Assembly: GCA_025917655.1 (NCBI GenBank)
Contig: CP084614.1
Span: 1,240,001-1,304,000, forward strand
Source of the DNA: Chlorella sorokiniana
Lineage: Eukaryota; Chlorophyta; Trebouxiophyceae; Chlorellales; Chlorellaceae
DNA length: 64,000 bases
Direction: 5' to 3'
The notes under the pieces were generated by a model. That model was not told the DNA's origin. It searched no databases and saw only the letters and a list, made by a program, of their open reading frames with translations. This document shows, in pieces, positions 1 to 64,000 of the stretch. Made by a program: the position numbers and the translations under genes. How positions within the stretch are numbered: the first letter of the stretch is position 1; each line of letters opens with the position of its first letter.

Positions 1-1006
1 TTTTTGCTGCAGCTGCAGGCGGCCATGTCTGCGTTTGAGGAGTGCCCCGTGCCCGTGGTGGCCGCCATCCACAGCAACTGCATCGGCGCTGGCATCGACA
101 TGGTCACCGCCTGCGACATTCGCCTGGCAACGTCCGATGCGAACTTTTCGGTCAAGGCACGTAACCTTGATAGTCCGCTAACCGCGTGGCGAATGTTGTG
201 CGTCGTTTGTTGTGCGTCGTTTGCAATCAGGCAGCTAGCCAGCGCCAGCCGGCCGACATCGCGCAGACAGTCCGGCTGCTCTGCCCTGTGCTGCCTTCCA
301 GTTTCTCGGTGTCGCCGCTGCATGGCCTCACCCCTCCCCCTGCCACGCTGCCTGGCAGGAAGCCGACCTCGCGATAGTGGCAGACATGGGCACCCTGCAG
401 CGCCTGCCTGCCATCGTGGGCCAGGGCGTGGCGGCTGACCTGGCCCTCACCGCGCGCAACTTCTCGGGTGGGAGGCGCAGCTTCTGCCCACCCCTTCTGC
501 TGACGCCTTGCGGTGCAGCCCATGAGCACGCCTGGTTGACTGCCGGTCGTTTGAATTCCTTGCACCTTGCAGGCACAGAGGCCAGGGAGCTGCGGCTGGT
601 GAGCCGGGTGCTGCCAGACCGAGGCGCGCTGCTGGCGGAGGCGCGCGCCATCGCAGCGGCGATCGCCGCCAAGAGCCCGCTGGCGGTGGTGGGCACCAAG
701 CGCGTGCTGCTGTACCAGAGGCGCGCTTCCCCTGCCAGTCATGCGCTTACTGTGCACTCTGAAGGACGGGGCCTGTTCTGTGTGGTGTAATGTGGGGAGC
801 CGGCAGTGAGGTTGGACGGCTTGTGCAGCCATCCTGTGACATCCCCGCCTGCGCCGTGCTGCAGGGACCACAGCGTGCAGGACGGGCTGGACTACGTCGC
901 CACCTGGAACTCGGCGCAGCTGCCGCAGTCGGGGGACCTGCAGGAGGTGTTTGCGGCGCGGGCGGAGGGGCGGCGCCCACGCTTCCGCCCGCTCAGCAGG
1001 CTGTGA
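1..1006 (+). CDS. DCI1: Peroxisomal delta(3,5)-delta(2,4)-dienoyl-CoA isomerase, 3' part
   Basis: Crotonase-family protein whose 5' end lies before the window. Exons are <1-156, 359-467, 573-720 and 865-1006. Spliced, they read VAAIHSNCIGAGIDMVTACD, then SVK joined to EADLAIVADMGTLQRLP, then TEARELRLVSRVLP, then DYVATWNSAQLP. These are the substrate/oxyanion-hole loop, the acidic catalytic segment and the conserved C-terminal helix of dienoyl-CoA isomerases in beta-oxidation of odd-position unsaturated fatty acids. The last three residues are SRL, a type 1 peroxisomal targeting signal, so it should act in the peroxisome. Introns 1 and 3 splice in frame only with GC donors (at 157 and 721). 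The unspliced frame runs into stops. No frame correction is needed in this part. A generic enoyl-CoA hydratase is the alternative, but EADLAIVADMGTLQRLP favours the isomerase. Confidence 0.9.
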
Positions 1007-1100
1007 CCCATCCCCAGCTGCGTCGTCCTGCTGTTTCTGCCGTTCACGTCTCCTGCTGCGATCCTAGAATTTGCAACATCCCATCGCCTCACTGATCAAG

Positions 1101-1160
1101 CCGTGAGCGGCAGAGAGGTTGCAGGCATCAGACCGTGAGCGGCACAGAGGTTGCAGGCAG
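1101..1160. repeat. Imperfect tandem duplication, ~32-base period
   Basis: The block beginning CCGTGAGCGGCAGAGAGGTT at 1101 recurs at 1133 with one substitution (CAGAGAGG to CACAGAGG) and the same GCAGGCA tail. It lies between the convergent 3' ends of the dienoyl-CoA isomerase and the J-domain gene. No function is apparent. Confidence 0.75.
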
Positions 1161-1193
1161 CGCTGCGCTTGCGGCGTGGCATCCCAGGCCCCC

Positions 1194-3506
1194 TCAACCC
1201 TTGGCTCCGCGGCCGTGGAAGCGCAGCACGCTGCGGGCCCAGGAGCGCCAGCCCCGCCCGCGCTCCGCCGCCTCCCGTTCCGGGCCGGGCTGCGTCGCCG
1301 CTGCCGCCCTGATGCGGCCAAACAGGCCCAGCGGCTGCCTGCCCCGGCGCTCGTTGTCCAGGGTGTCAAAGGCGGCGGTCAGCACAAACACGGCGGGGTG
1401 CAGCCACGCGGGGTGGCCCTCCTGGCGGTGCCCCGCCCACTCCAGGCACCAGCCGCCTGCAGGGGGCCGTCAGCCAGGGCGAGAGGTGGGTCAGGATCCG
1501 CCGATCCTGGCGGCAAGCGCAGCGCAGGCTGACGCGGCGGGCAGCGCAGCCGCCGCCGCATGCAGCGCAGCGGCGGGGCGAGGCCCGGCAGCGCCGCACC
1601 GATGTCGTGTGTGTGCGCCAGCGGCTTGAACAGCCACAGGGAGGAGGGCGGCAGCCAGGCCCGCCGCGCACGGCACACCACCAGCCGGCTGGGGCGCGTG
1701 GTGCCCTGCAGCCCAGTTGCGGCGGGCTCCGCGGCAAAGGTGAGGTGGCGCACGAGCGGCGTCTGCGTGCGGTATACGGTGTGGGTGTGGCGCCCAGCGG
1801 GGCTCAGCAGGCGGGCCGACGAGGCGGTGGCGCTGCCGGGGTCCAGCTGCTGCGCTCCACCTGCGCCAGCAGCTCGCCGCCCCGCCCGTACACGCCAATC
1901 ACCTCCGCGGGCAGGGCATCCGGCCCAGGGAGCATGCCTGGCCGCTGCTGCTGCTGCTGCTGCTCCTGCAAGGCAGATGGTGGGGCTGCTGCGCTGTCCC
2001 CGCCGCTGCCTGCTGCGCTGGCGGAGCGTGGGAAGCGGCGTACCGCGCTGGCCACCAGCTCTCCCCGAGGTACAGATCCACCACATCCGCCTCCCGCTCC
2101 TGCTGGGCCCGATGAGCCTGCTGGGCCTGCTGGGCCTGCTGGCTCGCTGCGGGCTGCTGGCAGTCCTGCTCCCGGCGGCCACCGGCCCCCTCGCGCCCTT
2201 CCCCGGCGCCATCGCACCGCCCTGCTGCCGCGGCATCGGCCGCCGCCTGCTGCCCGCCGCCGCCCAGCGCTGCGGGCCGGTCGTCCGCGAGGGCCGCCGC
2301 CGCGCGGCTCGCTGCGCTGCCAGCAGCTCCAGCCGCCGCTCCCGCACGCAGCCCAGCACCTGGCGCCCGGCCACCAGCTGCAGCAGGTCGGTGCAGTCGG
2401 CGGTGGCGCGCTCGTCTGCCTCAAAGGCGTCGGGCAGGCAGCCGGGGGCCAGGTCAGCCAGGCGGGGGCCCAGGTAGGCGTGCCGCACCGCAGAGTGCAG
2501 CTCCCTGCCAGCAGGGCAGGGTGGGGTTGCTTGGGGGTTAGTGCTGGCACAAAATGCATGCGAGACAGGTCTCACACTCCAGCCACGCCGCCTCTTGAAG
2601 CTCGAAGCGCGGCTCAACGCGCAGCTCGCCTCCGCGCCTCACCCCTGCAGCTCCTGCCGCACGTGGTCCAACGAGGAGGAGGCCCCCGCCCCTGCGGCCG
2701 CCCAAACATGGACCCCAAACCCCAAGACAAGTCTACCTGCGGCGGCGGCAGACCAGCACAGGTTGGTACACCCTGCGCTTCTGGCTGTGGGCAGCGGCAG
2801 GACAAACATGTCACGTGGTGCATACGACATTGTACAGCTGTGCGACAGCGGCAGCGCACCATCGCAAGTCCCCTCCCCACCCCAACCCCCTCGCACCTCC
2901 ACCTCATCGTACGCGCCCCCGCGGCAGCGTTGACGCCGCTGGCGGCGGCAGCACGCAGCACGCTGGGCCCGCTGCGGTCTCTGCTGAGGTCGTACAGCTG
3001 TCTGGAGCGCGGATCGCGTAGCACCTTCGCGATCAAGACCGAATACATGTTGACTCAGCAGCCACAGGACGCCAACAGGGAGCCAAGCAAAGCAGGAGAG
3101 CAGAGCAGGGTTCTGGCTTCGCACCTGGTACGCCGCCAGCAGGCGAGCAAAGGCGGCGTGGCTCTCTGGCGTGGCGCCCGCCGCGTCAGGGTGCAGCTCC
3201 TTGGCTCTCTGCTGGGCCACCAAAGCTGTGGATGAGCGCAGATGATGGCCAGACAGTGCGGGCAACGGCTTGGCCGGGGGTGGCGCAGTGGCGCACCTGA
3301 CGGAATGCCCGCTTCAACTCTGCTTTGGACACTCTGTGGTCACACCCAACTATCTGATACAGATCTTCCGCGTCTCCGACATCGCCCAATGCCGCTCTGG
3401 GATCCTGACTGAAACTCCTGGCCTGTTTAGCGGCGGCGGCGGCAGCAGCAGATAGTGCTGCGGGGCAGGCAACAGCCCTGAACGCCCGATGCAACACGAC
3501 CGGCAT
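1194..3506 (-). CDS. Mitochondrial J-domain protein with conserved C-terminal region
   Basis: DnaJ-like co-chaperone. Exon 1 (3506-3297) starts MPVVLHRAFRAVACPAAL, an Arg/Ala-rich presequence ending near RSFSQ, so a mitochondrial matrix location is inferred. The J-domain continues DLYQIVGCDHRVSKAELKRA, then RAKELHPD in exon 2 (3208-3125; HPD is the Hsp70-stimulating motif), then VLRDPRSRQLYDLSRD in exon 3 (from 3024). No Gly/Phe or zinc-finger region follows, so it is a type III J-protein. A long exon (2504-1600) and a last exon (1456-1194) join in phase across KPLAHTHDI/GGWCLEWAGH, giving a C-terminal region I cannot name. Between about 2100 and 1830 the plausible frame changes (GELLAQ to QLDPGSATASSARLL), and a CTG run lies there, so that stretch is unreliable. 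The boundaries of the exon(s) between ~2910 and 2640 are approximate. Confidence 0.7.
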
Positions 3507-3899
3507 CGCTCACTGGTGGTTGCTGGCCCAAGCCTGCCAAACAGCCCCAGCTACGGCATTTCCTGCCACGCTGGCCCACGCCTTCAAGCGAAAAGCCAAC
3601 CTTTGGAGCCCCAACCCCTTGTGAGTACATCGATTGTTTCGACGACCATTCGATGATCGATCAAGATCCACGTGCAGCATTGCTTTCAGGTGCTTGTCTC
3701 TTAATTAAGAGTTTCTGGTGCGCTTTGCACAGGCTGTACATTCAGTAAGATTGCATAGCCCTCGGACAGCCTCCTTAGCTCGCCATGGCGCGCAGGAGCT
3801 GCCCTGCCAAGCCGCCACCGGCTGCAGTGCGCCGCCGACACACCGCAAGTTTGCTTGCCTGCGTGCAGACCTGCCAAGGCCTTGAGATGAACGGGCAGG
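3507..3899. other. Intergenic, divergent promoter region
   Basis: It separates the starts of the J-domain gene (-) and the Q-rich gene (+), so it should hold both promoters. It is less GC-rich than its surroundings, with a GATCGATC palindrome near 3655. No coding exon or known element was recognised. Confidence 0.5.
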
Positions 3900-4388
3900 A
3901 TGTCTTCCAACCAGTTCACTCAATTTTTTAGCGGCACCTCGCCCGCCACCCAGTTCCCCAGCTTTGGTGCGCCGCCGCCGCCGCCCGGGCCTCTGCTGCG
4001 CCCGGCGTGGACCAGCTTGTGAACCAGCTGGAGTACAGGTGGGGCTCTCAGCGCCGCATGCTGCCCCTGGAAAGCTTCATGGGTGCATGCGCATGGGTGC
4101 ATTTCTCCTCGTTTGTTTCGCACAAAGCAGTGTGTGCTGCTCCGCCCCCGCTGCTGCAGCTACATCGACATCCCGCACCTGCTGTCGGAGTCGGACGAGG
4201 AGGCGGAGGGGCTGCCGCCTGCAGAGCGCCAGCGCAGGCGCCAGGAGAGGCTGCGGCGGGAGGCCGAGCAGCGGCAGCAGGCGCTCGGGCGTGCGCTGGC
4301 AGGGCAGGGCGTTGTGGGCGCCACCCCAGGCTTCGACCCCACCCCCTACCAGCAGCACCTCCAACACCTTGCCGCTCAGCAGCAGCAG

Positions 4389-4430
<42 letters not shown>

Positions 4431-4475
4431 GGCTTTGGGCCACAGTCTGCCCAGCAGCCGTTCTTTGGGCGCTGA
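3900..4475 (+). CDS. Q-rich protein of unknown function
   Basis: Exons are 3900-4038 and 4160-4475, joined in phase as QLEY/SYIDIPHLLSESDEE. The protein begins MSSNQFTQFFSGTSPATQF and has a Pro run. It then has an acidic SESDEEAE segment, a charged helix (PPAERQRRRQERLRREAEQR) likely to form a coiled coil, and a CAG-encoded polyglutamine tract near 4380-4428 before the stop. Keeping the start ATG in frame with VDQLVNQLEY needs one extra base near 3990-3992 (CCCGGGCC), so the start or the sequence there is uncertain. No family was recognised. The next reading frame begins only a few bases after the stop and lacks an ATG, so this may be the N-terminal part of the downstream TPR/methyltransferase. 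Confidence 0.55.
4379..4428 (+). repeat. CAG microsatellite encoding polyglutamine
   Basis: Nearly pure (CAG)n interrupted by one CAC, in frame in the Q-rich protein. Length polymorphism is expected. Confidence 0.9.
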
Positions 4476-4499
4476 AACGGCCGAGCCACCACGATGAGG

Positions 4500-5712
4500 G
4501 GGTCTCGGAGCTGACAGACGAAGCTGTTGAGCTGGCGTCACAGGAGCGCTATGAGCAGGCGGCAGCCCTGTTTCGTGAGGCGCTGGCGTTGACCCCGGGG
4601 ATGCCGCTGCGTGGGAGATGCTCTCTCAGTGCAATCTGGAGGCTGGTCTTGACGAGGCGGCCTACGACGCAGCCAGAGCGGCGGCAGAGCGGCGGCCCGG
4701 CTGGACGGCGGCGCTGCTGACGCTGGGCAGGGCGGCCAGGAACACGGGCAGGCTGAAGGAGGCGGCGGCGGCGTTGGAGGGCGTCCTCAGCTGCGTAGGT
4801 GGCCAGTGCTCGGGGGCCGACGCGGATGTGGAGCTCCAGCAAGAGCTGCAGCAGCACGCTGAGCTGGCGCGTCATGAGCTGGCCGATGTGCAAGAGCTGC
4901 TGCAGCTGCAGCTGGGCCACCAGCTGGGCCTGCCCGGGCTGCGGCTGGCAGAGCAGCACGGCGCAGCTGCAGGCCCTGGATCCGTTGTGTGGGAGGCGGG
5001 TGCTCTGCTAGCCTGGTTCCTCGCGCAGCAGCAACCGCAGCGGCTAGGTGCTGCTCCGCGCTGTGACTCTGGCGCATGCAGCCCGGCAGGCTGCAGTGCC
5101 CCGAAACCTCAAGCTGACGCACCGCACCCACAAAGAGGGAGCTGCCCCGCACACAGTCGGGAGCGCAGCTTTCTGTATGGCGCTCAGGTGCTGGAGCTGG
5201 GCTCTGGCGGCACCGGCGTTGTGGGCCTGGTAGCTGCCTGCCTTGGTGCGGCAGTCACGGCGACAGACCTGGTGGAGGTGCTTCCGCAGCTGAGGGCCAG
5301 CGCAGCGCTCAACCGCAGCCTGGTCGAGCAAGGCGAAGGCAGCGTGCAGGTTGCGGTGCTGGACTGGCGCAAACCTGCCGGGGATCTGTTGTGCCCAAAG
5401 CCGCCAGCTCTGCAGTATGACTGGCTGGTGGGTGCAGACCTGGTTTACAATTCTGCGGCTGTGCAACCCCTGGCAGACACTGTGGGTGCTGCGGTTCAGC
5501 ATGTTGCAGCATTGGGTAGGAGCCCGGACAGCACAGCAAGCCGCCCCTTAAAAGTCCTCATCTGTCACAAACATCGACACCAGCATGTAGATGCTGCATT
5601 GCTTGCTGCTCTGGCAACAGCAGGGACACCCCTGCGTGCCGTTCTGCAGGACCCAGGCACCAAATGCACAGTGTATGCCAATGCAGCTGCGTGCTCGGCG
5701 CTTGGCCTGTAG
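4500..5712 (+). CDS. TPR domain plus class I protein methyltransferase (Methyltransf_16-like)
   Basis: The N-terminal half carries TPR helices: ELASQERYEQAAALFREAL, then WEMLSQCNLEAGLDEAAYDA, then TAALLTLGRAARNTGRLKEA. The C-terminal half is a Rossmann methyltransferase with motif I VLELGSGGTGVVGL, an acidic SAM-ribose residue in VTATDLVEV, and motif post II WLVGADLVYN, as in METTL21/EEF2KMT-type lysine methyltransferases. It probably methylates a protein. The first TPR is split: ALTPG and DAAAWEML are in different frames and rejoin if one G is added at the C4G4 run 4593-4600. No in-frame ATG precedes the TPR. The first ATG in the downstream frame is 4618, which would cut the TPR in half, so the true start is unresolved. 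The segment 5048-5187 has low-complexity sequence and could be an unrecognised intron. Confidence 0.72.
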
Positions 5713-5767
5713 ATGTGTCTTTCCATTTCCATACTTGGCCCGAGCAAGTGTATAGCCACGTTTATCC

Positions 5768-5772
5768 TGTAA
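5768..5772 (+). terminator. TGTAA polyadenylation signal
   Basis: TGTAA, the usual chlorophyte poly(A) signal, lies about 56 bases after the TPR/methyltransferase stop. Confidence 0.6.
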
Positions 5773-6014
5773 CAACAAGCCTGCCTGAAGCTGCGGTGGT
5801 TGCAAGATGCGAATGTGCAAGGTGGTCGGCACGCTGCGCCTGCTTTCGCCGCACAGCTAGACCAACGCATGACTTACCCGTCAGACGTCGTAGGCTCCGG
5901 CAAAATGGCTCGCAATGAGTGATGCCGCTTTACACAGGCATTCTCTCCATCTGCCGCGGTATGGCCGACTCGCGATCGGCTGTTGACCTCGTTTGAGCAG
6001 AGCCCTTGGCCGCC
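5773..6014. other. Intergenic spacer
   Basis: A short spacer between two plus-strand genes, holding the upstream 3' UTR and the BRCT gene promoter. No element was recognised. Confidence 0.4.
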
Positions 6015-8069
6015 ATGTTTGAGATAACGGTTTCCGGTCTTCCTCGGGCAAGGCGACTTGAGCTGCAGGCCCTCGTGGAGCGGCTGCGGGGTGCGTACAG
6101 CGGCGCACTTGTGGTTGGCCGCACCGCAGCAGTGGTGGTGGAGGGCGAGGTGGATTGGAGCGCCCCAAAGCTGGCAGCTGCAGCGGCAAACTCAATACCA
6201 GTCGTCTCCATGGACTGGATCCTAGACTCAAGCGCCAACGGATTCCTGCTGAACCCCGGCCCATACACACTGGGACCCCGCGAGGGCCGCCGAAGCAGCG
6301 CTGCATCCACCAGCGCACTGCGATGCGCAGGAGGCCCTGCACCGTCCGCAGCAGCGCCCGCTCCATCCATGGAAGCATCTGCGCCAGAAGCAGCAGCGCC
6401 AGCGCCCAACCACAGCACAGCGAATGCGGCTGTCCCGCTGCCAGTCAGCGTGGAGAAGCTGCGAGGTAAACAGTCACCTGACGGCGCACTGGCTGCAATG
6501 TTCATTGAGGCAGCAGGGGAAGGCAGCCCAGGCCGCCTGCAGCAGAAGCAGGAGAATCCACCCAGGGTTGAGGCGGGCCTCAAGCTAGAGCATGCCCGGG
6601 GTCTCGCCTCACCTGCTTCTCCCCGGCTGACGCAAGCGCCCGGGATGGCAGTGGAGAGCTGGCAGCACTGGCGTGCTCACCCATCTTCCTGCCGCACCTT
6701 GCTGACACGGGCTGCCCTGACAAGCAGGAAGTCACAGAGAGCAGGAAGAAGAACAAGGGGCAGCTGACCAGTGCTCATCGCCCTGCCCTGACGCCATGCA
6801 TCAACCAAGCAAACCAGGACGGCAGCGCAACCCCACCACACGTCGAGGCAGCCACCAACAGCGATGGCAAGGTGGCCCGCTTCCTCAGCCTCCTGCCACA
6901 GGTGACGCTGCAGCGTGGCGGGCGCAAGCAACGTGCCCAGCAGCAGGCCACCTCCCACGGCTGGGGAGACACCAGTCAGGGCGAGGTGGGCCCTGGCCTG
7001 TTGGGCTCGCTGCAGGGCGTAGGCAGTGCTGAGCGACCAGGCAGCTCACGCAGTGGCGCTTACAGCTGTGGGAAGATCAGCAGGCATGCTCCTTGCGGAG
7101 CGACGCCTGGCAGCCACGGGCTGCAGGAAGCCACGGCAGGAGGCGCAGGCAGCACTCCCGAAGCCTCGCACACATCAGCCGACATTGAGAATGCACCTGA
7201 CAGCGCCACACCAGAGCAGGGCACGAATGGGTGCCGCTCCCTGCCAGCAACCACGCTGATTCGGCTGGGTCCCAGGCTGAAGCGGTCCCTGCCCACCCTC
7301 ATCCTGGAGGAGGTTGCTGAGCGCCACAGCCTGCCAGGGCTGGCAGCAGGCAACGTTCCAGAGGCGCTCACCTTCCACAGCTCTGCGGTGGCTGTGGTGC
7401 AGGGCGGTCCAGAGCTGGAGTTCGTGGCAGGTAGCTGATCCAACCAACATTGCTGGCGCTACCAAAAGGCCAGCGACTGCTGCACACACACACTGCATGT
7501 TTTGCATGGGCCCGCTGCAGGGGAGACGCGGCGCGGCGCCCTCATGCTGTACGACTTGCTGGATGGAGGTCAACGAGCGGTGCACGCGTTGGCGCTGGTG
7601 CAGGCCATTTACCGCCTGGGGGACGAGGTGAGCCTTGGTGGGAAAGCAGCTTCCGTGAGCAATGAAGCATGCAAGGCAAGCTCCAGCTCACGCACAACTG
7701 CTTCAGGCGTTTGAGTTGAAGCGCGCCCACCTGCTTGCAGGTGTGGATGATGCACCGCTACCTGTTCACCGAGGAAGACATGCAGGAGCGGCCGCAGTGG
7801 GCCGCGGCGCTGCGGGGCGCGTCCTGGGCCGGCGCGAGGTGCTGCTGTCCACAGCACCATGCTACCACAGCCCCATGCACCTGATCAGCGGCGAATTCAT
7901 GCTGGCCTTCCCTGGCCGCGCCCGACGGCTGGGCGGCACACAAATCCAGCAGCAGAAGGGCGCTGAAGGCAGCGATGAGGGCTACATCTGCCGCAAGGGC
8001 TTTGATGCAGCAGCAGGGAGCCTGGTGCCGCTGCGCCAGGCTCTGGATGGGCTGGAGCTGCTTGCTTGA
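6015..8069 (+). CDS. BRCT-domain protein of unknown function
   Basis: The chosen start is the ATG at 6015, in a GCCGCCATG context. Residues 1-80 form a BRCT domain: FEITVSGLPRARRLELQALV, then GALVVGRTAAVVVEGEVDW, then the hallmark tryptophan in IPVVSMDWILDS. A long low-complexity Ala/Pro/Gln linker follows. The C-terminal exons are clear: ..7430, 7521-7627 and 7741-8069. They encode LMLYDLLDGGQRAVHALALV, WMMHRYLFTEEDMQERPQW and APCYHSPMHLISGEFMLAF, a region that looks conserved but that I cannot assign. BRCT domains bind phosphoproteins in DNA repair and checkpoint signalling; that role is inference here. The frame changes between about 6600 and 6870 (small intron or missing base) and again near 7820. 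Confidence 0.6.
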
Positions 8070-8215
8070 TGGTGCTGGACTTGGGGGTGAAACCGTGACC
8101 GCTTAACGCTGTGAGCATGCACTGTCAAGCCACTCACAAAGCAAAGAGACAGAGGAAAGCATGAAGTGAAATAAGCGAGCCAAGGAGTGTGCACGGCAGT
8201 GCAAAGGCTCCAGAC

Positions 8216-9260
8216 TCACTCCTCCGCCTTCTTCACGCCCTCGAGCGCCTGCTTCAGCTCGCCTTTCTGGTGCATCTGCAGCGCAAAATGCGAAGCAGGT
8301 GGGTTATCACAATCTGCTGGGGTTACTTGCATGCAAGAGCTGCGTTGCCACGGCTGACACGCGGTTGCAGCTGATGGCTGGCAGGGGATGGCGCGCAGCA
8401 TGCATGCACACCTCATGCAGGATGTCGCTGCCGCCAATGAACTCCCCTTGATGAACACCTGCAGGGGGCGGCATAAGCTGGCGTTTGGCACCTTGGCTTT
8501 CTGCTCCACGCAACTAAAGGGCCTCCTCGCAACCCGTCAGACCTGCGGGATGGTGGGCCAGGCTGTGTAGCGCTTGACGCCCTCCCGGACCTCGGGGTCT
8601 GCCAGCACGTTTCGCGAGCCATACTCCACGCCTGCGCTCAGCTCGGTGGCAAGGGGTTGCAGAAAGCATTGGTTGGGTTGCACCAGGGCTGCACAAGTCT
8701 CTGAAATGAATGACAACCGACGTGCACGCTTGGAAGGAGCAGCGCAAAGCCAGGCCAGCTCACCGTACAGGTTCAGGATGGCGCAGGCCATGTTGCTGAA
8801 GCCGCACATGGGGGCCTGAGGGACGCCCTGCACGCGTTGGGCAGCCAGTAAGGGGGAGATCAGCCTACTGCTCCTCGCATGGTCAAACTCATGGCATGCA
8901 TAGCCCATCAGCCTCACACCTTCATGTAGATGAACACATCATGGCTGCTGATGTCCTGCTCGATTGTCGCGTCAACACTGCCAGCAGGCGCGGCCTTCAT
9001 CTGTGGCTTGAAGTCGTCATGGCTGTCCGGCTCGCTGCTAAACCATCGGACCGGCAATACACTGCCTGAAAGGTCGAGGAAAGTGGTGAAAGGTCCCGTT
9101 AAACCCTCATGCAGAGGGTACTGGAGGCGGCGAAGGCGGCAGGGGCGGCCGCCACAGAGCGAGCGCTCCATTGCTCACCTACACGCTGCAGCTCGGCGAG
9201 AGACCCGCCTTGTTGTGCTGCAGGCAAGAACTGCCTTGCGGAGGTGAGAAGGCGCTGCAT
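8216..9260 (-). CDS. GRXS15: Mitochondrial monothiol glutaredoxin, CGFS type (GRXS15-like)
   Basis: Six exons join without any correction: 9260-9179, 9065-8920, 8827-8764, 8631-8543, 8458-8412 and 8275-8216, giving about 161 residues. The N-terminus MQRLLTSARQFLPAAQQ is a mitochondrial presequence. The core reads DVFIYMKGVPQAPMCGFSNM with the CGFS active site, then [20 protein letters not shown] and SDILHEMHQKGEL, which are the cis-Pro (TIPQ) and GG glutathione-binding segments. Plant GRXS15 shares the KGVPxAPxCGFS layout and carries [2Fe-2S] clusters for mitochondrial Fe-S assembly, so that is the expected role. Its 3' end faces the BRCT gene, with only about 150 bases between them. It is divergent from GET4. 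This is one of the cleanest gene models in the window. Confidence 0.95.
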
Positions 9261-9743
9261 TCGGCCAAGGCGAAAGGGTTCAGGTAGAACTGTGGGTAGG
9301 CACCTGAGTTGGTAATGTGGATCAGGTCGCACGAGATTGAAGTAATGTATGAACAGAATGTAAGGCAGGAGAAGCCCCTTCCGCCGCATACGTTGCCACG
9401 CAGGCGAGGCCACATGACTCCCCGAAAGCTCGCGCTTGCCCCTAATTCAGCAAGCATTCCACATTGCACCGGTCAAGCGTTCCAACCCACGTTAACCTCT
9501 CAGCGGGAAGTCGAGTGATGACTTCGGCAGGGACACAAAAGGCGAGCTTGCCATATGCTTTAAATAACATTCATTGATCACATTGCATGCGTTGGCAAAC
9601 CAGCCTCCGCTGTAGCAGTCCGTGCTTGTTTGCGTCTTCAACTTCTCTGTTGGTCTTTTGGGGCGCCTTGGTGCACTCTCAGGAAAGGCTCCTGTACGTA
9701 GACAGGCATTGAGTCAATGTAGACAAGGGAAACGGCTCTGCAG
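9261..9743. other. Divergent promoter region GRXS15/GET4
   Basis: It contains no recognisable exon except perhaps the unplaced first exon of GET4. It is comparatively AT-rich around 9540-9580 and probably carries both promoters. Confidence 0.4.
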
Positions 9744-11033
9744 ATGCAGCACAATACGCCGTCGCTCCCGGGCTGTGCCTTGCTGCCTGTCCCCGCCATT
9801 CCTGTCATTGTAATGCTCGCTTCGGCCTGCACAGGTGCTGCGCAAGCTGGAGGCCTCTCTGGAGGCAGGCCAGTTCTATGAGGCACACGAGATGTTCAAG
9901 ACGGTGTACTACCGGCACCGCGCCCGCGGGCAGGCGGAGGAGAGCTACGCGCTGTGCTGCGCGGGCGCGCGGCTGCAGCTGCAGCGCGGCCAGCTCAACT
10001 GCGGCCTGGAGCTGTGCATGCTGCTGGTGGAGGCGTACGCCGCCGACGGGCTGCAGCCCGGCGAGGCCGCCGTGGCGCGCGTGGCGGCGCTGGTGGACGC
10101 GTTCCCGCGTGAGGCGCGCCCCCCGCCGACCACCCGCCCGTGCACGAGTGCGCCCAGTTTGTGGCAGCGGCCGTCAAGTGGCTGCGAGGGTGAGGAGGCG
10201 CAGTGGGTCTGGCTCGGCCGGGTGGGCCGAGACTTGCGGGGCAGCAGACGGGCGGGCGGGCGCCTGCGGTTGGCGCTGCCTGAGATCGCCCATGTATCTC
10301 AGCGGGGCCCTTGCTCTCCTTTCCTGCAGGGCAAGCGACTGGCTGCACGAGGCGCAGCTGGAGGGGCGGCTGGCGGCCTACATCACCGCCAGCCTGGGCT
10401 GGCAGGGGCTGGGCTACGCGCTGCCGCACTACGCGCGAGCGGGCGACGCGGCAGCCATGGCCGCGGCGGTTGCGGCGGCGGCGGCGCAGGGCAGCCCAGA
10501 GGAGGAGGACTTGTTCGTGGCGCGGGCAGCGCTGACCATGGCGGCGGCGCGGCCGCCCCGGGCGCCCCGCCCTCGGTGGCCCTGCCGCAGCAGCTGGCGG
10601 CTGCGCAGCGGGTGCTGGGCGCCGCATACGCGGCGGCAGCGGGGCACGCGCCCCCGACACGCCGCTGCTGCGCTTTGCTTCCTTCTTCCTGGAGGCGCTG
10701 GGGCGGCGGTCGGACGAGCTGGCGCGGGTGCTGCTGGAGCGGTACGCACCCAGCATCGACCGTGACCCGGCGCTGTGGCAGGTGGTGGGCAAGTGCCGCT
10801 CCCTGCACCTGCCCGCGGCGGCGGGAGCTGGCGGCATGGGGGGCCTGCTGTCGGGCATGCTCAACATGCTTGCGCAGCCTCGGGCTGACCCCAGCCGTCC
10901 CACACGCGGCGCGCTTTTTGGAAGTGAGGCGCCCTCGTTGAAGAAGGCAGGCCGGCGGCTTGCAGGAATATCCTGCATCAGGCATGGCTGGACACTGTTT
11001 GTTGGAAATCATCTCCATGTGAATCGGCCATAG
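9744..11033 (+). CDS. GET4: GET4 / TRC35 homologue, guided entry of tail-anchored proteins
   Basis: Cytosolic alpha-solenoid adaptor that bridges the chaperone Get3/TRC40 and the upstream Get5-type complex for tail-anchored protein insertion into the ER. The first certain exon is 9835-10189, read from an acceptor: VLRKLEASLEAGQFYEAHEM, then LQRGQLNCGLELCMLLVEAY. The second is 10330-11033: ASDWLHEAQLEGRLAAYI, then LRFASFFLEALGRRSDEL and ERYAPSIDRDPALW. The ATG at 9744 is a candidate start, but its splice to 9835 is not resolved. Three single-base gaps break the frame: the C6 run near 10119-10124, GCGCGG near 10545, and the C5 run near 10651-10655. Adding one base at each restores a continuous Get4 solenoid. 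The derlin gene downstream is also an ER factor, but there is no evidence of co-regulation. Confidence 0.85.
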
Positions 11034-11536
11034 TTGGAGGAGCAAAAGGAATGTGAAATGCGGAGGGCCCTGTTGGGAAGCTGGGCGGTGTTGGAGTCTT
11101 TGCATTGCCCACTCAAAGGGCAGCTCAGTTTGTGGCACGAAAGTTTGGCTGGCAGAGAGCGGGAATGGCATTGGTGATTTATATGTGCCAGAAGTGATTC
11201 TACTGGCTTAACATCCCCTGTCAGCCACAGTGCTTGCTCAGTCCAACGGACCGTGCTGAGCCGGTGCGCCGCCAGCAGCACCTAATCTGGCCAACGATAA
11301 GGGAGCCCTGGTCGACGAACCCGCGCGTTTTCGAGGACTGTGCATTGACGTTTGTACGTTTGTGTGCGCTCCGAGAGTCAGTGGCAGCCCGACAGCCCGC
11401 CCAACCTTCAGCCAGCAGCCCGGGCCTTGTCGCTGACTCATCCGGGCTTGCCCTTGGAAAGACAGTAGTTTGAGAGTGTTGTGAGAGGCCTTATCCGTTG
11501 CCCACGAGGCTGCAGGCTCTCAGCCGTCGTCACGCC
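11034..11536. other. Intergenic spacer GET4-MRS2
   Basis: 3' UTR of GET4 and promoter/5' UTR of the MRS2 gene. No exon or known element was recognised. Confidence 0.4.
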
Positions 11537-14500
11537 ATGCAGGGGTGCCCGGCGAGCCTGGGCCTCGCTCCTGGCGCCCCTAGCAGCCTCCGATGGTGCT
11601 CGGAGCGACAGCCCGCCCGCCGCGGCGCCTTCATCCCGCCACTCAGGCAGCGGCGGCAGCAGGGCTCCGACCTCGCCTGCCGCACGCTGGAGCACAACAG
11701 CGGCCGCTGGCCTGGTGGGCTGCAGAGCGGGCTGCTTGCCTTCCAGTCATCTTCCTCCTCCCAGGGCGCCGACTTGAGCGCGGGAGCGGGCAGCGGCCCC
11801 CACCACGGCAGCAGCGGTCTGACCAACGGCGGCGCACACGGCCCGCGCCCCTCGCTGCCCACCGAGACCTTCAAGCAGCTGCGGCACGCGGTGCTGACCT
11901 CCCTGGACATTGCTGACAATGTGGAGCACACGGTAGACTACGAGGACGGCGGCGCGGAGCTGCAGGAGGACATCCCCTGGAGTCGCAGCCCTCGGCCAAG
12001 GAGGTTGGCAAGAGCGTGTTTGAGGTGCGCCGCCCCGGGCCGCCAGAATCCAGTGGCACGACAGCCGCCAACACGTCCACCTCGCCGCGTGCGCCCCTCC
12101 GACAGCCGACCGCCCCGTCTGTGTTGGGAGTGGTGCCGCCGCGCTGGCAGGACGGCGTGTGTGGCTGGCTGGCTGGGCTTGAGCTGCGCCTGCCTCGCCA
12201 CCGCCCAAACCCCGCAGACGCTGCGCATTGACCAGGCGGGCAAGACGCGGCGCGTGTACGTGCGGCGCCGCGACCTGATCCGCGCCCACGGCCTGCAGCC
12301 GCGCGACCTGCGGAGGGTGGACCCCTCGTTGAGGTGCGCCGCTGGGGCCACGCGCAGCAGGCCAGAGGCAGCCTGGGGCGCGTGCCCGCTGCACCCAACC
12401 CCCGTTCATGCCATTTTCCAGCTGGCCAGGGGGCCCTGGGGAGGCCCACGGTCTGTCTTGCGCCGTGTCAGTGATGGTCCTGCGCCACAGCGGCAGCACA
12501 TGTCATGCAGCCACCCACCCACCTTCCCACGCCGCCCAACAGCATGCCCCCCCCCCCCCCGCCCGCTGCAGCCCCACCAAGGTGTCCCCCAGCGTGACGA
12601 TCAAGGAGGAGTGCGTGCTGCTCAACATTGGGGGTGCGGGCGCTGATCACCGAGGACAAGTGCCTGCTGTTCGAGCCCTCCTCCCCCTCCTCGCGCAAGT
12701 TCCTGGAGATAGTGATGCCCAAGATACAGGCGGCATGTGAGTGGCGGAACGTGGTGGTGGTGGTGGTGGAGCGCACATTGCTCCTGAGGGCCCCGTCTGC
12801 CTCTGCTGCCTCCACCACGCAGCTCAAGAGGCAGTGGTTGGCGGCGGGCCCGCCTGGCATGGGCTGGGCTGCCACGCCAGCGGCCGAGGTGGGCGGTCAA
12901 GCAGGTTTGACACCCCCTGGCCCGCCGTATGCAGACGCGGCCAACCAGCGGCGTGCGGCGCTGCGTGGCCTGCGCCCGGCGACGGCTCCGCCAGCGACGG
13001 CTCTGAGGGGGACTACTACCACCCACACGGGCACGGCGGGGAGGGCCACGAGTCGTTTGAGGACGAGCGCATCTTCCCTTTCGAGCTGGAAATGCTGGAG
13101 GGGGCGCTGATGGTGGCGACGGGTGAGTGGGGCCTGGCTGGGGGAGGGGCTGGGGTTGCCAAGCACTGCCTGCTGGCAGGCTTGGGGTTCCGGGCTCGTG
13201 GCAGGCTGCTGGCAGGTTCAGGTGGCCAGGCACTCGCTGGTGTGGGTGTGTCCTGCACAATCTATTCAAGGATCGGCTGGGCGAGGTCGGGAGGCTGCCC
13301 AGCAGGTTGGAGCTCGGCGGGTGCTCAGCTGGGGTGCCCCCCCCCCTTCCCGCGCAGGCAAGCTGGATGCGGAGCTTGTGGCGGCGACGCGGCGCGTGTC
13401 GAGCATGCTGCAGAAGCTGCCGCGCGAGATCACGCCCGTCAACCTGGAGGAGCTGCGCCGCGTGAAGCAGCTGCTGGTGGAGCTGGAGAGCAAGGCGGAG
13501 AACATGCGGTGGGCGGGGGGCGGCTGGGCGCAGGCAGCGGCTGCTGCACCTGCCGCCTGGAGGCTGCGCTGCTGCACCTGCTGCCTGGGAGCTGCGCTCC
13601 TTTGTGGCATGCCTGCGCAGGGCACGCAGTCAAGGAACCGCCCATGCACTCTCCTAGCCGCACTGCTTCCTGCGTTATTCTGCAAGCCGCGCTTGCTTGC
13701 CTTGCGGCCGGCCTTTCCCTCCGTGGCTGGCCCTGCCAAAATGCATACCCTGCTAGCCCCCCCCACAAAAACACCCACCCACCCACCCACCCACACCCAC
13801 ACCCCTTGCCGCTCTCTCCCAGCGACCTGCTGGAGGAGCTGATGGACGACGAGGAGGAGTTCATCCAGCTCAACCTGTCCTCCCGCCCCAAGCGGGAGGA
13901 GCGGCGCAAGCAGCGCGAGCGCGAGCGGCTGGAGCGCGAGATGGAGCGGGAGCTGGCCGACAGGGCCGCCGCGGCGGCCGCCTCGGCCGCGGAGGCGGCG
14001 GCGGCGGCCACCGCGGGCGGCGGCGCGGCCGTGGCACGCGGCGAGCCGCAGCCCACGCGCTCGGCCAAGACCCGGTCGGAGCGGATCCAGCAGCTGCGGG
14101 CGCGCGGCGCGGGGAGGAGGGCGGCAAGGGCGAGGAGGGCGACGGCGGCTACCAGGATGCGCAGGATGCTCTGGAGGAGATGATCGAGGAGGTGCGGCGC
14201 GCGTGCGTGGACCTGCCTCGCCCCTGCAGCAGCCTGGCTGCACCAGCAGGCCTGCCCGCGTGACGGGCAGCGGAGTCGGCAGGAGCTCGCTGCATCGCGC
14301 GGCGCTGCCCTCGCCCACCCTGCCCTCCCTGTTTAAAGCATGGGCCCGCCTCTGTCTGCCGCTGCGCAGGAGGAGGAGGAGCGGGAGCTGGAGGAGGTGG
14401 AGGACCTGCTGGAGTATTACCTGCAGCGCGCCGCCAACACGCAGAGCGAGGCGGAGCGGCTGCTGGCGGGGGCGCGAGACCTGGAGGAGTCCATCGGCGT

Positions 14501-15064
14501 CAGCCTGTCTGCGCGCCGGTTCGAGGTGGGCGCGCCTGTTTGTGTGTGGGGGTGGGGGTGGTGGGGGTGAGGGCTGAGACCAGGGTGAGGGCTGAGACCA
14601 TGGTGTGCTTGGGGCCGCTCAGAGGCGGATGGGCAGTGCTGCTTGACCTGCTGGAAGCCGCTGTGCTACGCCGGCCACCCAGCCACGCTGTGCCCCGGCC
14701 CCCTGCGCCAGGTCAACCGCCTGGAGCTGCTGCTGTCCATCGCCAGCTTTGCGGCGGCGCTGGGCGCCATGGTGGCGGGCATCTTTGGCATGAACCTGCG
14801 GTCCACGCTGGAGATGAGCGTGATTGGGTTCTGGGGCACCACCGCAATGATTGTGCTGGGGTCCTACTGGGTGAGCCCCCGCCTGGCCTGCCTGCAGCGC
14901 CTGCCGGCACGGCCCTTATTAAGGCAGCGTGGGGCTGATGCCGTGGCCGCGACTGCCGCTGGGGGCTGCGTGCAGGCAGGGGCCCTATTCTCAACACCCT
15001 CGCCCCTCACCCCCAGGTCTTCTGGATCATCTACAAGTACACCCGGCGGAAGCGCATCCTGTGA
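11537..15064 (+). CDS. MRS2: MRS2/CorA-family magnesium transporter
   Basis: Nine exons: 11537-12024, 12218-12333, 12572-12736, 12935-13122, 13358-13508, 13823-14191, 14370-14525, 14712-14870 and 15017-15064. The MRS2 hallmarks are in order: RRRDLIRAHGLQPRDLRRVD, then ALITEDKCLLFEPSS, then PFELEMLEGALM, then REITPVNLEELRRVKQLLVE, then a long coiled coil. TM1 ends in the selectivity motif GMN (AGIFGMNLRSTLE), a short loop follows, then TM2 (MIVLGSYWVFWIIYKYTRRK) and a basic tail. The pentameric channel imports Mg2+ into mitochondria or plastids, and the N-terminal Ser/Arg-rich extension fits an organelle location. An Ala/Glu-rich insert with EERRKQRERERLERE is unusual. One-base gaps lie near 11970, 12630, 12973 and 14112. 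Confidence 0.9.
14565..14600. repeat. 18-base tandem duplication in an MRS2 intron
   Basis: GGGTGAGGGCTGAGACCA occurs twice in a row within the intron after the exon ending at 14525. Confidence 0.9.
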
Positions 15065-16093
15065 GGCGCCCTGTGTCACCCCAAACTCAAGATCCCCGCC
15101 CCGCGCTGCATCGCGCTCCTCCCCACCTAAATGACTGAGATTCTCCTGAGCTGAGTTTTGGCAGGTTTTATCCGCTGCTAATCTCCCGCGCAGTGCCCAG
15201 CTTGCACCACCGCCTCCTTGCCTCCCTTCCCCCACACCCAGCCCGGCTTGACCTGTGGGCTCACTCTGCCTCGGCAGGGGTGCTAGGAACGAACCCTTCC
15301 CCAGCCTGCCCCTCCAGTCTCCTTCCCTGCTTCCTCCTTGCATTTCTTGCGTTGCAGCCATTCCAGAACCAACTTCTGCCCGCCTGTACTGCCCCATTCC
15401 TTGTGTTCTGATCCAGGCCTGCTTGCCGCGGTTTTCGCTTTCTTTCCCTGCTGTCGCCAACTTCGTCGTTTTTGTTTGATCACCTGTTCGAGTGTCCCCC
15501 CTTGTGGCAGGGCTGCACATTGTTTGAGTTTCCTCGCTTATCTTCATTGCTGATCGGTTGCCTCCATTCGTACATCCACCAGCTAGCCACCAGAATGGCC
15601 CTGCTCCTGGCAATCACCCTTCCCGTGCAGCTGTTTGGCAGGCAGTGGCTGGCCCCTGTGGTGGATCTCTTTGATTGGTGATTGATGTTTGTGGTCTCGG
15701 CATCAGCTTGTAATGCTGGCCTGCATTAGCCGTGGGGTCGCCATGTGGCCCGTTGTGCGCACACTGTACTTTAGCGGCATGGCGGGTGTACCTCAAGCGA
15801 CCCACCTGGGCGCTAAGGGTTTCACGACTGTTCCTTGGTGTGAGAGCGGCAAGCATCACGTTCTAGGTTGCGTAGGTGAGGTTACCGCTTTCCGGCAGGG
15901 CCTGGGCAGACCTTCTCCGCGACCAGCGCGGTCCGTTGACACTGCGGTGTTCAGAGCGTCATGGAGTTTTATTGAATGATGTCCACCTGCGGACAGGAGC
16001 ATCCGCAGACGCGACCTGCAGCCGTGACTGCCGCCGCTGCCACGCCTCCGCCTCGCAGGGTCCCAATTGGAAGGGTTGAGCCAGGTAGCCAGC
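15065..16093. other. Long intergenic region MRS2-derlin
   Basis: About 1 kb without a recognisable exon. The first ~650 bases are pyrimidine-rich and likely MRS2 3' UTR, with a TGTAA at 15709-15713. The rest should hold the derlin promoter and 5' UTR. An open frame begins at 15976, but it would add an ~80-residue extension not expected of derlins. Confidence 0.45.
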
Positions 16094-17910
16094 ATGCCGC
16101 CGCGGGAAATCAGACAAGTTGGCGATCGGTGAGCAAGGGTACTGGGGCTTTGACTGCTGCGTGCAGCAAGCCAAACGCCGCCCTCACAGACCAGCGCACC
16201 ACGCCCCAAACTGGCCGCAGGGGCGCCGCCGACTGGTACCACGCGCTGCCGCCCATCACGCGCTCCCTGCTCACCTGCTACGTCGTCACGGGGCTGTCTT
16301 TCTACCTGGGCCTCATGCCGCTCCAGTACTTTTATCACGACTGGGGCCGCATCTTTAAGCGCGTGCCGGAGGTGCGTGTGGGTGTGAATGGGTGCGGTTG
16401 GGTGGTTGCGTGGGTGGGTGAGAGGGGGCCGCTGTTTTGGGGGATGTCGCATGTCATGCAGGCACCGGGGCCAGCAGACCAAGACTAGGAGCAGACAGCC
16501 TGCTGTGTCATGCCAGCCGCATGTATAGCCAATGGCAGATTGCTCGGTGTGTGTCGTTTGCAGCCAAGCCGCGATGTCGACTTGGCGGCGGTGGTGGCAG
16601 TGGCTGCTGCCTCCCTGCTCCTGACCCTGCTGCCGGCTGCCGCCCGCCCGCAGGTCTGGCGCTTGGTGTCCAACTTCACGTTTCTGGGCAAACCCAGCCT
16701 GGGCTGGCTCTTCCAGCTCGTCTGGCTGTGAGCGCAGCTGCCCGTTCTGGCTCCAACCCCGCCCTTGCCGCCTGAGGCGCTGCGGCAATCCGTGGGCGCT
16801 CGCGCTCCCTCACCACCGCGCCCCCCCCCCCCCCTACACACACACGCACACTCCTGCCCCTCCATCCCTGCCGTGCGCAGAGCTCAGTATGGCGGTGCCT
16901 ACGAGCAGGCCAAGTTTGCGGGCAACACGGCAGACGGCATCACGTGCCTGGGGTGGGCGTCATCGCCGGCATGGTAAGCGGCGGCGGCCTCCAGCGTCCC
17001 CTGTGGGCTCCGCTGGATCCAGCTGCGCGCTGCCGTTGCAGCTGCCCTCCCGGTCTCCACCGATTGCAAGCTTCTCCCGCACCGGAAACCAGCAGCCGTG
17101 CTTTCCCAGCCGTGCTTTTCCAGACACCGCCATGCGCATCCCCCCGTGACCCCCCTCCCCGCCCCCGTGCTGCCGCCTGCCAGTCGCTGGACCTGCTGTC
17201 GTACCTGGGCGCCCGCCTGGTGCCCCCCGTCTTCTTCTCCTACTTCCACGCCGCCGCCATCATCTTCATGTTCGTCTACCTGTGGTCGCGACACTTCGCA
17301 GAGGCCCCGGTGCGTGCGTGCAGCCGCCGCCGGCCCGCCGCTTCGCCAGCTGCTGCTGCAGCATGCGCCTGCAACATCCGCTGCCATCGTCTGCGGCTGC
17401 AGCTGTTCGCGCCCCTGCCGGCCCGCAGGTCAGCCTGTTTGGCATCATCAAGCTCAACGGGCGGCACCTGCCCTTTGCCTTCCTGGCGCTGGACCTGCTC
17501 ATGGGGCAGGACATCTGGTCGGGGGTGCTGGGCATCCTGATGGGGCACACGTGGGTGGCGCCGCCGACGACCCCTGCTTGCGCCGTCGCGCAGCCTGGCC
17601 GGGGCCTGCTCTCTGGCTCCACAGGTTGACTGGCAGGGCACGCGGCATCTGCGCACCTGCTGAAGCGACCCCCGCCCCCCCACACCCACACACCACCCTC
17701 ACCCCCCACCCTTTACGCAGATACTGGTTCTTGACCGAAGCCTACCCGATGGCCACGGGGCGGCACGTGGTGCACACGCCGCGCTGGCTCTCCCGCCTGT
17801 GCCTGCAGTACGGCATCGGGCGTGTGCCGCTGGCCGCCGTCAACCCCGTCAACCCGTCGGATGTCGGCTTCCGCGCGTTCCAGGGCCGAGGGCGCCGCCT
17901 GGCGGACTGA
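16094..17910 (+). CDS. DER1: Derlin (Der1-like ER retrotranslocation protein)
   Basis: Seven exons: 16094-16128, 16221-16371, 16654-16727, 16881-16973, 17184-17309, 17429-17550 and 17721-17910. The short first exon, MPPREIRQVGDR, splices in phase to GAADWYHALPPITRSLLTCY, giving the short cytosolic N-terminus normal for derlins. This start is therefore preferred over the upstream frame from 15976. The body shows VWRLVSNFTFLGKPSLGWLF (the WR motif), LSYLGARLVPPVFFSYFHAA, FMFVYLWSRHF and HTYWFLTEAYPMATG, all derlin signatures with multiple membrane segments. It acts in ER-associated degradation. Exon 4 needs one extra G near 16951 (CTGGGGTGGG), and this is confirmed by the phase at the next splice. 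A rhomboid-type GxxxG motif was not located. Confidence 0.9.
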
Positions 17911-18100
17911 CGGCGGGGGCGGGGCTCGCGCTCCCTGCCTGCATTTGCGCTCGCCAGCTGGCCTGTCGTGCACACTGATTGCAACAACGTCAAGCCGTCA
18001 ACGAAAACTGGCTCGGGCACGATTCGGACGAGAGAGAAGAGGGAGGAGAATAGTGCTGATGAAATGATGGGGAGGAGAGATGGCTGCAGCGGCCTGCGCC

Positions 18101-21100
18101 TCACTTGCGCCGCATGGTGAAGCCGCCGCCGTGGCGAGGGCCCACACCCGCCTCCTCCTCCTCCTCCTCCTCCGAGCCCTCTTGGGGCGGCGGCTCATGG
18201 GACCAGGCCAGCCAGGCGTGGCCGTAGGCATGCCGGATGAAGTCCAGCACGGCGGTGCAGCTGGTGTACCGCTCGCCGCTGGCGTCCGTGAACAGCACCT
18301 GAGGCGCATCCACGCCAACGGCCTGCAGCGGCGAGGCGGTGAGCGCGTCCAGCGCCTCCCGCAGCGTGCCGTGCTGCGCCGCCAGCACCAGCGTGGCGAT
18401 GCGCGGGGCCGCCGCGGCCGCCTCAGCGGCGGCAAAGGCGGCGGCGCCAGGCGCATGCACAAAGTTGGCAGCGGGGTCGTCGCCGTCGTCCATGCCGCCG
18501 CCTGCGTCGCCGCCGCCTGCGTCGCCGCCGCCGTCTGGCTCGGCGCCCTGCTGGTCGGGGTGCGGCTCCGGGGGGTCCGCCGTGACTGAGATGGTGACGT
18601 GGGTGGCGTGGTGCATGAACTGGTCCAGGAAGAGCAGCGGGCGCCGCACCGGGTACTCGTGGTTCTGGTGGAGCTGCGGCGAGGGAAACAGGGGTTGGGG
18701 TGGGTGGGGTGGGGGGTGGGGGGTTTGCAACAGATGTGGAAGGCGGACGGGAATGGTCAGGCAGTGCGACGGCGAGGAGCCAGGGAGGCAGAGAGCCGCG
18801 CAGAGAGTGCAGGACAGGGATTGCGGTACCGGCACGCAGCTTGCAGGGACCTTCTGACCACCGCCGCCCAATGATTGCAGCCACGCCGCCAGGCACCACA
18901 AACCCACATGCAACCTATCCTCCTTGTGGGCACACTGCAGGCATCATTCACGCCGCTGCACACACCTGGATGACCAGCGAGCGGCGGGCCCCCTCTGGCA
19001 GCGGCGGCAGGCGCACGTCAAAGCGCTCGCAGTGGCGCGCCGCCGTCAGCTGCTCCTCGCTCAGCGCCCCCACGCAGGCGGGGCAGGGGCAGGGCGGGGC
19101 GGCGGGGGCGGGTGGCCCTCTGGCCCGAGCTGCCCCAGGCGGGGGCGGGGGCACTGCAAGGGGGGCCAGCAGGCGGGTGAGCCGGGCCGCGGTGAGAGCC
19201 AGGGGAAAAGGCCAGCAGCACTGCGCCCAAGGAGGGCACAGCAACGTCGTGACTGGCACACAGGCTTTGCCATGTGCGCAAGCTGGGGGCAAACCCTGAT
19301 GGGTGCCTCCTGCGAACGCTGGAGCACACGCAGGCGCATTCACGCCCCGCCCCTGCCCAAGTTGGTGCCAGACCCGCCCACTCACCTCAATCGTGATGGT
19401 TTCCAGGCCGGGGGCGTGTGCCCCTGAGGTCCACCTCCCTGAAGTGCCGCAGCGACAGCTCCCGCAGCGAGGTGAGGTGTGCGATGCTGGGCCCGGCGCC
19501 GTCGGCGGGGCCGGCCACAAAGGCTGGCCAGGACTCTGGGTCCAGCGGCTCGCCCTCCTCCTCCGCCACCGCACATAGGTCCAGGCTGGTCAGCGAGGGG
19601 GAGCTGCCTGCGCGGAGGTTTGATGAGGGTGAGGGTCGGCAGCAGATCATCCGGGGGCCACCAGCATGTGAGTCAGCAGCGCTGTGCCGTCGTGAGCAGC
19701 AGTGGCAGTGCAGGCAGCCGCAGGGCAGGCTGGCGGGCGGGCGGGCGCCCTTCGCTGCGCAGCACCGCTGCGGGCGCCTCACCCGACCGCCTGCCAGCTG
19801 TCATCGTCGTGCAGCAGGTAGCCCTCCAGGCGCTGCAGCCGCGTGAATACCTGGTGTGTGTGTGTGTGTGGGGGGGGATCCTCGGTGGCAGGAGTGGGTC
19901 GCAACCCGAAGAAGGGAGGGGCGGCACCTTAAGCCCGCAAGTTCCCTCAGCCGGCCGCTCATCGCGGGCACTGCTGCCGCCGCTGCCTTCTCTGCAACCT
20001 GCCCTCAGCCACCTAACAGCGGCCCCCCAGGCAGGCCCAGCGCCGCCTCACCCCCAGCTCCAGGCTGGGCAGCAGGTCCAGCCCCTGCAGCGACGCCAGG
20101 CTGGCGGCGCACCGCCCCGGAAGTCCTCGTCGCCCAGCACCGCGGCCGCCTCCTCGGCCGGCACCGCCTCCAGGGCCAGCCCCGCCACCTCAGCCTCCGC
20201 CACCAGGTAGGCCAGCTGGTCGGGGTGGAGGGAGTAGGAGAAGCCGAGGGTGCGGGGCTGGCCGGGGCGGCGCGGTGCAGGTGAACCGTCATGCCGTCCC
20301 GCATGCCCAGCTCCTCGTCGGCCTCTGCGGGTTGGGGGCAGAGAGGGGAGGGGCGCTTGCTGACACGAGCACGAGGCGACAGAGCTGGTGCCAAGGCCTG
20401 CTCTGCGGCCAGGCCGAGAGGGGGAGCAAAGCGGGCGCTGCTGGCTGCCAGGGCTGGCAGCAGCGTGGGAGGTCACAACCAGCGCTGCTCAGGCTGCAGG
20501 CGACGGAAGCGACCGCCCCCGCTCACGCAGGTCGTCTGGGTTGTACACGCAGCCAAAGTCGCGGAAGTCGTGCTGCTGCAGGTCGGCCGCCAGCGTGACC
20601 AGGTGCATGGTCTCCACCACATCGGGCTGCAGCAGGGCAGACGGAGACGGGACGCGACGCTTGGTGGCGCACAGACCAAGGCAGGCACAACGCCGCTTGC
20701 TGCTGAACGCCACTTTCAACCTTCCGGTTCCTCCCTGCATGCAATGCAGCGAGGGGGCTGCGCAGGCGGCAAGAGGAAGGTGCGGGGCCACCTAGCCCTC
20801 ACCAGGTAAGCCTCCTCCGGGATGTGCCGCGCCAGCTGGCCCCCACCCGCACCAGCGCCACCTCCTGGGCCACCAGCTCCACCTCCTGAACCACGCCCTC
20901 CCTGCGGCGCAGCACAGCACAGCAGGAGCGGTGTGAGCGGGAACCAGGCTGGGGCGAAGCATAAGGGGAGCCACCCTGCTTCAGTGCTGCCAGCCCGGAT
21001 GCCGCCGACCTCCACCTCAGCCGCCCTCCTGTGCCGTGTTTGCCCCAACGAAGCGCCCCCACCCCCACCCCCCAACCCCCACCCACCAACCCCCACCCAC

Positions 21101-22671
21101 CCCACCTGAAGCCAGCGGCCGCGTGGCGGAACAGGGTGAGCGGCGGGCCCTGGGCAGGGGGCGGGCCTGCCACCATGTCTATGCAGGCGGCCTGAATGAC
21201 CGCCAGTCGTTCAACCTGCATAGTTGGAGGATGGTGGTTGAGCACAGCAAGGCATGGGGTCCCATTCTGGGAGGCATGCTGCCGCGCCAAATCGGCCCCC
21301 TACCGGCCCCACCCCCATCTCCCTACTCGGCCAACCCATGCCCCCCTTCACCACACCCCTCCCCCACCCCCACCCCCACCTGCTTGCACAGCCGTCCCCA
21401 GTCGACCAGCAGGCGGCTGGTGGCCAGGTTGAGCTCCTCCAGCACCAGCCCCTCGGGCAGGCGCAGCGGCAGCACGGCGTCCAGGTCAGCGCTCAGCGTT
21501 CGCAGCGAGCGCGGCAGGCGCGTCAGGTCGGCGCCGGCAAACTGCTGCAGGCTGCATGGGGGAGCAGGGACGGGTCGACAGGCAGCGCTCAGCAGAAAGT
21601 GCGTCAGCACCCTGCACCGCCGCACGGCGACCTCGCTGGGGGTGCAGGCTGCCACTGCCCCCACAGGCCGGCATTGCCCTGCCTCAAATAACGTCAAAAT
21701 TGCGCTGCACAGCGGCGGAGCCCCAGCCCACCCCACCTGAGGTGCTTGAGCTGCGTGAGCGGCGCCAGCAGGCGCGACTCAAACACCTGCGGCTGCGCCC
21801 GCCATGCTGTCGCAGCTCAGCTCAAGCGTCTCCAGGCCGGGAAGTGGCGCCACTGCGGCCACCGCCCGGGCGCCCCCAACATCTGGGCGCCCCACAGTCG
21901 CTGCAGCGTCCACCGGTTGCGCGCCGCAAAGTCTGGGTTGGTGAGCAGGCGGTTGATGTGGAAGTCTGCGGGCGGCACACGGGGAGGAGCAGGCAGCAGG
22001 GGACACAGGGTGGGAACAGCTGTGAGACGCCAGGTCCACGGACCAGCGCCCTCGTCGCAACAAGCAATGCGCCGCGCAGTAGAGCTGCGCAGGCACTGAG
22101 CATCCTGCTTTAACAAGCCCGGGTGCCCTTGTGAGCTCAAGGCCCGCTCAGCCCGCCACTCACTTGGGTGCACCTGCAGGTCTGCAAAGGTGGCTTTGAG
22201 CAGCCAGCGCACCGCCTCCCACTTCAGGTCCACCAGATAGTCCAGGTTGATGCGCAGCGGGGTGGAGAAGGCCACGTCCCGCCACGTGTGGCTGACCAGC
22301 GCAAAGCTGCGGGTGGGGGTGGCGGCGGCACGGGGCACCACCGCTCAGCAGCACAGGCTTCGAAGCGCAGCTGCTGAACGCAGTATGCAGGCAGAGTGCT
22401 GAGGACAGGCAGTGGGGTTCGTTTGGCTGCCTGTGCACAGGCTCTTGCGCGCGGAATTTGAGTTATGGCGCAGCGCCAGCCGGGCTGCGCACTTCTGCAA
22501 GTCGCGCATGAGCCGGTAGGCATCGTGCCGCTCCTCCCCCAGCAGCTGCTGCAGCACCAGGCGCAGCACGTCCACAGGAAGTCCACTGCCATCCTGCTCC
22601 AGGAAAGGGAGGGGGCAATGAGCACGCTGGCGACTTATTCGGACACCGAGGGCGGCAGCGGCGGTGGGCAT
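18101..22671 (-). CDS. F-box and leucine-rich-repeat protein
   Basis: Large gene of roughly a dozen exons. The F-box lies in the first exons: GLPVDVLRLVLQQLLGEERH ending at 22493, joined to FALVSHTWRDVAFSTPLRIN in 22306-22164. The next exon, from 21965, begins NFHINRLLTNPDFAARN. Repeated LRR-like pieces follow: PGLETLELSCDSMAG, RSLRTLSADLDAVLPLRLPE, VLEELNLATSRLLVDWG, LASLQGLDLLPSLELG and LTSLRELSLRHFREVDLRG. The last exon (~18674-18101) is Gly/Asp/Ala-rich, ending in an acidic run and FTMRRK. It is likely a substrate receptor of an SCF ubiquitin ligase; the substrate is unknown. Several one-base gaps occur (about 20840, 21760, 21838). The start is uncertain: the ATG at 22671 opens the frame, but an acceptor just before DGSGLPVD suggests an upstream exon. 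The 3' half could be a separate gene, although LRR pieces run through it. Confidence 0.7.
19853..19877. repeat. (GT)n plus G-run microsatellite
   Basis: A dinucleotide GT run followed by eight G residues, in an intron of the F-box/LRR gene. It reads as (CA)n and C-run on the coding strand, typical of introns in this window. Confidence 0.85.
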
Positions 22672-23020
22672 TGGCTGGGAGGACTGCAGGTAAAGCTGAA
22701 CGCGCCCATCGGCAGCGAGCGCATGCGTTGTTCAAAGGCAATGTCCAGCAGCGGAGCGGCTTGTGCCGCATGAAGCGAACATTGGCGGCGCACCATGCTG
22801 CACCTCCCAGCGGCCTTGAGCAAAATGTGCGATTCCTGTGTCACAACGACGACAGCGGGACGCGAAGTTGTAGTGACCTTCAAAGCGTAAACCACCACTG
22901 TACTTCCGCTGCCGCCGCCATCGCGCCGCCACCTAGCACCTTCCCCTTGACAAGACCTTCTGCACATCAACTCAGCTGTGCTATCAAGCGTCTGTATTAC
23001 TGCTAAACCCAGTCTCCTGT
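22672..23020. other. Spacer between DNMT3-like 3' end and F-box/LRR 5' end
   Basis: About 350 bases, probably F-box promoter/5' UTR and DNMT 3' UTR. It could hide a first exon of the F-box gene. Nothing was assigned. Confidence 0.35.
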
Positions 23021-25529
23021 TCAATGGCATGTGCCCATCACCCTGGCAGCTTGCTGCTCCAGCTCCCGCAGCGTTTGGGGCGACAAAGCTGCCCGCGGGA
23101 TGCGGGTAGGTGAGTCCGGCAGCAGGAGGCGTTGGAAGCCACGGAAGAAGTGCGTCATCACGTTGGCGTCAAAGATGTTGCCGCACGCCATGCGGCGGTC
23201 GTCCTCGGTGGCGCCTGGCGGGCAGCAGGGTTGTGAAGGGCCAGGCCAGGCTCGCCATCAAGCACGTCGAGGAAGAAAGAAAGCAGTACGCCCACCTGCG
23301 GCGGCGGTTGCCCCAGTGTCGAGACCCACCATGCGCTCCACCTCCCCCACGTATGGCAACTCTTCCTCGCCGGTGTCCTGCCGCAGTACAAACCCGGTGC
23401 CTGAGGGTGCAACACCATCAGCCTGAAGGTTAGGGGACAGCTGTGTCGACGCACCTGTGCTGAAGCCAGACACTGCCCATGCATTGGGGCTCTGCCGCCT
23501 CCTGAAACCCACCGTTTGCCAGGTTGTAGGCACCGTCTTCGGCCCTCCAGGTGCGGCAGACCGTGGGGTACTTGCGCATGGGATGCCCCTTGAGGTTGTA
23601 CGGTGCAAACAGCCGGGGCTGTCGGTGCGGGGCGCCCTCTTGGGACGGTGGCAGGGGTGCAGCACCGTGTCAAGGTCACAATCCTCCCTGCAGGGCAGGC
23701 TGGCTTTGACCTCTCATACCACTGGGCCACGCTGTGACGACGGCAGGCTGACCAGGGCCCATGCTCACCTGCGCTCCGGGGGCTCAGCAAGTGGCCGACG
23801 TTGCTCCAGTATGCACGCACTCGGTGGCTTGGGAGACCAGGGCAGCGTCAAACACCAGCACCGAACTGATCAAGAGTGGACGGGACAGGAGACGAGAGGG
23901 CGGAGCGGCGGTTGAGGGTCTGCTCCTGAAACTAGCAGCAGCAACGGATCTTCAGTTGGGATGCGCTCGCCTGACGCCCAGCATGCGCTTCACTGTCGCC
24001 CAGTCCCCCTGGCTGATCTCCTGGTTGGGGTGCTGGCTGAAGTCAACTGCTGAATGGGGGTGCATACGGCACTTGAGGTCAGCCCTGAGGTCAGCCCACT
24101 TCGTGCAAGGCGGCCACAACTTGCTGTCCTGCTGGCGCTGTGGGCGCTGCACTCACCATTTTCAAACAGGAAGACGACGTCGGGGCTGGTCTCCCGCACC
24201 CACTCAAGAATCTGCAGATGCGAAGAATAGCACTTTGCTCGGCTCTGCACCACCCGAATGGCAGCATGGTTAGAGGCAGCGAGGCGCCCACCTGGGCAGC
24301 CAGGAAGAAGAGCGAGGAGGAGGGGCCACGCAGGCCCTGCCCCTTCTTGTTGGCGCGGCTCAGGTCCTGGCAGGGGAAGCCGCTGACCATGACGTGGATC
24401 CGCCCCAGCGCCCTGCATAGGCTGGCTTTACTTCTCAGCCGGATAACTAATGCGCAAGGCACGCGCTTGCTTGGCTGCCTACCAAAGATAGAGGAATGTG
24501 AGTTGTCCTCAACTTCTGCCTCCTGTCCACCCACCTGATGTGCTCCCGCCTGACCAGGCGAACGTCCTGGGGCAGCACGCTGTGCGCTGAGGCCAGCGCG
24601 CTGCGCGGCAGCGCCGAGGCCCCGTGGCGGGCGTGCAGCTGCCGAAGGTGATGCTCGGCGATGCGCCGCACCGGGGCTGACACCTCTACGGCATAGTACC
24701 TGGAGCGAGGCGCGGCGGGGCACCACACTGGTCAGAAAGTTTCCCAGTGGGCTGCTGTGCCCCATCCGCACTTGCATAAGTGACGTAAGCGTCCCGGCAT
24801 CAGTGTGCTCACCTGTGCACCCGGAACCCAGCCCGCAGCGCTCCGCAAACAGCGGTGCTGACGCCCGAGAACAGATCGAGCAGGGTGATGCTGCAGCCTG
24901 GCCCACCGGGCGGTTGAGATGTGCTGCGTCCGCCCTGTGCTGTCAAGGTGGGCATGCGGCTCTGCGGCATGCTGACCCGCTGTGAGCCACGCCGCGTTTG
25001 ACGCTCCGCGTGCAGCTGGCGCAGCAGGCTGTTGGTGCATGGTGGGGTTGGTGGCTGCCCGCCTTCCTCGGCCCCAGCCTCTTGCGAAGGATGAGCCAGC
25101 GGGTTTGGGTCTGCGCTCATCTCAAGACACACTCTTGTAGGGCTGCTGCTCAAGCCTGTGGCCGGATGTTGTAGGGAAGGGGCAGCTTGCAGCAGTGGCA
25201 GGAACTCGTCCACAGCCCCAGCCAGCACAAACGGCGCCCACGGAGTGCCCATCGCCTCGGCCAGCGACAAAGGTGGAGCCGTTGCACGCTTTGTGAGCTG
25301 CAGAGGTCATGAGTACACCTAGCAATGTAAATGTATGCATCATTCTTCATTGGGCTGGGCTTCCGTTTCCAGGCAGCCAGCTCTGCCTGCAGCAGCACAA
25401 GGGTTGGAGGCTCCCATAGTGGCGGCGCCGTCCTTCCTTTTGACATCGTGCTGCTGTTGTGGAGTCTTGGACGGCCTCCGCTGGTCTTGTTGGCCCCTCA
25501 CGGCCAGGGTTGCGTTGCACGAAGGCGTC
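23021..25529 (-). CDS. C5-cytosine DNA methyltransferase, DNMT3-like
   Basis: Catalytic motifs occur in normal (not DRM-permuted) order. Motif I is ITLLDLFSGVSTAVCGAL (exon 25297-24813). The YYAVEVSAPVRRIAEHH segment is in 24699-24535. Motif IV is VMVSGFPCQDLSRANKKGQG with the nucleophilic Cys (24412-24292). Motif VI is FLFENV, split across 24211-24157 and 24046-23971. In 23865-23769 the DNMT3-like segment SVLVFDAALVSQ leads to RAYWSNVG. Motifs IX-X are ACGNIFDANVMTHFFRGF (23214-23021). It transfers a methyl group from SAM to cytosine, probably de novo methylation. No PWWP, BAH, UBA or ADD domain was seen in the ~200-residue N-terminus. The start near 25529 (MDAFVQRNPG) is tentative. One-base gaps lie near 23810 and 23618. 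The intron after 23971 uses a GC donor. Confidence 0.82.
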
Positions 25530-25933
25530 CATCACTCCCCTCTGTGTGCTCATTGCCCTTTAGCGGTTGACGTGTGCCCTCATCGAAGAGAATGAAAACA
25601 GACAGAAGGTTTCACAGGATGCCTGTGCACCAGAAAAGTGCTGGGTATTTCAATGAAGCGTTGCAAGGTTGAAACAATTATTACTGCACAACTTCAGGCA
25701 GGTAAAAATCGACTACGGCGTGCAGAAGGAGGGGAACACAAGCGAGTGGCTGCCATGCCACCTTCAAGGCAGTGGAAGTCAGGCGCCAGCTCAGCTTGCA
25801 AGGCATGATACCATCATGGAGAATGCTATTCATGGGGGCATAGTGCTTCTTGGACAGGAGGCAGTGTGGAGGGTCATTGGCTTCTGTGCTAGCGGGCTGC
25901 CGCCCAAGCCTCACAATTGCTTGGACAGGCAGC
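25530..25933. other. Intergenic spacer FRO-DNMT
   Basis: About 400 bases between two minus-strand genes, holding the FRO 3' UTR and the DNMT promoter. No exon or element was recognised. Confidence 0.4.
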
Positions 25934-28900
25934 TCACAGGGAGTGGGCGGTGGCGTGGAAGGCGAAGAAGGCACCGGAGCGGCGGCCGTTGAGCGCAGCC
26001 ACCTCCACCTGCACAGCCTGGTTCATGGGCTCCGGGCCTGCGGGACGCACAGAGACCCCACGCAGCAGTCAACAACCAAACCACTGCATGCATTCGCTTG
26101 ATGTGCGCAGCTGGCAACTGGCTGCCAGACCGCCGCGCAGCCAGTCACGCCGAGCACCTCCAACAAAGACGCCGATGGTGGCACCGTCGCGGCCCTGCTC
26201 CGCCGCCAGCAGCAGCGCCTTTGTGTCGGGCCGGCCCTCCCTGATCTCCAGCCCGTCCTCCCCGGTAGCAGTCAGGGTGGATCCCACCTGCAGGCACAGT
26301 TGGCAGCAAGCACTCGGCACCTATGACCTGACACAGCATGCCCGTGGCGTGCCTGCTGCGGGTGCCTGCAGGCCGGCCTGGACACATGCGCTGCTCACAG
26401 CCCTCACCAGCTGGCAGCTGAGGCCGTGCCCGGTCGGCTCCCCGGCCGGCTCCAGCGGCAGCACCTCGTCCGCGGCCTTGCCCCGGCCAGCGCGCCAGTA
26501 CCTGAGGCGAGGTGCGGCGGGGCCCGGTGGATTGATCATGATGAGGCATTCCTAACGGCGGTGCATGGGTGGCGCTGAACAGCAGCTTGTGTTGCTGGCC
26601 CCTGCCTCCCCTCACCTCCACATGTGCCAGGGCAGGACCAGCAGAGCGTAGGGCACGCCGATGGCCAGCACGGCCTGGGTGAAGAACCACACCAGGCCGG
26701 CCTGCGCAAGCAGGAAGCCGCCACGGCTTAGTCGCAGCACATCTAGTATCCAGTTCTCTGGCAGCCACTGGTTACGCTCTTCCATGGTCACACCGCCTGA
26801 TCACCAGGCGCCCCTGCCCACTGCACACCGTCCAAAACCTCTTCCCCTCGTGTGCCGCTGCGGCGCACTCTCTCCCACACCCTGCACCCCACCTCCCGAC
26901 AGTACACATCTCAAACCTGCCCCTCACAACCCCCACATCCGCCCACCTTCCAGTAGAAGGTGTTGTAGGAGGTGATGCCGGATGACTGATAGAAAGTGTA
27001 GCTCTCCCCGATGTAGGAGCAGCCCAGGCAGACGCCCAGGAAGCCGGCGCCCCACACCAGCAGGTAGACGGCGGCCAGGTGCCAGCGGTTGACCACCTGG
27101 GGCTGGATGACCCTGCAGCCAGGAGGGCGAGGACGGTGGGCAAGACAGCCAGCCGCAGGGCGTCCTTGCATCCAGCAAGGAAAGCATACTGGTGCTAGTG
27201 GGTGGACCCGCTCCGTACCTGGCCACTGTGTGGAAGAGCGGGGAGGACAGAGGGATGTGTGCAGGGGTGCCGTCGGCGGAGGCGAGAGAGTTGGAGCGTG
27301 GGGAGTCCTTCTCCAGCTTGCCCTTGCTGTCCTGGCTGTCCAGCGTGCGGACGGAGTCCAGGGCTTCCACCTGCTGACAAAGGATTGGAAGTTGGTGGAG
27401 CGAAGGTTCACAGGACAACCTGCGTTGTATGCTCCCTGATGCGCCCCAGCCCACTGCGGCCGCTCGCCTTCTTCAGGCCGCCGGTGCAGTACAGCTCCAA
27501 CGTCAGCCACCCAGCACTGGACCTGCAATGGCGTGTTTGATGGCAGATACAATGAAGCTTGTCAAGCAAGGAGAACCAAGAACGACAGGCCTGCCCAAGG
27601 ACGGCCTTTGCTGAAAAATGAGCAATGTTCCGGTTGCGGCGATATCATCGCAACAGCCCAACACTCACGTGGCTGCCGACAGGGTGTCATGGTCAAGGAT
27701 GCAGAACTCCCGGGCATTACGCGCCACCCACACAAAGTGCACGTTCTCCGGCATATCGGCGGCCTGCAGGAAGCAATGGTTGTTGGCAATGCAGGGAGCT
27801 ACTCGTGCCGGCATCTCCTGCCCAAGCAGCGCGTCCCACCTTTTCTCCTGATGCCGCGCGCCGGGCAAGCAGCTCGCGCAACATCATGAGCAGCGGGGTG
27901 GCCTGCAGCGGCGACCAGCCATCGTTTATGTCAGCTCTTTGGCAGCCTTGTCACAGATGGGAGGCACTGAGCGGGGTTCTGCACTGATGGCGCTCACTCC
28001 GATGCCGCCACCCAGCATCACCACCGACTGGTAGCGGTGCCAGTCGTGGTGCCCTTGGGCCTCGGGAGCTGCACAGGCAGGGCGGGAGGCACCCGCGTGG
28101 CTGAGAACATCTTGAAAAGGCGGCAGCTGGGTAGCGTTGCTCAAAAGCTCACCAGACAGGCGCACAGGCATGGGTACGGGCTTCTTCAGCTGGGACAGCA
28201 GCTCCTACAGGGTCGATCAGGGGGCAACGCCAGGATTGCTATGAGATGCCCATGACCTTTGTGAGGTTTGCCCTGCAGTAGACTCATAAGTTTTTGTTTG
28301 GGGCCATGCGGGTCAGACTTCACCTTGGACCACTTGCCATACTGCTTGATGTGCAGCGTGAGCACGGAGCCGGCGCCTGCAAGGGACGAGGAGCACACGA
28401 GCGGCTGATGAGCAGCCAGGCAGGGCGGCAAGGCTCGGCAGGCGCGGCCGGCAGGCGCGGCTTGCCCTGGACGTCACGCGCCACGCCGGCCACAGAGATG
28501 GGGTGCCACTGCCAGCGACTGATGGATGGGATCAGCAGGAACAACTCGTGCACGGGGCAGTGGCTCATGTCCTGCACAGCGCGCGGGGCATGCACACGTG
28601 GTCAGCGGTTGGGACGCGAAAGACTGGCAGCTGTTCGATGTAAGGGGACAGGGTTCCTGCCCCAGGGAGCATCAACAGCGCCGGCTGCCACCCGCCTTGG
28701 AGGTCTTCAGCTGCAGGGTGGCCACCCTGGCCTCGTCGTCCACCGAGGCCGCCGTCACCAGCGTGGTGTTGGACAGCTGGCCCGCCCGCAGCACCAGGTC
28801 CACGGCGTACAGCAGCAGGCCTGCAGGAGGGAGGCGATGACGGGGGAGCAGCACAACACCGAGGGTTGCTGACTGGCCGCTGTCGACGAGGTCGACGAGG

Positions 28901-31051
28901 CCAACGGTGAGGCGCAGGAATGTTTCATCGTTGCCACCCACCAGGCAGGAAGTAGGTCCAAGACCAATAATAGTGCATGTAGCTACGTTTTTTTATTGGG
29001 TTTTAAGGTCGGTGGGGAAGGTTTTAAGGTCGGTGGGGAAGGGTGGGGTGGTGGGGGGGGCGGGGGCAGGAGGGGGGTGAGACAGCCTGTGGCCGGCCAA
29101 CCATTCGATCAGCCAGAACTTACGAAAAGAAGGTGAAGCCGAGGAAGCAGATGATGTGCGAGCGATAAAACCACTGCAGACGCGGGAGTGGGGGCCGGAC
29201 GAACACCAACGTTGTTCACTCCTGCCGCTGCCGCAGCTTTCACTTCCATATGCTCGGCACAGCAGCTGGATTGTGCATGCGCCCCACCTCGAAGAAGTTT
29301 CGGCGGACCCAGTTGATGCTTGTGGCCCACAGCCACAGGCCAAAAATGTAGCCGATGCTGCCAGCCAGGAAGTTGATGGCGGATTTCGTGCCCCAGTCGG
29401 AAAACTCGACCCAGAACCTGCACATGGGCAGCAGGTGGAACCCTGGATCATGTAGCGGCACACAGGGTGAAGGTGAGCAGCTGGTGGCAGGGACCCAAGC
29501 CACCGCTTGCTGGCTGGTCAGCAGCAGCGGCTCACTCCTGCATGATGGCCCAGTAGAGGTAGTAGCACCAGCCGTGCGCGGAGAGCACCACCATGGTGAT
29601 GTGCCCAAACCACCTGCGCCAATGCCGCGTGCAGTGAGGGGGGTGCAGAGCTGCGTAAGCCGGCAAGCATGCAGAGCTGCCACAGTCCAGCAGAGGGGGT
29701 ACCCCCCCCCCCACCCCCCACCCCACCCCCCACACACACACCACCTACCCACCCACCCACCCACAACATCCACACCAACCCACAACCACACCTGTGGTAG
29801 CGAATCATCTGGCTGTAGTTCAGCCCGGAGAGCTGCTGGAGGAAAGATGATTGGGGGATGGGCAGGAAGAGGAGCCACAGGTTTGGCCACATCATGATGC
29901 CAAAGATTAAGCCGACCCTGCATATGAGAAAAAGAGTAGGCTAAGGAAACACAACTGCATTGGCCTTCCGCAAAGCATGTTGCCAGCCTACTTTTCGAGC
30001 ATCAGCACCGACGGTGATGCAGGCAGAGCAATGCCTGCCTCCTGCGCTGCACAGTGCGGGGCAAGAGAATGGCTTCAGATTGAGCGTCTAGCAGGGTGTC
30101 TCCTTGGCTACCGGCATTTGCAGATGTCACTCTTGCTGAGCGTCAAGCACCATGGGGGAACCCACCAGCATCAATCCACTTGTCATAGGTGATGTAGTAG
30201 TCAGCAAAGTACCAGGCGTTAAAGGCGAGCACAAACGCGAGCACGACCGCATCGCGCAGGTCGATGCCTCCGCACCACCAGGACCAAAAGCGGCGCGGTG
30301 GCAGCTGCCAGTCCAGACAGCGGCTCAGCTGTAGGGGTCGGATGCGAAGAGACCGGCATGCGGTTTCAAAATCGTGCAAATCAACATGAGCAGCACCCTT
30401 CAGCAAGCCTGCAGTTGAAGGGCCCTGGCTTTGCACAACTCCACCGCGCACAGCAGCAAGTGCTGCTCACCTTCTCCCGGAAATGGCGCCATGCCTTGGG
30501 GACTGCAGCATTTCAAGGTGACACGAGAGCATGATCTTGTTATAATGTGCGTCACATGATCATGTGACACACATTATTGAATTCAATGCTGGGCACCTCT
30601 CTCATCAGTGCAAGCCACCCACCCCCACCTGCGCCCTGGGGCAGCGCTCGCAGCACAAAGGTGCACCAGGCGGCCAGAAGGACGGGCAGCCAGGTGAAGG
30701 CCACCATTGCTGTATCGTATGCGTCCGGAGCCTTGATGCCAAGGTCGCCTGCAGTGATGGCAGTAATTGCAGCACCGAGCGCACCACTCAGCCACAGCCA
30801 ATCATGCGGCCATGACCAAACCGCGGGGGATGATGGATGTGGCCAGCACCTCCCGACCTGCGCCCACCTGAGTAGGGATAATAAATGCCCCATGTCGCAT
30901 AAAGCTTTTCCAGGTCCACGTAGAATTTGTCGGTGATCCAGCCCCAGGCAAGCCAGTTGAAGAGGCCGAAACAGCCTGCAATGGTCAGCTTCAAGCCGAC
31001 GCTAAGGGCTGTGGCAGCCACGCCGCGGGGCGGCTCACAAAGCCTGCGCAT
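25934..31051 (-). CDS. FRO: Ferric-chelate reductase, plant FRO / Chlamydomonas FRE1 type
   Basis: Membrane flavocytochrome b of about 20 exons. First exons: 31051-30868, 30748-30629, 30502-30471, 30328-30166, ~29917-29792, 29613-29536, 29417-29288, 29173-29124, 28982-28942 and 28820-28696. The core has two His pairs with H-x13-H spacing in adjacent helices, YHRWFGHITMVVLSAHGWCY and SHIICFLGFTFFSYMHYYW, the bis-heme ligands. The FAD domain follows (RWQWHPISVAG, then LTLHIKQYGKWSK), then NAD(P)H-binding pieces VVMLGGGIG, ATPLLMMLRELL, VHFVWVARNAREF and FVGGPEPMNQAV near the C-terminus. Two hydrophobic stretches (WHLAAVYLLVWGAGFLGV, FFTQAVLAIGVPYALLVL) interrupt the reductase part, as in plant FROs. 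It reduces Fe(III) or Cu(II) at the plasma membrane for uptake. The intron after 28696 needs a GC donor, and the ~29917 junction phase is unresolved. Confidence 0.85.
29000..29041. repeat. 21-base perfect tandem duplication in a FRO intron
   Basis: GTTTTAAGGTCGGTGGGGAAG occurs twice in tandem (described as a 21-base unit; first 20 bases GTTTTAAGGTCGGTGGGGAA), within the intron between exons 29173-29124 and 28982-28942. Confidence 0.9.
29700..29790. repeat. CCCA/CA-rich low-complexity intron tract
   Basis: C-runs, (CA)n and repeated CCCA fill an intron of the FRO gene. It is GT/G-rich on the coding strand. Similar tracts lie at 13764-13802 (MRS2 intron) and 21050-21105 (F-box gene). Confidence 0.8.
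30544..30575. repeat. 32-base near-perfect palindrome in a FRO intron
   Basis: A perfect 18-base core, GTCACATGATCATGTGAC at 30551-30568, extends to 16-base arms with one mismatch (AATGTG..CACATT). It lies in the intron between exons 30748-30629 and 30502-30471. It contains two back-to-back CACATG E-box-like half sites. Confidence 0.9.
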
Positions 31052-31368
31052 TCCGCTGGACCAATACACAAACTGCAAGAATGGAAAACGCCGGGAGTAA
31101 TGATGAGTGTTGAGCGAGAGATCTGTCTGGCTGCCCGACAGGCACGCTTCGCCACGCGCTGGTCGGCAGCCTAATCAACGATCTTGTGGCCATTACAATT
31201 CTTCGTGCGGATTGCACACGCGCCATAGTGCTGCAACTCGTGGCTGTCGCGCGCTCTTTGCTCCAGTACGAGGAGTGCTCAAGTGCACAAGGTTTACGCG
31301 TGCCCGACGGCGACCGCAAGATCTCTGACTTTTCGCACTTCCTATTGCGACTTGTGAAGTCTTTGGCC
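31052..31368. other. Divergent promoter region FRO / secreted ORF
   Basis: About 315 bases between the FRO start and a plus-strand small ORF. It should include the FRO promoter, though an acceptor at ~31078 hints at an extra upstream FRO exon. No metal-responsive element was identified with confidence. Confidence 0.4.
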
Positions 31369-31530
31369 ATGCGTACAGCAACTTTCCTCGCACTGCTGGC
31401 GGCATCTGCCGTGGTTGGCGCTGCCGCCCAGCAGGCGCCGCTGCTGCCCCTGATGGTGCCAGTGGGTGCAACCGTGGGACGTTTTATGAGGCAACAAGCA
31501 AGGAAAAAGTTGCGGGAAGACAATGTTTAA
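31369..31530 (+). CDS. Small secreted ORF or first exon of the next gene
   Basis: From the ATG at 31369 the frame encodes about 53 residues: a clear signal peptide (MRTATFLALLAASAVVGAAA), then a short Pro/Leu/Val segment and a basic tail RQQARKKLRED. It could be a complete small secreted peptide. Equally, it could be the signal-peptide exon of the downstream gene, although I could not find a donor in the phase needed to reach the exon at ~31780. No family was recognised. Confidence 0.4.
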   Translation: MRTATFLALLAASAVVGAAAQQAPLLPLMVPVGATVGRFMRQQARKKLREDNV

Positions 31531-31779
31531 ACGTGATGACCCAGGCAAGGAGGGTGGGGGAAGTTGTACAAACAGCACTTGAGCTTGCAAGTGGCGGCAG
31601 GAGGGCAATGATGGGCGTATGGCTTCTCCTCACGCCGTAGCTGTGTCAGTACAACAAACAAATGTAACGCTGAATAGATTATATACTGTGGTGAACAATG
31701 CTGAGGCATACAAGCACGATAGCGTTGGCGCTGAAGGGGATAGAAATTCGTTGTCATCCGCCGCCAACCTCTGCAGATG

Positions 31780-32657
31780 AGGCGTGCTGCAAGGTGCTGG
31801 CAGAGTACTATGGCCCCAACTCCACCCTGCCTTCATCCAACTGTTTCTGCGATGAGGCTTACTGGGCTTCATTCTCTGCTCTGTCAGGTGAAGAGGTGGT
31901 GCTCGCAGCCGGGTGCCAAACGAGGAGTGGCGCCGGCCCCCTGACTACCCGGCCTTCACCCACTGATACTCTCTGCCCCAATCTGTACGCAGACTACCAC
32001 TACATTGACTGGCCATCCTATTTTGGCAAGTGCACGTAAGTGGCAGCACTTTGAATGGCCTGGCAACTTGCTTGCTGTTTCCAAACACCTGGCTGGTGCC
32101 CCCTTCATCCCTGACTGCAAGCCCAAACTCAACCCCACGCTTTTCCACGTGACACACAGGGCGATGGGCTACCCCGTTTACCACTTCCAAGATGGGGAGG
32201 GACCCTGCTCCGGCGTCCCCACCCCCCAGAGGAGGCCACCGGAGCTGATGTCCCCCTGTGAAGCCCATGCGAACCTTCAGCCAGTGGGTCGAGGGTCTCG
32301 GCGACTACGGCCTGGGCGCAGTATCCTTCACTGCAGCCATCATTGCAAGTGCGTTCCAGCCGCAATTCTGTTTGTGTGGGAGCCGGTGTGGGTGGGTGGG
32401 TGGGGTGGGGTGGGGCGGGGAACACGGAGGCAGTGCGCGCTTGGCGTGTGCAGCAGCATACCGTGCTGTTACAGCGTGCTAGCGATCCACCACCTTGTCT
32501 CCTTCCAACTTCGGAGCAGTTACCTAGCATCTCCCGCCTGCTGTCTGCTCTTCTCTGCCATGCAGCCTTTGGCGGCTCAATGATGGCTTGGCCTTTCGTG
32601 TTTGATGCCGGCGCCGATGTGCGCCGCCTCTTTGCCAACAAGGCTGCAGCCGCCTGA
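31780..32657 (+). CDS. Cysteine-containing secreted/membrane protein of unknown function
   Basis: Exons join as follows. One begins at an acceptor near 31780 and reads EACCKVLAEYYGPNSTLP then SSNCFCDEAYW, ending near 31888. The next has DYHYIDWPSYFGKC, ending near 32036. The next begins AMGYPVYHFQDGEGPC and includes TFSQWVEGLGDYGLGAVSFT. The last, from ~32568, reads FGGSMMAWPFVFDAGADVRR and stops after KAAAA. The CC...CFC pattern suggests disulfide bonds outside the cell, and GAVSFTAAIIA plus the following stretch could form a membrane segment. Keeping the frame in the third exon needs corrections near 32222 and 32253. I do not recognise the family. The 5' end is unknown, with 31369-31530 a candidate signal-peptide exon. 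A TGTAA lies at 32813. Confidence 0.5.
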
Positions 32658-32812
32658 GCCAGGACAAGCGGTAATGCCTCTGCTGAGCTGCCGCCTTTCG
32701 ACCTCCCACAGACGGTTTCACGCTACATGTTGTCTGGCATGGGCTTGTGTCCATCTTGCTGTTTTAGGGTGCTAGCTGAATGCAGACAAAGCCATGCAAA
32801 GCAAGCAAGGGG

Positions 32813-32817
32813 TGTAA
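32813..32817 (+). terminator. TGTAA polyadenylation signal
   Basis: TGTAA about 155 bases after the stop at 32657, in the convergent spacer before the RING-type gene. Confidence 0.55.
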
Positions 32818-32893
32818 CTAAGAACCCCCATGCAGCTCACGCGGCCTAGCATTTTCTAGAAAGATATGCTGTCTCCCTGCTCATACTTCTCCA

Positions 32894-35800
32894 TCATAAA
32901 CCCACGCCAAGGATGGAAAAGTAATCCACCAGGTCCTGGTGCGCCTCATCGCCGCCCTGCTGCGCGAGCTGCGCAGCAGGCGGGCACATCAAGTCTGGCG
33001 GCAGGCAGATGCCAGCGGGCACGGGGCAGTGGTGGCTCACCGGCATTGGCAGAGGCACTGTGGCTGAGGATGCATAGACCTGCGCAAAGCTGAGCGATGA
33101 TACTGGGGCTGGCATGGAGGTTGGGACCTGCAGCTGCACAGGCTGGGCTGGGAAAGTGTGGTGGTGCTGGTGCTGCTGGGTGTGAGGGCTGATGTCCGGC
33201 TGCTGCCAGGCTTGGCCACCAGAGCGGCCGCCCTGCTGGCAACTGAACTGCCCGCTCCTCTGGCTATGCATCAGCGCTGCCCGGGCCGCTGCGAGGCCAG
33301 CCGTGTAGCCTTCATCATAGGGTGCAGCTGGGTGGTTGAGTGGTGCAGGAGGCGGGGCAGCACGCGGCGCCATGCGGAAACCTGCGCTGATGGGTAGGCT
33401 GTTGCTGTGGATGTTGCTGCCTGGGGCCCCGGCTGACTGCAGCAGGTGCGGTGCCACCTGCTCAAGTGGTGGCGAATGGCGCAGGCTGGCTCCCTGGCCC
33501 TCCAGCAGGTCGGGCATAGGTGAGGCGAGGTGGGGGGCTGGGAGCCAGGGAGCCAGGCGGGACAGACGCGCTGGTGGCCGGCTGGAGCAGGGGCTCGTCG
33601 CTGCTGCCGCCAGAGCTGGGCGTCGGGGTTGTGGTTTGCGGCAGACCAGAAGGGGAAGGCGTAAGCGGCTGCTCCAGCGCCTCCTCAGCTCTTAACCCCT
33701 CATCCTGCGCATGCAGCACACAGCTGGAATGCATTGGAGCCAATGCGGATCATGTGCATGTGAAAGACTGGCATAAGCAAGTGCATGGCAAAGGTTAGCA
33801 TAGACAGGCAACATGAATCGCATGCTGGGCAGATCAATCCCACCTCTGGTGCAAAACTTGGCGGAGAACCGGGCTCGGCAGCGCCTTTGGCAGCCGGGGC
33901 GCCAATCTGAGATGCCAGGCCTTGCAGGGACCAGGAGGCTGCTTCTACATCCCCTTTGGCCTCTGCTAGCTGCTCCTCAACAGCAGCCGCTGGGCTTGGC
34001 AGCCCCAGCTCAGCCGCCAGAGCGAGGAGGCGCTGCACTTCCCTGTGGGAAGTGCAGGCAGTGGCATGGGGACGGAAGTGTTAGTGGCATGATATGAAGG
34101 CGCTGCTGAGATCAGCAAGAAGTACCCACTGCCAGCAATGTCCCCTCAACCTGCCGCACCTGGTCACCTCCACTGGCCGGGGGTCCGCAAGGCTCGCTGC
34201 CAGTCAGCACGAGCATCGCGTCCTCCACGCTGCACCCCGTCGCGTCTGCCGCCACCTCTGCCGTGTCCTGCCGCACGCTCAGCTCGCGCACCAAGGTGTC
34301 CACGCAGGCAGCGCGCTTTCGCTGCCTTACCAGCTCCAGCGTGTCAGCAGGAAGGCCCAGCATGCGCTCCCGCGCCGCTGCCGCCTCCCACGCCTGCGGT
34401 TCCCATCAGGCAGCAGGTTGCGCAGCTCATGCATCCACAAGAAGGCTTGGATACGCAAAGCCTTTGGGTTGGTAGAGGGGAAAACAACACCACCCCATGA
34501 TGCATGGCCCAAGCGTAGCTCAACAGCACGAGCACACCTCATGCTTGCCCTCGGCCTCCTCTCGCTCCATGACCGCCCTGGCCGCCTCTGCCTCGCGCTG
34601 TAGCTCCTCCTCCTCCCGCCTGCCCGCCTCCTCCTGCTCCTGCCACTCCGCCTCTCGCTCCGTCAGCTCAGCCTGTGACACATTGGAACGTCATAAGGGC
34701 TGCGCCTCGGCAAACCATGCACAGATGCCAGAGCTTCTGGCACATTGCGCAGCACTGCTGCTGCTTTGCAGGCACCCAGCAGCAGCCATGTTCGCCCACC
34801 CGGCTATGACATCGTGGGCATTTGTAAATTCGGCAGTCGCCATACTCCTCCATGTTGCGGCACATGGTCAGCTCCAGCGGCCGCTTGCCCGCAGCAAAGT
34901 GCAGGTGGGAGCCAGGCGGCACAGGATTCCAGCCCGCTACCTGCTTCCTGGCTGGCAGCCGGTCCCCGTCGCTGCCTCCGGCAAAGGCAGTGCTGCCTCC
35001 GTTGCCCCCGCCCCAGTGCCCCTTCCGCGGCAAGGAGGGGCCCTTGGGGAGAGCAGCCTTCTTGCCTGTGGTGGCTGCTGCGGGGAGCGCAGCCTTCTTG
35101 CCAGCGTTGCCTGCTGCTGGGGCTGTCTGCTTGCCACGCGGTTTCGGAGGTGGCGGGGCTGCAGGCTGCGCCTTCATTGGCTTCACAATATCGGCAGCTG
35201 CGCATGGGAAAGAGCAGTGGACACAATTGATGCACATTATATCGCTCGCTTCACTGAATGTGCTTGCTTGCACTCCCCAATCAGCGCACCTATTGAATGG
35301 CCAGCGCATGTTGCGCTGGCACCATTGGTTCCCACGGAGCGCTTTGCACGGCCTCTTGGGCAGGGAACGCCCTCAGACTGGTAAAAGTACTTCGGTCGCT
35401 GCCTGGCAAGCACCTGCGCTGGAGGCCAGCACTGCTGTCGGGCCGGGCGGGCAGTCAGATGAACAGCTCCTGCAGGTGACCCGGCAACTGCTACCCTTCA
35501 GCAGGGCTTGCCTTGTATTTGCTGCAGGCCGCGGAGTTGGTAGACACAAGGTTGATGTGCTCGACCTGCAAACAGGTCGTACTTCAGCAGTCAGCATTCA
35601 GCGCAATGGAGGTGCGAGGACGCCGGCATGCAGGCATGAGGTGAGCAGCATACGCGGCCTGGAGGGTGAGCGGCATGTCTCACCACGTAGTCAGCTGCGC
35701 AATCCAGATGGTACCTGGCTGTGCCGCAGCCTGAGCACTCCACTGCGGGCAGCATCAGGCAGCACAGCCGTGGCATGAGCAGGCGCACGACAGGCGGCCC

Positions 35801-36104
35801 GGCTGCACGTGGGCCGCGACCTTGGGGCGCCGGAGAAATGGTGCAAGATGCAGTCCTAGGTTACCCCTCAGCATGCATGAATCATAAAATGGCCAGAATC
35901 GTAGGCATTGCGCGTCTTGGTGGCGAGATGCGCTTCGATCACACTTTCACCTGTCATATACTCTTCCTCCGTCTCCAGCTCTATCAAACATATCTGGCAA
36001 TTAGTGAGCACAGTCGCGTCCTCCGCCTGAGACGCCGAGACGCCATGGTCGACCTCAGCCTTGCTGGCCTTCCCAGCACGCCTTCCTCTTTTATCTTGGA
36101 CCAT
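32894..36104 (-). CDS. RING-type zinc-finger protein with coiled coil and UBA-like region
   Basis: The start is the ATG at 36104 (MVQDKRGRRAGKASK). Zinc-ligand pairs are spread over exons: CQICLIELETEEEYMT (ends 35951), VECSGCGTARYHLDCAADYV (~35745-35685), and later CRNMEEYGDCRIYKCPRCHS (~34850-34800). Together they resemble a C-x2-C ... C-x2-C ... H-x2-C ... CPxC RING-like arrangement, so an E3 ubiquitin-ligase role is inferred. Between them a basic linker repeats GKKAALP. After them comes a charged coiled coil (EREAEWQEQEEAGRREEEEL), then ERMLGLPADTLELVRQRKRA and DATGCSVEDAMLVLTG, which look UBA-like. A Pro/Gln/His-rich tail ends DYFSILGVGL. Several exon boundaries are approximate. I cannot name an orthologue. 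Confidence 0.55.
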
Positions 36105-36267
36105 CGCAGAAAGATTCACAAGCTCACACGAACGATTCGAGGTAGGGGGAACCGGTGGGTCGGTGCTGGGAAATGGTGATGGTGAGGGCGAGCTGGCGCC
36201 ACCACATCATCAGCATCAGGGTTTTGCCCCAGCAACCGACACGGGCACCCCAGAAACTGCTGAAAGG

Positions 36268-38545
36268 TCAAGTCAGAAGCGCAGCAAGGGCGAAGGCAGC
36301 AAAAAGCAGTGTAGCCAAGGGAACCCCACTGCGCAAGTTGCTGCTGGAGGTGCCTGGGGCGGGCGCGGGTGCTGCAACGCCGGTTGGGGTCGGTATGCCG
36401 GTAACAACGCTGTCGTTACTGACCTTGATGCTGCGACGGGGCAGGGAGGCAGCAAGGCGCTTTCACAGCTGTCGCTTGCTGCGGCCTGGCATGTGGCAGG
36501 ACACGCCGGCCGGCAAGACAGCCGGCAGTGCTTGCTGGCAGCTGTCGCTGCCAGCCCAGCAGCACCAGTGCCACAGCTCACCTGGACCAGAACCGCAGGG
36601 CTGCAGGCAGCAGCTCCGCAGGCAGCGGGTGCTCTTTGGTGCCGCCCACCATGGCCTGGCCCTCGGGAGTGAGCAGGTAGCCCACTGCGCAGCGGGCGGC
36701 GGCGTGGCCAGGCCGGGAGTAGGGACAAGAATGCCTGGCCCCGCCACAGAGCCCCCTCGTGCCCAGCATCAGCACTGACAAGGCAGGGGCAAAAATGCGC
36801 CGACCTGCGTCCTGATGTAGTGGCCGGGGGGCCGTCGGCGGTGAGGTCGCGGGCGCCGTCATCATGCCCCAGTACAGGATGGGGTACCGCGAGGGCGGCT
36901 GCGCGTACAGCTGGCTCCAGTCCTGGGCGGGGTCGGCCGGGCTGGGCGCGCCGGCCGCCAGCGCTGCCACCGCACTGGCGTTGAGGTCGCCGTTGGGTGC
37001 CACAAAGTCGCCGGCGGCGTTCCTCACAACGGCTGCACGGGGGGTGGCCCAGGACCTGAGCTGCCGCTGGCTGGAGCATGAAGATCGGCTGGCACAGCCA
37101 GAGCATGGAGAAGACTACTCAAAAGGGGGAAGCTTGCATTCAAGAACGAGGGCAACACACCGTACTGCATGGCATCTGGATAGGTTGCCACGTACTGCCC
37201 CACGGGCATGGAGCCGCCAATGGCGATGGCGCCAGGGGTGGCGTTGACTGCGCGCCAGGTGCCCTCCACATCGGTGGACGCAATGAGGTCTGCAGCCGGG
37301 GTGCAGCAGGAAGGGGTGGCAGGTACCGCCCGGCGTCGCGCATGCACCCGGCCCTGCAGCTCTGGCTGTGCGACGCAGCCCTCTGCACCGCCATGCCAAC
37401 AGGGGCAGGCAGGGCCCAGGCTGCAGCTCTCCTCACCGTCCCCCAGGGCCGCCACCACATCCTGAAGGTTGTCGGTGACGCCCACCGTCCAGGCGGGGCA
37501 CTCGGCCGCCAGCCACTGGGTGAGGGTCTGGGTGATGGGCATGCTGAGGTTGAGGTAGACCAGGGTCAGCGGCAGGTCTGGCAGCTCAGCCTGGTGGGGG
37601 CACGGGGAAAGGCGGTGGTGTGTTGGCCACAACACAGGAGGGGGCAGCAGCTCTGGCTGTGTGGGGAGCCGTGGGCGTGGAGGGGGTGGGCCTCACGGCA
37701 GCTGACAGGCAGCTCCCTTGGGGCCAGACGGGACAGCAGCGGCCCAGCATGCACTTGAGCTGAGGGGCACGCGGCCAGGTGTGGGTGCACCTCGGGGTTG
37801 AGCTCCTGCAGGGCGGGGTCGTCCCAGGCGCGCACGTCGCCCGTGAGGATGCCCGCCACGGCGCACGCATCAAGGCGCAGGGGGAGGAGCCCAGCTGGGG
37901 CATGTTGTAGAACATCTCAGAGGGCGCCCAGCCGTACGGGAACTGGAGCATGGGGCTGCAGAGGGTACAGGAGGCAGGCAGAGCGTCTGGGTCGCAGCAC
38001 GCGGCAGTCGGCGTGAGCGTGTGGAGCCGGGGCGGCGGTGGGAGCGGGAGCGGCAGGCCTGCAGCCGCCCTCACGTGGTCCAACCCTCCGCCAGGTCATC
38101 GGCCAGAAAGGTGGGCACAGCCGCGGCCACGTCCGCAACCTGCCCACTGGCTGTCTCCATGTATCCCGCGACCTGCATGCTGCGTCAAGGCCAGCCGAGG
38201 AAGCGTCATGATACCCCGGTGCGGTGGGGTGAGGCAGCGGGGTGCTAGGGCTGCTGGCCATGATGCCAAGGGACAAGCAAATCACGGAGCGTGTATCTGC
38301 CCTTTCTGTTAGGCCAGCAAAGACCACGCGCCCGTCTACCTGTGAGCGCGGGCGATGGTGAAATTGGTCTCCATTGAAGGCACGCCGTCGGTGGTGGTGG
38401 CGGCATCCACGTCGGCGGCAAGCTGCTCCATTAGAGTAAGCCACACCCGCGCCGTGTTCACCGCCATTTGTGTAACACCCTGCTCAGCTGCGGAAACACC
38501 AGGCCATAAAAGGAGGCCAGCGAGTACGAAAATCACGGTTTTCAT
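36268..38545 (-). CDS. PstS-like phosphate-binding protein with signal peptide and GPI-anchor signal
   Basis: Bacterial periplasmic substrate-binding fold of the PstS type encoded by an intron-containing nuclear gene. Exons: 38545-38340, 38172-~38088, 37955-37791, 37590-37437, 37289-37161, 37032-~36808, ~36745-36582 and 36430-36268. Exon 1 opens with a signal peptide, MKTVIFVLAGLLLWPGVSAA. PstS hallmarks follow: GWAPSEMFYNMPQLGS, then VAGILTGDVRAWDDPALQEL, then TPGAIAIGGSMPVGQYV, then NAAGDFVAPNGDLNASAV, then AVGYLLTPEGQAMVGG. The final exon gives a Ser/Thr/Pro-rich spacer and ends SGVPLATLLFAAFALAALLT, a hydrophobic tail without a basic end, typical of a GPI-anchor signal. The protein is therefore probably tethered outside the plasma membrane and may bind phosphate. 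One-base gaps lie near 38338 (exon 1/2 junction) and 37865. Confidence 0.78.
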
Positions 38546-38716
38546 GGCGTCGGGAGAATATCCGCGGCCTGATAGACCAGTATGCGCCTGAGCAACTCGT
38601 CCCTGAGCGGCCGAGGACCGCCCGAGTGGTGGCTTCAAATCGACCGGGAGACCCAGCACTCCCAGCAGGCAAAGGATACCATCGGCAGCGGTAAGACAGG
38701 GAATCACTCATTGCCA

Positions 38717-38721
38717 TTACA
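38717..38721 (-). terminator. TGTAA polyadenylation signal
   Basis: TTACA on the plus strand (TGTAA on the coding strand), about 150 bases after the DCAF13 stop. Confidence 0.55.
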
Positions 38722-38871
38722 ATTGCAGGCCACGGTGGAGGGACTGGAAACAAATGAAGCAGTAAAAGAAATGCAGAGAAACAGAGCAGCAGGGAGTAGG
38801 CAGGAGAGCGAGCAGATGGAGACAAGGCCAGGCAGGGGCAAGGGCGGGGACGATGGATGCCGCCCTCTCCT

Positions 38872-41339
38872 TCACTCCAGCTCCGCCACAATCTTCTTCT
38901 TGCGCGCGGACTTGAGCTTGACGGCGCCGGGCGCGGAGTGCGCGATGCGGTGCTGCGTCTTGCGCCGCTCGCTGTCCTGCTGCACGCGGCGCAGCTTGGC
39001 AGCCTTGTAGATGGGGGCGGGCAGGTGGCGGTGGCGCACGATGCGCGCCACCTCCGGCAGGTGCTTGTGCCGCTCTATGAGCGCCTTGTTGTACTGCATC
39101 TTCTTGCGCTCGCGCGGCAGCACCGTGCCCAGCTGCTCGCTGGCGTTGGCCTTCCACACGCGCACGTTCATGTCGTCGGAGCCTGCCGCCGGGGAAGAGG
39201 GCAGGGCAGGGCAGGTGGGTTGAAAGGATGGCTCGGCTGGGTTTGCGACAGGCAGGGCGCAGAGCGGACGGTGCGGAAGACCTGTATCACAGACCACTGG
39301 TGCGTGCAGGGTGCAGGGCGCATTGGCACAGCGCGAGGCCACGCTGCTGGGCCACCGCCGTATCCCTGCTCACGGTGCCCCCTGCTGCCCCAGCCCCTCA
39401 CCTGAGAAGACGTAGGTTCCGTCGCCGCTGAAGCGCACTGCAAAGACGCGCTGCATGCGCTTTGTGTGGTACACGTCGCGCGAGTGGCCGCCGTTGAAGG
39501 AGAAGATGCGAACTGCGGGGGCGACGGGGAGGAGCAGGCCCAATGGAGGCCAGGCAAGGAGCCAGGCAGCTTAGCGGCCCAGAGCAAGCAGTAGCAAGCC
39601 TGACCCACGACCTACTGTCTGCCCTCGTCGGCAGCAGCAGCAGCAGCAGCAGCAGCGGCGGCGGCGGCGCACCCGAGCGGTCGTACCCCCCGCCACAAAC
39701 TCGCGGCCGGTGGGCGAGTAGTCGACGTCCATGACGGCCGACACAAAGTCCTGGTGCACGCATGAGGCGGAGTCCAGGTGGCGCATGTCGTACGTGTACA
39801 GGTTGCAGTCCTCGTTGGCGACTGCGCACATTGAGAGGGCGGGGGGGCGCGGCGGGGGCGGGGGCCCACATGACGGGCAGAAAATTGGGTGGACAGCCAG
39901 GGGGACGAGAGGCGACGCCCGGCGACCGGGTCTCAGCCGCAGCTCTGCCCTCGGCGCTGCGGCTGGCCGCTGCCGCTGCGTGCAGGTGGTCGGCAGGGCA
40001 GCGGCGCCGCGCTGAGCCCGCTGAGCTGGGCGCACCCGTGAAGTTGAAGGCCTCCATGGGGTTCCAGGCGATGGCGTTGGAGCGCGTCTGCATGACCAGC
40101 TTGCGCACGGGGGTGGAGGCGCGCAGGTCGTAGAGCGCGATGCCGCGGTCGCTGCCAGCGGTGGCGAACAGGTCGGGCTCCGCGGGGTTGAACCGCACTG
40201 CAGGGGCGGGGAGTGGGGGCGGAGTGTGTGTGTATGCTGTTCGACAGGGAGCAGCCCGGGAGGTGACCGGACCCAGGGGAACGCACGGGCGCAGCTGAAT
40301 GCCGGTTCAAAATCGGCATGCACCCCCGCAGCTGCCGCGGCATTCAACCAGGGCTGCCGCCACGTGCCGGGCCAGGCGGCCAGCGGTGCCGAGCCTGCCG
40401 CCGGCGCTCACCAGTGGTGATGGTGTCAGCCCCCAGGCAAAGCTCTGCACCGGCTCCGACCGCTCGTGGTCCCACACCTCCACCGCCGCCCCCGCCGTCG
40501 CAAACTGCGCGCGCTCCCAGTGGTGGTCCACGCCGCGGAAGGCGTGCCGCCCGCTGAACTCCAGCACAGGGCGGCTGTCCTCTTGGATGGGGCCGCCGTC
40601 AAAGGGTGCAAAGGGCACCTGCGTTGTATTGGGGCAGGATGCGTGCGCGACGGGACGTGAAAAGGGGCTGGGGATCCACAGATCTCGAGGCAGTGGCCAG
40701 TGTGAGAGCCACGGCAAGGGCTGCCGCAGCAGCGCTGTGCACCCTAGGCTGACAACCTGGCGCAGCCACCCGCACAGAGCCGCAGCCGCGCACCTTCCAC
40801 AGCTTGACGGTACAGTCGGTGGAGCAGGACACCGCTGCCTCGCCGTCGCACGTCATGCTGATGCCCTTGACCGCCCCCGTGTGGCCCACCAGGCGGCGCA
40901 GGCAGCGGCGGGCGGGCACGTCCCACAGCCGGATGTCGCCGTCGGCCGAACCCGACAGCAGCGAGTTGAGGCGGCGCGGGTTGCGGGCCAGGCAGGTGAT
41001 GCCGTCGTCGTGTGCGAAGGAGGCCAGGAAGGGCTTGGCGAACACGCGGTCCAGCTTGGCTGCGGGGGCGCCGAGGCGGGGGCGCAGCCAGCGGCTGGCA
41101 GGTTGAGCACAACCTGGGCGACGCACGGCGGTAACGCAAAGCTGCAAAGCTGCACATCCTGGGCACTTGACCGGGCCAAGCTGCTGAGGTGCCCACCCGC
41201 ATTGAGTGCGCGTGTGTACTCCTTGGCCTTCTCAAAGGGGTGCAGAGCGGGGTCCAGGTTGCGGTGCACCTTCTGCACATCCTGCGCCCGCTCCCGCGTG
41301 CACGCCTCCTCGCTGCGGTTGATCGTCTTCACCTTCATG
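38872..41339 (-). CDS. DCAF13: DCAF13 / SOF1, WD40 small-subunit processome protein
   Basis: Seven exons: 41339-41197, 41059-40794, 40618-40412, 40197-40036, 39821-39673, 39512-39402 and 39182-38872. The N-terminus MKVKTINRSEEACTRERAQD, then HRNLDPALHPFEKAKEYTRA, matches the family pattern, followed by seven WD-type blades. Landmarks are FAKPFLASFAHDDGITCLA, DIRLWDVPARRC, NAIAWNPMEAFNFT, AVMDVDYSPTGREFV, YHTKRMQRVFAVRFSGDG and DDMNVRVWKANASEQLG. The C-terminal Sof1 domain (HRHLPAPIYKAAKLRRVQQD) and a Lys-rich tail complete it. It acts in nucleolar 18S rRNA processing and is also a candidate CUL4-DDB1 receptor. Two one-base gaps are certain by homology: the G run at 40432-40436 (FAWG/ADTITT) and the run at 39686-39691 (VAGG/YDRS). 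With these added it is full length. Confidence 0.95.
39637..39664. repeat. CAG/CGG microsatellite in a DCAF13 intron
   Basis: (CAG)n followed by (CGG)n within the intron between exons 39821-39673 and 39512-39402. It is CTG/CCG on the coding strand and non-coding. Confidence 0.85.
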
Positions 41340-42200
41340 GTCGCCTGATGCCAGTGTATGAGCGCACAGCACAAATCTAATAGAGTGCTGAGGGACGGCA
41401 GCTGCAAAACAGCAACAGCAAAGGCACAGCGGCCCGAGTGAGCGCCTGCGGCAGCAGCAGCGGCGGTGAGCCTGCAGTCTGCAGACCGAGGAGACAGCGG
41501 CACTGCAGGCCGCGGACAGCAGCATATGCATACAAGACAAAAGGTGTTGCGCGCATGCAGCTTTTGCAGGCTTGCCTGGGCTCAGCCGCTATGCCTGGCA
41601 GCGTTGCGGGCTGCAGCGCAGCCTCTCCTCAATGCTGCATATTCCGTGTGATGTTTCAAGTGGTGTTGTCCGTCGCTGGGTGCCGTAGCCTTCACAATGT
41701 TTTCGTCAATGGTCTAGCAGCATGCAGCAGCAACGTTGTGTTGGTGAACTGTACTTCTACACAGAATCCAACGGTTAAGCGCCGTCGAATTATCTGTCCG
41801 AGAAAATGGACTACGCATTTGGCCTCCATGCTGCCAGTGGCAGTACCGATGCTGGAGGACAGCACCATGCTTGAACTGGGCGCCCACCGCCAGCCCTATG
41901 GTATGCTCGTGACTTGCTACGATGCTTTGACACATTTGATTTTCCTTAGGAGTCCCCTCCGTGTCGGTTGGCCAGGGCTTCCTTCCTCCAGGGGAAAGCG
42001 GCCCCTTTTCCCTTCCTGGTCCTCTGGATGTATGAAACGGTAGTGAGGTAGAGTAGACCGCCGGTGGACAGCTGTAATACCGCTTATCCAGGCAGCGGCA
42101 AGCCCACCCGCCAACGCCGTAGCCGCCTGACACCCTGGCTGGCTTTGGCCCAACTGGACGCGTCTGCCTGCCAGCAGCGGCTGCATCGGGCCCCTGCAGC
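41340..42200. other. Divergent promoter region DCAF13/LSD1
   Basis: About 860 bases between two divergent genes. An open frame at 41438-42043 shows no domain. No first exon of either gene could be supported, so the region is taken as promoters and 5' UTRs. Confidence 0.45.
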
Positions 42201-45200
42201 ATGGTCAGCAACGAGCCGCAGGTGGAGCAGGCAGCCAAGCCCGCAGCAGGGGTGGCGCCACCTGGACGAGAGCGGCGGGTGCAGCAGCGGCCTGCGCATC
42301 ACAGACGAGAAGCTGCTGTGGGCCCTCCAGAACGAGTTCCTGGGCAACGACAGCTGGCAGCTGCCCCGCGAGAAGCCTGCCACCTCGCGGTCCAGAGACA
42401 AGACGTCTTCCGTGGGGGCGGCAGCGGTGGCGGGCGCACCGCGTCCTCGCCGGCCAAGTCCCAGCAGCAGCCGCGCCCACCACCTCCACTGCTGCCTCTC
42501 ACGGCAGCAAGCAGCTGCACGCAGAGCAGCGGCAGGCCCCCAGCACAGCGGTGAAGCTCTCCGGCGTGCAGGAAGTGGCCAGCAGCAAGCGCTCCGCGTC
42601 AGCACCCACCCAGCTGCACCCCGGCAAGCAAGCACACAAGAAGCCGCCGCTCAGCAAGCTGGCCTCGGCACACAGCCAGCCAGCACCCAGCAAGCGCGAC
42701 GCTGCGCCCAGCAAGCCTCTGCCAGCGCCTGCAGCCGCGGTGGCCGTCCCTACCGCTCCGGCGAGCGCCAACGGGCGGCCACCCAAGCGGCTGAAGGCGA
42801 TGCTGGTTGGTGACTTGGTCACGGCGGCCACGCTGTCCGACAGCAGCAGCAGCAGCAGCAGCGAGAGCGAGAGCGAGAGCGATGAAGAGAGCGCATCTGA
42901 GGGGGAAGCAGAGTCGCAGGAGGCGAGAGTGGCTGCCACCACGGCGTGGGAGGTGGGGCTCAACGGCGCGGGGCTGGTGGCGGAGGAGGCGGGCCTGCTG
43001 CCCCCAGATGCCAGCGAAGCGGCCTATGTGCGGGTGAGCGTCGCTGTCCGTGCCGTGCCCACGTCTCAGCAGACCGCAGCCCCGCTTGAGCTGCAAGGCA
43101 TGCGCTCCTGCGTGCCGCGACCGCGGCCCAATTGGTCACCGTGTGTGCTGCTTGCCAGCAGTAATGCATGTGAAGCCTTCCCTCCCATGGCAGGCGCGCA
43201 ACCTTGTGCTGGCGCGGTGGCGCCAGGATGTGAGCCGGCGGCTCAGCGAGGCCGAGGCGCTGGGCTGCGTACCGGCCCAGGACCGGCCGTACGCCCTGGC
43301 AGCGTACCGCTTTCTCAACGCCCTGGGCTTCATCAACTTTGGGGTGTCGCCAGCTCAGCAGCGTCACTTGGCCGAGGCCCCAGAAGGCCGCGGCTCCATC
43401 GTTGTGGTGGGGGCAGGGTGCGCCGGCCTGGCAGCCGCGCGGCAGCTGCGGGCAGCAGGGTACCGGGTGGTGGTGGTGGAGGGGCGGGACCGCCCGGCGG
43501 CCGCGTCTGGACCGAGCGACTCGAGGTGAGGCGGCCCTTTGTTGAAGCGGCCTACTGCACAGCGCAGACTGCCGCCCGTCAGCCGTCGCCAGGTCTGCCG
43601 CGCTGCTCTTTACTGTGCACTCCAGCTGACCTGCACTCTGCCGCCTCTTCGCCTCCCGCAGGGCCAGGGCGCCGCTGCGGTCGCCGACATCGGAGGCTCC
43701 ATCATCACCGGCATCGACGGCAACCCGCTGGCCGTGCTGTGCAAGCAGATGCGGTGCCACCTGGCAGACATACGCTCCGGTGAGCTGGGCAGGGGCGGTT
43801 CGGCGTGCAGGGGTCTGCCAACGCATAGGCGGGTGCGCACCCCAGCAAGCTCTCCTCCCATCCATACTTTCTATGGCGTGCCTGGTGGCGGCGGCGCCCG
43901 ACAGCAGCCCTTCCCCACAGTTCCCAGCAAGACTGCACGCTGACCCTTTCCCCCTGCGGCCCTTCCTGCCCCCCAGACACCCCCTCTTCTATTCCGACGG
44001 CAGCGAGCCCGCCAAGGCGCTGGACGAGGCGGTGGAGGCGCTGCACAACGACCTGCTGGACGAGTGCACACTGCTGAAGCAAACTTACGAGAAGACGGGC
44101 GGGGACACCAGCCTGGGTGCGCAGGGGCGGCTGCGGGCTGGGCTCGCACGGCACTGCGCTTGGCTGGCGCAGCAGCTCAGCTGACCCCATTTGCCGGGAG
44201 GAGTGGACTGCCTAATCTACGTCTGCGCTGGGCGCCTCACCCATCCCCCGCTACCCCCCCCGCCCAGGCCTGTGCATGGAGTCGCTGTGGGACAGCTCCG
44301 GGGGCCAGCTGGCGGAGGCACGGGGGCCGGGCGGCGCCGCGGCAGCCCGCCGCCTCTTTGACTGGCACATGGCCAACCTGGAGTTTGCCAATTCGGCGCC
44401 CGTGGAGTCGCTGAGCCTGTGCCACTGGGACCAGGACGACCCCAACGAGATGATGGGGGCACACTGCTTCCTGCCGGGTGGGCGGCCTGCACGCCAGTGC
44501 TGCGACAGACAACCGACTGGCGGTCCTTGGGTGAAGGCTGTGCATGCGGGAGCAATCCACGGAAGCGGGCCTGCGCAGCGCTGCTCATGCCCTGCATGCT
44601 GTTCTCCGTGCCGTTCAGGCTGCAACGCGCGCTGGGTTCGCGAGCTCTGCCGCCAGCTGCCCATCTTCTACGGCAGCCCGGTGCGGGAGGTCCGGCACTG
44701 CGCCACGGGTGCGTGCTGGGGCAGGGGTACAGATGCAGTTGGGAGCGTGCACAGGCAGCCCGCTGGCAGCGTGTGCCCGCTCCCCTCCCCTTCATCCCAC
44801 CTCACCCGCCCATAGCATGCGCAGCGCTCTGGGTGCTGCAGACCTCCCCCGCATTTTCTCTGGCAGTAATTGCTCTTCTGTGTGTTCGCCCCTGCGCTTG
44901 TGCAGGGGTTGAAGTGCAGACGGGGCAGCACCTGTTCAAGGCCGACGCGGTGGTGGTGACGGTGCCGCTGGGGGTGCTCAAGCGCGGCGACGAGGCGCTG
45001 CGCTTCAGCCCGCCCCTCAGCGATCGCAAGCGCGGCGCCATTCAGCGCTTGGGATTCGGCACCATGAACAAGGTGCGCATGCACGAGGACTTGTAGAGGG
45101 CCAACTAGCTGCATGCATGCCAGCCGCGGTTGCAGGCTTGCTGCCCATGCTGTCTCCTGCACCCGTTGGCCTACTTGCCAGTCCCAGTGCTCTCTGCGCC

Positions 45201-46996
45201 TCGCGCCCCGCATGCCCACTTGCTGCCGCCGCCCTTGCCCCGCCCCGCCGCCGCCAGGTCATCCTGCTGTTCCCCACCGCCTTCTGGAGCGACGAGCTGG
45301 ACATGTTTGGGCACGTGGCGGGGGGGGGGAGGACCGCGGCGAGGCCTTCCTCTTCTACTCATACACCCACATCTCCGGCGGCGCCCTGCTGGTGGCGCTC
45401 TACTCGGGTGGGCTTCAGGGGGGCCAGGCTGGGGTGGTCGTCGGGCTTCAGCGCTGAGGGGCGCCAGTCGCCAGCTTGCTGCCGCCAGTGGCCCCCAGCA
45501 GTGGTGCTGAATGGCACAGACGCGTCAATGGGTGGCCTCCAGCCAGCCTGAGCCGCACCCTCCCGCCCGCCCATCCCGCAGGCGAGGCGGCGGTCAAGCT
45601 GGAGGAGCGGTCGGCGGGGGAGGCGGCGGGGCGCGTGATGCGCGTGCTGCGCTCCATCTACGAGAAGCGGGCGTGGAGGTGCCCGCCCCCTTGCAGGTGC
45701 GCCGGCGGGTGGTACAGCCCGCAGCCCGCATGCCTGGGACACAGTGTGGTGCTGCTGGGCCTTTGCCGCTCTGGTTGTTGTACACCCGCTGCAGCACCTG
45801 CCTCCCTTGGCATCCCTGTCGCCCTGCATCCCACGTCCCCCCCACCACCACACACACACACTCTCAACCCCCCAGGTGGTCACCACTCGGTGGGGCCGCG
45901 ACCCGATGGCCTACGGCTCCTACTCCTCCATGGCGGTGGGCACACACGGCGGCCCCGACTACGACTGCCTGGCGGAGAGCGTGGGCGGCAGGGTGAGCGG
46001 CGGCAGCTGCGCTTGGGGCCCACCGCTGGGCAGAAGGGCGGCGAGCAGCGAGCGGTGGGGCCCGGCTTCGGCTGGGTGGGGCAGCGAGCTGCAGCAAGCG
46101 GTTGTGCCTGCAAACCCCAGCCTCGCGGTGGCAGGTTCTGACGGCGAGCCCGCCTGGGCTGCCCCCTGCAGGTGTTCTTTGCGGGGGAGGCGACGACCCG
46201 CAAGTACCCGGCAACCATGCACGGCGCCTTTGTGTCGGGGCTGGAAGTGGTGGGTGGGCGCGCAGCCCTGGTCTGGCCCGACGCAGCGCAGCGGCGTGCT
46301 GGCTGCATTGGCGGTTGCCTCAACTGAGCGTGGCGATGGTGAGCAGCGCTTGGTTGACGCCTTGCCTGCCGCACCTACCCCTGCAGGCGGCAAACGTGGA
46401 TGCCACGCTGCGCAGGGCAAGCGTGGCACGGCGATCCGGTGGCACAAGCGCGGTGCCTGTCGCGCTGCAGCCATTGGCGCAGCGTGTGGCGCTCGAGCAG
46501 GCTGAGCAGGCGGCGGCTGAGGTTGATCAGCGGCTGTGCCTGGCGACAGACCTGGAGCAGCTGTTTCAAGATCCGGAGCACCCGCCAGACTTGGAGGCCG
46601 GCTGCGTGGCTGCAGTGCATGCGCCGCCGGCAGCCGGCGGCAGCGGAAAAGTGAACGGAGGCACAGCGGCCTTGCAGCGGCACGCGCAGCAGAGCCTGCT
46701 GCGGTTAGACTGGGGCGCCGTCAAGGGCGCGCGCGCGGCGAGGGCTCGGCCCGCGCTTCCTCCTTGTGCCTCGTGCCGTCGCCGAGGCGCTGGCTGACGC
46801 ACCTTCCAATGATGCCCGCCTGGCGCTGCTGGAGGTGCTGCCAGAGCGCCGACACGCCGGGCGGCAGCACCTGCAGACCGCTGGGCTGGTGGAGGTGGTG
46901 CGGCGGGCACGACAGCGGTGCAAAGAGGCACCAGAGCGGTCGGCGGCCAGGGCGCCGGCGGCAAGCGACGGCTTGGTCATACCCCATCGCTCGTAG
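42201..46996 (+). CDS. LDL: LSD1-type histone lysine demethylase (SWIRM + amine oxidase)
   Basis: Twelve exons: 42201-43033, 43194-43525, 43662-43779, 43977-44116, 44268-44477, 44619-44708, 44906-45072, 45258-45407, 45582-45696, 45876-45992, 46172-46246 and 46387-46996. Order: a low-complexity N-terminus ending in a Ser/Glu run; a SWIRM domain (ARNLVLARWRQDVSRRLSEA, FLNALGFINFG); an FAD-binding start (IVVVGAGCAGLAAARQLRAA); substrate and catalytic segments LKRGDEALRFSPPLSDRK and IQRLGFGTMNK, whose Lys matches the catalytic Lys of human LSD1; AYGSYSSMAVG; and the FAD end motif VFFAGEATTRKYPATMHGAF. No ~100-residue tower insert is present. FAD-dependent demethylation of mono/dimethyl H3K4 is expected. 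A ~190-residue C-terminal extension is unassigned. One-base gaps: 43495 (RPGGRV motif), 43980, ~45325, ~45672, ~46745, plus two in the N-terminus. Confidence 0.9.
42841..42880 (+). repeat. AGC/GAG-rich repeat encoding Ser/Glu run
   Basis: (AGC)n followed by (GAGAGC)n in frame in the N-terminal region of the LSD1 homologue. Confidence 0.85.
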
Positions 46997-47467
46997 CCGC
47001 ATTCTAAGCTTGTGAGGGCTAGTGTGTAAGACTACAGGAACAAGTGCCCGTCAACGGCAGGTTGGGTCTTTGGCGCACCAACGGCACCTGGCATCAGTCC
47101 TGTCCCCTTGCCTTGTGCCCAGCCGCACGCTGTCCTTGTTCAGCGAAATGTAGAAACGGGTGTCATGCGTCGTGCTCAAGGCAGTAACCAGGGTGGATAG
47201 CACAACAGGTCAGGGACCGCACAACAAGAGGCGCTGCTGACGGTAAACGGCCTGCCCTCAACGGCGTCCAATATCATTTTTGAAGATTGCGCACGATTAA
47301 AACTTTCCAGCAGCCGGTTCCTTAAGTACTGCTGAGTGGGCAGGCCTTCGGAGGTTCAGGAAGTCCTCAAAACCTGAGACGCTCGCTTCTTGCTAGCTTG
47401 TCGGAATACAGACCTAACATTGCAGGCTGGGGTTTCGGGGTTTCATTCTCCTTGCGTGTACATTGGA
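46997..47467. other. Intergenic spacer LSD1-SBP
   Basis: It contains a TGTAA at 47025-47029, about 30 bases after the LSD1 stop, then AT-richer sequence around 47270-47340 that probably includes the SBP promoter. No exon was recognised. Confidence 0.5.
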
Positions 47468-49587
47468 ATGCTAGAGGCTTCTAAGCCGCCCATTGCTGAA
47501 ACACCCGAATTCAACGGATATCCGGCCGTATCAGCAGCCCAGTGTAGCTCTGCTGGGGAGGCAGTGGGCGCTGCTGATGCGGCTCAGGGCGGCCGCCGCC
47601 AGCATCGCCCCACCAAGCCGTCGCGTGCCAGGGCAACTGGCAGGACTGCTGGCGCCCCAAGCTGCCAGGTGGGTGTGGAGAGGGCGTCCAAGGCCATGAG
47701 CAGGCCCTGTGCATTCTGCCAGCCGCGATGGACAGGTGGCACCGATGCTGGCTTGGCTCTGGCCAGGGACAGGCGGCGCAAAGGTTGCATCCATCGATCA
47801 TGCTGCGTGTATGGCCATCTGAACAGGTGTTGGGCTGCAATGAGGCGCTCCCAAACACCAGGCAGTTCTTCAAAAGGTGCGGGTGATAAAGCAGGGCGAA
47901 GGCGATGAGTCGGCGAGCGTGATTTGGCGCAATGGCACGCTGGGCTGCTCGCGGGAGGCCAGCGGACACCACCCCTGTCACCCTTGCACATGCCATCATG
48001 GGTTCCTGCCTGGGATGCCATGCAGGTATCGCATTTGCTTGACGCACAGCAGGGCCCAGCAGGTTGAACGTGGCGGCTCGCTGTTCCGCTTCTGCCAGCA
48101 GGTTAGAAGGCCAGGCCAGGCGTGCTGCGCCGCTTTAAAGCAACAAAGTTCTTCCTTTGAAGCCCCTGACCACTAGGCCACCCTCTTGCCCATCTGTCCA
48201 TGCAGCATGGTCGCTTCCACCCCCTGGACCAGTTCAACGGAAACCAGCGCAGCTGCACCGCCGGCCTGGCGCGCCACCGCCGCCGCCCGCGGGCATGCGC
48301 GAGGCGGCGGTGGCCACCGCCCAGGCTGACCTGGCGGAGGAGGCTGAGGCTGCCGCGGCGGCCGCCGCCTATCGTGAGGACCATGACGAGGAGCTGGGCC
48401 TGCGTGCTGTCATGTCGCCCACACCGTCCCACACGCCAAACACCACCACCCCGAGCCTCAGCAGCTGCAACAGGGGCCGCACCAGCTGCCCGCCCCTTCG
48501 GTGCAGCCCCGGGCTGCGCGGCGGTGCGGCCTGGGCTGGCGGCGGGCCCCAGACCCCTCAGGCCCCCCGCAGGCCCCCACACGGGCAGCCACCGGCAGCC
48601 AGGCAGACAGCGGCAGCCCGGGGGCTGCCGGCCGCCGCCTAGCCCTGCCCCTGCTGCGCTTGCCTGGAGAGGTGGCAGCGCGCAGCTGCCTGGAGGCCGA
48701 GATGCATCAGGCCCTGGCCACCCCGCTCTGGCCAGCTCCTGGAGTGCAGGCCCCACAGACCTTCCCCACAGCGCCCGCACTGCAGCACTTACGCGGCGGC
48801 CTGATCCCTGCCGCGATGGCTGCCACCGCATTCCAGCCCACCGGCGCCAGCTGCCAGCTGCCAGCCTGGGCGTCTGGTGGGGCTGCCGGCCATGCCCCGG
48901 CTCCCTCGCCCCCATGCCACAGATGGCGCAAGCGCCTCGGGCTGTGCCAGCACACACGGTGCCTTCTGTCGCCGTGGCGGCGGGCTGGCTGCCGACTGGC
49001 TGGCCCCTGGCGCCCGCTGCTGTGCAGCAGACTCCTGCTCCGTCTGGCTGTTTCGACGGCTCGTCGCCCTTCATCCTGTCTGGAAGGCCCATCCCATCGG
49101 CTGGCTCACCCGGCGGCAACCCGGCGGGGGCGGTGATGCCGCCCTTACCTGGATGGCTGCAGCAGCAGCTTCCAGCAGGCCAGGCGATTGAGTCCCAGGT
49201 TGCCCCCTTTGGGCTGGGCATGCCGCCACCGCAGCTGCAGGCGATGCCCCCGCCGCCGCTGGTGCCGGCGCGGCAGCTTGAGGCCCCGGCTGCCGCCCCT
49301 GCTGCTGGACTTGAGACGGTCATGGACAAGTTTGATGCGGATCTGGTGAGTGGTTTGGTGGTCGGGTGGAGGATTTGCTTGGCACGCTGCACACCAACCC
49401 CATCGGGACAGCCCAGCTGCGAGCCTAAAGGAAGGGTGAAGCAGACATGGCCTGACAGCGCCCGCTGGGCAGCCAAGCGGCTCCCACGACAAGGCCCCAA
49501 CGTCGCTCCAACCCTGGCGGCTTCATCTCGCAGGAGCAGCTGGCTGCTGACCTGGCGGACCTCCCCCATACTGCGCGCTGGGCATGA
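47468..49587 (+). CDS. SBP-box transcription factor
   Basis: Plant-lineage-specific DNA-binding protein. Exons: 47468-47668, 47827-47876, 48026-48101, 48206-49345 and 49534-49587. The SBP domain is assembled across four exons: SCQ/VLGCNEALPNTRQFFKR/YRICLTHSRAQQVERGG, then SLFRFCQQ/HGRFHPLDQFNGNQRSC. Finger 1 ligands are Cys (CQ), Cys (GC), Cys (IC) and His (TH). Finger 2 has Cys (FC), His (FH) and Cys (SC), but the ligand usually Cys in FCQQC is His here (FCQQH). A basic LARHRRRPR follows, the usual nuclear signal. The rest is long, Pro/Gln/Ala-rich and likely activation sequence. It ends EQLAADLADLPHTARW. Frame changes occur after the basic stretch (~48290) and near 48450 and 48930. It should bind GTAC-core sites. 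Equivalence to any named algal SBP factor is not established. Confidence 0.85.
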
Positions 49588-50292
49588 ACGGCTGCTGCCT
49601 GCTGTAGGGCTGTGCAGTCGGCCCTGTGCCTTGCTGCTGATATCTGCACCCAGGCCACTCCCAGGAGGCTTTCCAACCTGCGCTGGAAGCTGTGTGTTGC
49701 TGCAACGTACTTTCATCAGGCAATTCTTTCCCAACAGGATTTTGTGCTTCTGGCTGTCCCTTGTCTCCTTTGCTGGCGTTTGTCGCCCATTTCTTCCTGC
49801 TTTGGCCCTCCTGCCTTGCCTCAGTGGACCCTCTGCCCTTGCCTGCACTTGTTTTCCCATCCGATTGGCTTTTCATCCACTCCTATCCTGAAAGCTTTTC
49901 AAGCGTCGATGAACGACAGTCACTGCCCCTGCAACGTCGGATCTGTCCCAACGGTTGCGGCCTGCTTACCGCTGCAATCGTGTTGATTTCATGAGCGGGT
50001 AGCGCTTCCATTTTGATCCAGGCACCTGCTAGCGCGTCAAAGCTTTTGCACCATTTACCAAGCCTAGCACGTGTAGATGGACTACAGTTGTTGGCTGAAC
50101 AGGGGAATCACTGCAGCTGAGATGCAGTGCTGGCGGCCCATCGAACCATGTTGTTGCCAGCAACCCACGTCTCCTCTTTCCGAGGAGATGTGCGCAAGGA
50201 GGTTCCGAGGAGATGTGCGCAAGGAGGACCAGGAACAGGAGAACAACATGTCCAACAGGATACGCGAGTTGTTCAGTCACGCCACATTGGTG
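49588..50292. other. Convergent 3' region SBP/helicase
   Basis: About 700 bases of 3' UTR for the SBP gene (+) and the helicase (-). A 25-base tandem duplication lies inside. No exon was recognised. Confidence 0.5.
50178..50227. repeat. 25-base perfect tandem duplication
   Basis: The 25-base unit starting TTCCGAGGAGATGTGCGCAA occurs at 50178-50202 and again at 50203-50227 without change, in the convergent 3' region. Confidence 0.95.
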
Positions 50293-53200
50293 CTAGCGCC
50301 GCCCCCCCGCGCTTTCTTGCTTTCTCCTGCGCTGCACTAAGGGGCGGAGCGGCCGGAGGGCGCAGGCTGTCCGCTTGGCTGCTGCTGCTCGCGCTTCTGC
50401 TGCCGCCGCCAGACTGCCTGCTGCTGCTGCTGCTGGCCGTCCACTCCTGCCTGCTGCTGCTGCTGCCACTGCTGCCGCCGCTGCCGCTGCTTCTCCCCGC
50501 AGGCGCCGCCGCCGCCCGCCCGCGCGGCTACAGGCCCAGCACGCGTAGAGCGCGGCGCCGCGTGGCGCGCGGGGGAGGCGGCGCCGCGCCCTCTGCCCCC
50601 GCAGCACCGCGTGCCCCGCCTGCAGCACGTCTGTGAGGAAGCGGCTGCGCTCCGCCTCACGCCGGCTCTGCGGGCCGTACAGGCTGGTCTCCAGGGTGTG
50701 GGTGAGGCGCAGCCGGCTCTTGGCGCGGGTGAGGCTGACGTAAAAGAGGCGCCGCTCCTCGGCCAGCGCCTCGGGGATGACTCGTCGCGCAGCAGCGGCA
50801 CCAGCCCGTCGTTGCAGCCTGGGGGCAGTTGAGGGGCGTGCGGTTGGGGGGTGGGAGGCGGGGTGAGGGGCCGGAAAGGAGCTGCAAGGCGGGAAGCCCC
50901 TGGTGCGTTGCGTGGCAGCCCTGGGCGCAGCCTCTGTCGTGTACAAGTGCAGTCAACCGCAAGGGCAGGGCGCAGCGCGGCGAACGATGCCGGCAAGGGG
51001 CGCTGCGGCGATGCGCCGCCAGCTGGCGCGCACCCGGCACGAAGACGAGGTCGAACTCGAGGCCCTTGGCGGCGTGCATGGTCATGAGGCGCACGCCGCG
51101 TGCGCCGCCGCCCCCTCCTCCGCCCCGAGTACAGCGCCGCCTCATCCAAGAAGTTCTGGGCCAGCTGCAGCCGGGACGGCGGCGGCCCCGCGGACTCGGG
51201 CGCATCATCCAGGGCCGCCGCCCCGACAGCTCCCCGGGGACGTAGCCCGTCGCCGCCCCCACCAGCTGGTCCAGCCGCTGCAGCCGCTCCCGCGCGTCCC
51301 CCTCCTTGGCGGTGCCGCTGGCGCAGCCGCCCTCCAGCACGTGCTGGCGGTAGCCGGTCTGCGTGCGGGGCCGGGGGCGACGATGCGGGGGAAAGGGAGG
51401 AGAGGATGGGACGCAGTGGCTGGGGACTGCCGCGGCTCCCGGCTGTCCCGCCCGCAAGCTGCTCGCCCTCATTCAACATACACGCCAACAAGCCCCGCCT
51501 CCCCACCTGCGCAATGATCTGCTCCAGCGCCTGGCCCAGCGGCTGGCCCCGCACCCCCGCCGCCAGCCCCGCCACCAGCTCCCGAAACGCCTCCAGCGCC
51601 GCGGCAGACTTGGGGGTCAGCCCCAGAGCCTTGCGATCGGGCAGCGGCGGGAGGCTGCCGCCGGCTGCCAGGTCGCCAAAGAGGAGCGTGCACAGCGTGC
51701 CGCCCTGCGCCGCCGCGGCAGCGGCCAACCGTTCCAGGCTGGCGTCGCCGACGCCGCGGCGGGGCGTGTTGATCACTCGGGCCAGGGCAACGTCGTCCCG
51801 CAGCCCCACCGCCAGCCGCAGGTAGGCCATCACGTCCTGGGAGAGGGCGGCAGGCAGGAGGGGGAGGGAGACCAGTCGGGAGGCAAGAGGTGGGCAGAGG
51901 GAGGGGAAGCACATGCCAGAGGTTCTCTGCACCCAGGCTCTGCCTGCTATCTGGCTGGGCCGCAGCGGCGCGCAATGACCGGCACTGGAGAGCCGGCACA
52001 GGACAGCTGCCGTCTTGGAAGGGAGCCCCCAATCGGAGAGGGCTGCCGCGAAACCCCCCACCTGGATCTCCATCCGCCGCCAGAAGGGCACACCCCCACC
52101 AGGATGTACGGCACGCCGCGCCGCACCTGCGTTTGCGGCATTATAAGGAGGGGAGTTAACCCCAGGAGGCGTGTGCATGGAGCAGCAGGGCCCATGGGGC
52201 AGAGGGGCATCCGGCAGCGGAGCGGCGGCAGCAGAGCAGCAGCAGCAACGCGCTGCCAGCACCCCTGAGCCGCTGCTTGCTGCCGCCGCCGTGAGCACAC
52301 TGGAGCGCTGGGGGCCGCTCCCGCGATCAGGGCGATCAGGCGAGCCACTGCCACAGCAGGGTTGGCCGCTGCCACAACAGGATGAAGCAAGTGCGGGCGG
52401 CAGCTGCCCACCAGCTCCTGCTCCACCAGCCGCGACTGCACGTGCGTGCGCAGCAGCACCGCCACCTGCTCGGGCGGGTGCTCGCGCCGAGCCAGCGCAC
52501 CCGCAATCTCAGCCGCCACAAACCGCGCCTCCTCCTGGCTGTCGCGCAGCACATGCACCTGGGCATGGTCGGGGGAGGGCAGGGCATGGGGGTCACAAGC
52601 GCGGGCTGCAGGGGTCGAGGCAGCAGCAGCGGCAGCGGCAGCTCAGCAGCCGCGCCACGCCCGGCCCTCCTGCCACTGCGGCGGCACTCCGGGCCGCCCC
52701 GGCCTGCCAACCCCCACCCTGCCCCGCCCCGCATGCCTCGATGGGGTGTCCCGGCGGCCGCAGCGGGCGCAGCGCCGCACGCTGCCAGTCGTCGTTCGCC
52801 GCTATGACGTGCTGCGCGGTGGCAACGATGCGGGCGCAGGAGCGGTAGTTGTCCCGCAGGTCCAGCACCTGTGGTGTGAGTGGGGGCAGTACAGGGGCAG
52901 TACAGGGTCGACAGGCAAGCGTTGTGCCAGACTCCATGGCAACTGGCCCCGCACCCACCAGGGCCACCCTCCAGGTTTGCCCGGTACAGCACGCCCCCGA
53001 GCCCACCTGCGCATCGGGAAGTCCTGGGCAAAGGCGTGGGTCATGTTGGTCATGTCTGCGCCCGCCACCCGTAGATGGCCTGATCCGGGTCGCCCACAAC
53101 CAGCAGGTCGGCCTGCAGGGGCGCGGTTGAAAAATAGGCAAGATCAGATCTGGGGAGGGGGGCTGCGGGCACACCTCTGCCTCAGGCCCCAGGGCTGCAA

Positions 53201-55219
53201 TGCGCTGGCTGTGCCCTGGTGTGCAGCAAGCTTCCCTGGCGCCCCCCGCCCCCCCCCCCCCCACCCGCGGCAGGGTCAGCAGCTTGACCAGCTCGTACTG
53301 GGCGGTGTTTGTGTCCTGGAACTCATCCACCAGCACGTGCCTGCTTGCGGAGGAAGGGGTGGCAGGGGGTGGGGCAGGGGGCGGAGGGGGCAGGTCCAAG
53401 CAAGGAGGGTTGAGGGGCGCAAGCCGGGCCGAAAAACTGAGCGGTGAAGCTGGCGGCTGCATGTGGGAGGACGAGGACCCGTTTGGAACAGAGGCGAGGC
53501 GCCGTCGCCCCTGAACCTCACCTGAAGCGGCGCAGGTAGCGCTGGCGCAGTTCGTGGCTGCCGCGCAGCAGCGCCACCGCCAGGCCCAGAAGGTCGTCAA
53601 AGTCGGCGGCGTTGGAGGCGCGCAGAGCGGCCTCATACCTGCGGCAGCGTGTATGGGTGTGTAATTGTGAAGTGGGCACACTGGACGGTGGTGCGATGCA
53701 GGAGGGAAGGACGAGGGGCACAGGACGGGCCGCCAGCAGGGTTGGACGCAACGCACGGGCGCAGCGCTGCACGCCTCACCTGCCAAACCAGTCGGCCACC
53801 TCGTCTGCAGACTCCGACTTGCCCGGGCGCCCTCGGCGGCGGCGGTGCGCAGCAAGTGCTCCAGCACCCGCCGCTGAACAGCCTGCGCCGCGTGGAGGGA
53901 GACAGGCACAAGGCACATCGCGGCGGCTGGCCTGTGACACGGGCTGCACACATGGCCTCTTCCCCGGCAGGAACGGAGACCAGCAGAGCTGCTGCGGAGT
54001 GGACGAGGGTCACAGGCGGCTCGGCGCTTACCTGCGGCGTGGGCGCGTGCCAGGTCACCATGCCGCTCTTCGCCCTGCTGATCGCGTCCTGCAGCGCCGC
54101 CGCCTTCTCGTTCACCTGCTTGGCCTTCCAGTCCCCGTGCACGGCGCGCACCTCGCGAGCAAGCAGCCGCAACGACATCTCCTGCCGGGCGTTTTTTGGG
54201 GGAAGGAGGGGTGGTTCAGAGGGCAAGACAGGCAGGAGTGAGGATGCGTGCCAGCAGCGCTGCCGGCCAGGGCGCCGTGGCTGCGGGGAGCCGACCTGGT
54301 GCCGCAGCGCACCCACCTGGTCGTAAACTGAGAAGGCGCTCGTCCTGCCGCTGGCGGGCAGCTCGGCAATGTGGGCCTTGAGGATGCGGTAGCACAGGCT
54401 GCAGGCAGGTCAAGCGGTGGAGTGGGCTGCTTGGATGCAAGGCGGCACGGCGGCCACCCACGAAACGGGCCGGAACAGCCAGCCTGCTTGCCTGTGGAAG
54501 GTGCCCGCAAACAGCTGCTTGCCCGCCTCCTCGCCCAGCATGGCCGCCAGCCGCTCCCGCATCTCCGTGGCTGCCTGCGGGCCGCCGCAGGGAGGGCAGG
54601 TCAACGAAAGGACACGCGGTACCAGCTGTGCGGGTGCCGCCAGGCCACCAGCTGGCCGCCGACCTTGTTGGTGAAGGTGATGGCCAGGATCTGCCAGGGC
54701 TGCGCCTTGTGGACGTGTATCAGCTGCACGATTCGTGCCGTCAGCACCCGCGTCTGCAGCAGGGCAAGGGTGGGAGGGAGGGTGGGAGGGAGCAGCAGTC
54801 GGTGCGAGCGCAGGTGGCCGCGCCTCTGGCCAAGAAGCACACACCTTGCCGCTGCCGGGCCCTGCCACCACGCGCACGGTGCCAAGCGGAGCTGTCACTG
54901 CCGCAAGCTGCTCCTCGCTAAGCTGACGCAGGTGGGGAAGAAGGGCAGAGGGTGTTGCTGCTGCTGCTGCCGCCGAAGAGGCAGGGGGCGTCGCAGCCGC
55001 CTGCTGCCGCTGCCAGTCTGCGGCGGCGGCGGCGGCCACGCCTTCCTTGCCGTGTCCCACAGATGTTGTGGCGATCCCTCGGCGCAACAAAGTACTGTGC
55101 TGCTGCGCCGGGGCTGCAGACGGGCACCAAAGGTGCCGGGTGGCCTGGCACAGGGAGCGACCGCCCTGCCTGATGAAAGAGTGCATGCTGGTCCTTGTAT
55201 CAGCTTGAATAATCTCCAT
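50293..55219 (-). CDS. SRS2: SRS2/UvrD-type superfamily 1A DNA helicase
   Basis: About 15 exons: 55219-54845, 54753-54664, 54574-54492, 54398-54317, 54181-54032, 53882-53779, 53638-53522, 53340-53265, ~53113-53010, 52868-52737, 52558-52412, 52126-52062, 51836-51507, 51358-51034 and 50818-~50293. SF1A motifs in order: Q motif/I LSEEQLAAV..VVAGPGSGKTR; Ia ITFTNKAATEMRERL; GTFHSLCYRIL; Walker B LVDEFQDTNTAQYEL; III GDPDQAIYGWRGAD; IV DLRDNYRS; V RLMTMHAAKGLEFDLVF; VI RRLFYVSLTRAKSRL. It is a 3'-5' DNA translocase expected to act in recombination and repair, as plant SRS2-like proteins do. The N-terminus could be an organelle signal, and the C-terminus is Gln/Ala-rich with an uncertain stop (50293 or 50337). 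Gaps at ~53079 (GWRGA) and ~52090 (LVGGVPFW), among others. GC donors follow 54492 and 52737. Confidence 0.9.
50404..50490. repeat. (CTG)n-rich tract, polyGln/Ala on minus strand
   Basis: Several short CTG runs encode a Gln- or Ala-rich C-terminal tail of the helicase, depending on frame. The frame is uncertain here. Confidence 0.7.
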
Positions 55220-55547
55220 GGCAGCGAAAGTTCAGCGCATGCCGGCTTAAAGCTGTGGGCGCGGCTGCAAGCACGGCTTCGGCTTTTGGAGAGAAGCACT
55301 GAAAGGCCTAATGTCGTGGAAGCACCACAACTAAAAGAACAGCGAGCATGAAGCGGCGGCATAGATGGAGGGCGCCGGCGCCGGGCAGGATGGAGGTGTT
55401 ACAGGCAGGGTGCATTCGACAGAGCAAGGCAAACATGTTTACGCAAGCATTGCAGGACAGGGTGTGGATCGCGGTCGACATCAAGGGAAGGAACGATGCA
55501 GCAAGCCCTGGCGGTGCCAAGGGCCGGCGGGCATCCGGGGCGGCGCT
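55220..55547. other. Spacer GH9 3' end to helicase 5' end
   Basis: About 330 bases between two minus-strand genes, with TTACA (coding-strand TGTAA) at 55399-55403, about 145 bases past the GH9 stop. No exon was seen. Confidence 0.5.
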
Positions 55548-58559
<3,012 letters not shown>

Positions 58560-59715
58560 TGCTGCAGCGGGGAATAGAGCTGGTAGGTAAGGGAGTTCAA
58601 TAGCGATCCAGTGATCACGAGGAGGTTGTGGTGGGTGAAGCCGATAAATAAATACTGCGCGCTAATGCAGTCGGCGAGAAGAGATATGCTTTGATTAAAA
58701 AGCCGGACATGGCTGTTGTGCTGCGACTTTCCTCCCAGGCTGAATGCGCCATGCCAGGCTGACCAGTGCACGTGGCAGACCGGCAGACAGCAGCACATCT
58801 GGGCTGCATGTGCTCGCTCCATTGCCGTATCCTCGCCTTCACAGCGTTGACTAATTGTCACAATGCAATGTTGCTGCACTCATACATCGAATGCATTGCT
58901 GGGCATGGCAATGCAAGGATCACCGGCACCGAGCGCGCCAGCTGCGTGGGTACGACGCTGCCGCGCGAGGAGGGCTAAAGCGTGGCTGGAAGCAGTGCCC
59001 AAGACAGTCTGTCACGGACAGTGCGCTGTGGGCCAGGAGGCTTAGCGGTGGATGTGCGGTGCAGGGCGAACGGCATGGAGCAGGAAGCGCACAAGAGCCC
59101 AGCCGGTGGCAGTTCCCCCACTCAGCCATGAGCAGGCAGGCAGGCTGTCAAGGAGCACTGAAATGTTGTACCCTGTCTTAGCAACGTGCCTGCCAGCAAC
59201 TCTCTCACAGCATGTCGGGAGACATGCAGCGCAGCAAGCGCGCGGCAGAACGGCAGGGCACCGCCCCGCCATCGACATGCAGTGCAGCGTTGGGAATGTG
59301 GGCAGCCATTGTTTGTTAAACAGAATTCCTTACTAAGATTCAAGAATGTCTCCTTCTTTTCTCCAAGGGTGATGGAGGGGCGCCTTTGCAATATCTGGGC
59401 GATTGGTAATTCGTCCATGCCAGGTGTCGCGCAGCGGGGCGGCAGAGCGGCGGCGGCACCCAGCTAGCAGCTGATGTGAAATCACCGAGGAATTAGCGAA
59501 TGTTGACAGACGTGTGGCATGTCTTGCACCACCAAAGGCGCCACTGTTGGCTCTGCAGCCTGCGCTCTGAGCAGGACACAACCCCAGCGGTGGTTCCCAG
59601 CGCGCTTCCCGCGCGCGTCCTGCTGGTCTAGTGCCAAATCCATTGTGCAACCAGTCCGGTTTACCAGGGCAGCCAGCAGCAAGCACCCCAGATCGAGAGG
59701 GCAGCGGCTCGAGAC
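58560..59715. other. Divergent intergenic region GH9/glucokinase
   Basis: About 1.15 kb without recognisable exons between two divergently transcribed sugar-related genes. It is less GC-rich near 58600-58700 and 59320-59360. It presumably holds both promoters. No known motif was identified by eye. Confidence 0.5.
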
Positions 59716-62162
59716 CATGGCCATCATTAGCGTGCTTGTGGCCGATATTGGTGAGCAGAATGGATTGTACATGCATGGAGGCAGCCATGAAGCAGCCCTG
59801 GCCCCTCATCATCTTGGGTTGCTGCCAGGGCGGCTGGCCGGCAGCGGTGTTGCCGCTGCCGCCTGAAGTTGTGAAAATTGCGCCTGCTTGCAGGCGGCAC
59901 CAACTGCCGGTTCCAAGTGTGGCAGCTGGACAAGCACCTGCGACCGAGCCGCATGGTGCTGGAGCAGGTGGGCATTGCTCTGTGCTGCTGCTGTTGCAGA
60001 GCTGGTCATCTCACAACAGGTGCCTGGTCCCTGGACACGCGCCATGTCCCACCTTCTCTGCCCGGCGCCCTGCTGCAGTTCTACCCCACAGCAGACTACA
60101 AGCACTTCACCGATGCGCTGTCGGCTCTGCTACAGCTGGAGGCACTGCAGTGAGCTGCCCTGGCGGCTGTCCTTTTTGCAGGCTCGCTGTCAGCGTGCAC
60201 GCCTTGCAGCCGCATGCGCGGTCGAACTCTGCCCTTTGCTTGCCTCCCGCTCCCATGCAGGGGCGACAACAAGCCCAAGGCTGCGGCGTTTGCGTGCGCG
60301 GGTCCGGTGAAGGACCATCGGTGCACCATGACGAACCTGGGTGCGCAGATGCGGGGTGCTGCCCTCGCCTTGCGACCTCCTGCCAGCTGCTCCCTGCCCT
60401 TCACTGGAGTGCCCTCCTTCGCAATGCCGCTCGCAGGCTGGGTGGTTGACAAGGCGGAGGTGGAGTCCGAGTTTGGCATCCGCACAGCCGTGCTGAACGA
60501 CTTCGAGGCGGTGGGGTACGGCGTGCCTGTGCTGACCGACAACGACCTGGTGGTGCTGAACGACGTGCCCGCTGAGGACAAGGTGGGTTGGCGGGTGGGG
60601 CTGAGGGCAGGGTGGGGATGGAGCAAGGGGGAGGCTGTGGGTGAGGCAGCGAGGCTGTCCGCCTGCGAGCTGCGCCCCAGCACCGGCGCATCGGCCGGCT
60701 GCTGAGCTCGCCGCCGCTGCCGCCCGTCGTGCTGCAGGGCCCCAAGGCGGTGCTGGGCCCCGGCACGGGGCTGGGCGAGGCGGTGCTGTTCTGGGACGAC
60801 CACCTGGGGAACTACAAGGTGCACGCGTCTGAGGGGGCGCACGCCACCTTTGCGCCCCGCGGCTGGAAGCAGCGAGCGCTGCAGGCGCACGTGGAGCAGG
60901 AGCGGGGGCACTGCTCGGTGGAGCGGGTGAGGCGGGGTGGTGGTGGGGGGCAGCAAGGCGCGAGGGTGGGCAAGGCGGGGAGGGGCACAAATCTGCCCCA
61001 CGCATGTTCGTGCGTCCTGCTTGTGCCGACCTTTTTGTAAGCCAGCGATGAAAAGTTTTCACACCTGTGCGGCCTTGTCCGCACTTCCCACCCACAGGTT
61101 GCCTGCGGCTCTGGTCTGGTCCGCATTTACGACTTCTTGCGCAGCGACGAGCCCTCTCAGTACCCCAAGGTGGGCTGGCTGCCGGGCACACGGCAGCGCC
61201 TCGGTCCACAAACCTGCAGCTGGGTGCCTGCTCCCGACACCACCCTGCTCATCGGCCTGTGCCGGCTGCGCTGGCTCACCATGTGCCCCCTCCCACCCCG
61301 GCTGCTGCTGGCAGGATCGCATGGACCACGCCAAGCAGGTGACCCCGCTGACGTGACGACCGCGGCGCTGGACAAGAGCGACCCGGTGGCGGGTGAGGGG
61401 CAGCGAGGGGCCGCGGTTCCATGTGCTGGCTGACTGCTGCTGTTACTGGGACCCCACCCCCCCCACCCCCTCGTACCCCCACCACACCCACTCAAACCGT
61501 AGCTGCACCCCCACCCCCAACAACTCACAGTTGAGGCGCTGGACATGTTCCTGGCCATTGTGGGCGCGGAGGCGGGGCACATGGCGCTGCGCTCGCTGGC
61601 CAGCGGCGGCGTCTACATCTGCGGCGGCATCTTCCCAAAGGTGTGGGGGTGCCTCTGGCGGGGCTGCTGGGGTCGGCGCGACAGGGGCCAGGCTGGGCCG
61701 CTGCTTGTGCGCTCTGCTCAGCATGCGGGAGCGACCTGGTGCTTGCAAGGCTGTTGGCAGCGACTGCTCGGGGCACGGCTCTCACCCAAGTGTTTGTTTG
61801 CTCCTGTTTCTGTCGCCAGGTCATGGAGCGCGTGCTGGCGGGCGGCGTGCTGGAGGGCTTCCTCTGGCGCGCCTCGCGCTTCCACGACAAGGCAAGCCGG
61901 GCGGGTGCCACCCTGGAGCGCCGATTGCCTGGCCAGGGGACGCCTGCCCCTCTGCGAACCTGGTCGAAAGCTTGTCTGTTTTGTTTTGGCGTTCCGATGC
62001 CAAAAGCTTCTCGCCTTCCCACCCCTTCTTTGTCTCGTGCAGGTGCTCAAAGACGTGCCGCTGTATGTGGTGACCGAGGAGAAGATTGGGCTGCTGGGCA
62101 CGCGGGAGGAGGCCATCCGCCTGGCCGAGGACGTGGTGGCGGAGCTGCAGATTGCCACGTAG
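59716..62162 (+). CDS. GLK: Bacterial-type glucokinase (Glk family)
   Basis: Eleven exons: 59716-59750, 59894-59967, 60079-60149, 60261-60340, 60437-60582, 60738-60926, 61098-61169, 61315-61392, 61531-61640, 61820-61891 and 62043-62162. Motifs: VLVADIGGTNCRFQVWQ (ATP phosphate 1), AAFACAGPVKDHRC, TAVLNDFEAVGYGVP with the catalytic Asp, KAVLGPGTGLGEAVLF, then the helices EALDMFLAIVGAEAGHMALR and GGVYICGGIFPK, and the C-terminus VPLYVVTEEKIGLLGTREEA. It phosphorylates glucose with ATP. It is the Glk (PF02685-like) type, not eukaryotic hexokinase, as in cyanobacteria and several algae. No targeting peptide is obvious, so it is probably cytosolic. Exon 8 needs one G near 61339 (KQ/GDPADVT). The intron after 61891 has a GCAAGC donor. 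Confidence 0.93.
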
Positions 62163-62684
62163 GCCGCCGGCAGGCTGGTGCACGTGAAGCACAACCTAGC
62201 CCAAGCACCCAAGCCTTCCTGCAAGCGTCTCAGCTAGCAGCCCACTGCTCAAGTTTTTGAACCCTGTTTCCTTCAGCCTGCTACCGGCCTCCCTAACGAA
62301 TGGCAATGCCTGGCCAACAGAAGGCAGCTTGCCACCACATCAGCACCCTCAAACTTGTCAGTGCTTCCACTGTTCCTGCTCTCCTGCTACGCTTTTGGTT
62401 TACAGTTTTGCAAAGAATTGATACACGCCTGCCTGAGAGGAGACGCGCTGCGTTTCAGGAAAATGCTTGTTGTGGCGGCCAAGGGTTGGAGTTTGAAGCA
62501 GCTGCAGAAAGAGCGTTGGGGAGAGGTTTGTGGAGGGCAAACAAACAGTGTAGAGCAGCAAGAAACAAGGGCAGGAGCGTCAAAAGGGAAACAAGCAAAT
62601 ACGACGAGGGCCTTCACAGGTTGGGCTGGCAAGGGGAGCAGGGCCGCCGTCAGGAGAGCAGCGGTGCCGCTAGCCCTGTCATCC
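62163..62684. other. Convergent 3' region glucokinase/HPAT
   Basis: About 520 bases of 3' UTR for both genes. TTACA at 62399-62403 (coding-strand TGTAA for the minus gene) lies ~285 bases past its stop. No exon was recognised. Confidence 0.5.
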
Positions 62685-64000
62685 TTACGCCAGCCCCTCC
62701 GCCTTTATGAGGTCAATGCCGGCGTTCATTGTGTCGATCATCAGCTTGATGATGTCATACAGGTCCCGCGTCACTGGCAGCCCGTCCTGCAGCTTCCAAC
62801 CCTCCTTGAAGGGCGGCGGAGGCGGGATCTTGGGCACCTGCGCCAGGGAGGCAGGGGTTGCAGGACGCGAGGCTGGAGCGTCCAGTGAGCGCACTGTAGT
62901 TGGCCGCAGCTGAGCTCGCAGGACCACCGGAGTGTCGGCCCTGCGTGTGCCCCGACTCGCCTTCTGCTCGTGCTCCGGCTCCGTGTAGTACCGCTTGTCA
63001 AACTCCCACTCCTTGGTGCCGTTGGGCATGTTGAACACGGCGCCCCAGGTGTAGTGCATCTGCAGGAAGGATGGAGGCAGCAGTGAACGCTGGCAAGGGG
63101 AGGCAGAACTGGCATGGCGGGCCTTGGGAGCTCGCAGCTCAGCGGCTGCTCCTGAAGCTGGCTGGGAGCAGGCTGGCCGACGCGTGGCCCCCTGCACAGC
63201 CTCCCGAGCTCACAAGGTGCGCCTTGCCCAGCTTGGCGTCCGCCGGCGGCTGGATCATGGTCACGCTTTCCGGCGGCTCCTGTGGGGGCAGGGCAGGCCT
63301 TCAGGGTCAGGGTCACATCGGGCAGCTCAGTACACAGCGCTGCCTGCGAGATTCATTTTGTCGCTGAACCGCACGCTGTTAGGCATCCATGCCCCCACCC
63401 CCCAAACACACACAAACACCCACGCACACCCACGCACACCCACACCCCACCACCCCAGCGCCCACATGCATGTCCAGGTCGATGTGCTCCAGCGCCGCCG
63501 CCACCGAGAAGGCGTACATCTCGCGCACCCAGTCCAGCGCCTTCTTCGCCTCCTCGTCGCCCTCTATCTGCGGGCGGGAGAGGGGGTCGCGGGATGGGCG
63601 CCGGGTGCAGCGGTCAGCACCAACATGCGCACCTCCACGCGCAGGAAGGACAGCTCTCAGTGCGCGGCCCGCTCGGGCGCCGCCCAGCCCTGCCTTGCAC
63701 CTGCTGCGTGATCTGCTCGTAGCGGGGCGTGACACGCATCCACTCGTCGACGCGCATGCAGGTGGGGGAGGGCCCCGTGGGGGATGTTCTCCAGCGGCCC
63801 CTCGCTCTCCGGGTACAGCTTGCGCATCACGCCCTGAAGGGGGCGGGGGACCAAAGCGCGGCGGCAAGAATGGGCTGCCACCACCAGGCAGGCACCGCTC
63901 CGTGGCGGCTCCAGGAACCGCACCCAGGGCCGCCACCAGCCCAACGAGTGTGCTGCTGCTGAGTCGCCCTGCACAGTGCCAGTTTAGCAGCCTGCCAGCA
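62685..64000 (-). CDS. HPAT/RDN1-like hydroxyproline O-glycosyltransferase, 3' part
   Basis: The C-terminal part of a Golgi-type glycosyltransferase; the 5' end lies beyond the window. Exons: 63833-63701, 63567-63466, 63280-63214, 63059-62961 and 62837-62685. Spliced, it reads GVMRKLYPESEGPLENIPH, MRVDEWMRVTPRYEQITQQ, then AKKALDWVREMYAFSVAAAL, LMHYTWGAVFNMPNGTKEWE, and FDKRYYTEPEHEQK/VPKIPPPPPFKEGW, ending LIDTMNAGIDLIKAEGLA-like sequence. Plant hydroxyproline O-arabinosyltransferases share WVxEMYAxxxAxAL and HYTxG...EWxFDKRxY, so it likely glycosylates extensin-like wall proteins. A related peptidyl-serine galactosyltransferase is the main alternative. The frame shifts by one base in 63833-63701 near 63775. 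The intron after 62961 requires a GC donor. Confidence 0.75.

Follow-up and report, generated by a model that had tools for sequence, protein, structure and literature searches.

Why do so many unrelated genes in one stretch of the Chlorella sorokiniana genome fall a single base short of an intact reading frame, and do these gaps belong to the alga or to its assembly? We examined this question in a window of 64,000 nt (assembly GCA_025917655.1, contig CP084614.1, positions 1,240,001 to 1,304,000 of the forward strand), where a sequence-only reading had described one-base gaps in almost every gene and attributed them to consensus error. Our analyses indicate that the frame breaks at G/C runs in this window are very probably an artefact of sequencing or assembly and not biology. 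The assembly that holds the window comprises 38.8 Mb in 15 contigs with ~66% GC, and its matches to chlorophyll-binding proteins, together with its telomere repeats and gene names, point to a photosynthetic, green-alga-like genome. TTTAGGG telomere repeats are present at 13 of the 14 contig ends examined; the assembly is therefore chromosome-scale, which suggests that the reads behind it were long reads. Viewed by eye over the last 160 bases, the telomeric ends have perfect repeats in 6 of 13 cases and irregular units in the other 7, with no platform signature. Within the window, neither an Rfam scan nor a tRNA scan returned a match; in the assembly, 18S rRNA gave one word match, at a locus without an Rfam match at the gathering score, 5.8S rRNA had no match among the 39 scored of 593 candidates, and no near-identical copy was found of the stretch from 29800 to 36400.

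Two approaches were used to locate frame breaks. In the first, 20 pairs of left and right peptides served as anchors on either side of a suspected junction; these were chosen after the frames had been inspected, so the test was not blind. Nineteen of the 20 pairs were located, and in all 19 the distance between the peptides leaves a remainder of 2 (modulo 3), i.e., the DNA is one base short. Fifteen of these junctions had been proposed previously and 4 are new; at the 15 the peptides lie 2 to 29 nt apart, apart from GH9, where they overlap by 1 nt. The second, unanchored approach was a frame-aware gene decoder; HSP70 exons served as its seed, and it was free to open introns of at least 60 nt. 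Across the 14,960 coding nt that it decoded, it called 20 one-base losses against 3 gains, a rate of ~1 loss per 750 coding bases, compared with 1 to 3 losses and 2 to 4 gains in eight clean simulated sets. Changes planted in the well-supported interiors of exons were recovered about equally in the two directions (82 of 90 losses and 84 of 90 gains), and three other intron penalties yielded 13 losses with 4 gains, 13 with 3, and 22 with 3. Losses thus predominate in the window, but four random 10-kb stretches elsewhere (7,492 coding nt) do not show the one-sidedness: there the decoder called 2 losses compared with 9 gains. Together, the two approaches yield 27 junctions in the window, 20 called by the decoder and 7 seen with anchors alone.

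Several breaks interrupt conserved domains that are restored when the frames are joined, with Pfam E values of the read-through domains down to 1e-59. In the GET4 gene (plus strand), the decoder and an anchor pair agree on a missing base at 10117..10139, a junction that contains a C6 run and is crossed by the PF04190 stretch 34-181. The anchors place two further one-base deficits at 10550..10578 and, with a C5 run, at 10651..10655, where the decoder made no loss call and placed an intron instead; PF04190 positions 153 and 184 are encoded in two different frames with ~101 nt between them. Decoder and anchors also coincide at a G4 run in the derlin gene (16950..16953, plus strand; crossed by the DER1 PF04511 stretch 52-158) and at a C4 run in the glucokinase gene (61339..61346, plus strand; crossed by the Glucokinase PF02685 stretch 7-288). 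The LSD1 gene (plus strand) is one base short at its RPGGRV motif (43495..43501, C3 run), according to the anchors with the decoder silent, and at two new sites found by both methods: 45320..45329, a G10 run crossed by the Amino_oxidase PF01593 stretch 139-431, and 45668..45669, which has a run of only 3 and lies within the same stretch.

The UvrD-type helicase gene (minus strand) is broken repeatedly. Decoder and anchors identify two losses within 53016..53070, namely 53017, which is new and rests on coding continuity, and 53069, the GWRGA site, where the UvrD-helicase PF00580 stretch 1-219 crosses the junction. Another new loss supported by both methods, at 50782..50783, is crossed by the UvrD_C PF13361 stretch 477-558 and has no run of 3 at the junction itself but a G4 run ~6 bases off. 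The anchors alone register a missing base at a G5 run of the gene strand (52092..52097; decoder silent), and the decoder makes a weak loss call, without any run, at the end of the gene model (50545..50545). The DCAF13 gene (minus strand), which carries Sof1 PF04158 and WD40 matches, lacks a base at a G5 run of the gene strand by both methods (40430..40438) and at a G6 run of the gene strand by anchors with the decoder silent (39686..39691).

The remaining sites are without a domain match that extends well across the junction, or were seen by one method. An MRS2-like gene (plus strand), in which the MRS2-like PF22099 was matched, has three deficits on which decoder and anchors agree and for which the evidence is coding continuity: 11974..11982 in its N-terminal part (C4 run, no conserved motif), 12973..12977 (C3 run), and 14112..14115 (G4 run). 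Anchors reveal a missing base with the decoder silent in the TPR gene (4593..4600, plus strand), at C4G4 with an anchor gap of 2 nt, where TPR_16 and TPR_19 cross the junction once the frames are joined with an X, and in the GH9 endoglucanase gene (55940..55942, minus strand; C5 run of the gene strand). A long minus-strand gene without a Pfam match contains two losses within 20105..20270 (20112 and 20265), seen by the decoder and in a three-frame view, and two weaker decoder losses within 21915..22575 (21915 and 22575), neither of which has a run of 3 in the 6 bases around it. Single decoder calls fall in a PBP-like gene (37866..37878, minus strand; no run of 3 within 6 bases), whose PF12849 match of 0.002 is weak and under its cut-off, and in a gene model at 49560..49575 (plus strand).

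Taken against the sequence-only reading, these results reproduce 15 of the 16 listed one-base gaps as neighboring pieces of one protein that lie too close together for an intron. The exception is LSD1 43980, which by eye falls at an intron acceptor, where no particular frame is required. Two genes had been described as needing no added base: the DCI1 part was indeed decoded over 1-1003 with no frameshift call, while the GRXS15-like monothiol glutaredoxin gene (8440..8450, minus strand) proved to be one base short at 8446. This was the anchor pair not located at first; a looser anchor gives a gap of 2 and a remainder of 2, in agreement with the decoder, and the Glutaredoxin PF00462 match (1.3e-18) ends only 3 residues past the junction. 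The sites were also said to be randomly placed, which is correct in that they bear no relation to gene function but not in respect of sequence, as they prefer G/C runs.

This preference is pronounced. A G/C run of at least 4 lies within 6 nt of 12 of the 20 decoder loss sites, as the earlier reading had it for most gaps, compared with 17% of coding positions, and none of 5,000 random draws was as high; the other 8 sites, LSD1 45668 among them, have no such run. CCWGG occurs at 3 of the 20 sites (10% of coding positions) and CCGG likewise at 3 (6% of coding positions), counts too small for a claim about methylation-type contexts. The run lengths themselves carry a related signature. In frameshift-free coding segments we counted 2 G/C runs of at least 6, compared with 15.1 ± 3.0 expected from shuffling synonymous codons (minimum 7 in 200 shuffles), although this null is imperfect, since runs of 3 are also too few (343 versus 385.1 ± 13.4), and runs of 5 show only a small excess (43 versus 35.1 ± 5.1). 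Among coding G/C runs of at least 5, a fraction of 0.078 reach 6, compared with 0.324 one step earlier. Within this one genome, a similar dip appears in introns as labeled by the decoder, at 0.223 versus 0.386; between genes the drop from 0.197 to 0.125 is slight, and the scarcity of A/T runs precludes a comparison. When the window as a whole is modeled by a second-order Markov chain, G runs of at least 6 are depleted (19 versus ~31) and C runs are not (30 versus ~29).

Copies of HSP70 elsewhere in the assembly allow one motif to be compared among related genes. At DLGGGTFD, three copies with runs of 3 are in frame and one with a run of 5 is one base short. Contrary to the run rule, one HSP70 copy (L005) is two bases short at a motif with no run longer than 4, and an HSP70-like gene (L023:2016) has an apparent gain.

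The alternative that fares best is that the DNA is correct and the alga decodes its nuclear genes by a one-base backward ribosome shift or by polymerase slippage at selected G/C runs, leaving the proteins whole. Slippage would produce one-sided losses that favor runs, as seen in the window, and if true this reading would represent a novel type of decoding; we nevertheless regard it as very improbable. To our knowledge, and in a narrow literature search, nontriplet decoding of this kind is not known from plants or green algae. Most five-base coding G/C runs (38 of 45) are in frame with any junction more than 30 nt off, so run length alone cannot mark shift sites or separate the 20 sites from their in-frame look-alikes. 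A similar dip in runs of at least 6 appears in decoded introns, which are untranslated, two of four HSP70 copies at one 15-nt motif are two bases short, and 8 of the 20 sites are without a run of 4. Work on Euplotes (PMC10235951, PMC4759687) documents that genome-wide frameshifting can exist and that many genes there require a change of frame; in contrast to the window, where genes are one base short mostly near G/C runs and no fixed signal was found, the Euplotes shift is +1 and occurs at stop codons.

Real lesions, whether in decayed genes or in a strain with many frameshift mutations, would explain the broken frames of the sequence as it stands, but we consider this reading extremely unlikely: many unrelated housekeeping genes would have to be affected together (GET4, derlin, DCAF13, glucokinase, and some HSP70s), their domains still score well after read-through, and losses prevail in the window where decay would leave mixed lesions and relaxed conservation in dispensable genes. 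That short introns or wrong exon borders were mistaken for gaps is likewise extremely unlikely, since it accounts for 1 of 16 sites (LSD1 43980), whereas at the 19 located junctions only -1 to 29 nt separate the peptides on either side, gaps between adjacent HSP70 exon matches are mostly ~90 nt or more (by eye), and the decoder, allowed introns of at least 60 nt, still chose 20 losses.

Consensus error, the explanation already favored in the sequence-only reading, is supported by the one-sided loss, the preference for G/C runs, the similar dip in decoded introns, and the in-frame runs elsewhere. On this pattern we conclude with high confidence, tempered slightly by L005 and by the count of C runs, that the gaps in the window arose as consensus errors in a long-read assembly whose correction with accurate reads was insufficient or absent. 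Where a letter is repeated, the raw signal would count the copies poorly, and base caller and consensus may settle on too short a run; G and C runs would carry most of the losses because such runs are frequent in a genome of ~66% GC. Most true runs of six were probably read as five, and the living cell likely has the missing bases.

Similar behavior of long-read-only assemblies is described in four papers (PMC6154909, PMC7500977, PMC12007338, PMC9262707). Three of them report short indels mainly in homopolymer runs and frameshifted genes (PMC7500977, PMC9262707, PMC12007338); in a bacterial long-read assembly, indel errors were mostly false deletions, and these most frequently followed runs of 4 to 5 (PMC12007338). 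These cases differ from the window in that A/T runs fared worse than G/C runs in PMC12007338, and over-long runs were commoner after polishing in PMC7500977. A parallel case is another GC-rich green alga, Chlorella variabilis (reference 67.1% GC), for which PMC6154909 reports that long reads alone largely lost the core genes and shortened gene models, with 0 to 10.9% of core genes recovered in four long-read-only assemblies and 88.5% in the best hybrid. The present assembly differs in its 15 contigs and, within the window, in a rate of ~1 decoder loss for every 750 coding bases, and the word homopolymer is absent from the C. variabilis paper.

These findings have implications for the use of this genome. 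The frame-plus-run-length test works without reads and could be used to screen other assemblies. In C. sorokiniana, each exonic loss would shift the frame, so that gene models built on it may be cut or fused, and gene models, claims of gene loss, and pseudogene counts drawn from this assembly would be wrong wherever such breaks fall.

We searched the window for junctions, points where the coding frame resumes only when one base is added (a loss) or, conversely, removed (a gain), using a two-strand gene decoder. In this decoder, introns must span at least 60 bases and use learned splice sites, stops within the frame are disallowed, and each single-base loss or gain carries a fixed cost. Its seed was 30 of 57 HSP70 exon matches from elsewhere in the genome, with training afterward on the window plus the fetched loci; 6,389 of 6,678 seed bases were decoded in the correct frame, although the seed was also part of the training data and this figure is not independent. 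Over 14,960 coding bases of the window it called 20 losses and 3 gains (13/4, 13/3, and 22/3 under three other intron penalties). Eight frameshift-free simulations yielded 1 to 3 losses and 2 to 4 gains, and 82 of 90 planted losses and 84 of 90 planted gains were recovered, indicating a loss excess of about 17 over false calls and gains at the level of false calls.

Eight of the 16 gaps listed by the sequence-only reading coincide with decoder losses (10121, 11978, 12977, 14115, 16952, 40438, 53069, and 61342). Seven more (4593, 10545, 10652, 39686, 43495, 52090, and 55931), which the decoder places inside introns or outside exons, are shown by peptide anchors on both sides. By eye, the gap proposed at LSD1 43980 is an unnecessary one at an intron acceptor, and GRXS15, described in that reading as intact, is one base short by a looser anchor. 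That gene is the twentieth of our anchor pairs, which were picked after the frames had been inspected; the other 19 were all located and all one base short, with coding continuity and no conserved motif as the basis for three MRS2 pairs and 53017. Joining the two frames by a placeholder residue, X, gave Pfam stretches that cross junctions in glucokinase, amine oxidase (two junctions), DER1, TPR, UvrD (53069), UvrD_C (50782), and GET4 (10121); GET4 is the simplest case, with PF04190 parts 3-64, 90-153, and 184-257 each in a separate open frame. Together, the 20 decoder losses (1 to 3 expected to be false) and the 7 anchored sites give about 27 junctions.

Several affected genes have features of their own. 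The UvrD/PcrA-type helicase (50531-54300, minus strand; PF00580 and PF13361) is decoded with introns and is fused by the decoder to the adjoining GH9 gene; such helicases and PF02685-type glucokinases (here 59953-62159, plus strand; 2.1e-59) are better known from bacteria. In the TPR gene region (3850-5700, plus strand), which holds 17 CAG copies at 4377-4428, a lysine methyltransferase domain (PF10294, 1e-15) lies downstream of the TPR repeats in a shared frame. One gain call, at 63781, falls inside a hydroxyproline O-arabinosyltransferase-like gene (62688-63827, minus strand; PF23452, 6.7e-25).

The losses favor G/C runs. A run of at least 4 lies within 6 bases of 12 of the 20 decoder sites, compared to 17% of coding positions, an enrichment matched by none of 5,000 random draws; the other 8 sites have no such run. 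The window yields 131 coding segments free of frameshifts (14,385 nt), cut at called junctions such that the G10 run of LSD1 was split. These segments hold 2 runs of at least 6 compared to 15.1 ± 3.0 with synonymous codons shuffled (200 shuffles, minimum 7); runs of exactly 6 number three across all decoded coding sequence. Runs of 5 (43 versus 35.1 ± 5.1) and 3 (343 versus 385.1 ± 13.4) also deviate, making the shuffle an imperfect null. Across the window and L035 to L038, labeled by the decoder, the proportion of runs with 5 or more bases that extend to at least 6 falls to 0.078 in coding sequence and 0.223 in introns, with a small intergenic fall; since introns are untouched by reading frame, their dip would favor a technical cause. 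Relative to second-order Markov expectations for the entire window, depletion affects G runs of at least 6 (19 versus ~31) but not C runs (30 versus ~29).

Pattern searches at two motifs, each recovering four HSP70 copies, allowed paralogues to be compared. From GIPP to PQI(E/A)V, L009 is in frame, with a 15-base spacing in which the longest run is 4; L006 (14 bases) and L015 (13 bases) have runs of 5; L005, with 13 bases and a longest run of just 4, violates the run rule. At DLGGGTFD, the three copies with runs of 3 are in frame, and L023, with a run of 5, is one base short; L006, L012, and L034 provide three additional in-frame copies of this motif. Many HSP70 exons are in frame. L023 (C3, near 1270970) is a divergent HSP70 gene with an apparent gain at 2016 and a loss at 2126, 110 bases apart.

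Breaks outside the window are thus demonstrated at single motifs. The window lies at C6:1240001-1304000 in an assembly of 15 contigs (38,804,885 bases). Of the 14 contig ends examined, 13 carry TTTAGGG/CCCTAAA arrays, representing 7 of 15 contigs, and there are 41 matches to chlorophyll a/b-binding protein exons, indicating that the assembly is chromosome-scale and comes from a photosynthetic organism resembling green algae. The right end of C3 (L048) is the sole examined end without telomere repeats.

Losses that favor runs, sites without runs, and two-base shortfalls form the mixture that long-read consensus error predicts, and from the sequence we consider this origin, as first proposed, very probable, our confidence being slightly reduced by the L005 exception and the undepleted C runs. 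Running counter to it are the apparent gain in L023 and four random 10-kb stretches with 2 losses and 9 gains in 7,492 coding bases, as called by a decoder trained mostly on the window. A pair of neighboring losses looks like one gain to the decoder; the called gain at L037:2066 has seven bases where the motif presumably wants nine, and among the two of nine gains on which anchors were tried, the L038 pair was not located. Cytosine methylation could influence base calling, and a C-5 cytosine DNA methylase fragment lies at 23955-24390 (minus strand; PF00145, 3.3e-08).

Published long-read assemblies, to the extent of the excerpts available, appear similar in kind. Long-read-only Chlorella variabilis assemblies recovered 0 to 10.9% of core genes versus 88.5% for the best hybrid assembly (PMC6154909), and nanopore fungal assemblies had frames broken chiefly in homopolymers, often over-long after polishing (PMC7500977). 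Indel errors in a bacterial long-read assembly were mostly false deletions, commonest following runs of 4 to 5, with A/T runs worse than G/C (PMC12007338), and short-read polishing of R9.4.1 data helped chiefly at homopolymers (PMC9262707).

Slippage or programmed shifting at runs would equally be expected to prefer runs, but 97 of 112 coding G/C runs of 4 and 38 of 45 runs of 5 are in frame without a junction within 30 bases, such that no simple run-based rule could decode both classes; the eight sites without a run of 4 and the two-base HSP70 shortfalls also argue against it. The intron dip could also arise if mutation disfavored long runs, but conserved proteins would then remain in frame. 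Gene decay is unlikely, as the housekeeping genes affected are numerous and unrelated. With consensus error as the preferred reading, the gaps are genuine in the sequence file but very probably absent from the organism. Models annotated in this window will come out truncated or chimeric, as the sequence-only reading had forecast.
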